Source of the DNA: a virus
Reading direction: 5' to 3' (one strand)
DNA: 31,600 bases
IMG/VR virus record: IMGVR_UViG_3300020470_000121
Coordinates: 1 to 31,600 of that record
Of this stretch, positions 1 to 31,600 are shown piece by piece. A program made the position numbers and the translations under genes. A model generated the notes under the pieces. The model was not told the DNA's origin. It made no database searches and worked only from the letters and a program-made list of their open reading frames with translations. Numbering within the stretch: position 1 is the first letter of the stretch; the number at the start of each line of letters is the position of its first letter.

Positions 1-38
1 TCTTTTACATATATGAAATTCATTACAAACTCAAACTA

Positions 39-194
39 TCAAAGAAGGATTGCACCAATGATGAATCCTTTAGCAAATGAGATACAAACAACCTGATAGT
101 CAGTAAGTTTAAACTTGTCCTGACATTTCTTGATTAGTTTCTTATCTAATTCGACAGCCTTGTCGAACCATAGTTTTGGGTTAAAGTTATACAT
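39..194 (-). CDS. small protein with C-terminal hydrophobic segment
   Basis: A 51-residue open frame that I found by translating the minus strand. Its ATG at 194 lies inside the last codons of the upstream gene, an 8-base overlap, as expected for translational coupling. The N-terminal half is Lys/Asp-rich (for example KAVELDKKLIKKCQ) and the last roughly 20 residues are hydrophobic (VVCISFAKGFIIGAILL), so a single C-terminal membrane anchor is plausible. It is the last visible member of the five-gene minus-strand cluster. No family is recognised. The overlap and composition support a real gene, but its length makes this moderate. Confidence 0.55.
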   Translation of the reverse strand: MYNFNPKLWFDKAVELDKKLIKKCQDKFKLTDYQVVCISFAKGFIIGAILL

Positions 195-684
195 TGTTGT
201 CTAATTTCTGTTCTATTCTGTCAAGAGTCTGTGCAATCCTTTCAAGGATTCCATCAGTTACATTGTGATCATGATGGGTATGAGGATGATCATAAGGAGG
301 ATATGCATGTGCATATGCTGGATCAACATATGTACCACCAGTACCTACACCTTCTGGTACATTATATACCTCACCATCTGAAGTACCAACACTTACGTAC
401 TGTGTACCATGTGGAGTTGCTAAGTTACCTGTTGTTCCATCGTTCTCAACATACATGCCAGGATCTACGTACTGTCCTTCGCCTGGGATTGGATAAGTTG
501 GCGCTCCCTCTGCTGATGTTCCTACTGATACATTAGTGTCTGCATAATACTCTGGAGAATCATATGCTGTACCTGCTGTACCTGCATTGGGATCATAGTC
601 ATTTGCAGAAGTACCTACTGAGACTGGTTGCCCAGTAATAGGATCATATCCAGGCGCAACATGATTTTGTGCTGAATCTGTCAT
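187..684 (-). CDS. repeat-containing His-rich hypothetical protein
   Basis: A 165-residue protein of unknown function. The first 130 residues are low-complexity and rich in Gly, Tyr, Pro and Thr, with the motif VSVGTS at residues 21-26, 52-57 and 97-102 and YVDP at 72-75 and 119-122. A His cluster (HPHTHHDH, 133-140) follows. The last 22 residues form an amphipathic helix (ILERIAQTLDRIEQKLD) of coiled-coil type. The start ATG overlaps the stop of the upstream gene as ATGA. The His-cluster-plus-helix ending recurs in the protein at 18238-18624. It could be a structural or scaffold-like protein with an oligomerising tail; that is inference. Confidence 0.7.
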   Translation of the reverse strand: MTDSAQNHVAPGYDPITGQPVSVGTSANDYDPNAGTAGTAYDSPEYYADTNVSVGTSAEGAPTYPIPGEGQYVDPGMYVENDGTTGNLATPHGTQYVSVGTSDGEVYNVPEGVGTGGTYVDPAYAHAYPPYDHPHTHHDHNVTDGILERIAQTLDRIEQKLDNNV

Positions 685-848
685 TGTTTTGGTTCGTTTT
701 CTACTTCTCTATTTACCACAGATTCTACCATAGGAGAGATATCTGGTAAAGGTGTACCAGTCATAATCGCAGCAGGAGCCATCGCAACAGTGATAGTCAC
801 TGCTGTCACAGTCATTCCTGCTTCCAATAATTGTAACAATTCTACCAT
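681..848 (-). CDS. small putative membrane protein
   Basis: A 55-residue frame found by translation. It starts with ATG at 848 inside the end of the upstream gene and stops in an ATGA overlap with the downstream start at 684. Residues 13-30 are hydrophobic (TVTAVTITVAMAPAAIMT), suggesting one membrane segment, followed by a polar, acidic C-terminus. Overlap on both sides within a same-strand cluster is the main evidence that it is translated. The family is unknown. Confidence 0.6.
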   Translation of the reverse strand: MVELLQLLEAGMTVTAVTITVAMAPAAIMTGTPLPDISPMVESVVNREVENEPKQ

Positions 849-1033
849 TCGTAATCGTCTTCCTCTTGTTCTCTCATCTCTATATATTCTTTATTTTGTC
901 TACAGATTCCGTGAACATCCATCTCTCCGTGGAGATGTGCAGCAGTATGCATACCCTCAATCATTGCTAACATTCCCAATATCATTACTGGTAACATCCA
1001 TAAGGGGTGACCTAAAACTTCTCCTGTTTTCAT
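842..1033 (-). CDS. small putative membrane protein, His/Met-rich
   Basis: A 63-residue protein. Residues 9-30 (starting HPLWMLPVMILGML) form a hydrophobic helix, followed by a His- and Met-containing stretch (GMHTAAHLHGEMDVHG) and a strongly acidic C-terminus. It overlaps the genes on both sides. It does not match the high-light-inducible protein pattern that one might expect among small cyanophage membrane proteins. The clustered His/Met residues could bind metal, but nothing here proves it. Function unknown. Confidence 0.6.
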   Translation of the reverse strand: MKTGEVLGHPLWMLPVMILGMLAMIEGMHTAAHLHGEMDVHGICRQNKEYIEMREQEEDDYEW

Positions 1034-1106
1034 GATCAGCAGCCACTACTACTGCAACAGAAGCTGCAAGTGCAACTACGATGTTTAATACAATTAACCT
1101 TTTCAT
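957..1106 (-). CDS. small protein with N-terminal hydrophobic helix
   Basis: A 49-residue frame found by translation: ATG at 1106, TGA at 957-959. The N-terminus (KRLIVLNIVVALAASVAVVV) is a signal-anchor or signal-peptide-like hydrophobic helix followed by a polar tail. An AAAAGG stretch about 8 bases before the ATG can serve as ribosome binding site. It overlaps the next gene (start 1033) in another frame by 77 bases, which is long even for a phage. Either this gene or its 3' part is therefore less certain than its neighbours. It would be the first gene after the promoter at 1144-1172. Confidence 0.4.
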   Translation of the reverse strand: MKRLIVLNIVVALAASVAVVVAADHENRRSFRSPLMDVTSNDIGNVSND

Positions 1107-1143
1107 TTGTTAGCCTTTTCATTAGGATCCGCTACCAATTCAT

Positions 1144-1172
1144 ATTATATATTGATAGGTTTAAATATGCAA
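1144..1172 (-). promoter_or_regulatory. sigma70-like promoter for the small-gene cluster
   Basis: On the minus strand a perfect -10 hexamer TATAAT (1144-1149) is preceded, after exactly 17 bases, by TTGCAT (1167-1172), which keeps only the TTG of the -35 consensus. It sits between the purC stop and the first small gene. Cyanophage early genes are generally read from host sigma70 promoters, so the five-gene cluster may be early. AT-rich DNA gives chance -10 matches, hence the moderate score. Confidence 0.4.
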
Positions 1173-1173
1173 C

Positions 1174-1902
1174 CTATTCTTTCTTATTTTTCTCAGAATC
1201 CAGATAGGGCAAGTAGTCTAGTCGTTCTAAGTCCTTCAAGATAGTTCGGTAGGCAGCCAGCAGATCTCCTTTGTCTTCTCTAAAAATATCTTTATCGAAT
1301 GACTCTTGCGTGCCAGCTTTCCATAGTCTCATGCTGTCAGGGCTGATCTCATCAGCCAGCACCAGTTCTCCGTTCTTATCATAACCAAACTCAATCTTAA
1401 AATCTACTAGGTCTAAATTAATTAGATTAAATAATCTTATCAATTCTATATTAACCTTATTAGTTATACTAATGAATGTATATGGATCGTATCCCATTAA
1501 CTTCATTCTGTCAGGAGTTAATAATGGATCACCTTTGCTGTCATCTTTCAAATGAAACTCAACTAAAGGTTCATTAAACTCCGTACCTTTTTTAATTGTA
1601 GTCTGTCTGCAGATGGAACCCGCAGCTTTATTTCTGACGACTACCTCTAAAGGAACAATGTCTAACTTATGACATCGCATTGTAGCTAACCCATTAGTAT
1701 CAATCCAATGATTTTTTATACCAGATTCACCTAACCTTTTAAAGATAATCGTAGAGATCTTACAATTAATACTACCTTTATCCTTCATACTCTCTTTCTT
1801 CGCACCCTCAAAGGCAGTAACATCATCTTCAAACCTAATAAAAACTTGATCCTTAGTGTACTCAAGGACAGTCTTGACCTTCCCCCTATTTAAAATCAAC
1901 AT
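1174..1902 (-). CDS. purC: SAICAR synthetase (phosphoribosylaminoimidazole-succinocarboxamide synthase)
   Basis: Joins aspartate to CAIR with ATP in purine synthesis. The protein (242 residues from this start) shows family landmarks in order: the RGKVKTVLEY nucleotide-loop region, the FEDDVTAFEG segment, NHWIDTNG, VVRNKAAGSICR, and a C-terminal DKDIFREDKGD segment. The length is normal for bacterial PurC. An ATG four codons upstream (1914) is in frame, but GGGAG lies just 5 bases before the ATG at 1902, so I prefer 1902. Purine genes are common auxiliary genes in T4-like cyanophages and are thought to boost nucleotide supply for genome replication. It stands alone here, between the terminator at 1937-1963 and the small-gene cluster. 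Confidence 0.93.
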   Translation of the reverse strand: MLILNRGKVKTVLEYTKDQVFIRFEDDVTAFEGAKKESMKDKGSINCKISTIIFKRLGESGIKNHWIDTNGLATMRCHKLDIVPLEVVVRNKAAGSICRQTTIKKGTEFNEPLVEFHLKDDSKGDPLLTPDRMKLMGYDPYTFISITNKVNIELIRLFNLINLDLVDFKIEFGYDKNGELVLADEISPDSMRLWKAGTQESFDKDIFREDKGDLLAAYRTILKDLERLDYLPYLDSEKNKKE

Positions 1903-1936
1903 AAAATCTCCCATACATTATAGTTAGGCATTAAAA

Positions 1937-1963
1937 AGGACCCCACTGATCAGGTGGAGTCCT
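1937..1963 (-). terminator. rho-independent terminator after the beta-barrel gene
   Basis: A 10-bp stem (1937-1946 paired with 1954-1963, one G-U pair) with a 7-base loop. On the minus strand it is followed by TTTTTAA. It ends the transcript from the gene at 2010-2393 and insulates purC from it. Confidence 0.85.
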
Positions 1964-2009
1964 TCGTTTACTTTAAAGTATATTGTTAACCTATTCTATT
2001 GTACGTTAA

Positions 2010-2393
2010 TCAGAAGACGAACTTAGCGCCAAGTTTTCCACCGAAATCAACGATGCTGTCGCCACTTGAATCCTCATTAGAGATTCCAGAGAGCTCACCG
2101 TAGATTGAAAGATCTTCAGTAGCGGCTACAGAAACGCCAACTTTACCAGAAAGTTCTGTTTCAGTGTCGTCAGAAGACTCAGTGTGAACGAAGCCAGGGC
2201 CACCTTGTACATAGTAAGCAAGCTTACCATCGTCTGTGGAACCTTCGAAACCGATATGAACGTCGGTTGTGGCTGTTGTGTAATCGCCATCAGGATATGA
2301 TGCGTTAGCCTCAACGTTAACGTATGGACCTGCAAAAGCAGCGCCAGCGAAGAGGGGTGCAGCTGCAGCAGCTGCGATTAGAGGTTTAAACAT
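2010..2393 (-). CDS. secreted outer-membrane beta-barrel-like protein
   Basis: A 127-residue protein with a clear signal peptide (MFKPLIAAAAAAPLFAGAAFA, cleavage near residue 21). The mature part alternates polar and hydrophobic residues, as in beta strands: PYVNVEANASYP, TTDVHIGFEGS, KLAYYVQGGPGF, LSGKVGVSVAAT, LSIYGELSGIS. It ends GGKLGAKFVF; a terminal Phe after a final beta strand is the usual BAM-recognised signal of outer-membrane proteins. The size would give only a small barrel of about 8 strands. It forms its own transcription unit, with a late promoter (2544-2551), a roughly 140-base structured leader and a strong terminator. It may modify the host envelope late in infection. The fold is inferred from pattern only. 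Confidence 0.75.
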   Translation of the reverse strand: MFKPLIAAAAAAPLFAGAAFAGPYVNVEANASYPDGDYTTATTDVHIGFEGSTDDGKLAYYVQGGPGFVHTESSDDTETELSGKVGVSVAATEDLSIYGELSGISNEDSSGDSIVDFGGKLGAKFVF

Positions 2394-2538
2394 TTTTCTT
2401 ATTGAAGTATCTTGCAGATTGGTTACCTGCAGATGAAGATGTCTCGACTTGACATCGTGTAGGTTTAACTTACAGACCTAGCGCGAGTAATTGAGGCATT
2501 CGGAAAGATTGTTAATTTATGTGAAGCGTCCCTCACAT
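2394..2538 (-). promoter_or_regulatory. structured 5' leader of the beta-barrel gene
   Basis: Non-coding leader between the late promoter and the ATG at 2393. It holds three inverted repeats: ATGTGA/TCACAT (2519-2524 and 2533-2538, 8-base loop) right at the predicted RNA 5' end; TAGGT/ACCTA at about 2460-2480; and GATGTC/GACATC (2438-2443 and 2451-2456, 7-base loop). No strong Shine-Dalgarno precedes the ATG. A 5'-terminal stem-loop can stabilise mRNA, as known for ompA; applying that here is inference. Confidence 0.4.
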
Positions 2539-2543
2539 GATGT

Positions 2544-2551
2544 TATTTATC
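2544..2551 (-). promoter_or_regulatory. late promoter (GATAAATA)
   Basis: On the minus strand GATAAATA differs at one position from the T4 late consensus TATAAATA. It lies about 150 bases before the beta-barrel gene, in the only sizeable intergenic gap on the left side. The predicted start of RNA is near 2537. Confidence 0.55.
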
Positions 2552-2566
2552 ATACATTAAAGTTAC

Positions 2567-2580
2567 GGCTTCGTCAAGCC
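2567..2580 (-). terminator. small hairpin after the glycosyltransferase operon (weak terminator)
   Basis: A perfect 5-bp stem GGCTT/AAGCC with a 4-base loop, 16 bases after the stop of the GT25 gene on the minus strand, followed by only a short T run (ACTTTAAT). It could end the sugar operon, but the stem is short. Confidence 0.3.
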
Positions 2581-2595
2581 CCTACCCAAAAGAAT

Positions 2596-3441
2596 CTATG
2601 GTTCGGGTTCCCGACTCGTCATCTGTTGTGGAGTATCCTGTTTCTGTCTAGGATCTCCTCCAGCAACACGACCAAGATACGGATCATAATCAGTGATCAT
2701 TTCTATACTGATATCCGATCCACGAGTTTCCCATAGTTCTCTAAGCCCATTGTGACTTCCTCTATGGAATATTTCAATATGTTCTGGATGAATAGATGAT
2801 CCCAATTCAATCTTGTATAAGAAGATAGGACATGCATATGAACATCCAGAATTATAGATCAGATCATCAGCAACAGGTCTTGGTTTAACTCCATTGTCCA
2901 GACGGTACTTATCCGTACCTTTTACGTGCAATCTAAGTAACTTCTCTGCATGATGTCTTGTGATAACATAACATGCGGTGGAGAAATCATTTACAAATCT
3001 CTTATGTACATTTACATGCAGTTCGCCAGGGCAAATGACTGCAACCTGTACTAGATCCCAATCATATGGGACTCTAGCCATGAACTGTCTCCAAGTAAAC
3101 GTCCAATACTTAGCGATACTAATATCACAATCATCTTCCATGATGACTGCACTAGGAGCATCGGTCTCTTCTACAAAGTGTTTAAGTGCTTTAAGATGGG
3201 AAGTAACACAACCAATTTCTCCAGGCGAAACATTCTCTGGGTACTTACCCACAATGATATCACTTAGATCATCACCAGTAACAGGTCGTCCATCATAAGC
3301 AGAGATGCGATGGTAATTTTCTATCTCCCAGTACTTTAGTTGATCCTCCATCCATGCCATTCTCTCTGGTTCTTCGTCCAGATTAATGATATAAAGAGGT
3401 CCAAAGCCTTTTAATTTGTAGGCTGATTTATTCTTATCCAT
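2596..3441 (-). CDS. glycosyltransferase family 25 (LPS-biosynthesis type)
   Basis: A 281-residue protein of the GT25 family, which adds sugars to lipooligosaccharide or collagen-type acceptors. It shows the family order: an N-terminal PLYIINLDEEPERM strand and loop, RISAYDGR, the SPGEIGCVTSH motif (72-82), and the acidic metal site VIMEDD (about 99-104). It then has a YVITRHHAEKLL region. I start at the ATG at 3441, which overlaps the upstream stop as TAATG; an in-frame start 15 bases earlier would lie inside the upstream gene. Last gene of the sugar operon. The sugar donor cannot be told from sequence; galactosyl is common in the family. Confidence 0.85.
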   Translation of the reverse strand: MDKNKSAYKLKGFGPLYIINLDEEPERMAWMEDQLKYWEIENYHRISAYDGRPVTGDDLSDIIVGKYPENVSPGEIGCVTSHLKALKHFVEETDAPSAVIMEDDCDISIAKYWTFTWRQFMARVPYDWDLVQVAVICPGELHVNVHKRFVNDFSTACYVITRHHAEKLLRLHVKGTDKYRLDNGVKPRPVADDLIYNSGCSYACPIFLYKIELGSSIHPEHIEIFHRGSHNGLRELWETRGSDISIEMITDYDPYLGRVAGGDPRQKQDTPQQMTSREPEP

Positions 3442-4298
3442 TATTCTTGATACCACCCCTCACAATATACATCCTTAGTATCCTTATCCTTATAGTCTGG
3501 ACCGAACCACATCTTAGGAGCAACTACTGGACCCCTTCCATTCTGTAACCATGCACCCCACCAAGACATTGATGAGTTAGCAATGATTGCACCAGAACAT
3601 AGACTCATGATGCAGAGATCAACAAATGGTTCATAAGATCCATCAGGATACTTATCAGTTGGTTCTGATACAAGGAACCTATCATCAGCAAAGAACTCTT
3701 GTTCCTTAACCCACTCAGGAGAATCAGAACAAACAACTATAGGTTGATCTTCAGGGAAATGTTTTAATGCCCTTTCATAATACTCTACAGGTTGTGGTGG
3801 ATGTTGTGATGAACACTCAGTATATGCCCACTTGAATCCTCTTACGTCTGTAAGATTTGGATCTCCTCTTCTTACGTGTAAGAATAATGGTGCCTCATCT
3901 AATGAGTCTACCATCTCTTTACAAGGAGTCAGAATAGAATCATGAAAGGTAAAGTCCTGACGAATAATATTTTCTATATTCTTGAACCACTTCTCACTCT
4001 GGAAGAATCCAAAAAGACTTACATCATTTGGGCACATTGAATGAAGAACAGGATCAAAGTGGTAATGTTTTTCCATAACCACAGGAGCATGACCATTATC
4101 CAATATGAATTGATTCATTGGTTTCAATGAATCTAATGTAAAGGCCCTTCCAAGACTATAATTATCTACTCTTTTTGAATTGAATGGTGGAATACAAAAA
4201 TCATATCCACGACTTGCAGCAATACCTCTAACGGCAGCATACTGAAACATCTGGTTACCTAGACGACCTAGGTTTCCTAACTCGTTAAAGGCCAGCAT
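3441..4298 (-). CDS. GT11 fucosyltransferase-like glycosyltransferase (copy 1)
   Basis: A 285-residue GT11 (alpha-1,2-fucosyltransferase) family protein. GRLGNQMFQYA is at 11-21, the GDP-sugar-binding motif HVRRGD at 141-146, and the C-terminal motif ANSSMSWWGAWL at 240-251. All three are nearly canonical, making this the least divergent of the three GT11 copies in the window. Family members move L-fucose from GDP-L-fucose to galactose; GDP-L-galactose is a close analogue of that donor. It overlaps the upstream gene by 14 bases and the downstream gene as TAATG. Family membership is near certain; donor and acceptor are unknown. Confidence 0.9.
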   Translation of the reverse strand: MLAFNELGNLGRLGNQMFQYAAVRGIAASRGYDFCIPPFNSKRVDNYSLGRAFTLDSLKPMNQFILDNGHAPVVMEKHYHFDPVLHSMCPNDVSLFGFFQSEKWFKNIENIIRQDFTFHDSILTPCKEMVDSLDEAPLFLHVRRGDPNLTDVRGFKWAYTECSSQHPPQPVEYYERALKHFPEDQPIVVCSDSPEWVKEQEFFADDRFLVSEPTDKYPDGSYEPFVDLCIMSLCSGAIIANSSMSWWGAWLQNGRGPVVAPKMWFGPDYKDKDTKDVYCEGWYQE

Positions 4299-5121
4299 TT
4301 AATTGTTCTCCTCTCATCTTTAAGTAATCTAGTTTCGAATAATATGCCATCAGTTTGTCACGATCTAATCGGCGGATGTACTGCCAAAGGGCATCATTTT
4401 CTTGGAACTTTGGATTGTGATAGTGAGAATTAAATGTCCTACCATGTTCAAAGTGATAGATATCATCATTAACTCTACCAACTTTGAAACCAAATAGGTT
4501 GAGTCGGTAATAAAATTCACAATCCTCTGCTCCCCAAGAGAGAAACTCTTCATTCCAAAGTCCAGCAGATACTTCGCAGGCCTTTGTAATCATCTGGCCC
4601 CATCCAATAGAAGATGGGATTCTAGTAGAACTCTTTTGAACTATATCTAGATCAAAAGTGTTTCCATCAAAGGATGATAAAAACTTATCTAATAGATCAT
4701 CAGAATAATTTACTCCCCATTGGTAGATGCCACACCCAAAAGGATACACAGCATCAGAACCGTGGTCCTTAATAGAAGTGTAAGCAAGTTCAACACTATT
4801 CTTAGGCAGAACAACATCTACATCATGATTATACAGTATTGAAGTCTCAGATGCAACTAAAAGATCATTAAGAATTCTAGTCTTATGAAATAATTTCTCA
4901 TCACTCTCTTCAAATATGTGAACTAGATTATCATCATCCTTCACATACTTATTAATCTGTGGATAGGCAAACTCTTTAAAGACTGACTTCTTATCCTCCT
5001 CTTGGATGATAACTTTTGCCTCTGGATAATTATTGAGTATACAGGTTACCGAAGTAATAACATTACGTAAGCGATCATCTGACTCGATCCTACATGGTAA
5101 TAGGAATGTTAAATCTTTCAT
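4285..5121 (-). CDS. glycosyltransferase, GT-A fold (GT2/GT7-C-like)
   Basis: A 278-residue protein with GT-A features: the N-terminal LTFLLPCRIESDDR strand, the metal-binding DxD in NHDVDVVLP (D100, D102), SWGAEDCEFYYRL (195-207) and a nearby HFEHGR (223-228). The G-A-E-D-x-E/D-F-x-x-R block is the hallmark of the C-terminal domain of galactosyltransferase-like enzymes. It transfers a sugar from a nucleotide donor; donor and acceptor are unknown. The ATG overlaps the upstream stop as ATGA. It sits between GT11 copies 1 and 2. Confidence 0.8.
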   Translation of the reverse strand: MKDLTFLLPCRIESDDRLRNVITSVTCILNNYPEAKVIIQEEDKKSVFKEFAYPQINKYVKDDDNLVHIFEESDEKLFHKTRILNDLLVASETSILYNHDVDVVLPKNSVELAYTSIKDHGSDAVYPFGCGIYQWGVNYSDDLLDKFLSSFDGNTFDLDIVQKSSTRIPSSIGWGQMITKACEVSAGLWNEEFLSWGAEDCEFYYRLNLFGFKVGRVNDDIYHFEHGRTFNSHYHNPKFQENDALWQYIRRLDRDKLMAYYSKLDYLKMRGEQLNAGL

Positions 5122-6023
5122 TCTTCTGGTGTCACTGGGGAGGGATCATTATGAATCTTCATCCATCTTTCTGGAATCATATCCTTCATATTATAATGGG
5201 CATATGCAGAACCGAACCAAGGATCGGGTGCAATAATAGGTTTCGTAGGGTTCTTTATCAACCATGCGCCCCACCAACTCAGAGAAGAGTTAGCTATAAT
5301 TCCACCAGAACATAGGGACATAAGACAAAGATCAATGTAAGGTACGGCAGCACCATCTCCGAAGACTTCATAAGATGAATCTGAGAAATGGAACTGGTCG
5401 CCCTGTAACCATTCCTGTTTCTTACACCAATCAATAAGATCTGATACTACTATAATATTAAGTCCTTTTAAAGGCATATTTTCTAATGCCTGTTTATAAT
5501 ATTCTGGTTTACATAGAGGATGATATTCCTGAACCATTTGATAGGACCACTTCTCTCCTCTCCTACCAGTTATATTAGGACTACCTCTACGAACATGTAA
5601 GAAGATACACTTCTCTCTTCCACCTAAACTATCAACGAACTCCTTGCAAGGCTCCAAGTAACAGTTGCGGAAAGTAAAATCATCTCTAATACTGTCAGCA
5701 ATATTCTCAAAGTATCTTTCTGTTTGGAAGTTGCCTGAGAAGTTAGTATTATCCTCACATCTTTCATAGATATCCTCATTGAAATGCATGTCACGGTACT
5801 CTACCTTCTTATGAAGGAAAGGTTCACCAGTATTCTTTTCAAGATTACAATTTGGTAGATTGAATGCTTCAAACAATCCATAGTTATCTAATCTATCTGC
5901 ATCAGGGCCAGGAACCACCCAATCAAAATGTCGATTTGCAGCGACACCACGTACAAAGGCATACTGAAACATCTGGTTACCCAGACGACCTTCATTACCC
6001 AATCCCTGAAATGTAATAGCCAT
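5118..6023 (-). CDS. GT11 fucosyltransferase-like glycosyltransferase (copy 2)
   Basis: A 301-residue GT11 protein. GRLGNQMFQYA is at 12-22 and the C-terminal ANSSLSWWGAWL at 244-255. Motif I reads HVRRGS (143-148), where the usual final Asp is replaced by Ser. The gene is coupled to copy 3 by a TAATG overlap and to the next GT by ATGA. It shares the block DLCLMSLC.GGIIANSS with copy 3, more closely than either does with copy 1. The Asp-to-Ser change may alter donor binding or activity, or the copy may have a different specificity. Confidence 0.88.
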   Translation of the reverse strand: MAITFQGLGNEGRLGNQMFQYAFVRGVAANRHFDWVVPGPDADRLDNYGLFEAFNLPNCNLEKNTGEPFLHKKVEYRDMHFNEDIYERCEDNTNFSGNFQTERYFENIADSIRDDFTFRNCYLEPCKEFVDSLGGREKCIFLHVRRGSPNITGRRGEKWSYQMVQEYHPLCKPEYYKQALENMPLKGLNIIVVSDLIDWCKKQEWLQGDQFHFSDSSYEVFGDGAAVPYIDLCLMSLCSGGIIANSSLSWWGAWLIKNPTKPIIAPDPWFGSAYAHYNMKDMIPERWMKIHNDPSPVTPEE

Positions 6024-6883
6024 TATTTACTCCAATCCAATGTGGTCCAGTAGCCTGGAAGAACTTCTGATGTATCTAGGTTTGACATTGCAGACCCAAA
6101 CCATTTATCAGGATTAGGAGCAATGATCTGACCAGTATCATTCTGAAGATAAGCTCCCCACCATGAGAAGGAACTATTAGCAATGATACCACCAGTACAT
6201 AGACTCATCAAGCACAAGTCAACTTGTGGTAACAAAGTATTCTGCATCTTACCAAGACCATCTATAGTTTGGTACTGATACCTGCCATTATTCTCATTGA
6301 AAAGGAACCTATCACTGTCAAAGAAAGATTGTTTCTTACACCACTCTAAGTCATCAGTGAAAACAAAACATGGAGTTTCTTCATCCCAGTGAGATAATGC
6401 CTGTTCAAAATATGATAGAGGTAGGATAGGATGATACTCTTCTCTTCCTATATTATCTGACTGTCTAATATGAAGAAAGATAGGATCGCCATCTATAGAA
6501 TCTATTATCTCTTTACATGGTTTCAAATAGTCATCCTTGAATGTAAAGTCTTCAAGAATCTGATCCTTAATATGGATAAAGTAACTCTCGGTTTGCATAT
6601 AACCATCAAGATTTACTCCATCCGTACAATAAAAAAGACCCTGATCAAAGGCATGAGTCTTTTCTTGAATAGTAATACCAGTGTTATACCCTAGATGTTC
6701 TGGGGTGGCATACTTCATATTAAAAGTTTCAAACAAACCATAGTTATCTTTATGGTTAGTCTCTTCAGGAGGGATCATCCAATGAAACCCATTGTATGCA
6801 GCAATGCCTCTAAGTGAGGCATACTGAAACATCTGATTACCTAATCGACCATTGCTACCAAGGCGATTATAACTTATGGTCAA
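6023..6883 (-). CDS. GT11 fucosyltransferase-like glycosyltransferase (copy 3), TTG start
   Basis: A 286-residue GT11 protein from this start: GRLGNQMFQYA at 12-22, motif I as HIRQSD (138-143), and NSSFSWWGAYL at 236-246. The second Arg of the usual HxRRxD motif is Gln. Start choice: GGAGG lies 8 bases before a TTG at 6883 that overlaps the upstream stop as TTGA. This start places GRLGNQ at residue 12, exactly as in copy 2. A GTG at 6898 is the alternative but contains the Shine-Dalgarno itself. Substrate unknown. Confidence 0.85.
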   Translation of the reverse strand: MTISYNRLGSNGRLGNQMFQYASLRGIAAYNGFHWMIPPEETNHKDNYGLFETFNMKYATPEHLGYNTGITIQEKTHAFDQGLFYCTDGVNLDGYMQTESYFIHIKDQILEDFTFKDDYLKPCKEIIDSIDGDPIFLHIRQSDNIGREEYHPILPLSYFEQALSHWDEETPCFVFTDDLEWCKKQSFFDSDRFLFNENNGRYQYQTIDGLGKMQNTLLPQVDLCLMSLCTGGIIANSSFSWWGAYLQNDTGQIIAPNPDKWFGSAMSNLDTSEVLPGYWTTLDWSK

Positions 6884-8031
6884 AGTTCTATCCTCCACAC
6901 GGGTTCATGAATCTCTTTCCGATTCTTAACAAAGATGATCCGATCATCATAATCTTCAACTAATTCATCTTGATATTCATCAATGACATCATCAAGTTCT
7001 CTGACGTATACGGTGTGTCCTTCTTTCAGCAAGTCTTCAACCAACCTAAATCTAGGACTTTCTACAACCATATCACATCCTACTTTGTATCCAATACTTT
7101 CGATACAAAATGGAAGACCTTCTTTATTCTCATTGATGACATAATCTTTTATGAAGTCTGCATGTGCCTCATTAAAATCATCCGTGACTTTGGGAAGACT
7201 ATACTGTAATCCAACAGAGTCAGCATAGTATCCTAACGCTCTGTTATCACGGGGCAAACAAGGACCACCAAACCCTAATCCATATTTCAAATATTTAGAA
7301 CCAATTCTAGAGTCCTCTCCTATGGCATCAAGGATGTTATCAATCTCATCTCCACAACCAGAGTTGTAAAGAATCTGACCCATCATATTAGCGTAACTAA
7401 TTTTATAAGTAAGGAAACAATTGATTCCAATCTTAGTAATCTCTGCAGCCTTTCTGGACATTGGGAAGAAATTTACTTCACCATCAATGATATCCATATA
7501 GATGGCTTGTATAAGATCAAATCCATCTGGATTATCACCACCACATAAGACCATATCTGCATCTCTCATGTCCCTGATAACAGTACCTTGAGCAACAAAC
7601 TCTGGACTATAGAAAACAGATACTCCTTTATCTCTTAACCGTTCTTGAACTGTATCAGCGTAGCCAGGATTAGTAGTACATCCTATAACAAAAGTCTTCC
7701 CCTCAAGGGTTGGAGCACCATCAAGATCTTCAACTACATCATCAACACAAGAGCAATCATAACTACCATCATCTAAAGATGGAGTAGGAACAAAAGTAAA
7801 AATAATATCCGAGTGACGGATTACATCTTGATTACTTGTAGTAGCCTGAAACTTCTCGCTTCTCATCAAGAGGTCATCGACCTCTGGTTCATTACTAAAA
7901 ATCTCACCATTGTTAAGTTCGCCAACATAATGTTGTCTTACATCAGAAACAATGACATCATGACCTGCTTCTTCACAAAGTAGAGCAAAACAAATTCCAA
8001 GTCTGCCTGCTCCTATCACTCCGATTTTCAT
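6880..8031 (-). CDS. UDP-glucose/GDP-mannose dehydrogenase family enzyme
   Basis: A 383-residue member of the UDP-sugar 6-dehydrogenase family, which oxidises a sugar nucleotide twice with NAD to a uronic acid. The NAD-binding GAGRLG is at 7-12, SPEFVAQGT at 142-150, the AEITKIGIN helix at 196-204, and the catalytic cysteine C258 in FGGPCLPRD (254-262). It is somewhat shorter than typical UDP-glucose dehydrogenases, at the C-terminal NAD-side domain. All catalytic landmarks are present, so activity is likely. The product would be UDP-glucuronate or a related uronate feeding the glycosyltransferases downstream. It could equally be specific for another UDP- or GDP-sugar. Confidence 0.88.
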   Translation of the reverse strand: MKIGVIGAGRLGICFALLCEEAGHDVIVSDVRQHYVGELNNGEIFSNEPEVDDLLMRSEKFQATTSNQDVIRHSDIIFTFVPTPSLDDGSYDCSCVDDVVEDLDGAPTLEGKTFVIGCTTNPGYADTVQERLRDKGVSVFYSPEFVAQGTVIRDMRDADMVLCGGDNPDGFDLIQAIYMDIIDGEVNFFPMSRKAAEITKIGINCFLTYKISYANMMGQILYNSGCGDEIDNILDAIGEDSRIGSKYLKYGLGFGGPCLPRDNRALGYYADSVGLQYSLPKVTDDFNEAHADFIKDYVINENKEGLPFCIESIGYKVGCDMVVESPRFRLVEDLLKEGHTVYVRELDDVIDEYQDELVEDYDDRIIFVKNRKEIHEPVWRIEL

Positions 8032-8034
8032 GAT

Positions 8035-8379
8035 CTAACTGTTTACCTCCTTAGATTTTCTAGTTCTTCTTTTACGTGGTGATTTAGGTTTTGTTAACCT
8101 GTTTGGAGCAAGACCACCTACCCAAGCTTCATTCTCTGGAGTAGTAGGATCATCTTTAATATAATGACCTTTCTTATTTCTTGCTCTGACTGGTTTAGTA
8201 ACCTTAACTTCTTGTTTCTCTTCTTGAACTACAGGTCCTCGGATTACTGAGTCCGTAATGAACTGTTCAACAGGATTACCTGTACAAATCTTTCTTATGT
8301 GGACAACTCTCTCGTTGCCTTCAATCTGATCACTGATAACTTCTATCGTTAGATAGGATGTAGACTCTGGAATTTTCAT
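8035..8379 (-). CDS. hypothetical protein with basic C-terminus
   Basis: A 114-residue protein. The middle holds RNKKGHYIKDDPTTPENEAW, resembling a short KGxxxxDDPxTPxxNEAW motif that I recall from various phage proteins of unknown role. The last 25 residues are Lys/Arg-rich (PKSPRKRRTRKSK), suggesting nucleic-acid binding or a flexible tail. It overlaps nadE upstream as ATGA and ends 3 bases before the dehydrogenase gene. Function unknown. Confidence 0.7.
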   Translation of the reverse strand: MKIPESTSYLTIEVISDQIEGNERVVHIRKICTGNPVEQFITDSVIRGPVVQEEKQEVKVTKPVRARNKKGHYIKDDPTTPENEAWVGGLAPNRLTKPKSPRKRRTRKSKEVNS

Positions 8380-9179
8380 GATTCTCCAAGTTTATATGTA
8401 GGAATTGGTCTCATCTTGTGTTGATTCTGTTTATTAAATTTTTTGTACTGTTCAATAGCCTTCAATTGTTCCTCCGAAAGATCGTCAGGTCTAAAGAATG
8501 GTTCATCAGCTCCAGACTCCATAACCCACTCAAGCATTTCATAAGAAGTACCAAGTTGATCTTCATCTGTTCTCTGATCATCCCACAGTCCATCAGTAGG
8601 AGCTGCGTCAATAATCTCTGGAATTAATCCAAACTCTCTTCCTAACTCCCTAACCTCTGACTTATAGAGGTCAGCAATAGGAGCAATGTCAACACCACCA
8701 TCACCATACTTGGTAAAAAATCCAACACCATAATCCTCTACCTTATTACCAGTACCAACTACTATACCATTACAAGATCCAGCGATCTGATACAAAGTCA
8801 TCATACGTAATCTTGCTTTGGTGTTCGCCTTAGCCAATGGATTAAGAGCAAACTCTATATTACAATCGCCCATCGTGGACATAAATTTAGAATAACTCTC
8901 ACTCAAATCTATCTTAACTGGTTGTACATTACTATATGAATTCTCCAACCAACTTAAATGAGCATCAGAAAGACTCTCCTGTTCGGGATCTTGTTTTAGT
9001 GGCATCCCAACAGCATAAACTTCTAAACCAGTCTTAGCACAAAGAGTAGAAGTAACAGCAGAATCAATTCCACCAGATACACCCACTACTAATTTGTCAA
9101 CTGGGTTCTTATTAATATAATTACAAAGCCACCCTGTAATATTACAGGTTAGAGTAAAGTAATCAGTGATCCTCTTCAT
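8376..9179 (-). CDS. nadE: NH3-dependent NAD synthetase
   Basis: Makes NAD from nicotinate adenine dinucleotide, ATP and ammonia. The 267-residue length fits the short ammonia-dependent type, with no nitrilase domain. The ATP pyrophosphatase P-loop SGGIDS is at 35-40, followed by KARLRMMTLYQIA, VVGTGNKVED, FFTKYGDGGVDIAPIADLYKS and PTDGLWDDQRTDED, all family landmarks. It overlaps the heme oxygenase gene by 17 bases upstream. In this island it may supply NAD for the sugar-nucleotide dehydrogenase and epimerases, or support host metabolism in general; both are inference. Confidence 0.92.
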   Translation of the reverse strand: MKRITDYFTLTCNITGWLCNYINKNPVDKLVVGVSGGIDSAVTSTLCAKTGLEVYAVGMPLKQDPEQESLSDAHLSWLENSYSNVQPVKIDLSESYSKFMSTMGDCNIEFALNPLAKANTKARLRMMTLYQIAGSCNGIVVGTGNKVEDYGVGFFTKYGDGGVDIAPIADLYKSEVRELGREFGLIPEIIDAAPTDGLWDDQRTDEDQLGTSYEMLEWVMESGADEPFFRPDDLSEEQLKAIEQYKKFNKQNQHKMRPIPTYKLGES

Positions 9180-9870
9180 TGTCTAATCCTAATTTTTCAG
9201 TTACAAAACCACAAAGAACTTGCATGAAAGCCTTAAAAGAATCTCCTTCAAGTTCACTAAACATATACATGTTCAATCTAAAAGCAAAATTAGCTTCAGT
9301 AATAATAGCATTTACCTCATGTTGATCAAGTGGTAAAGTATTAAGAGTGGCACGATAAGATTCTTTGAATGCTTTCTTATCAGTAATATTCTTGAACTCA
9401 TAGAAGTTCAACCCTTCACCAACTGGAAGATCTAAAGCACTCTTTGCAATGTTCTTTAGAATCTGTCCTCCAGACAGGTCTCCTAAGTAACGTGTGTAAT
9501 GGTGTCCGACAAGTAAATAAGGATTGTCTTGTGCCACTTCACGAATACGATTCACATACTGTTGACATGATTCAGTAGGAGTAACTATATTTCTCCAATC
9601 AGGTCCATAATAATATGAAAGATCCTTTGCAAGAGAAGCAGTACGATAGAGTTCTTCATAAGCAAGAGGACCAACCACAGGATGATCCTTTAACTTATCA
9701 ATCTCTTCCTCCATCGCCCTATAAACAAAGTAAAAGTCAGCAAGTAAAGTACGATACTTTTCAGGTTCAAGTACCCCCTTTAAAAATTGACTAACAAACT
9801 TAGTATTCTCTGCGGCAGAGTGAGACTTTTTAGTCCCTTGTTTTATCTGTACCGAAAAATCATCAATCAT
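9163..9870 (-). CDS. ho1: heme oxygenase
   Basis: Opens heme to biliverdin IX-alpha using reduced ferredoxin, the first step toward phycobilins. The 235-residue length matches cyanobacterial HO1. The proximal heme ligand is H17 in GTKKSHSAAE, and the distal helix has GDLSGGQ (130-136) with HHYTRYL just before it. Cyanophages often carry ho1 with a bilin reductase (pebS or pcyA); no such reductase is seen in this window. It is embedded between nadE and a methyltransferase in the sugar island, with an 8-base overlap with the latter. Confidence 0.93.
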   Translation of the reverse strand: MIDDFSVQIKQGTKKSHSAAENTKFVSQFLKGVLEPEKYRTLLADFYFVYRAMEEEIDKLKDHPVVGPLAYEELYRTASLAKDLSYYYGPDWRNIVTPTESCQQYVNRIREVAQDNPYLLVGHHYTRYLGDLSGGQILKNIAKSALDLPVGEGLNFYEFKNITDKKAFKESYRATLNTLPLDQHEVNAIITEANFAFRLNMYMFSELEGDSFKAFMQVLCGFVTEKLGLDNEEDH

Positions 9871-10642
9871 CTTTACGGGTTGCTAAAATAATAGTGTTCT
9901 CATAATCCCTGCCTTCATCGAAGGTAAAGTTTTCTTTAATCTTATCTATGAAATCATTATAATGGAAGTCATTAAAATTGACAAGGTTATAAACAAGATA
10001 TGCATACTTAGAATTAGCCACTAACTTATCAAAATATTCCATCTGAACTTCTATACTACACTCAGATAAAGCATAGTTACTAATAAACAAATCTATATCT
10101 TTAATCTCTTCGTACTCTGTGCATGGAATACACTTTACTTTATCTTTAATATCTGGGAACTGATCAATATATTTCCTCTGCAAAGCAACAACTTCTGGGA
10201 GGTCGATCATAACATACTCATCAAACTCACACACCTTACTAAGAACTCTACATAGTCCTCCATATCCTCCACCCACTTCAACTACTTTACTAATAGGACT
10301 ACCTTCAAGCATGAAAGCCATCTCAAAGGTATTCTTCATATACCTCAAAGTGGTTGGAGAAATAAGACCCTGCAAGCCTGGATACACATGAAGATCTGGA
10401 TTACCATACTTATCATTCTCTTTAAATGATTCAATGTTTTCCCACACAGCATCCTCATTCATATCCTTACAAATGTTTAGATATGTTTGTCCTTGATCTT
10501 TTAAAACATGTTCTAAGATAGTTTTATACTTAGGGTTTGCTTTAAAGTTAGCAAAGGCTTCATCATTTTCAACGGCCTCTGTACATGCAGCAAGATACTC
10601 TACTGCGATTTGATCTTCAGCCTGCCATCCGCTACGTGTCAT
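9863..10642 (-). CDS. SAM-dependent methyltransferase, putative sugar O-methyltransferase
   Basis: A 259-residue class I methyltransferase. The SAM-binding loop is VVEVGGGYGGL (about 120-130), followed by YVMIDLPEV, where the Asp would bind the ribose. The G-G-G-Y-G-G-L-x-R pattern with DLPEV and a later FISNYALSE segment resembles the putative sugar O-methyltransferase group often found in surface-polysaccharide clusters. Its position next to GT10 supports methylation of a sugar. It overlaps GT10 as ATGA. The substrate is inferred from context. Confidence 0.75.
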   Translation of the reverse strand: MTRSGWQAEDQIAVEYLAACTEAVENDEAFANFKANPKYKTILEHVLKDQGQTYLNICKDMNEDAVWENIESFKENDKYGNPDLHVYPGLQGLISPTTLRYMKNTFEMAFMLEGSPISKVVEVGGGYGGLCRVLSKVCEFDEYVMIDLPEVVALQRKYIDQFPDIKDKVKCIPCTEYEEIKDIDLFISNYALSECSIEVQMEYFDKLVANSKYAYLVYNLVNFNDFHYNDFIDKIKENFTFDEGRDYENTIILATRKDD

Positions 10643-11628
10643 ACTACATTACTCCGTTGTGTTCTGAATGGGTCCATTTGTGTGAAATAATTTTTATACA
10701 TGTAGTCTTCAGCGACTCTCATGTTCACGGCAATATCAAAGTTCTCTTGAATAACTTCCTTCTTAGATTCATAATACTCTGGTGTGAGTTTATCCCAAGG
10801 AATATTCTCCCAAGGTTGTCCTTCATCTAAGAATATAATTCCTTCAGGATTAAAGTATTGGGCTACCCCAAGAGTGCCATAATATACTGGTATTGTACCA
10901 CATGCGAAACAATCTGTCAGTTTCTCGGTAAAATACGTTGGATAATTTGCATTTTCACATGCAAAACTGAACATATAGTCAGCAAGGCCTTTAGATTTCT
11001 CTTTTATATCAAGTTCTTGAGGCAATCCCCAACCATATAGATCATCTCCACCATATTTCTGATGGAATTTCTCCACAACTCTTAGTCTTCTTTGATGTCC
11101 AAGAGTATATCCTTTATTGGATGCAATCATTGAGACGAGTTTAGACTTAGTATAGATGGCTCTATCCATTACCCAAGGTGCGGCATTAGACATACAATAA
11201 AGGAACTTACCATCTGGTCCTGATTCCTCAGTTAATCTCTGATCCGCTGTAAAAATTCCATCGACATGTCCTGCGATGAAATCATAATTATCTTCTACCC
11301 ATCTATACTCATTAGGAATAATCTCTCTCGATTCTAACAACCAAATAAATTTTGGATGATCAGAAGCATCCTCCATTACTTGTGGAGCAGAATGATTAAC
11401 ATACAAATTAACCAACCCCATACCGTCTCTAACAAATACAGTATATACTGATCTGTTATTGGCAGAGGTTGATGGATCTAATGAATCATTACAAAATAAA
11501 TTAATAGGAAACTTTTTATCGTCTCCTAATACTGGAATATCAATTCCTTCTGGACTAGACTTTGCACGAAACAAAGCATCCTTCATGTCTTGATGCAGTC
11601 TTTCGGCTAAGTCAGGATCTAGTGGCAT
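10639..11628 (-). CDS. GT10 fucosyltransferase-like glycosyltransferase
   Basis: A 329-residue protein whose C-terminal half carries the GT10 (alpha-1,3/1,4-fucosyltransferase) signature. A K.KLVSMIASNKGY.LGHQRRL region at 161-182 corresponds to the family's K-x-x-x-x-x-x-S-N block. The YFTEKLTDCFACGTIPVYYG block (232-251) corresponds to Y-x-T-E-K-x-x-x-x-x-x-x-G-x-x-P-V-x-x-G. These bind GDP-fucose. Together with the three GT11 genes, it makes four GDP-L-sugar-type transferases in one island. It overlaps the upstream epimerase by 17 bases. The real donor could be GDP-L-fucose or GDP-L-galactose. Confidence 0.82.
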   Translation of the reverse strand: MPLDPDLAERLHQDMKDALFRAKSSPEGIDIPVLGDDKKFPINLFCNDSLDPSTSANNRSVYTVFVRDGMGLVNLYVNHSAPQVMEDASDHPKFIWLLESREIIPNEYRWVEDNYDFIAGHVDGIFTADQRLTEESGPDGKFLYCMSNAAPWVMDRAIYTKSKLVSMIASNKGYTLGHQRRLRVVEKFHQKYGGDDLYGWGLPQELDIKEKSKGLADYMFSFACENANYPTYFTEKLTDCFACGTIPVYYGTLGVAQYFNPEGIIFLDEGQPWENIPWDKLTPEYYESKKEVIQENFDIAVNMRVAEDYMYKNYFTQMDPFRTQRSNVV

Positions 11629-12469
11629 ATTTCTCCTTCATGTCATTGAATACATTTTCGATTCCATCTTCTATAGAAGTCTTTGCTTTCCACCATTTAG
11701 TAATGTATGGATTCGCTTCGTTCCTTGCATCCTTCTGTACTTCATCTTTAGATGCAGCAGGAACAAGAGTAACTTCCTTTCCATTTGCATGGAAGATGCC
11801 CTTAATTATCTTACCAACATTTAAGATACTTGTACTCTTAAATGAGGTGATATGAAGTTCATCGTCAGAGGTAAAGTCAGAATAGTTTTCCATAACTGCT
11901 TCAAGAGCTTCACAGCAATCTTCAGCATATAAGAACTCTCTTTGTTCTGTACCATCTGTCATCATATCTATAACACCAGACTCAAACCCTTTACAGATAA
12001 AGTCTGTAATGACATGGGCCTTCTCCATATCATTTTCAATTCCATATACATTCCAGAACTTAACTATCTTACCACCAAGAGCCTTGGTATTAAGTTCACC
12101 CACTCGTTTCATTACACCGTAAGGTGAATAACTCATACTACTCATCTGAGATGAAGCAAAAACAAATGGTTTAATGAATTCATCTAAGTATCCAAATACA
12201 TTTGCCATCATCCTTTGATTGTTATCAAGGAATCCAAAAGTATGTTGGTACTTCTTCAGATAATGAGAACCCCCTACATCAAATGCAAGGAAATATACAA
12301 AATCAGAATTGTAAATAGCATCCCTCAATTGTATGTTAGGAATCTTTGTTAGATCCTGATGAGGTCCATTGTTCTTATCAAACTCTGTAACTTGATGTCC
12401 TTTTTTACGAAGATACTCAGTCAAGTATGCCCCAATTTGTCCACTGGAGCCTAATATAGTAATTCTCAT
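11612..12469 (-). CDS. NAD-dependent epimerase/dehydratase (extended SDR)
   Basis: A 285-residue extended short-chain dehydrogenase. GxxGxxG occurs as GSSGQIG at residues 7-13, the strand-4 region is VYFLAFDVGG, and the SDR Tyr-Lys pair is YGVMK in SYSPYGVMKRVGE. The start is set by TAATG overlap with the upstream gene at 12469, and MRITILG fits a Rossmann N-terminus; a longer in-frame frame upstream would overlap that gene. It acts on an unknown nucleotide sugar as epimerase, reductase or dehydratase. The presence of a second SDR and of a GDP-mannose epimerase hints at a multi-step sugar conversion. Confidence 0.85.
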   Translation of the reverse strand: MRITILGSSGQIGAYLTEYLRKKGHQVTEFDKNNGPHQDLTKIPNIQLRDAIYNSDFVYFLAFDVGGSHYLKKYQHTFGFLDNNQRMMANVFGYLDEFIKPFVFASSQMSSMSYSPYGVMKRVGELNTKALGGKIVKFWNVYGIENDMEKAHVITDFICKGFESGVIDMMTDGTEQREFLYAEDCCEALEAVMENYSDFTSDDELHITSFKSTSILNVGKIIKGIFHANGKEVTLVPAASKDEVQKDARNEANPYITKWWKAKTSIEDGIENVFNDMKEKYATRS

Positions 12470-12867
12470 TAGCCCCCATCCATCTGACAACCTACCATTG
12501 AACCACCAATGATTCCAGTAGGAATTGCCCACCAACGATCTTTACCACGAGAACCAAATCCTGCTAGTCCTCCACCCAATAAGCCACCAATAATGGTTCC
12601 TTCAGAGCAATCGTTATCATCATATTCTACAACAGTCGTTCTCTGAACTTTAGTACCCGTAGCTACATCATCATTACAAGGAACCTCAACAGTTTCCTTC
12701 CATGACTTTACATAGCCAGGATTATCTTCTGTGCCAGGTACATACTCTTCTCTGTACTCGCTTCTAAAACAAGTACGAGACTTAGAATATCCTGACTGTT
12801 GTTCATAGTCTTCTGCCAATGCTGCAACGGGTGTCAGAGCAAGCAGTAATGCTAGTGCAATTTTCAT
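12469..12867 (-). CDS. secreted Cys-containing glycine-zipper protein
   Basis: A 132-residue protein with a signal peptide (MKIALALLLALTPVAALA, likely cleaved after residue 18). The mature part has four cysteines (C33, C64, C87, C127) and a glycine-rich segment TIIGGLLGGGLAGFGS (91-106) plus PTGIIGGSMVG, resembling the glycine zippers of small bacterial surface antigens. No lipobox cysteine is seen. It lies between a methyltransferase and an SDR in the sugar island with tight spacing, so it is probably co-expressed with them. It could insert into or associate with the host envelope. Function unknown. Confidence 0.75.
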   Translation of the reverse strand: MKIALALLLALTPVAALAEDYEQQSGYSKSRTCFRSEYREEYVPGTEDNPGYVKSWKETVEVPCNDDVATGTKVQRTTVVEYDDNDCSEGTIIGGLLGGGLAGFGSRGKDRWWAIPTGIIGGSMVGCQMDGG

Positions 12868-12869
12868 AA

Positions 12870-13457
12870 TTAAGCCCAGTCAACTACATGTTTAGATCCA
12901 AAGTTTACTAATCCAGTACCACTCATGTGGCCTACTTCAGATACATCTAGTTTAGGTTCAGTGATAGACTCCCACATATACTCAACATCAGGCCAAGCAG
13001 GTCCAATGTCATCGAGAAGAATAAGACCAGACCAGCCTTGTTCCTCTAAGAACTCCATCATTTCAACTTCTTTGATGCCATCATGAGGATCAACATCAAT
13101 CATTATAATAGAAACATGGTTCCAATTCAAGTCATCTTCACGAAAATCTTGAATCTTAAACTCAATGTTCTCTTTGTTTATCGCTTGGGTTGCACCCTGT
13201 TCCACCAAATCATAACTAATTACCTTGTTTGTAGGGTTATGAGAAAGTGCCAGAGCGGAGCCTCCTGTTCGAGTACCTACATCTAGGATAATAGATTGAT
13301 TAAAAAATGTGGAAAGGTATGCATACAACCTATATTCACTCTGACCAGCAGACAACCAATCATTTTTATTGATTGATTGATTCTCTAGTTCTGAAATGTC
13401 TAGGTTTCTTACGTCGTCTTTGTTAATCTTGACGGTTTTTTTAGTAACTTTACGCAT
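12870..13457 (-). CDS. SAM-dependent methyltransferase (class I, CmcI/Methyltransf_24-like)
   Basis: A 195-residue protein. The SAM-binding loop is ILDVGTRTGGSALAL (57-71), with SYDLVEQG after it. A DVDPHDG motif (121-127) precedes LILLDDIGP, where the acidic cluster could bind a metal, as in methyltransferases of the cephalosporin-hydroxylase/Methyltransf_24 type. It overlaps the upstream GDP-mannose epimerase by 8 bases and is followed 2 bases later by the glycine-zipper gene. Sugar methylation is likely from context but unproven. Confidence 0.75.
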   Translation of the reverse strand: MRKVTKKTVKINKDDVRNLDISELENQSINKNDWLSAGQSEYRLYAYLSTFFNQSIILDVGTRTGGSALALSHNPTNKVISYDLVEQGATQAINKENIEFKIQDFREDDLNWNHVSIIMIDVDPHDGIKEVEMMEFLEEQGWSGLILLDDIGPAWPDVEYMWESITEPKLDVSEVGHMSGTGLVNFGSKHVVDWA

Positions 13458-14571
13458 TTACCAGTTCCTTCGTTGACGAATTTTCGACCCCTCCAGCCTC
13501 ATCAGCCTTCTGGGAATTGATTTGTTCAGTTATCCAATGGTATGTCTTACGAATACCATCTTCAAGTGATTGAGAATAATCCCAACCAAGTTCCTTACGG
13601 ATTACATCGTTGTTAGAGTTACGTCCTCTAACTCCTAGAGGTGCATCTAATACATGACGTTTAGATACAACCTTACCTGCAACCTTAGCAGCAGTATCTA
13701 CTAGTTGGTTGATGGTAACCATTTCTTCGGATCCGATATTGACAGGTCCTTGGAAGGTTGAGTCCATGAGTCTTCGAGTTGCTTCGATGCACTCGTCGAT
13801 GAAGAGGAAGGATCTTGTCTGCAACCCGTCGCCCCACACTTCAATCGGTCCTCCCACATCTGGGACCATCGCAACCTTTCGGCAGATAGCTGCTGGAGCT
13901 TTTTCTTTTCCTCCGTCCCATGTTCCTTCGGGTCCGAAGATATTATGATACCTGGCAACACACACAGGGATGCCATGATTACGATTGTAAGCCAAGTACA
14001 ATCTCTCTGAAAAAAGTTTCTCCCATCCGTATTCGGAGTCGGGGTTTGCGGGGTATGCTGATTCTTCACGGCAGTCAGGATTATCTGGATCAAGTTGATT
14101 ATGTTCTGGGTACATACAAGCAGAAGAACTATAGAAGATCTTAGTCTTGTTTACTCCCTTAACATCATTAAGTTTCTTTTGTTCCTCCAGAACATTTAAG
14201 TTTATTGTGGCAGAATTATGCATGATATCTGCAGAGTGTTCATCAGTAAAGATGTAACCTGCACCTCCCATGTCAGCAGCAAACTGATAGATCTCATCGA
14301 AGGTATCAATGTATTGAAATGGTACAGAATTATAGAAGTTTTTATAAGGTCCTCTATATTCTAATACACGTTTAACTAAACTAGGATCTCTCAAATCACC
14401 TTGCACAAACTCATGTGCCTCAGTAGGAGAGAAATCTGGATACTTTAAATCTACGCCACGAACCCAGTATCCTTCAGATACTAGCCTCTTTACCATGTGA
14501 CTACCAATAAAACCACCTGCACCCAATACCAATGCAGTCCTTCTAAATTCTGACATTACGCTGTTATTCAT
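13450..14571 (-). CDS. GDP-mannose 3,5-epimerase (plant GME type)
   Basis: Converts GDP-D-mannose to GDP-L-galactose. An extended SDR of 373 residues with GAGGFIG at 17-23. Four active-site positions known from Arabidopsis GME (C145, Y174, K178, K217) are matched here by C152 (SSSACMYPE), Y181 and K185 (YGWEK) and K224 (GGKEKAPAA), all with the same offset of +7. Other shared blocks are RYHNIFGPEGTW, WGDGLQTRSFLFIDEC, GPVNIGSEEMV and GVRGRNSNN. An ATG five codons in (14556) is an alternative start and fits the late promoter at 14585-14592 better, because it leaves a leader. This is a precise assignment by memory of the plant enzyme. Confidence 0.9.
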   Translation of the reverse strand: MNNSVMSEFRRTALVLGAGGFIGSHMVKRLVSEGYWVRGVDLKYPDFSPTEAHEFVQGDLRDPSLVKRVLEYRGPYKNFYNSVPFQYIDTFDEIYQFAADMGGAGYIFTDEHSADIMHNSATINLNVLEEQKKLNDVKGVNKTKIFYSSSACMYPEHNQLDPDNPDCREESAYPANPDSEYGWEKLFSERLYLAYNRNHGIPVCVARYHNIFGPEGTWDGGKEKAPAAICRKVAMVPDVGGPIEVWGDGLQTRSFLFIDECIEATRRLMDSTFQGPVNIGSEEMVTINQLVDTAAKVAGKVVSKRHVLDAPLGVRGRNSNNDVIRKELGWDYSQSLEDGIRKTYHWITEQINSQKADEAGGVENSSTKELVNA

Positions 14572-14584
14572 TTGGAACAGTTCC

Positions 14585-14592
14585 TATTTATT
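14585..14592 (-). promoter_or_regulatory. late promoter (AATAAATA) before the GDP-mannose epimerase
   Basis: Minus-strand AATAAATA in one of the few gaps of the sugar island (14572-14604). One mismatch to TATAAATA. The predicted RNA start near 14578 leaves almost no leader before the ATG at 14571 but about 22 bases before the ATG at 14556. It would place the genes from 14571 down to 2596 under late control. Confidence 0.55.
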
Positions 14593-14604
14593 GTATCAGA
14601 TAAA

Positions 14605-15342
14605 CTATGATTTCGCAAGTATTTGTACGGTTGGAAACCATCCTAGTTCACATAATTTAGTAGTATCAGCACAGAGTTCATCAGGTTCATTAGGAGTATG
14701 TTCTTTAATAGGTAAATGATCCATGCCCATATGTTTAGCAAGATCAAGTACTGATATAGATTCTCCTGTACCAACATCAATAGTACCAATATATGTACTA
14801 GGAATTAGATAAGCAATTGCTCTGACTACATCATTCACATGAATCCAATCTCTCTTGTGTCTGGTAAGATATGTTGCAGTCTTATCTTGTAACATTCTGT
14901 ATAACATATCAGGTCTACTACCTTCCTCTGACCAGACATTAAAAAATCTCATACCAACACTGTTAGGTGGTGCCATGAGTTCATTTGCCTTCTTAGTTAT
15001 TGCATAAGGATTCTGCCACCACTCATGCGCTCCAGCAGAACTTGCATACAATAATCTAACATTATTCTCTCTACAATAATCAAAGATAGGTTTAGACTTC
15101 TCTACATTATTCTCCCAGAACTTTTCTGGATTATCCACACTGTCTCTTAGTGCAGCATAGGCAGCAAGATGAATGATTACATCATAATGTCTTGCAAACA
15201 TACCAGAAGGACCAACCCAATCAGCAATGTCATCAGGTCTATCTAATCCTTCTACCAAATAACCATAACCTTGTTCATGTCTAAGGTCATTGAATACATG
15301 ACTTCCAATAAAACCTTCATGACCAGTAACTAAAACTTTCAT
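14605..15342 (-). CDS. NAD-dependent epimerase/dehydratase (extended SDR)
   Basis: A 245-residue SDR. GHEGFIG is at 7-13, IIHLAAYAA follows strand 4, the active-site region is YASSAGAH, and YAITK carries the Tyr-Lys pair. A later RDWIHVNDVVRAI matches the R-D-x-[IV]-H-V-x-D block of sugar-nucleotide epimerases. The C-terminus is short relative to the full family, leaving a trimmed substrate domain. It starts as ATGA on the stop of the 2OG oxygenase upstream. It acts on an unknown nucleotide sugar, and is the farthest-upstream sugar gene before the late promoter. Confidence 0.85.
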   Translation of the reverse strand: MKVLVTGHEGFIGSHVFNDLRHEQGYGYLVEGLDRPDDIADWVGPSGMFARHYDVIIHLAAYAALRDSVDNPEKFWENNVEKSKPIFDYCRENNVRLLYASSAGAHEWWQNPYAITKKANELMAPPNSVGMRFFNVWSEEGSRPDMLYRMLQDKTATYLTRHKRDWIHVNDVVRAIAYLIPSTYIGTIDVGTGESISVLDLAKHMGMDHLPIKEHTPNEPDELCADTTKLCELGWFPTVQILAKS

Positions 15343-15905
15343 TTCACAGCCCCAGTATTAACTTGTCTCAAACCCATAGAACCCTGATACCAACCAGTAG
15401 CAATAAATTTATCACTCATAGGAGGATTACCACGATGTATATGTGTGTATCCACCAGGCCATATTAACACTTTTCCTGTCCTTGGTCTAACTTTCATACT
15501 CTGATATAAAAATTCTGTCTCGCCACCCTCAATAACATCATTCAAATATACCATCCATGCCATAGTTCTACTACTAGAATCCCAATTAGTATTCTCTTCA
15601 TGGAAGGCATGATACCCTCCATAAGTTTCAGTATGTTGAAGTAAAGTTACCGAACTTATAAAATTAAAATTAGTGAGGTAATTATATTTGTGAACATATT
15701 CTACAAGACATTGATCAACATGACCCATTAATTCTCTTGCCTCGCCTGGAGAGAAGGCATCAAATCCTATTTGTTTATCTTTAATGTGAACATAATCTCT
15801 AGGAAAGACTTGATCTGATCTCTTAATATAATCAACGATCCATTCACATAAAGAAGTATCTACTGCATCATTGTAGATCCCAATGAAATCAATATATTCA
15901 CTCTT
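15339..15905 (-). CDS. 2OG-Fe(II) oxygenase, prolyl-4-hydroxylase-like (paralogue A)
   Basis: A 188-residue protein. Iron ligands fit H102-x-E104 in YHAFHEEN and a distal His in THIHRGN (H155 or H157); a basic residue for 2-oxoglutarate lies in DKFIATGWY. Further marks are RTMAWMVYLND, GGETEFLYQ and VRPRTGKVLIWPGG. I take the ATG at 15905, which overlaps the upstream stop by 8 bases; a TTG at 15938 would overlap by 41. It is a close paralogue of the next gene upstream: ENFIGIYDD/DFIGIYND, YH.FH.EN..W and NPP.S.K.I.TGW.QGS are shared. The substrate is unknown. Glu replaces the common Asp in the HxD motif in both copies. Confidence 0.85.
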   Translation of the reverse strand, partial: KSEYIDFIGIYNDAVDTSLCEWIVDYIKRSDQVFPRDYVHIKDKQIGFDAFSPGEARELMGHVDQCLVEYVHKYNYLTNFNFISSVTLLQHTETYGGYHAFHEENTNWDSSSRTMAWMVYLNDVIEGGETEFLYQSMKVRPRTGKVLIWPGGYTHIHRGNPPMSDKFIATGWYQGSMGLRQVNTGAVK

Positions 15906-16524
15906 CATTTCTTTCAAACTCACATAATTTCTCTTCAAGAATACCCGCAGTCTGAGTATAACCTAATCCATTAGATCCTTGCCACCAACCTGTAACAATA
16001 TACTTGGTCTTGCTAGGTGGATTACCTCTATGTAAATGAGTGAACCCTCCTGGCCAAATACATATCCTTCCTTCCTTTGGTCTTACCCTGTAACCTTGAT
16101 ATAAAAATTCTGTTTCTCCTCCATCATCATCGGTACTAAGATAGATCATCCAAGCAAGTGTCCTATGTTGAACATTCCAATCAACATTTTCTGCATGGAA
16201 CATATGATATCCACCACCCAAAGGTTCAGTTACCTGTAGTAATGCAGCAGAACTAACAAAATTAAATGTTGATAGGTATGGATAATGCTCTACGTAATTT
16301 CTAAGTGCAGGTTCTAATGCGTTTTGGTACAAAGCCTGAACATCTGGAGCATGAAAACTGTCTAAAACTATCTGTCTATCTTGTATGACAGCCTTATTCC
16401 TCTTCATAACAAAAGAACTTGTCGTAACTATATCTCTCAATCTCTGACAAAATTCTGGAGGAATCATATCATCGTAGATGCCGATAAAATTCTCGACATT
16501 ACGTGGTTCAGTTTGTGTATCCAT
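15898..16524 (-). CDS. 2OG-Fe(II) oxygenase, prolyl-4-hydroxylase-like (paralogue B)
   Basis: A 208-residue protein. H110-x-E112 occurs in YHMFHAEN, with the distal His in FTHLHRG (H163 or H165) and K174 in TKYIVTGWW. RTLAWMIYLS and GGETEFLYQGYRVRPKEGRICIWPGG complete the double-stranded beta-helix pattern. It is adjacent and similar to paralogue A along its whole length, so the pair arose by tandem duplication. It overlaps the third oxygenase upstream by 17 bases. It could hydroxylate protein, sugar or another small substrate. Confidence 0.86.
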   Translation of the reverse strand: MDTQTEPRNVENFIGIYDDMIPPEFCQRLRDIVTTSSFVMKRNKAVIQDRQIVLDSFHAPDVQALYQNALEPALRNYVEHYPYLSTFNFVSSAALLQVTEPLGGGYHMFHAENVDWNVQHRTLAWMIYLSTDDDGGETEFLYQGYRVRPKEGRICIWPGGFTHLHRGNPPSKTKYIVTGWWQGSNGLGYTQTAGILEEKLCEFERNEE

Positions 16525-17167
16525 TTTGTATTTCCATTTTTAAGTAATTAGTACCAACCCCAAACTCACCATCAAGATTATAGTTAAAGGCTATACTATA
16601 TCTATTCTCTTTAGATTTAGATGGTACAACATAATGTTTTAAATGGCCAGGGAATAAAATTAATCCACATTCTTGTGGAGTGAACGACCTTTGAAATGTA
16701 TTCAAATCATCGTAGGTAACCATAGAGAATGACCAATAATTTGTAGTCCAAGTAGGAGCCATTGAGGAGAATATAATATCTCCACCCTTCTCAGGAGTTT
16801 TCAAATAAAAAACCCCAGCAAACATCGTGTTAGTATGATGATGCTTGTGGGTGTAATTGCCTTCTCTGTTTATATTACCCCATGAATTGATTCTTTTCAA
16901 CCCATGTTTCTTTCTATCAATCTGTAAGATCTTTACATACTTATCCATCTCCTTAAAGATCTTATTCTCCAGAACCTTAAGTTCAGGACAAGCAAGAAGA
17001 TCTTTATCTAACTGAGTTGTTTCACCATTTGGTCTTTCAAATATATCATAATCCTGAGCCCAAGGAACACTATCCAAGAAGTCAATCATGGATTTAACTT
17101 CTAATGGGCGGAATTGTAATACAGTCTCATAGACTGGAGTTGGAAATAATAAATGTAGTTCAGCCAT
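16508..17167 (-). CDS. 2OG-Fe(II) oxygenase (2OG-FeII_Oxy_5 type)
   Basis: A 219-residue protein. It begins LHLLFPTPVYE, the typical opening of this family. The metal region NSWGNINREGNYTHKHHHTN has histidines at 107 and 109-111, followed by FAGVFYLKTPEKGGDI. The distal site is LFPGHLKHYVVP (H175/H178) with R189 in ENRYSIAFN. This type is found repeatedly in T4-like cyanophages; its substrate is not known to me. It overlaps DUF1257 by 8 bases. It is not a close relative of the tandem pair downstream. Confidence 0.87.
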   Translation of the reverse strand: MAELHLLFPTPVYETVLQFRPLEVKSMIDFLDSVPWAQDYDIFERPNGETTQLDKDLLACPELKVLENKIFKEMDKYVKILQIDRKKHGLKRINSWGNINREGNYTHKHHHTNTMFAGVFYLKTPEKGGDIIFSSMAPTWTTNYWSFSMVTYDDLNTFQRSFTPQECGLILFPGHLKHYVVPSKSKENRYSIAFNYNLDGEFGVGTNYLKMEIQNGYTN

Positions 17168-17555
17168 TCCATCGGGTAACAGTCAATTCAATGGAGTTAT
17201 CATCCATCTCCCATTCTTCTTCAACTTGGAACCCTTGTTCCTGAATTGTATTATGAATAAGCATCCTTGAATATTGTTGAGTGACTTTCTCAATCAACCT
17301 TTCGGGAGGAATAGGCAAACTCCAAGTTTCCAAATCAGTTACTAACTCATACTTTTGATCTTCATCATTCCAACGAAAACCAATATCCTTTGCAATACAA
17401 ACATCAGCTTGTACGATTGGATGGTTCTGAGCATGATAAACATTACCAACAACTAGTTCTTGGTTCTCTTTAACATCATACTGAAGAAGTTCTAACGCCT
17501 CAAGTAAAATTGGCTTCTCTTTAATTGTCGTCTTGATGGTGCTGAAGTGGGACAT
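17160..17555 (-). CDS. DUF1257 (Ycf35-like) protein
   Basis: A 131-residue protein. MSHFSTIKTTIKEKPILLEAL at the start, IGFRWNDEDQKYELVTD in the middle, VTQQYSRMLIHNTIQEQGF and a C-terminal ELTVTRW match the DUF1257/Ycf35 family of cyanobacteria and plastids. GAGG lies a few bases before the ATG at 17555. It overlaps the DUF2997 gene by 35 bases; this pair is also adjacent in many cyanobacterial genomes. The function of the family is unknown. Confidence 0.82.
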   Translation of the reverse strand: MSHFSTIKTTIKEKPILLEALELLQYDVKENQELVVGNVYHAQNHPIVQADVCIAKDIGFRWNDEDQKYELVTDLETWSLPIPPERLIEKVTQQYSRMLIHNTIQEQGFQVEEEWEMDDNSIELTVTRWNG

Positions 17556-17736
17556 TTTCCTCTACCGTATTTTGTTGATAATACTCTGACTTATAATCTC
17601 TATTTACTACATCACCAAGCCTCTCTTCTATAGTCTTAGTTAATTCAACGCATTTGTTACCTTCTGCATTGAGGACTTCTTCTATAACTGTACCATCTTG
17701 TTTGATGGTAAACTTGACTCTTTCTTGTTCTGCCAT
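17521..17736 (-). CDS. DUF2997 protein
   Basis: A 71-residue protein. VKFTIKQDGTVIEEVLNAEG, CVELTKTIEERLGDVV and RDYKSEYYQQ match the DUF2997 pattern (short beta hairpin, a conserved Cys, a helix, then SEYY). It is encoded directly before DUF1257 with an overlap, as in cyanobacteria, suggesting the two work together. No function is established that I know of. Confidence 0.78.
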   Translation of the reverse strand: MAEQERVKFTIKQDGTVIEEVLNAEGNKCVELTKTIEERLGDVVNRDYKSEYYQQNTVEENVPLQHHQDDN

Positions 17737-17738
17737 GG

Positions 17739-17993
17739 TTATACTGGCTCCATCATTGTAGTTGGTTCCCTCTTAACATAACAAGGAACATTATCTGGAT
17801 CAAGCCATTTAGTATAATCATGATCTTCTAAAGCACAATCCATCTGCATTTGATTATCAAAAAGATAGATATCTTTCCACTGATTAGTGTACTCATCTCT
17901 CTTCTGCAATCTAAAATCTGGTTTGCCATTAAGTTCAATGATACCTTTCTGTATGAAACGATATCCTTGGCGTTCTAAAATAACATCAACCAT
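17739..17993 (-). CDS. hypothetical protein
   Basis: An 84-residue protein with no recognised domain. It is rich in charged and aromatic residues (QGYRFIQKGI, DFRLQKRDEY, NQWKDIYLFDN, DYTKWLDPDNVPCYVKREP) and looks like a small soluble alpha/beta domain. It overlaps the upstream gene by 8 bases and ends 2 bases before DUF2997, so it belongs to the same transcript. Confidence 0.7.
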   Translation of the reverse strand: MVDVILERQGYRFIQKGIIELNGKPDFRLQKRDEYTNQWKDIYLFDNQMQMDCALEDHDYTKWLDPDNVPCYVKREPTTMMEPV

Positions 17994-18198
17994 TTGAAAT
18001 CTCCAGTTCAGCGGTAAGGCATTCCATTAGTCTTTCGTAATCTGCTTCTGGATCCTCTCCAGTTAATTCTACATCGTTCTGATAATATCTTTTCACTTTC
18101 TTAAACAATTTCGGATTCTTTACATCCAAGTAAATCTCACGGTTAGACGCAAGGCGAAGGGTTTCGATCTCCTTCTTGAACTTAGTTGTGATCGACAT
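17986..18198 (-). CDS. hypothetical protein
   Basis: A 70-residue, highly charged, mostly helical protein (KFKKEIETLRLASNREIYLD, KLFKKVKRYYQNDVEL, DYERLMECLTAELE). No family is recognised. First gene of a tight run (17986-15339) after a 39-base gap that shows no clear promoter. Confidence 0.65.
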   Translation of the reverse strand: MSITTKFKKEIETLRLASNREIYLDVKNPKLFKKVKRYYQNDVELTGEDPEADYERLMECLTAELEISNG

Positions 18199-18237
18199 TT
18201 TTGTAGGGGTAACGAGGTTATCTTACTGTGGCCTTGT

Positions 18238-18624
18238 TTAATTGTCAAGTAACTGGGTTAACTTATCTGAGATCTCTTCTAGTAGTGAAACTATTCTATT
18301 GTTAATATCTGGCGCATGATGATGAACATGATGAATCCTCTCCGAACCTCCACCTAAAGTATTACATTCAAGATCAGAGTCACAATTCTCAGATCCACCT
18401 ACAGAAAATGGATTATATCTTGCCGTTGCGAACTCATACATCTTTTGATGCATACCATCATCACCAGTATTCACATTGTCAGCAACCTCTTCTTCTGGTC
18501 TAGGAGGTTCATATTCAGAGGGTGCGGTGTCTTCCCAACTGGGATTGTCTTTAGCAATTGGCATACTGTCTAGAGGATTAGTGAACCATTCGTCTGGGTC
18601 TACACCAAGATTGTTTTTTGGCAT
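18238..18624 (-). CDS. hypothetical protein with His cluster and C-terminal coiled coil
   Basis: A 128-residue protein. The first 90 residues are acidic and Pro-rich with little predicted structure (DPDEWFTNPLDSMP, PSEYEPPRPEEEV). IHHVHHH is at 97-103. The last 22 residues form an amphipathic helix (IVSLLEEISDKLTQLLD) of coiled-coil type. The His-cluster-then-helix ending is the same design as in the protein at 187-684. Function unknown. It sits 4 bases after the antitoxin-like gene. Confidence 0.68.
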   Translation of the reverse strand: MPKNNLGVDPDEWFTNPLDSMPIAKDNPSWEDTAPSEYEPPRPEEEVADNVNTGDDGMHQKMYEFATARYNPFSVGGSENCDSDLECNTLGGGSERIHHVHHHAPDINNRIVSLLEEISDKLTQLLDN

Positions 18625-18628
18625 CGGT

Positions 18629-18847
18629 TTAGATATCTGTTTGACTGTGTAATTTTACGAAGTCATCATCAGGTTCGTATGGCTTTACTGTACCTTGTTG
18701 AATCGCAGATGTCAACATATCGGAATCAGGAACCAGTACAACGTCCTGGCCATCTGGAGTAACAATATGAAACGATTCACCTTTCTCCGCCCTCTCAAGG
18801 ATACTATCAAAATTCTCCTCAAGATCCTTCAAGTTTATGTGTTCCAT
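18629..18847 (-). CDS. Phd/YefM-type antitoxin-like protein
   Basis: A 72-residue protein starting MEHINLKDLEENFDSILERA, then GESFHIVTPDGQDVVLVPDSDML. This matches the Phd/YefM fold: a start strand, a helix with a spaced L..NF..IL pattern, a beta hairpin, then the D..L helix. I start at the ATG at 18847, 4 bases after the peroxiredoxin stop; the frame continues upstream only through that gene's Lys/Thr tail. No toxin gene (RelE, Doc or other) is next to it: upstream is the peroxiredoxin and downstream a coiled-coil protein. It may act as a solitary DNA-binding regulator or counter a host toxin; both are speculation. Confidence 0.7.
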   Translation of the reverse strand: MEHINLKDLEENFDSILERAEKGESFHIVTPDGQDVVLVPDSDMLTSAIQQGTVKPYEPDDDFVKLHSQTDI

Positions 18848-18851
18848 TGAC

Positions 18852-19463
18852 TTATGTGGCAGTCTTCTTTTTAGTAGTGGTAGACTTCTTTCTAGTCGTA
18901 GTCTTCTTTCTAGTTGTAGTGGTCTTCTTTGCAGGTGCAGGTGCATCTTTTGGCTTCAGATACTTAAGCAGATGTTCTGCATCACTCCACTCTAAAGGAT
19001 CATCTTCAGGATTAGAACGTTGTCCATCTTCTATATGCCAAGATGAAATACAACCATCATCAGCAATAAAGGCATATCTCCATGATCTCTTACCAAGACC
19101 TCTATTTAAAAACCCTTGATTCATTTCCGTCCAGTTAGTAAATTCACCATTTCCATCGGGAATATACTTCATCTTCTTGATCTTCATGGACTTGAACCAT
19201 TCAGTCATAACACATCCATCATTAACAGATAGACAGTATACTTCATCTATACCATATGACTTAAAGGTATCATATGCCTTTTCGTATTCTGGAATATGTC
19301 TTTGTGAACACGTTGGTGTAAAAGCGCCAGGAATACAAACTACTAGGACTCTCTTATCCTTAAAATAATAACTAGGATCTCTCTCTACCCACTCATCATC
19401 AACTCTATCAACAAATCTGAGGTGATCTGGGATTAGTGAAACAACTGTCTTTGGACTAGGCAT
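18852..19463 (-). CDS. peroxiredoxin (Prx5-like) with Lys/Thr-rich tail
   Basis: Reduces peroxides. The 203-residue protein has the catalytic motif PGAFTPTCS, with peroxidatic C52 and T49, within VLVVCIPGAFTPTCSQRHIP. SVNDGCVMTEWF and RSWRYAFIADDG complete the Prx5-type fold by about residue 170. A 33-residue tail rich in Pro, Ala, Lys and Thr (APAPAKKTTTTRKKTTTRKK and on to the end) follows, resembling histone H1 or other nucleic-acid-binding tails. The tail is unusual for this enzyme. It could tether the enzyme to DNA or virions. The catalytic part is secure; the role of the tail is inference. Confidence 0.86.
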   Translation of the reverse strand: MPSPKTVVSLIPDHLRFVDRVDDEWVERDPSYYFKDKRVLVVCIPGAFTPTCSQRHIPEYEKAYDTFKSYGIDEVYCLSVNDGCVMTEWFKSMKIKKMKYIPDGNGEFTNWTEMNQGFLNRGLGKRSWRYAFIADDGCISSWHIEDGQRSNPEDDPLEWSDAEHLLKYLKPKDAPAPAKKTTTTRKKTTTRKKSTTTKKKTAT

Positions 19464-19499
19464 AATAATAACTGAACTGTATAATATGTATAAGGGTTA

Positions 19500-19715
19500 T
19501 CAATCGTCGTTTATCGTTGCCATGGCCTCCATACTTATGAACTGTTCGTTCATATTATAGTGCAACTTATAATTATCAGTGGTCACATAATAACCAGTGA
19601 TTTCGGAACCATTACATTCCCATCCATAACCAGTAACACGTTCTTGACATCCATCTATTCTAAGTTTCTTGCCTCCACGTAGATACGATTCGTATCTCTG
19701 GTCTAGATTAATCAT
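19500..19715 (-). CDS. hypothetical protein
   Basis: A 71-residue protein of unknown function, probably a small beta domain (KKLRIDGCQERVTGYGWEC, EITGYYVTTDNYKLHYN). Two cysteines, at 24 and 34. The start overlaps the upstream Cys-rich gene as ATGA. A 36-base gap to the peroxiredoxin start follows, with no clear signal. Confidence 0.65.
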   Translation of the reverse strand: MINLDQRYESYLRGGKKLRIDGCQERVTGYGWECNGSEITGYYVTTDNYKLHYNMNEQFISMEAMATINDD

Positions 19716-19960
19716 CGTTCCTCGAATTGTAGTTTACGGACCTTCCTTTTACGGCGAGCCTCTTGGTATTTTAGGTCATCTTGTGTCAGGATACCAGAAC
19801 TTTTAATATTTTGTTGTGATTGAATCAAGACAACATTAGAAAGATCTACTGCCGTAACAGAGTCCCCTATAATAGTTGTCATATTACTGCATCCACAACT
19901 CTGTGTTCTGGAATTACTTGACAATTCTTTTCCGCAACTCTTACATCTTACTCTTAACAT
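19712..19960 (-). CDS. zinc-ribbon-like small protein
   Basis: An 82-residue protein. The N-terminus has CKSCGKEL followed by SCGCSN, a CxxC...CxC pair that fits a small zinc ribbon. The C-terminus is Lys/Arg-rich (EARRKRKVRKLQFEER), consistent with nucleic-acid binding. A strong Shine-Dalgarno, AGGAG, lies about 6 bases before the ATG at 19960, one of the clearest in this window. Function unknown. Confidence 0.7.
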   Translation of the reverse strand: MLRVRCKSCGKELSSNSRTQSCGCSNMTTIIGDSVTAVDLSNVVLIQSQQNIKSSGILTQDDLKYQEARRKRKVRKLQFEER

Positions 19961-19978
19961 TTACTGCTCCTAATTGGG

Positions 19979-20000
19979 TTCCCCCAACAGAGCAGGGGAA
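19979..20000 (-). other. intergenic hairpin before the zinc-ribbon gene
   Basis: TTCCCC/GGGGAA, 6 bp with a 10-base loop, in the 40-base gap between two genes and just before the AGGAG ribosome binding site. There is no T run after it, so it is not a terminator; it may be a processing or attenuation element. Confidence 0.25.
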
Positions 20001-20336
20001 TTATGAAGTCTCAGATGTGTATTCCATCCGATTACTTTGGGCTTCTATTTCTTCTTCAGTCAAAATTTGAGATTCATCACGATCCAAAATCACATAACCA
20101 CTATCATCCCAGTCCCTTTTGTCGGGCAAGAACGTTACTGGTTCTCTACCATGCAATAATAAAAGAAGATTATTCGCTCGTCTAATACATTCTTCGTGGT
20201 GATTAATAGTTGATTGTACAGATTGAATAAGAGTTTCATATATCTCTTGGGAATCTGCATCATGGTCTAAAGCATCTTCAACGAGACCTGCTAGTTCTTC
20301 AAGTCTCCAGTGGTCATGTTCCTTTCCGCAACTCAT
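20001..20336 (-). CDS. hypothetical protein
   Basis: A 111-residue acidic, mostly helical protein. The N-terminal half is His/Asp/Glu-rich (CGKEHDHWRLEELAGLVEDALDH, DSQEIYETLIQSVQSTINHHEECIRR). The C-terminus is DRDESQILTEEEIEAQSNRM. No family is recognised. It overlaps the coiled-coil gene upstream by 23 bases. Confidence 0.65.
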   Translation of the reverse strand: MSCGKEHDHWRLEELAGLVEDALDHDADSQEIYETLIQSVQSTINHHEECIRRANNLLLLLHGREPVTFLPDKRDWDDSGYVILDRDESQILTEEEIEAQSNRMEYTSETS

Positions 20337-20556
20337 CCTCTATTTCCTCTAAAGCACGCAACTTATTATAAAGTATGTCTACCTCAGTTGTCAATGCTTC
20401 GTTTTCTTTTTCTAAATTTTCCATTCGGTAATTTAGAAAATGGATAATATCAACTAGAGAATGTTCTTGCCCGTACTCTACCATAGTAAAGGACGGTTCA
20501 TTATAAAAATAATCGTACAGATATCTATCAAGAAAATCTCGGAAACTTTTCCACAT
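20314..20556 (-). CDS. hypothetical coiled-coil protein
   Basis: An 80-residue protein. After an aromatic N-terminus (FRDFLDRYLYDYFYNEPSF), residues from about 40 to the end form a long amphipathic helix (YRMENLEKENEALTTEVDIL) typical of a coiled coil. It starts as TAATG on the stop of the oxygenase upstream. Function unknown. Confidence 0.68.
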   Translation of the reverse strand: MWKSFRDFLDRYLYDYFYNEPSFTMVEYGQEHSLVDIIHFLNYRMENLEKENEALTTEVDILYNKLRALEEIEDELRKGT

Positions 20557-21146
20557 TAGGAGAACACCCTCATAGTATCTGACTTGGATAACATAAAACT
20601 AAAAACCCATAAGATACGTTCTTTATCTCCTACAATTTCATCAACTCTGTGTTCAGCCTGAGATACAATGTACATCAGAAGATCCGTTTCGTTAATGTCC
20701 CAAGGTTCTTCTTCAATAAAAGTAACACCACCTGACTGTGGCTTCTGAGTAATTAAATTACAGTGGACTGTATCCATTCCAATAAACCATTCTGGATCAG
20801 TATGAGGATGAACCGTACCTCCAGTAAAGCTTATCTCTGAGATTATGCCATCCTTTCCAACTGGACCGAATCCATAATCCTTGAAGTCAAAAGTTTTAAT
20901 TATCTTTCTTTGTATATAGTAAACTAAATCAGGATAATTGAAATTCGAATCACTAACACATACTATTTTATTCCCATCAATCAAAGGTGTGGCAAACCTA
21001 GTGGTAAGTTTTGACTTCACCAATCCATTAGAATCCATCTTAGGATCTGTAAAATAATCCTGTTTATAATTATCCAAAGTCCACTCATTTAAGATGGTCT
21101 TTTCCTCTGGAGTAATAAAATCTTGGAACGCCTTTACTTTAACCAT
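20556..21146 (-). CDS. 2OG-Fe(II) oxygenase
   Basis: A 196-residue protein with a full facial triad: H115-x-D117 in HPHTDPEW, H166 in AEHRVDE, and R177 for 2-oxoglutarate in ERILWVFSFML. Between them lie HCNLITQKPQSGGVTFIEEEPW and a strand pattern of the double-stranded beta helix. Fourth oxygenase in the zone and not close to the tandem pair. It overlaps the Cys-rich gene upstream by 13 bases. Substrate unknown. Confidence 0.83.
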   Translation of the reverse strand: MVKVKAFQDFITPEEKTILNEWTLDNYKQDYFTDPKMDSNGLVKSKLTTRFATPLIDGNKIVCVSDSNFNYPDLVYYIQRKIIKTFDFKDYGFGPVGKDGIISEISFTGGTVHPHTDPEWFIGMDTVHCNLITQKPQSGGVTFIEEEPWDINETDLLMYIVSQAEHRVDEIVGDKERILWVFSFMLSKSDTMRVFS

Positions 21147-21331
21147 TGTCTACGCATCTCCCAAGTCTGTCCACTAGTACTGCCCTTACATGGATTAATA
21201 CATCTTGGATGATCTTTCTCATTACAAACTAACCCAGCTAAATCATGTGGACAGCCTGGTTTACCAGTAGACCAGTAAAGTTGATCACCAATCCACCGAG
21301 CATCACATATTGGACACACTGAGTTTTTCAT
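21134..21331 (-). CDS. Cys-rich zinc-binding-like small protein
   Basis: A 65-residue protein with CPIC at 6-9, then CPHD, CNEKDHPRC and NPCKG. The six cysteines and two histidines could make one or two zinc sites. It is wedged between and overlaps two 2OG oxygenase genes. Function unknown; a small metal-binding protein co-expressed with iron enzymes is a reasonable but unproven idea. Confidence 0.68.
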   Translation of the reverse strand: MKNSVCPICDARWIGDQLYWSTGKPGCPHDLAGLVCNEKDHPRCINPCKGSTSGQTWEMRRQWLK

Positions 21332-21839
21332 TATATATTAATTTATATGCAATTGTAACTCTTAAACCTTCATACTCTTTATTAGGTCCATAAGCTCTAT
21401 GAAACATATTGCCTGGGAAGAGAACTCCTAGGTTTGGTTTAGGTATTATTGTACCATATCCATCAATATATGTGGCACCACCCCACTGTTCTTTCCATTC
21501 CGAGTTCCCATATATAAGAAAAGTCCTGTCCATCGGATTTTGACTGTCTTGATGAAGCGCTCCCTCTTGACCATATGTTGTTCCGTTGGCGTATACCCTC
21601 TGGAGTGCATATGTTTTACCCAGCAATCGTCGAATCTTTAATAAGAACATCTTATTCGCCCATTCCTCGTCGTCGAGTTCCATTATCCAAAAGGGTTTGG
21701 AATCTGGTGTGCTCTGATGCCCGAATTGCCAACAAGGTTGAGAAAGAATCGACTGTAAAGTATTCCACTCCTTTAAAGAGAAGAAGTCTGGAAACAATTT
21801 AACAGTCTGGTCGGACGAGTACTTCTTGGTATTCCTCAT
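21303..21839 (-). CDS. 2OG-Fe(II) oxygenase, prolyl-4-hydroxylase-like
   Basis: A 178-residue protein. H96-x-D98 occurs in GALHQDSQN, H147 in FPGNMFHRAYGP and R160 in EGLRVTIAYKL. TFLIYGN and WGGATYIDG precede the distal site, as in P4H-type enzymes that modify proteins or small molecules. The start ATG is 40 bases inside the preceding small gene. It overlaps the Cys-rich gene by 29 bases. Substrate unknown. Confidence 0.85.
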   Translation of the reverse strand: MRNTKKYSSDQTVKLFPDFFSLKEWNTLQSILSQPCWQFGHQSTPDSKPFWIMELDDEEWANKMFLLKIRRLLGKTYALQRVYANGTTYGQEGALHQDSQNPMDRTFLIYGNSEWKEQWGGATYIDGYGTIIPKPNLGVLFPGNMFHRAYGPNKEYEGLRVTIAYKLIYNEKLSVSNM

Positions 21840-21933
21840 AATAAGCTATTGCATCTTCGTGTCGTTGTTCATCAACTAATTGATGCAGCCTATCAATGAG
21901 TTCATCCCTAATCTGATTCTGAGTTGAGTCCAT
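21799..21933 (-). CDS. small acidic hypothetical protein
   Basis: A 44-residue helical protein (MDSTQNQIRDELIDRLHQLV, then RHEDAIAYYEEYQEVL). The ATG at 21933 gives a 26-base overlap with the GIY-YIG gene; a longer reading from 22002 would put its first 23 codons in the nuclease gene, so the short form is preferred. Its length and overlaps on both sides make it uncertain, but the composition is protein-like. Confidence 0.5.
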   Translation of the reverse strand: MDSTQNQIRDELIDRLHQLVDEQRHEDAIAYYEEYQEVLVRPDC

Positions 21934-22384
21934 CGAAATAGTCCTTCCTGTAATAACGACCGAGAACATTGCTATTGTAGAAGGCTGGTTCTCCGTTGTC
22001 AAGTGCTTCTGTCAGTACGTTATTTAAAAAGAGTTGTCTCGTCTCTTCGTAATTTACTTTTCCGCCTGTTTTGTGGAGGGATAAGATTTCACGTTTGAAA
22101 AATTCTCGTCCAAGTTCTTTAACGTCTTGCTTAAGTTCTTCAGAACTTCCGTAGTACTTTTTCCAGTCACTCTCAGTCGTAATGCGGCGTTTCCCACCTC
22201 TAGGCTTTCTACGCTTGGTAAAATATTTTCTTCCGATGTATTGTTTACCCGACTTGATATTAGTAATGCGGTAGACGTAACCGAAGAAGTCGCCAATATC
22301 GTCAGAAGTAAAAGTTGTACCTTTGTATGTCCAGGCGTTCTCATAATCTCTTTCACCCACTGGGGTCTTTGTGGTGGTGTCCAT
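21908..22384 (-). CDS. GIY-YIG family endonuclease, free-standing
   Basis: A 158-residue protein. The GIY part reads GYVYRITN (35-42) and the YIG part KQYIGRKYF (47-55); an Arg/Lys-rich stretch and a KKYYGSSEEL block follow. EREILSLHKT-like residues lead to a Glu in NYEETRQLF (113-114) at the place of the catalytic metal-binding Glu. Similar proteins occur in T4-like cyanophages and resemble Seg-type homing endonucleases. No intron or split gene is seen around it. It may cut competing phage DNA or take part in its own DNA metabolism. Confidence 0.75.
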   Translation of the reverse strand: MDTTTKTPVGERDYENAWTYKGTTFTSDDIGDFFGYVYRITNIKSGKQYIGRKYFTKRRKPRGGKRRITTESDWKKYYGSSEELKQDVKELGREFFKREILSLHKTGGKVNYEETRQLFLNNVLTEALDNGEPAFYNSNVLGRYYRKDYFDGLNSESD

Positions 22385-22412
22385 CCCATGATCTTTATTG
22401 TCATTATGTTTT

Positions 22413-22419
22413 TATTTAG
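22413..22419 (-). promoter_or_regulatory. possible late-promoter-like CTAAATA before the nuclease gene
   Basis: Minus-strand CTAAATAA about 30 bases before the start at 22384, in a 51-base gap. It matches only part of the late consensus. Low confidence. Confidence 0.2.
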
Positions 22420-22435
22420 TTCCAGTAGTTCGATC

Positions 22436-23149
22436 TCATTTGGAAAATCGTTCACGTAATATTTTCCAAGTATCATTATATGTATCTACAGAATGAGCCA
22501 CCCCACCTCTAGATTCAACAGCCTGTGCTAAGGAATAATCATTTCCACCTTCCTTACATCTATCACCAAAGAATTCTATCTTATCATCATCTTCAAAGTC
22601 TCTTAAGATCTGACTCTTATCAGAACCTATTGGTCCAATATCAATACCAGTCTGTCCTCCTAGTGCAACACTTAAGTCTGGAAATTGATCAATCAATCTT
22701 AGTGCTATGAATTTTCTCTCACTGTGTATTTTATTGTAACTAATGTATTCTGCTCTACCAGCAGAAGGGTCTTTACCTCTACCTAAGATACTAAAGTTAA
22801 CTGCGCCAGGTCTTTTCTCAATATGATTTCCATTACGAATCTTCCTAGGAAACTGACTAAAATCTAATTCATCCTGTAAGAATCTTTCTACTTCTTCAGG
22901 AAGTTCCCAGTTATCTCTATAGACATTCTTATCGCCTTCATATACATCACTACCTGAACAATTATAAACTCTCTTTGATCTGTTGTATAAATCCTCACCC
23001 ACTTGCTCTAATGTTTTCTGTCTATCACTACCTGTGACAAGATAAACATCATTCTCCCACGAGAATTTGAGCATGAATGCCCTAAAATCTGGATCAATCT
23101 GACACCTACTAGGAGTCAACGTGCCATCAACATCAAAAATATATTTCAA
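22436..23149 (-). CDS. eukaryotic-type phosphomannomutase (HAD superfamily), TTG start
   Basis: Converts mannose-6-phosphate to mannose-1-phosphate, the precursor of GDP-mannose. The 237-residue protein follows the human/plant PMM order. The nucleophile motif FDVDGTLTPSR has D6 and D8. GSDRQKTLEQVGED, KIRNGNHIEKRPGAVNFSILGR, GGQTGIDIGPIGSDKSQ (167-179), FFGD (193-196) and GGND (201-204) follow. It begins at TTG 23149: the codon just before is an in-frame TAA and no ATG precedes the DVDGT motif, so the TTG start is required. Bacterial PMMs are usually of the unrelated ManB type. It fits upstream of the GDP-mannose epimerase in the same genome. Confidence 0.85.
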   Translation of the reverse strand: MKYIFDVDGTLTPSRCQIDPDFRAFMLKFSWENDVYLVTGSDRQKTLEQVGEDLYNRSKRVYNCSGSDVYEGDKNVYRDNWELPEEVERFLQDELDFSQFPRKIRNGNHIEKRPGAVNFSILGRGKDPSAGRAEYISYNKIHSERKFIALRLIDQFPDLSVALGGQTGIDIGPIGSDKSQILRDFEDDDKIEFFGDRCKEGGNDYSLAQAVESRGGVAHSVDTYNDTWKILRERFSK

Positions 23150-23172
23150 TTAACTAAAGTATTTTTTATATT

Positions 23173-24414
23173 CTATCTCTTAAGTAGTTTATCGGCAATC
23201 CTTTGGACTGCACTTCTATCTTTATTAGACTTCCATCCTCCGCCCTTCTTGGGAGTTAAAACTTCGCCTGGTCTTAATCTCCTTTTCGAGGATTCCATGT
23301 CTTTTTTGACTTGCTTCCAATTCTTTCCATACTTCATCCTCTGAGTTTTTGCATCCATCTCTGTCTTCCACTCGGAAGCTCTTCTCTCTTGTCCTGATTG
23401 TACAAATGATTCGTTTGCTTTCTTCTTTAAAGAAATAATTTCTAGTTTCTTAGTCTTAGGTTTCTGTTCGGATGAACCTGACTGTGGTGTCTTACCCTTA
23501 CCATAGACGGGTCCAATACCATACTTTGGCTTAGATCTTCTATTGGTATTAGTTCTATCAGAACCTCTCCAACCATGCACCTTCGATGCAATTGCATCAC
23601 TACTCTTTGGTTCTATTCTTTCTATTTTACCTTTAGTGCCTCTGCGTCCTACCTTTTTAGGTGCCTTTCCAAAAGACTTAAGTTTTTCAGTACCACCTTG
23701 TCTCCATCTCTGTTTTCTTGTTTTATTACTCTCACCTTTTTTCTTTTTCTTTTTCTTTTTCTTTACAGTAACTTCAACCTTCTTCCAAATAGATTTACCT
23801 TTTGGCTTAGGTTTAGATTCATCACCCCTTCCAGCATGAATCTCTTTCTTTAATGCTTCATACTCCTTCATCCCCTCAGTCATCTGACCTTCTGGTTGGG
23901 TCTCTGCTGTCAGGGCTTCATAAGGAACTGCTCTTCTATTCTTAATCTTCTTATCTGCTACTGCTTTCTTATGACGTTTAACACTTTTCTTGAACTGATT
24001 TATAATACCTTCTGCAACTTCCGTCTTCTTTTCTTCTCTAATTCCAGCATCACGCATAGCAGAAGTTCTAATTTCTTTCTTACTTGCTGGACGCATACGA
24101 CCTTTACCCTTTCTAGGTAAATAATCAGTCATTGCACTATCTACATCATGATCATGTTCACGTCTATTGCCAGGAGTTGCATGAGGTTGACTTAATTTCT
24201 TACGATCTTTTGCTTGCCTTTCAATAGCTTCAGAAACTTCCTTCTTCTTTTTCTTCTGAGCTCTTAATTGAGCAACAGTCCAAGCAGCACGTTTATCCTG
24301 TTTCTCAAGGTTATACAAATCACCTGCTAACTTTTCTTTATTACTACTAGGATCAATTGAACCCTTAGGCCAATCCTTAGTACGAGTTGAGACTAATGGA
24401 GATTCACTTAGCAT
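23173..24414 (-). CDS. very basic Lys/Arg-rich hypothetical protein
   Basis: A 413-residue protein of unknown function with an extreme Lys content, including a run of nine lysines (218-226), KKKKK at 54-58 and many KKxxK groups. Predicted disordered, with a few motifs: REHDHDVDSAMTDYLPRKGKGR, ASKKEIRTSAMRDAG, GWRGSDR (281-287). GWRG[ST]DR is shared with the gene upstream. It overlaps that gene by 11 bases. Probably made late from the promoter at 25081-25103. Nucleic-acid binding is suggested by charge alone; it could be a DNA-condensing or internal virion protein. Confidence 0.7.
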   Translation of the reverse strand: MLSESPLVSTRTKDWPKGSIDPSSNKEKLAGDLYNLEKQDKRAAWTVAQLRAQKKKKKEVSEAIERQAKDRKKLSQPHATPGNRREHDHDVDSAMTDYLPRKGKGRMRPASKKEIRTSAMRDAGIREEKKTEVAEGIINQFKKSVKRHKKAVADKKIKNRRAVPYEALTAETQPEGQMTEGMKEYEALKKEIHAGRGDESKPKPKGKSIWKKVEVTVKKKKKKKKKGESNKTRKQRWRQGGTEKLKSFGKAPKKVGRRGTKGKIERIEPKSSDAIASKVHGWRGSDRTNTNRRSKPKYGIGPVYGKGKTPQSGSSEQKPKTKKLEIISLKKKANESFVQSGQERRASEWKTEMDAKTQRMKYGKNWKQVKKDMESSKRRLRPGEVLTPKKGGGWKSNKDRSAVQRIADKLLKR

Positions 24415-25057
24415 TACCCTTACCCTTTCTAGTACGAGTACTAATCATTATACCGTCACCATACTTCTTCTTCATATCAGCTAGTATTTTTTTAGTGACT
24501 GCTTCACTTCTCTTCTGTTGGGCTTTTCTTTCTTTATTACTTAATGGCTTTCCAGTAGGTTGGGGACTAGAGTTACGGTCAGTTCCTCTCCATCCTGTTC
24601 CATACTTCTCAAGATTTCTATCTCTCCAGTGGTCATAACCTTCTTCATCAATAGACTTCATTATAACTTTTGCAGACTTATACAGTTTATTCTCTCTAAT
24701 ATAAGTATCAACTAGTTCAGAATGATCCCACTTGTCAATATCATATCCTTCATTAGCTAACTTATCCATCCACTCAAAGAACTTTTGACGATGGTGGCTT
24801 TGTAACTCAGCTTTATAATTCTCGTAAGCAGCTCTATATCTACTCTTTCTTTCTGGTTCTGTTTCTATAACTCCATCACGAACTGCCCTGACATGATCCC
24901 CACCTTGAGGTGTTTTAGGATTGTCTGGAGGAGTATTGCCACAAGAATGTCCTGCTTTGTTTTTACCTGATGGGTCCTTCTCAGGTGCTACAAGATCCTT
25001 GCGTTGATATACAGACGTATATGCTTCGGTCAGTTTTTTATTATGTGACTCACTCAT
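24404..25057 (-). CDS. basic hypothetical protein, late class
   Basis: A 217-residue protein from the ATG at 25057 (MSESHNKKLTEAYTSVYQRK); a GTG at 25078 in frame is the alternative but leaves no room after the late promoter. The middle is helical (RKSRYRAAYENYKAELQ, RQKFFEWMDKLANEGYDIDKWDHSE), then GWRGTDR (155-161) and a basic end (RKAQQKRSEAVTKKILADMKKK). The LTEAYxxVY opening resembles starts of other cyanophage proteins. It shares GWRG[ST]DR with the next gene. First gene after the minus-strand half of the divergent late promoter. Function unknown. Confidence 0.72.
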   Translation of the reverse strand: MSESHNKKLTEAYTSVYQRKDLVAPEKDPSGKNKAGHSCGNTPPDNPKTPQGGDHVRAVRDGVIETEPERKSRYRAAYENYKAELQSHHRQKFFEWMDKLANEGYDIDKWDHSELVDTYIRENKLYKSAKVIMKSIDEEGYDHWRDRNLEKYGTGWRGTDRNSSPQPTGKPLSNKERKAQQKRSEAVTKKILADMKKKYGDGIMISTRTRKGKGNAK

Positions 25058-25080
25058 GGGTACACAATGTATCTCCACAC

Positions 25081-25103
25081 CTATTTATTAGATCAATAAA
25101 TAG
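25081..25103. promoter_or_regulatory. divergent late promoter pair in a perfect palindrome
   Basis: CTATTTATT (25081-25089) and AATAAATAG (25095-25103) are exact inverted copies around AGATC. Read right, AATAAATAG is a late promoter for the plus-strand virion genes, whose ATG is at 25134. Read left, the same sequence serves the minus-strand gene starting at 25057. This is the only divergent gene start in the window. Confidence 0.75.
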
Positions 25104-25133
25104 AAGACAGGGACCATATATTAAGGAAGCTAA

Positions 25134-27812
25134 ATGGCTAGACAAGGAATATTTACTGGTTTTTCGCCGAATGATGGTCTGGGAGACTCCCTCGCTTTAG
25201 GTGCAATCAAAGTTAATGCTAACTTTCAAGAGATATATGATACCTTCGGTGATGGAACAAACTTAAGTGCCAACGCAGGTGCTGGAGGTACTTGGACTAA
25301 AGCCGATCCTGGCATTGTTACCAGTAAGTATGTCGGCATAGGCACTACAACGCCAACATCCCAGTTACACGTAGAAGGAAACTCATTATTAGTAGGTATA
25401 ACAAGTGGTACATTTGTTGGTGATGGATCTGGATTAACTGGTGTTACAGCTGTTGGTCAAGGTTTCGTTGTTAAAGATGATAACACATTAATTGGTGTTG
25501 CACAGACTGTAAACTTTGGATTTGGTCTGAAGGTAGGAACAGTATTCGGTGGTAATGTAACCATCAACGCAGAAGATTACGTTGGTTACTCAGCCATATC
25601 AGGTATTGCAACATACACAGGTGTTGCTGGATTAGCTTCCGTAGCAACATACGCAAACTTGGCAGGGATCGCATCTTACTCTGATACTTGTGGCGTAGCA
25701 ACATTTGCAACGACCGCAGGTATCGTCACCTATTCTGGTGCATCTGGAGTTGCAACTGAGTCTGGTTTCTCACAATATTCTTTCTTAGCTGGTGTTTCCA
25801 CATACGCTGGAGTCGCTGGTATTGCAAGTGTAGTTGGATATGCAGAGACAGCTGGTATCGCAACTGCTGCAAGAGACTTCTTTGGTCAACCTAATATACA
25901 AATCAGTGGTATCAATGCATCTGGTGTATCAACCATTGCTGGTCAAGGAAGTAAGATAAGATTTGACTTTGATGCAACAGGTGATCTACCAACCTCAACC
26001 TCTTGGAGAGGTATGTTTGCTTATGCAAATAACACCAAGAGTGCCTACGTTTCATTCGGAACAACGGATGGTGGTGTAAATGGTTGGAGAAGAATATTAG
26101 CAGAAGATGTATATGGTAACTATCAAACACCTGGCATATTAACTGCTACTAAATTCGCTGGAGATGGTTCACTATTAACGAACCTGCCTGGTGCAGATAG
26201 TGTTTGGAGAATAAACTCCACTGGTATTCACACAATGGGTAAGGTGGGCATAGGAACCACTACCTGTAATGAAGCATTAAACATTGTTGGTAACATAGAT
26301 CTACAAGGAAGGATAGTTGCTGCTGCAACAACAAACATCGTTCCATTCTTATGGCCAACTCGTTCTGGTTTCCCGTCGGCAACTGATTATCACGGGGCCT
26401 TCCTACATGCTCACGACGTAGGAAGAGCATTCTATGCACATGCTGGACTCTGGCATGAATTTGTACAACGTAATGAAGACCGTACTATTGGTCTTGCGTC
26501 TGACAACTATAGGATTGGTATTTGTACCGCACTAGAGTTCCACGGAGATGGTTCTAATCTAACCAATGTAACTCCTGGCATTGCAACATACACCGTTCTC
26601 GCTGGTGTCGCCACCTATGCAGAGACCGCAGGTGTTTCTACATCATCAACATATGCAACAACCGCAGGGATAGCAACCCTTGCACAAGGACTTACTGGTA
26701 ACCCATCAGTTAATACTACAGGTATCATAACTGCCGCATCATTCGTTGGTGACGGTGGTGGACTAACTGGTATTACTGCATCTGGTTCAGGTATTATTGT
26801 TAAAGATGATGGATCAAGTGTAGGTACTGCAGGAACAATTGATTTCGGTCCCAACCTATCAGTTAGTGCAATCTCAGCTGGTGTATGTACTATCACTGGT
26901 GCTGCTTCTCCAGCAGGTATCGATACATCAAACACATCTTACTTCAATAAGTTAGTTGTTAGTGGGTTCTCTACCTTTGCTTCCAGTGTATACATTAGTG
27001 GAATAACCACTATCGGTAACCACACATTCAACTCTGACAATATAACTTCCAAGAAAAATCTATTCCTTGGTGAAGGTGGAGTTGGTGCAGGAGGGGTATA
27101 CTTCCCAGCTCTCAGTGGATCAGATTCTTCTATTGAAGAAAGTACTAATGGACTAGACTTTAAGATGGGTCTATCCAATGATAAGTATGCTAGAATTAGT
27201 ACAGATGGTGTAGAAACAAGACTTCTAAAACCATTCATAGATTCAACATACGATATTGGTACTAATGCAGTACGTTATGCTACTGCATACGTTGACAATG
27301 TTAGTGTTGGTAATTCAGTAACCGCTACATCATTCCACGGAGATGGTTCTAATCTAACTGGAATATCTGGTGGAGGTGGTGGACAAGGTTATTGGTCTAA
27401 GAATGTTTCTGGATTAAGTACCACAAGTAACGTTGGTATTCAAACATCAAATCCAAATACTCAATTTGAAATTGCAAATGTCTATGGTGTTCAAGTCGCA
27501 AGTGGACAATGGACTGCATCTGCAGGTGTAGGTCATACAGTTGACTCTTGGACTATTGCAACAACTGACTTTAAGACTGCAGAATATACATTACACATTG
27601 GTATTGGCACATACATACAAGCACAGAAAGTTCTAGTCATGCAAGATGGAACTACTGCATGGGCCCAAGAGTATGCAATCATGTCTAACCCAGAATTTGC
27701 AGCTGATGTAACTGCATCAATTGTATCTGGTGACGTTAAACTTGTCGTCACTCCTGCAACAGGAATAAGTGGCGCAGCAACTTACAGATTAACTAGGCAG
27801 TCAATGCTATGA
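25134..27812 (+). CDS. repeat-rich tail-fibre-like virion protein
   Basis: An 892-residue protein. The N-terminus (GIFTGFSPNDGLGDSLALGA and NANFQEIYDTFGDG) is of the type that starts many cyanophage structural proteins. The body holds five copies of F.GDG[SG].LT[GN] (near 25415, 26156, 26536, 26743, 27331), VGIGTTTPTSQLHVEG-like fibre motifs, and two long tracts of degenerate AGIATYA.TAG repeats (about 25596-25870 and 26575-26690). The C-terminal domain has FKTAEYTLHIGIGTYIQAQK and QDGTTAWAQEYAIM, a module seen at the ends of other cyanophage virion proteins. A likely fibre or whisker with a capping domain. It overlaps the protease gene by 4 bases. Confidence 0.82.
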   Translation: MARQGIFTGFSPNDGLGDSLALGAIKVNANFQEIYDTFGDGTNLSANAGAGGTWTKADPGIVTSKYVGIGTTTPTSQLHVEGNSLLVGITSGTFVGDGSGLTGVTAVGQGFVVKDDNTLIGVAQTVNFGFGLKVGTVFGGNVTINAEDYVGYSAISGIATYTGVAGLASVATYANLAGIASYSDTCGVATFATTAGIVTYSGASGVATESGFSQYSFLAGVSTYAGVAGIASVVGYAETAGIATAARDFFGQPNIQISGINASGVSTIAGQGSKIRFDFDATGDLPTSTSWRGMFAYANNTKSAYVSFGTTDGGVNGWRRILAEDVYGNYQTPGILTATKFAGDGSLLTNLPGADSVWRINSTGIHTMGKVGIGTTTCNEALNIVGNIDLQGRIVAAATTNIVPFLWPTRSGFPSATDYHGAFLHAHDVGRAFYAHAGLWHEFVQRNEDRTIGLASDNYRIGICTALEFHGDGSNLTNVTPGIATYTVLAGVATYAETAGVSTSSTYATTAGIATLAQGLTGNPSVNTTGIITAASFVGDGGGLTGITASGSGIIVKDDGSSVGTAGTIDFGPNLSVSAISAGVCTITGAASPAGIDTSNTSYFNKLVVSGFSTFASSVYISGITTIGNHTFNSDNITSKKNLFLGEGGVGAGGVYFPALSGSDSSIEESTNGLDFKMGLSNDKYARISTDGVETRLLKPFIDSTYDIGTNAVRYATAYVDNVSVGNSVTATSFHGDGSNLTGISGGGGGQGYWSKNVSGLSTTSNVGIQTSNPNTQFEIANVYGVQVASGQWTASAGVGHTVDSWTIATTDFKTAEYTLHIGIGTYIQAQKVLVMQDGTTAWAQEYAIMSNPEFAADVTASIVSGDVKLVVTPATGISGAATYRLTRQSML
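26538..26563 (+). repeat. 26-base direct repeat, copy 1 (fibre gene)
   Basis: The stretch from TTCCACGGAGATGG to TCTAAC is identical to 27333-27358. It encodes FHGDGSNLT in both. Identity at the DNA level suggests recent duplication or recombination between fibre repeats. Confidence 0.8.
27333..27358 (+). repeat. 26-base direct repeat, copy 2 (fibre gene)
   Basis: Second identical copy of the element at 26538-26563, in the same reading frame. Confidence 0.8.
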
Positions 27813-29935
27813 GCAACAATATAAATGATTCAACGCTAGGTAAGATTGAAAACAACAATCTTGTAGCGTTGAAATTACAAACAGAAATAGTTGTTGGTGA
27901 GGAAACCAAAGAGATTGACTACACTCCAGAAGCTATGGATGTCTGGGATGTAATTGTCAAGGATCAATCCGACTGGCAAGAAATACATGATTATATTACC
28001 AATGAAAATGATATTGATAATATTCCAAACAGAAAAATTGACTGTGCTAACGAACAACCATTCTCTTTAAGAACTGCTGTTTACTCTATGAGTAAAGAGG
28101 AAGCAGATATATTAAGAGATCATGCAAAAGTAGAAGCAGTTGAACTAAATCATGAGAAGTACCCACAACCACAAAGTCTTTGCACTAGAAGATTTAAAAA
28201 ACTAGTTGCATTCCCTAAACCTCAAATGACTGGAGGTGCTGGTACTGATCCAGACATGTCTGACACATCATATACCAATGATATACGTGGTAACTGGAGT
28301 CATAAGTTTATTGAGAATCCAACCTCAGAACCTTGGAAGGGTGTAGGCATTACAAGTACATCCAATATAGATTCAGATATATCCTATTCATTAACAGGAA
28401 GGAATGTTGATGCTATAGTCATTGACAGTGGAGTATCTTTCTTACATCCAGAATTTAGATTGGATGATGGTACTACTAGAGTAAAAGATTTAATACTTGA
28501 TGGTCCTTATAAAGTAGACAAAGAATATTTTGATAACCTTGGAGTCACATACACTAAAGTTGTTGATGGAGTTGACTGTGGAGTAGGAATTCAAACTGCT
28601 TCTGCATTGGCATGGTGGTCAAGTACTGGTAATAGATCTGCAAAGTTTGCTTCAATAGGATCTGTTACTATCAATGGTGCATATGATATACCACACGTAG
28701 CAACTAAAACAACTAACGGTGATAATAACCAACTAATTGATGGACACGGAACTGCATGTGCAGGTCAAATTGGTGGAAAACATTTTGGACTGGCAAAAGA
28801 TTGTAACATCTGGAACATCCGTCTTGCATTAGGTAGTGTTGGAGGATTATTAGACTCTTCTACTGCTTTAAATGCATGTACAATCTGGCACAAAGCAAAG
28901 AAACTAATATCAGATGATCCAGATCCAACGATAACTAATAACAGTTATGGATACACATATGGTACTGGTAATGTATCTGGTCAACTTCATAACATAAGTT
29001 ATCGTGGCATAAACCAATCATACACTGGTAGTGGAAGTGATTTAACTATCCCTGCTAATAGTGGTGGTTGTCGTAACCACAAATACTATGTTTACACAAC
29101 TAGTGCAGGTTCATACTATGGGGCCTACTCAGGTTCAGGACAATATACTCCTGTGAATGGTGGTTCTACTACCAATACTGCGGCAGAAAATGCTATCGCA
29201 GCTGGTGTAATTGTTGTTGCTGCAGCAGGTAACCAGAACCAAAAGATGTGTGATAAAGATGATATAGATTATGATAACTGGTACTGGACTGCTGGTAACT
29301 ATGTTCATAGAACTGGCGGAGTACAGAAAGGTCACTCAGTTGCAGAATATCCTAACCAAGGCACTATAAGAGTTGGAGCATTAGATTGTTGTGTAGAACC
29401 AACAGGTGAAAAACAAGGTTCTCCCGCATTTAGTATAAGACGAGTTGTTTATTCTAACAACGGATCAATGGTGGATGTATATGCACCTTCAGAAAAGTCT
29501 ATGTCTGCTGGATATACAGTCAATTACGAAGCATTTGCTAGAAATGATTCGGGTGACTTTGGTGGAGGATGGTATGACTGTTTCTTTAATGGAACAAGTT
29601 CTGCATGTCCTAATACTGTTTCTCTCCTATGCCTTTACCTACAAGGTCACAGAAAGGCAAACCATGATGATTGTCGTCAATGGTTATGGAAACATGGAAG
29701 TAAAGAAATAGCTATGTCAGATCCATATCCAGATCCTCTAGATGCCAGTTATTGGTCAAGAGGATTTGACAGTTCAACAGATCTACCAAGTAAAATTGGT
29801 GAATGTTATAACCTAAGAGGTGGTAGCAATCTACGTGGATCTGTACCTAGAGTCCTATATAATCCATTCGCTAATGATGGTGTAAGGAAAGTGAAGAGAG
29901 TCAAGATGTCTGGTGTGAAGGTTAAAAACATCTAA
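27809..29935 (+). CDS. subtilisin-like serine protease (S8 family)
   Basis: A 708-residue protein with a complete subtilase catalytic set: Asp206 in VDAIVIDSGVSFLHPEF, His313 in IDGHGTACAGQIGG, the oxyanion-hole Asn475 in VVVAAAGN and Ser597 in FFNGTSSACPN. About 190 residues precede the catalytic Asp and could act as a propeptide or a virion-attachment domain. The roughly 107 residues between Asp and His are a long insert, and a Gly/Ser/Tyr-rich insert lies around 380-450. No signal peptide. Its ATG overlaps the fibre gene stop, within the late virion operon, so it may be packaged. It could process virion proteins or degrade host surface or lysate proteins. Confidence 0.9.
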   Translation: MSNNINDSTLGKIENNNLVALKLQTEIVVGEETKEIDYTPEAMDVWDVIVKDQSDWQEIHDYITNENDIDNIPNRKIDCANEQPFSLRTAVYSMSKEEADILRDHAKVEAVELNHEKYPQPQSLCTRRFKKLVAFPKPQMTGGAGTDPDMSDTSYTNDIRGNWSHKFIENPTSEPWKGVGITSTSNIDSDISYSLTGRNVDAIVIDSGVSFLHPEFRLDDGTTRVKDLILDGPYKVDKEYFDNLGVTYTKVVDGVDCGVGIQTASALAWWSSTGNRSAKFASIGSVTINGAYDIPHVATKTTNGDNNQLIDGHGTACAGQIGGKHFGLAKDCNIWNIRLALGSVGGLLDSSTALNACTIWHKAKKLISDDPDPTITNNSYGYTYGTGNVSGQLHNISYRGINQSYTGSGSDLTIPANSGGCRNHKYYVYTTSAGSYYGAYSGSGQYTPVNGGSTTNTAAENAIAAGVIVVAAAGNQNQKMCDKDDIDYDNWYWTAGNYVHRTGGVQKGHSVAEYPNQGTIRVGALDCCVEPTGEKQGSPAFSIRRVVYSNNGSMVDVYAPSEKSMSAGYTVNYEAFARNDSGDFGGGWYDCFFNGTSSACPNTVSLLCLYLQGHRKANHDDCRQWLWKHGSKEIAMSDPYPDPLDASYWSRGFDSSTDLPSKIGECYNLRGGSNLRGSVPRVLYNPFANDGVRKVKRVKMSGVKVKNI

Positions 29936-29941
29936 TAAATA
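29934..29941 (+). promoter_or_regulatory. late promoter (AATAAATA)
   Basis: AATAAATA overlaps the stop of the protease gene, 17 bases before the next ATG (29958). One mismatch to TATAAATA; spacing to the gene is short but workable. Confidence 0.5.
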
Positions 29942-29957
29942 ACTAAAAAGTATTCCA

Positions 29958-30506
29958 ATGGCAGAAAGTAAGTTTGGAGTCAAGGAAATTGATCTGATCG
30001 ATTCTTCTGGAACTCCTGAAATAAGCAGTCCAAACAACCTAACTCTTACCGCTGTTCAAGTTGGAGTAAGTACAGACCTTGATGTCGGAAGGAATGTATC
30101 AATAGCTTCTACAGTGTCTATAGGAGGCACAGTCAGTGCAGGTGAATTCAATACTGGTACTACAAAAGGTGATGGAACAGATAGAAGTTATGGAATAAGA
30201 TATTATATTACTTCAAACGGAAACTCTGGATACAACTTTGCTGGGCCAGGAGTACTTAGTAGTGTAGATAATCCAACCATCTATCTACAAAGAGGTTTGA
30301 CTTATATCTTCATTAATTCCACTACTAGTTCCCATCCATTTGCTATTAGATATTCAAGTCAAGGAACAGGATACGGATCAACATACCTATCTGGAAACCA
30401 GCAAGGCACACAAATTTTTACCGTCCCATTTGATGCACCGTCATCATTAGTTTACCAGTGTACAATACACTCTGGTATGGTAGGTACTATAACAATTCCT
30501 AGTTAG
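29958..30506 (+). CDS. virion-type protein with cupredoxin-like C-terminal domain
   Basis: A 182-residue protein. The N-terminal 70 residues have beta-repeat fibre character (VGVSTDLDVGRNVSIAST, VSIGGTVSAGEFN). From about residue 78 it has a cupredoxin-like domain: NPTIYLQRGLTYIFI, then H126 in SSHPFAIR, and C168, H171, M174 in YQCTIHSGMVGTI. The His...Cys-x2-His-x2-Met set is the type-1 copper ligand pattern. Its place in the late operon suggests a virion component. Electron transfer or copper binding is inferred from the ligands; the domain may be purely structural. Confidence 0.75.
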   Translation: MAESKFGVKEIDLIDSSGTPEISSPNNLTLTAVQVGVSTDLDVGRNVSIASTVSIGGTVSAGEFNTGTTKGDGTDRSYGIRYYITSNGNSGYNFAGPGVLSSVDNPTIYLQRGLTYIFINSTTSSHPFAIRYSSQGTGYGSTYLSGNQQGTQIFTVPFDAPSSLVYQCTIHSGMVGTITIPS

Positions 30507-30509
30507 ATT

Positions 30510-31127
30510 ATGTCACCTTTAGCATTTGGTATAGGTAAGTCGAGAGGATCGGCTTTCGATAGTGCAGTCTACTATGGAGACTACTTAGTCTTCAATTATG
30601 AGTGGACTGACGGTAGTGACTTGGATACTATTATGTTCTTCTTGAATCCAACTACAGGTGCAACTGGAAAAATTGGAGAAAGAAAAGGCAATAAAATTGA
30701 GAATGCTGCAGGAACAGTAACTTATGCAGAATTTGGTGGAGATAACTCAAATAATGTACAGAGTCCTGATGGGACAATCAGACAGTCGGTACTAATATAT
30801 CTCGACAATATAAAAGATAATTTAACAATGACGAACAATGAGTTCGAAATTGACTTAAGAGCAGTATGGTATGCAGAAGTAGGTACTCAACCAATCTATA
30901 TTGGAGTAGATGGTTATCAAGGTGGTACTATGGCAACTGAAGCTTCTACACCAAACCATCCTGGCTATGGGTATATCAACACAACTGCTACAACCACTTG
31001 GTCAGACTTTAAAAGAACTAACGGAAAGATAACAAGTTATACAAACACTGATGATGACGGTGCTAGAATCGCCCGAGCAAGAGTAAACTTCAGTACCTTT
31101 GACATAACATTTATTGAAGACGACTAG
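30510..31127 (+). CDS. hypothetical virion-operon protein
   Basis: A 205-residue protein, acidic and probably beta-rich (YYGDYLVFNYEWTDGSDLDT, FEIDLRAVWYAEVGTQPIYI, RVNFSTFDITFIEDD at the end). No domain is recognised. It starts 3 bases after the cupredoxin-like gene and ends just before a likely terminator. Likely structural by context only. Confidence 0.72.
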   Translation: MSPLAFGIGKSRGSAFDSAVYYGDYLVFNYEWTDGSDLDTIMFFLNPTTGATGKIGERKGNKIENAAGTVTYAEFGGDNSNNVQSPDGTIRQSVLIYLDNIKDNLTMTNNEFEIDLRAVWYAEVGTQPIYIGVDGYQGGTMATEASTPNHPGYGYINTTATTTWSDFKRTNGKITSYTNTDDDGARIARARVNFSTFDITFIEDD

Positions 31128-31163
31128 GCATTCTTTCCTAGGACACTATACCTAGTGGGGTGT
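31124..31163 (+). terminator. probable terminator of the virion operon
   Basis: CTAGG/CCTAG (31124-31128 and 31137-31141) is followed by ACACT...GGTGT (31143-31147 and 31159-31163) or CACTA/TAGTG, then TTTAAAAT. The stems are short and the T run weak, so termination may be partial. Confidence 0.35.
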
Positions 31164-31183
31164 TTAAAATAAAGATTACTTTG

Positions 31184-31191
31184 TATAAATA
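31184..31191 (+). promoter_or_regulatory. late promoter, perfect TATAAATA
   Basis: An exact T4 late consensus, 23 bases before the ATG at 31215. The cleanest late promoter in the window. Confidence 0.8.
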
Positions 31192-31214
31192 CGGCTGAAC
31201 TAATGTGAGATCAC

Positions 31215-31600
31215 ATGAAAAGAATTATTCCTTTTCTTATGATGGCAACTGCAGGATTATTGGCAAGTCCAGTGAAAGCAGACTTGACATCAAGATTTAC
31301 TTCCAGTGTCCAACTGCAAGTTAATGCTGCTGCGACTCAGATGCAACGAGTAGGTAATTCCTATAGTATATCTGGCAATAACGTAGATACAACTGATGGA
31401 ACCACAGCAAATACAATTACTGCTGGTGCTATTAGTAGTGGTGTCTATGGGCCTGGTACTATTTCTGCTACCCAAGATGATCCAGGCGAGGCTTTCAGCT
31501 TCTCAACTGCGTTCACTCAAGGAGATGCTCTGGTAACATCTGCTCCTTCAGTAGGTGCTGTTAGTGCATTGAGTAATCAATTGTCTACTGGTGCTGGAAC
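31215..31600 (+). CDS. secreted protein, partial (cut by window end)
   Basis: An open frame from ATG 31215 to the end, 128 codons with no stop. It has a signal peptide (KRIIPFLMMATAGLLASPVKA, likely cleaved near residue 22) and a Ser/Thr/Ala/Gly-rich mature part (TSRFTSSVQLQVNAAATQMQ, then a GNSYSISGNNVDTT segment). Similar short exported proteins with this start are common in cyanophages. Its own late promoter lies just upstream. Function unknown; possibly delivered to the host envelope. The 3' part lies outside the window. Confidence 0.75.
   Translation, partial: MKRIIPFLMMATAGLLASPVKADLTSRFTSSVQLQVNAAATQMQRVGNSYSISGNNVDTTDGTTANTITAGAISSGVYGPGTISATQDDPGEAFSFSTAFTQGDALVTSAPSVGAVSALSNQLSTGAG

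What the first reader, a model, noticed from the sequence alone, without database searches (positions are those of the whole stretch)
2596..23149. Candidate phage pathway to an L-galactose (or L-fucose) glycan
PMM and GME are two steps of Man-6-P to GDP-L-galactose, and the same window has four transferases of GDP-L-fucose-using families (three GT11, one GT10). L-galactose differs from L-fucose only by the C6 hydroxyl, and plant fucosyltransferases can use it. No GMD/fucose synthase pair was identified. The glycan may mask the host surface, decorate virions or modify DNA.
Basis: inference. Interest (0 to 1): 0.85.

Follow-up and report, generated by a model that had tools for sequence, protein, structure and literature searches.

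The report
Cyanophage genes for a GDP-L-galactose-type sugar
A marine cyanobacterial virus carries an intact-looking gene for turning the common sugar GDP-mannose into the rare sugar GDP-L-galactose, packed with sugar-attaching enzymes that in related viruses go either with this gene or with fucose genes but rarely with both, so it probably makes an L-galactose-type sugar; related virus clusters were already known.

Summary
The gene calls hold. GME matches Arabidopsis GDP-mannose 3,5-epimerase (E 2e-80) with all six published active-site residues; PMM, three GT11 and one GT10 are confirmed. The window is a fragment of a T4-like cyanomyovirus. Its nearest complete relative, S-SSM7, shares the cluster; no GMD, strong fucose synthase, PF00483 guanylyltransferase or type II mannose-6-P isomerase was found there.

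For: of 94 GME phage loci, 2 have GMD/fucose synthase nearby; of 83 GMD-anchored loci, 3 have GME. Phage GT11 and GT10 sort by accompanying donor genes (10 label changes against 43 shuffled; 3 against 15), more than 7 of 9 other shared families; the window's four lie in GME-only supported sets. Prochlorococcus has GME, a second SDR and ManC in a row. Omega is about 0.09.

Against: 124 of 201 host-family genomes carry GMD, so host GDP-L-fucose is usually available. The GME-linked second SDR (40 of 92 GME loci, 3 of 80 fucose loci) may change the sugar further. PMM lies 8 kb off and is rarely linked.

GME in a cyanophage is already in print (S-SCSM1, 2022). Verdict: partly supported; no chemistry shown.

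The parts
13450..14571 (-). GME: GDP-mannose 3,5-epimerase (GDP-Man to GDP-L-galactose, minor GDP-L-gulose)
   Evidence: PDB 2c59 E 1.7e-80; active-site residues kept in the window and in all 177 aligned sequences that score over 350 bits and are 300 aa or longer, AtGME included
11612..12469 (-). SDR2: second extended SDR, GME-linked; keeps GxxGxxG and Ser/YxxxK, has Met where GME has its catalytic Cys (the listed ORF to 12535 starts at an upstream TTG; the conserved start is at 12469)
   Evidence: 40 of 92 GME phage loci, 3 of 80 fucose phage loci; 48 of 51 copies in loci with GME lie within three genes downstream of GME; 59% identical to the Prochlorococcus gene directly behind GME
14605..15342 (-). 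SDR3: short (245 aa) SDR nucleotide-sugar enzyme, substrate unknown
   Evidence: PF01370 E 2.6e-24; 9 of 92 GME phage loci, 0 of 80 fucose loci
10639..11628 (-). GT10 family transferase
   Evidence: PF00852 E 8.9e-9; its supported tree sets of 8 and 17 rows hold GME loci only
3441..4298 (-). GT11 family transferase a (HVRRGD motif)
   Evidence: PF01531 E 1.6e-15; AlphaFold model pLDDT 96 resembles FUT8, NodZ, POFUT1 and AtFUT1
5118..6023 (-). GT11 family transferase b (HVRRGS)
   Evidence: PF01531 E 5.6e-14; motif
6023..6898 (-). GT11 family transferase c (HIRQSD, second Arg replaced)
   Evidence: PF01531 E 2.7e-19; motif
4285..5121 (-). GT7-C-type galactosyltransferase-like protein
   Evidence: PF02709 24.1 bits, cut-off 23; 34 of 92 GME phage loci, 4 of 80 fucose loci
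2596..3456 (-). GT25 family transferase
   Evidence: PF01755 E 2e-13
6880..8031 (-). UDP-glucose/GDP-mannose dehydrogenase family protein; UDP-glucose dehydrogenases match better
   Evidence: TIGR03026 over cut-off; PDB UDP-glucose dehydrogenase E 1.3e-34, GDP-mannose dehydrogenase E 2.6e-27; 18 of 92 GME phage loci, 0 of 80 fucose loci
9863..10642 (-). NanM-type putative sugar O-methyltransferase
   Evidence: TIGR04371 73.3 bits, cut-off 44
12870..13457 (-). small methyltransferase-like protein overlapping the end of GME
   Evidence: PF01728 E 1.6e-4, below cut-off; 8-nt overlap
8376..9179 (-). NAD synthetase inside the block
   Evidence: PF02540 E 3.4e-52
15339..17167 (-). three 2OG-Fe(II) oxygenases in tandem upstream of the SDR genes
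   Evidence: PF13640 / PF13759
22436..23149 (-). PMM: eukaryotic-type HAD phosphomannomutase
   Evidence: PF03332 E 2.4e-24; PDB PMMs; Asp6, Asp8, Arg15, Arg113, Arg124, Arg132 kept in at least 95% of 82 aligned viral sequences, window included

Best explanation
The cluster is a phage-encoded branch that takes GDP-mannose from the infected cyanobacterium, epimerises it at C3 and C5 with GME to GDP-L-galactose, and hands L-galactose to its three GT11 and one GT10 transferases. The other enzymes of the block (UDP-glucose dehydrogenase, GT25, GT7-C-like protein, sugar O-methyltransferase) add or cap further residues of the same glycan. PMM would raise Man-1-P and so GDP-mannose; the guanylyltransferase is the host's. 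The glycan most likely sits on the surface (LPS or exopolysaccharide) of the infected cell, with virion proteins the next most likely place. Shown: the gene families, intact active sites, gene packing, low omega, and the sorting of GT11/GT10 by donor genes. Inferred: substrate, product, donor of each transferase, acceptor and place.
For: GME: E 1.7e-80 to AtGME and full active site, invariant in 177 of 177 aligned sequences. The Cys/Lys/Arg set is the one that separates GME from fucose synthase (Cys/His/Lys) in a 2022 review (PMC8787198, passages). Of 13 complete GME phages, only S-SCSM1 has GMD over cut-off and a fucose synthase match over 400 bits; both fucose-type controls have them too. 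GME loci with GMD/FCL: 2 of 94; GMD-anchored loci with GME: 3 of 83. GT11: 154 tips, 10 label changes against a shuffled mean of 43; GT10: 54 tips, 3 against 15. Control: observed/shuffled ratio 0.19 and 0.29 against 0.51-0.99 in 7 of 9 other shared families. The 50 listed PDB hits of the GT11a model are all fucosyltransferases (FUT8, NodZ, POFUT1, AtFUT1), at TM-scores of about 0.44-0.54; mouse FUT8 and Arabidopsis fucosyltransferases are reported to transfer L-Gal (section 12 of PMC8787198). Host link: two Prochlorococcus single-cell genomes have GME, SDR2 and a third gene in a row; in AG-347-J14 that third gene is a bifunctional mannose-1-P guanylyltransferase/mannose-6-P isomerase (TIGR01479, 691 bits, cut-off 373) and an exopolysaccharide glycosylphosphotransferase lies 7 kb off. 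Median omega about 0.09 for GME, GT11, GT10, SDR2 and PMM.
Against: Hosts usually can supply GDP-L-fucose: GMD over cut-off in 124 of 201, FCL at E<=1e-80 in 120 of 201 genomes of the host family. GT11/GT10 sorting could partly reflect inheritance of whole clusters; two of nine control families sort as sharply (ratios 0.11 and 0.16), and many rows are near-copies. GT11/GT10 were not detected in 20 of 94 GME loci, some of them short. One search shows a GDP-fucose transferase fold, which does not tell fucose from galactose. GT11c lacks the second Arg of HxRRxD. SDR2 may alter the sugar. PMM is weakly linked (3 of 94). SynMITS9220M01 and Bellamy hold a GMD-like protein at 164-165 bits, far below the cut-off of 415. 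No acceptor or location evidence.
Confidence: 0.5

Rival explanations
1. The GT11 and GT10 enzymes are ordinary fucosyltransferases that use GDP-L-fucose made by the host; GME serves some other transferase of the cluster.
For: GMD and FCL are common in the host family: 124 and 120 of 201 genomes. The GT11a fold matches GDP-fucose enzymes. GT11 also stands behind GMD-FCL in fucose-type phages (second gene downstream of GMD in 27 loci).
Against: GT11/GT10 fall largely into GME-type and fucose-type sets, more sharply than 7 of 9 other shared families; in 26 of 91 GME loci the very next gene is a GT11 or GT10. The three GME-bearing host-family genomes looked at (G001, G002, G017) had no GMD over cut-off.
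Confidence: 0.22
2. GME plus SDR2 make a GDP-L-hexose other than L-galactose. SDR2 would oxidise and re-reduce C4 of the GME product, and the transferases use that sugar.
For: SDR2 in 40 of 92 GME phage loci against 3 of 80 fucose loci, within three genes downstream of GME in 48 of 51, and directly behind GME in two Prochlorococcus genomes. It keeps the Ser/YxxxK redox set but has Met where GME has its catalytic Cys.
Against: 52 of 92 GME phage loci have no SDR2 in the held DNA; S-T4, Sf-CH5, S-SM2, Bellamy, S-CAM9 and others show GT10 or GT11 directly behind GME without it. Substrate of SDR2 unknown; its best PDB hits are UDP-glucuronate decarboxylases at only E 3e-9.
Confidence: 0.2
3. The phage GME acts on a GDP-manno-heptose rather than GDP-mannose.
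For: SynMITS9220M01 carries HddA-like and HddC-like genes near its GME, and S-T4 and Sf-CH5 HldE-like ones, all below the curated cut-offs where tested.
Against: HddA and HddC matches over 80 bits in 1 of 92 GME phage loci and 1 of 80 GME loci from genomes (3 of 80 for HddA at the looser E 1e-10), against ManC in 11 of 80. No such family turned up among the window proteins scanned, and no HddA, HddC or HldE match at E<=1e-10 in the window.
Confidence: 0.05
4. The cluster is filler DNA without function.
For: A 2010 genome paper left this open for the LPS clusters of S-SSM7, S-SM2 and P-SSM2 (PMC3037559, passages).
Against: Median omega about 0.09 and no pair over 0.5 in any of the eight families tested, among pairs of at least 75% protein identity; active sites invariant.
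Confidence: 0.03

Closest known systems
Synechococcus phage S-SSM7 (NC_015287) LPS gene cluster
   Same: Shared genes in the same order from GT25 to PMM: GT25, three GT11, GT7-C-like, UGD, NAD synthetase, NanM, GT10, SDR2, small methyltransferase, GME, SDR3, 2OG oxygenases, PMM. Window proteins 79% (GME), 68% (SDR2) and 55% (PMM) identical.
   Different: S-SSM7 has an extra ORF between GT25 and GT11a, two rather than three oxygenases there, and no heme oxygenase between NAD synthetase and the methyltransferase. Its GME is annotated only as a nucleotide-sugar epimerase and its PMM as hypothetical.
Synechococcus phage S-SCSM1 (Microbiol Spectr 2022, PMC9602691)
   Same: GME together with fucosyltransferase-family genes; the paper names the GDP-L-galactose reaction (passages).
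   Different: Also has GMD, fucose synthase and a mannose-6-P isomerase, none of which was found in S-SSM7.
[quoted passage not shown]
   Same: Active site, and 46% identity to AtGME. MfGM35E was not compared here.
   Different: Plant role is vitamin C and cell wall; the bacterial role was proposed by its authors to be LPS (PMC6678494, passages).
GMD-FCL clusters of cyanophages (e.g. ACG-2014f, S-SRM01)
   Same: Donor synthesis next to GT11, GT10 or other fucosyltransferase-type genes.
   Different: Donor is GDP-L-fucose; their GT11/GT10 fall mostly into other tree sets.

Membership tests
GDP-mannose 3,5-epimerase (GME, GM35E) | Full-length similarity above other SDR families | tested here: met
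   2c59 E 1.7e-80; next family in the PDB E 1.8e-21
GDP-mannose 3,5-epimerase (GME, GM35E) | Ser-Tyr-Lys triad, Cys-Lys acid/base pair and Arg | tested here: met
   All six residues aligned
[quoted passage not shown]
   needs an enzyme assay
Eukaryotic-type phosphomannomutase (PF03332) | Family score over cut-off and two catalytic Asp | tested here: met
   86.8 bits against 22.4; Asp6 and Asp8 kept in at least 95% of 82 viral sequences
GT11 (PF01531) | Family score over cut-off | tested here: met
   57.6, 52.5 and 70 bits against 23.9
GT11 (PF01531) | HxRRxD donor motif (recalled) | tested here: inconclusive
   HVRRGD in a, HVRRGS in b, HIRQSD in c
GT10 (PF00852) | Family score over cut-off | tested here: met
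   35.7 bits against 23.9
L-fucose pathway phage cluster | GMD plus GDP-L-fucose synthase | tested here: not met
   not in the window; in S-SSM7 no GMD match and no FCL match over 94 bits, that one being GME itself; rest of this virus's genome not held
Complete Man-6-P to GDP-L-Gal pathway | Mannose-1-P guanylyltransferase | tested here: inconclusive
   no PF00483 match in S-SSM7; none seen in the window proteins scanned; the window's own genome is only a fragment

The most novel reading that the evidence does not exclude
Cyanophages carry two interchangeable donor modules, GMD-FCL (L-fucose) and GME with or without SDR2 (L-galactose or a new L-hexose), each with its own lineages of GT11/GT10 transferases. 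The GME module, kin to one found in rare Prochlorococcus, would put on infected cells or virions an L-hexose that most hosts do not make.
Probability: 0.35. Interest if true: 0.75.

Novelty: new variant of a known kind. Interest (0 to 1): 0.5.

Why it matters
Large cyanophage LPS-type clusters were described in 2010, and whether they work was left open (PMC3037559, passages). The low omega and the sorting of transferases by donor genes argue that they do, and point to a concrete sugar. GME is rare in the host family (2 of 201 genomes at E<=1e-80), so if the sugar is L-galactose or a derivative, infection would give most hosts a surface they cannot make themselves, which bears on superinfection, adsorption of other phages, or virion properties. 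It would also give natural GT11/GT10 enzymes selected for GDP-L-Gal instead of GDP-L-Fuc.

Tried and rejected
GDP-heptose as GME substrate: considered because of HddA/HddC-like genes in SynMITS9220M01 and HldE-like ones in S-T4 and Sf-CH5; rejected as the general case.

UGD as a GDP-mannose dehydrogenase: the UDP-glucose enzymes match better, which does not exclude the other.

SDR2 or SDR3 as a disguised GMD/fucose synthase pair: 41.8 and 30.1 bits on the fucose synthase model against a cut-off of 500, and no GMD equivalog listed. Pfam PF16363 is over its cut-off for both, but also for GME.

Lack of phage GMD/FCL as proof against L-fucose: rejected.

Specificity columns in GT11: no column separated the two groups cleanly; not used. 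Loss of the second motif Arg is commoner in GME-type GT11 (25 of 103 against 3 of 51), but the rows are related and no weight is put on it.

RNA elements: one chance-level hit in the window. tRNAs: none.

DNA modification as the target: not tested.

L016 (GenBank name Rhodobacteraceae) is a cyanophage contig, 31 of 33 ORFs, and was counted among the 80 'genome' loci. Loci with both donor types were left out of the tree counts (5 GT11 rows) and of the 92/80 counts. ORFs were called mechanically, and gene classes rest on score thresholds that I set after looking at the score lists. The omega pairs were restricted to at least 75% protein identity and dS 0.15-2, which pushes omega down. No FCL match anywhere reached that model's strict cut-off; 'strong' means over 400 bits or E<=1e-80. 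Completeness of the 201 genomes is not told. Whether the GME of G017 is host or prophage was not looked at.
Full report
What is there. The window is a 31.6 kb IMG/VR virus record, all that is held of its genome. Its nearest DNA relatives are T4-like cyanomyoviruses, best S-SSM6a and S-SSM7. On the minus strand, 2596-17555 is a tightly packed block: GT25, GT11a, a GT7-C-like protein, GT11b, GT11c, a UDP-glucose dehydrogenase-like enzyme, a 114-aa ORF, NAD synthetase, heme oxygenase, a NanM-type sugar O-methyltransferase, GT10, SDR2, a 132-aa ORF, a small methyltransferase-like protein, GME, SDR3, three 2OG-Fe(II) oxygenases and a 131-aa ORF. PMM lies apart at 22436-23149.

GME. The protein matches A. 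thaliana GDP-mannose 3,5-epimerase (2c59, E 1.7e-80); the next PDB family scores E 1.8e-21. Ser143, Cys145, Tyr174, Lys178, Lys217 and Arg306 of AtGME are all present, and in all 177 aligned sequences from phages, bacteria and the plant that passed a 350-bit and 300-aa filter. A 2022 review gives Cys/Lys/Arg as what tells GME from fucose synthase, which has Cys/His/Lys (PMC8787198, passages). No GME-specific family is among the listed NCBIfam and PHROGs hits, and phage records mostly call the gene a nucleotide-sugar epimerase or UDP-glucose 4-epimerase; one S-SCSM1 record says GDP-mannose-3',5'-epimerase.

PMM. PF03332 at 86.8 bits; all 15 PDB hits are phosphomannomutases. Asp6, Asp8, Arg15, Arg113, Arg124 and Arg132 are kept in at least 95% of 82 aligned viral sequences. 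Seven phage records hold PMM, among them S-SSM7/S-SSM6a and P-TIM68, which also carry GME; the other two are far relatives at 28%. In viral contigs 9 of 80 PMM loci hold GME and none holds GMD, but only 3 of 94 GME loci hold PMM. Its tie to the pathway is plausible but weak.

The rest of the pathway. Thirteen complete GME-bearing phages and two fucose-type controls were searched whole. GMD over cut-off: only S-SCSM1 and the two controls; SynMITS9220M01 and Bellamy have GMD-like matches at 164-165 bits against a cut-off of 415. Fucose synthase over 400 bits: S-SCSM1 and the two controls, none over the strict cut-off of 500. Mannose-6-P isomerase PF01050: 3 of 15, all GME phages (S-SCSM2R, RB11-B, S-SCSM1). 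Nucleotidyltransferase PF00483: 6 of 15, not S-SSM7. So S-SSM7, the best stand-in for the missing part of this genome, shows no way to make GDP-mannose alone.

Host side. In 201 genomes of the family of a Prochlorococcus genome (G001), GME at E<=1e-80 was found in 2, GMD over cut-off in 124, and a fucose synthase match at E<=1e-80 in 120. The two with GME had no GMD or FCL match at those limits; a third GME-bearing Prochlorococcus genome had no GMD over cut-off. So most hosts can offer GDP-L-fucose, and few can offer GDP-L-galactose. In the Prochlorococcus single-cell genome AG-347-J14, GME is followed directly by an SDR2 homologue and then by a bifunctional mannose-1-P guanylyltransferase/mannose-6-P isomerase (TIGR01479, 691 bits, cut-off 373), with an exopolysaccharide glycosylphosphotransferase 7 kb off (TIGR03025, 300.4 bits, cut-off 295.6). 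A second one, AG-349-P01, has the same GME, SDR2 and a 480-aa gene in a row, which matches that guanylyltransferase. That ties this GME type to GDP-mannose and to surface polysaccharide.

GME against GMD-FCL. In 94 phage loci with GME (window, 13 phage genomes, 80 viral contigs), GT11 or GT10 occurs in 74, is the next gene in 26 of 91, is within the next six genes in 58 of 75, and never among the four upstream genes; GMD or FCL occurs in 2. In 83 loci anchored on GMD, FCL occurs in 74, GT11 in 50, GT10 in 18 and GME in 3. Both kinds of donor genes thus stand before the same transferase families, seldom together.

Do the transferases know their donor? On a tree of 154 labelled GT11 (103 GME, 51 fucose), the label changes 10 times against 43 in shuffles; on 54 GT10 (36/18), 3 times against 15. 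The smallest supported sets around all four window enzymes hold GME loci only (4 and 11, 7 and 9, 5 and 9, 8 and 17 rows); the next set around GT11b, of 27 rows, also holds 6 fucose rows. Nine other families shared by both kinds of locus served as control: observed/shuffled ratios 0.71, 0.99, 0.65, 0.83, 0.51, 0.11, 0.84, 0.52 and 0.16, against 0.19 for GT11 and 0.29 for GT10. Seven of nine are less sorted; two (one seeded on an annotated DegT-type aminotransferase; one on an annotated methyltransferase) are more sorted. So the sorting is above most of the background of shared descent, but not above all of it. These are FastTree trees with near-copies and some long branches; the counts are not independent events.

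Fold. The GT11a model (pLDDT 96) matches GDP-fucose transferases: the 50 listed PDB hits are FUT8, NodZ, POFUT1 and AtFUT1, at modest TM-scores of about 0.44-0.54. By sequence alone no solved relative was found for GT11c. Mouse FUT8 and Arabidopsis fucosyltransferases have been used with GDP-L-Gal (section 12 of PMC8787198), so the fold allows either donor.

SDR2. It occurs in 40 of 92 GME phage loci, 3 of 80 fucose phage loci and, of 80 loci from genomes, in the two Prochlorococcus loci and one cyanophage contig. In 48 of 51 cases it lies within three genes downstream of GME. It keeps the nucleotide motif and Ser/YxxxK but has Met at the place of the catalytic Cys. I infer a C4 redox or epimerase step on the GME product; its substrate is not known.

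Selection. Median omega by a Nei-Gojobori count is 0.08-0.11 for GME, GT11, GT10, PMM, SDR2, UGD, GMD and the GT7-C-like family, with no pair over 0.5. Pairs were limited to 75% or more protein identity, which lowers omega, and only 10 (UGD) and 23 (GT7-C) pairs were usable in the smallest sets; still, filler DNA would not be expected to look like this.

What is known. S-SSM7 and its LPS cluster were published in 2010, with function left open (PMC3037559, passages). [quoted passage not shown] Searches for phage with GDP-L-galactose, auxiliary metabolic genes with 'GDP-mannose 3', cyanophage with fucosyltransferase, with GDP-mannose, and with lipopolysaccharide, glycosyltransferase and epimerase listed no paper whose title or shown abstract start describes GME as an alternative donor module with its own transferases. 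Of the listed papers I read only passages of those cited, and most subscription journals are not in the library.

Verdict. Observation confirmed; interpretation partly supported. GDP-mannose as GME substrate: about 0.85. GT11/GT10 fed by the GME product, changed by SDR2 or not, rather than by host GDP-L-fucose: about 0.7. Plain L-galactose as the sugar transferred: about 0.5. Surface of the infected cell over virion as the place: an inference only, resting on the Prochlorococcus polysaccharide context.

Noticed in passing
window 9163-9870 and 8376-9179: Heme oxygenase and NAD synthetase genes sit inside the glycan block with overlapping ends; in S-SSM7 the NAD synthetase is there but the heme oxygenase is not at that place.
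   Followed up: partly
window 6023-6898 and 5118-6023: GT11c has HIRQSD and GT11b HVRRGS in place of HxRRxD; the HIRQSD form is also in S-SSM7, S-SCSM2R and Sf-FS3.
   Followed up: partly
L003 (SynMITS9220M01) 12822-17503: HddA-like kinase, HddC-like nucleotidyltransferase and an RpiB-type isomerase fused to a nucleotidyltransferase near GME: a possible phage GDP-heptose pathway.
   Followed up: partly
L001 (S-SSM7) 9235-10770 and 12233-12856: Annotated Nol-like carbamoyltransferase and Mom-like DNA modification protein in the same genome region; not looked for further.
   Followed up: no
window 27809-29935: Subtilase-family protein (PF00082, 64.7 bits, cut-off 21.8) on the plus strand; its S-SSM7 counterpart lies between two genes annotated as baseplate wedge tail fibre connectors.
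   Followed up: partly
L016 whole locus: Contig filed under a Rhodobacteraceae MAG is a cyanophage contig (31 of 33 ORFs match cyanophage loci at over 45% identity).
   Followed up: yes
L002 7229-7326 and L013 5893-5979: Annotated wcaG RNAs stand upstream of the GME clusters of S-SCSM2R and S-SCSM1; none was found in the window.
   Followed up: partly
window 23173-24414: 413-aa ORF directly upstream of PMM with 82 lysines and a run of nine; no Pfam match.
   Followed up: partly

Follow-up and report, generated by a model that had tools for sequence, protein, structure and literature searches.

Eukaryotic α-phosphomannomutases (PMMs), among them human PMM1 and PMM2 and the T. cruzi enzyme (8b5v), are close described counterparts of the viral protein discussed here, with which they have in common the fold, the cap, the DxD pair and the residues Arg21/123/134/141, Asp181, Lys189 and Asp209. 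The phage proteins differ from them by a sequence identity of only 32-35%, by Gly in place of Ser179, by their location in phage genomes and, in relatives of the protein, by an operon with glycogen phosphorylase (GlgP). The atypical α-phosphoglucomutase of Lactococcus lactis (4bnd) belongs to the same superfamily and employs the PMM fold as a glucose mutase; it is more distant from the phage protein (~21% identity), with Lys at positions 21 and 141, Gln at 134 and Thr/Asn at 179/181. Human PMM1 and the L. lactis enzyme illustrate that this fold can handle either sugar. Cyanophages, in turn, are known to redirect the carbon of their host away from the Calvin cycle and into the pentose phosphate pathway.

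Glycogen phosphorylase is listed among the host proteins with viral homologues (PMC10452541), and the "carbohydrate phosphorylase" of cyanophage S-SCSM2R is the same GlgP as that described below next to PMM. Cyanophage S-SCSM1 possesses a sugar-nucleotide block similar to that of the present locus, including a GDP-mannose 3,5-epimerase (GME) that is 64% identical; MPI, GMD, GFS and GME have been described for this phage, while a phosphomannomutase was not reported (PMC9602691), and a search with the window protein likewise gave no PMM match in S-SCSM1. In the literature searched, neither an earlier description of a phage phosphomannomutase gene nor one of a GlgP-mutase pairing in viruses was found.

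The gene and its enzyme class

The window, i.e. the whole stretch of 31,600 nucleotides analyzed here, derives from an IMG/VR virus record (IMGVR_UViG_3300020470_000121) and carries marker genes of T4-like cyanophages (cyanomyoviruses). Its PMM-family open reading frame and the accompanying features are compiled in Table 1.

Table 1. Features of the window relevant to the PMM-family gene and the sugar block.
Feature	Position	Strand	Remarks
GT11-family (fucosyltransferase-like) glycosyltransferase	3441..4298	-	
GT11-family glycosyltransferase	5118..6023	-	
GT11-family glycosyltransferase	6023..6898	-	
UDP-glucose/GDP-mannose-type nucleotide-sugar dehydrogenase	6880..8031	-	
NAD synthase and heme oxygenase genes	8376-9870		within the sugar-metabolism block
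GT10-family (fucosyltransferase) homologue	10639..11628	-	
GDP-mannose 3,5-epimerase (GME) homologue	13450..14571	-	Arabidopsis GME, E=1.7e-80
SegE-like GIY-YIG endonuclease	21908..22384	-	PF19835, 1.8e-53
HAD-type phosphohexomutase (PMM family)	22436..23149	-	PF03332, 237 aa, TTG start
Lys-rich 413-aa ORF	23173..24414	-	upstream of PMM, in the place of GlgP in L134/L135

The PMM-family reading frame is a real gene. An in-frame TAA directly abuts the TTG start codon (...GTTAA TTG AAA TAT ATT...), just as an earlier note on this DNA had remarked. Since the DVDG motif occupies residues 6-9, ahead of the next Met (residue 26), any later start would remove this motif, which identifies TTG as the true start. 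The same note had treated this codon as remarkable, but non-ATG starts are ordinary in the clade nearest to the window, whose members use TTG, GTG and apparently CTG (L001, L004-L006, L010, L017-L020 and L024); these starts often overlap or abut the stop codon of regA or glgP. Between close relatives, dN/dS ranges from 0.03 to 0.29, and the phage protein is thus under purifying selection.

All motifs that had been quoted from the protein (DVDGTLT, RNG...NFSILGR, GGQ..ID..P.G.DKS, FFGD and GGND) are present in the order given. The Pfam PMM model PF03332 matches with 86.8 bits against a curated cut-off of 22.4 (E=2.4e-24), and PF02878, domain I of the bacterial ManB/PGM α-D-phosphohexomutases, is not among the Pfam matches of the protein. 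In a search of solved-structure sequences, the best matches were phosphomannomutases (T. cruzi PMM, E=2.7e-31; human PMM2, E=2.6e-22). The protein's own phage family is phrog_29277 (E=8e-100), which is listed as "unknown function". An AlphaFold (AF2) model built from 28 sequences reached a mean pLDDT of 93.9 and displays the PMM cap fold. When it was compared with the PDB by Foldseek, the best 22 matches were all phosphomannomutases, headed by the T. cruzi enzyme (TM 0.89/0.86) and followed by the L. lactis α-phosphoglucomutase. The earlier assignment to the HAD-type PMM family, with a PMM cap and distinct from bacterial ManB, was hence borne out by both the profile search and the superposition.

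In human PMM2 numbering, which is used throughout for the alignment, D12, D14, R21, R123, R134, R141, D181, K189 and D209 are identical in 87/87 phage and 6/6 eukaryotic proteins. The alignment also retains the nucleophile and acid/base pair of the DxD motif and the metal-binding residues Asp209, Asn216 and Asp217; the roles given to these positions are presumably those established for the human PMM1 structure. The sugar loop is altered in one position: Ser179 is replaced by Gly in all 87 phage proteins, while it is Ser in all cellular PMMs sampled. Asp181 of the same loop is kept; S179 and D181 are conserved in PMMs and not known to be indispensable. Based on sequence, residues, fold and selection, the window protein is very probably an α-phosphohexomutase of the HAD/PMM family. 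In the predicted mechanism, Asp6 of the phage protein would serve as the phosphate carrier and Asp8 as the acid/base, while the cap arginines would grip the hexose phosphate, so that phosphate could be moved between C1 and C6 via a hexose-1,6-bisphosphate intermediate.

Distribution and origin

PMM and GlgP loci were sampled via peptide patterns. In IMG/VR, PMM is encoded by at least 104 homologous stretches, and three isolates, P-TIM68, S-SSM7 and S-SSM6a, bear the gene, where it is annotated as "hypothetical". Marine T4-like cyanophages frequently carry PMM relatives, which form one old clade. Among 744 sampled cellular genomes of three phyla, PF03332 was rare: it reached ~1% in two phyla, where most matches were weak HAD-IIB ones, and 12 of 149 genomes in the third. 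In 14 control genomes it was found in L. lactis only; Synechococcus elongatus, which belongs to this set, has PF02878 and lacks PF03332. Plasmid matches turned out to be weak HAD-IIB hydrolases (26-29% identical). Two apparent cellular carriers (L088 and L089) were discarded as hosts, as they are phage-like contigs with T4-type genes that were binned into metagenome-assembled genomes (MAGs), and a third contig (L087) is too short to be judged cellular or phage. Overall, four such phage-like PMM contigs (L088, L089, L090 and L093) reside in Rhodobacteraceae and Neomarinimicrobiota MAGs, and in one MAG three contigs each carry a PMM gene.

Genuine chromosomal PMMs exist in bacteria as well. PMM was found in eleven more genomes of the phylum to which MAG G049 belongs, several times on contigs of 100-730 kb. 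The chromosomal PMMs from the GTDB phylum of the Neomarinimicrobiota MAG (L101-L110) are the nearest cellular relatives found and have the full Arg set; unlike the phage proteins, they keep Ser179 and, where looked at, adjoin genes for a polyprenyl synthase and a bifunctional phosphoglucose/phosphomannose isomerase (PGI/PMI). The bacteria in which a eukaryote-family PMM lies on the chromosome near PGI/PMI (L101-L111) have small genomes, and in both of the two checked a bacterial-type PF02878 enzyme is also present.

A first tree was built with six eukaryotic PMMs and with HAD-IIB proteins of bacteria as outgroups; in it, the phage proteins formed one clade that was sister to the eukaryotes and not placed within them. 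Upon inclusion of the ten chromosomal bacterial PMMs, phage and bacterial proteins grouped together (support 97/94), with the phage clade being monophyletic (99/97) and outside the eukaryotes. The alternative grouping of phages with eukaryotes was 7.2 log units worse and is not rejected by the AU test (p-AU 0.18). Moreover, the phage proteins are 36-40% identical to the bacterial chromosomal PMMs, compared to 32-35% for the eukaryotic ones. The bacterial side is favored as the nearest cellular kin, not proven; the tree has long branches and a sparse sampling of eukaryotes, which limits this conclusion. A recent capture of a eukaryotic, e.g. algal, PMM gene would agree with the eukaryotic enzymes being the best solved-structure matches and with the outcome of the AU test; in view of the monophyly of the phage clade, its grouping with bacteria and the higher identity to bacterial PMMs, such a capture appears highly improbable. 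Hence, the term "eukaryotic-type", which the earlier note had applied to the protein, describes its family well, but is weak as a statement of its origin.

Additional sugar-related genes occur in more distant phages. Deep-branching members carry an HldE/TagD-like nucleotidyltransferase within ~1.2 kb of PMM (L089, 4991-5820; L036, L079, L088, L090 and L085), with the copies of L036, L079 and L088 being 77-79% identical to that of L089. A copy in Acinetobacter phage Ab1-TPeters is 61% identical, while the mutases there reach only ~27%. As an activating step for the window-like clade this candidate was dismissed, since it was not found beside PMM in that clade. In all seven Acinetobacter phage records that have a distant PMM/PGM relative, a cupin gene is located shortly upstream of it, a possible isomerase-mutase pair; the cupins of L084 (5630-5980) and L085 (5174-5479) are GPI-like.

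Coupling to glycogen phosphorylase

A hint to the substrate comes from the gene neighborhood. In one relative (L006), a full-length GlgP (794 aa, 1750-4131, PF00343 with 1016 bits) is encoded directly upstream of PMM and overlaps its start. Used as a query, this GlgP matched 204 IMG/VR stretches, 80 loci of which were fetched. PMM is present in 15 of them, always downstream, and lies 4.7 kb away in one; the remaining 14 phage contigs feature GlgP directly upstream of PMM (9 overlapping, 5 within ~0.7 kb) at two unrelated genome sites, a count that is inflated by shared descent. Sixty loci extend at least 700 bases past GlgP on the downstream side, and fewer than one locus would be expected to show PMM within 0.7 kb if every such phage placed the gene randomly in ~200 kb. 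On the PMM tree, the GlgP-linked proteins require five label changes, four of which are forced, so that the link does not reflect one local clone; in the clade that holds the window, 8 of 16 rows are GlgP-linked. GlgP is generally common in marine T4-like viral contigs (L006; L113-L191), in many of which it is inserted between regA and hsp20.

The two sites have the arrangements RegA-[GlgP]-PMM-Hsp20, with RegA matching PF01818, and [GlgP]-PMM-SegE, and each occurs with and without GlgP. The window represents the second site without GlgP, in the place of which the Lys-rich ORF is found; this ORF gave no family match and has no homologue in the fetched loci. SegE is conserved downstream of PMM (40 + 7 other loci) and of GlgP-PMM (L127, L134, L135, L162 and L163). 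The gene carries the label "NAD synthetase" in phrog_447 and S-SSM7, which is probably an annotation error in light of its Pfam score for SegE.

GlgP releases glucose-1-phosphate, and the next step of glycogen use is catalyzed by a glucose-1-phosphate mutase. The pairing therefore points to a glucose substrate. A PF02878 mutase was not found in P-TIM68, S-SSM7 and two long PMM-bearing contigs (G031 and G032). During infection, glucose-1-phosphate could thus be obtained from host glycogen, via the phage GlgP in many relatives and via the host GlgP where the phage has none, and the phage mutase would convert it into glucose-6-phosphate for the pentose phosphate pathway. Activity on mannose phosphates, for glycans derived from GDP-mannose, is possible as well, and one enzyme may serve both sugars. 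As judged from sequence, there is about an even chance that glucose is the main substrate, and a main role in glycogen breakdown appears more likely than GDP-mannose supply. The proposal as a whole, a HAD/PMM α-D-phosphohexomutase that channels glycogen-derived glucose-1-phosphate into glucose-6-phosphate and perhaps accepts mannose phosphates, is about evenly balanced between right and wrong. Somewhat more tentatively, GlgP-PMM may constitute a mobile two-gene glycogen-breakdown cassette of marine T4-like cyanophages that occupies two unrelated sites, with a glucose-shifted mutase clade marked by the loss of Ser179, of which the window would hold the mutase half.

Alternative substrates and activities

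The glucose role has to be reconciled with several observations. GlgP is absent from the window, which is a fragment, and from the complete genomes of P-TIM68 and S-SSM7, both of which have PMM, and no PMM is seen in four out of five of the GlgP loci fetched; as IMG/VR contigs are fragments, gene absence in them proves little. In addition, the sugar block of the window, with GT10, GT11 and GT25 homologues and the nucleotide-sugar dehydrogenase, includes the GME homologue. In the latter, the motifs with the catalytic Cys, Tyr/Lys, Lys and Arg are retained as judged by eye; the gene is labeled "UDP-glucose 4-epimerase" in many cyanophages, and plant GDP-mannose 3,5-epimerase fits far better. A true phosphomannomutase could accordingly provide mannose-1-phosphate for GDP-mannose, with the host ManC performing guanylyl transfer, and phage GME would furnish GDP-L-galactose or GDP-L-gulose for the GT10 and GT11 enzymes, which would decorate the host surface or the virion. 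This possibility is a serious one, if less probable than the glycogen role. It is consistent with the fold and arginine set of a PMM, with the isomerase genes near the chromosomal bacterial PMMs and with the presence of GME in all five PMM-positive cyanophage records (from the three isolates) as well as in four of four PMM contigs with >20 kb downstream; GME is found in 37 phage records, and uvsW marks ~469 cyanophage-named records. Yet, S-SSM7 and S-SSM6a hardly differ in length and match, which leaves about two independent lineages behind the GME link of the isolates, and GME-linked rows are unclustered on the PMM tree (8 changes, equal to shuffles). In favor of mannose, a mannose-6-phosphate isomerase (MPI) gene is located near PMM in L012, in L028 and in the L033 record; MPI occurs in 5 of 11 related records, though not in P-TIM68 or S-SSM7, and no window ORF matched MPI. 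A ManC-type nucleotidyltransferase (PF00483) was not found in nine related records, and a mannose role does not account for the overlapping GlgP genes; the loss of Ser179 also counts against it.

Loss of this serine across the whole clade could also be taken as a sign that the protein is not a mutase at all but a HAD-type phosphatase acting on hexose (bis)phosphates, which would drain the activator of the host mutases and thereby throttle them. The fold class is the same as that of HAD-IIB phosphatases, and human PMM1 acts as a glucose-1,6-bisphosphatase under IMP. However, the phage proteins keep all four arginines of known mutases, two or three of which are missing from bacterial HAD-IIB relatives. 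In these relatives, as in the L. lactis enzyme, position 21 is Lys or Cys, position 141 is Lys and position 134 is mostly Gln. A phosphatase is thus an unlikely solution. Placement among generic HAD phosphatases, which the earlier note had named as grounds for giving up the PMM assignment, was looked for, and both residue comparison and tree speak against it. Of the designation "phosphomannomutase", the family part stands, while activity on mannose is putative; a phosphoglucomutase is at least as likely, given the clade-wide Gly at 179 and the coupling to GlgP in many relatives.

If the proposed glycogen role is correct, the mutase beside phage GlgP would close the gap between stored glycogen and glucose-6-phosphate, the entry point of the pentose phosphate pathway. 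A function could thereby be proposed for phrog_29277, and the "eukaryotic" PMMs have bacterial and viral kin.
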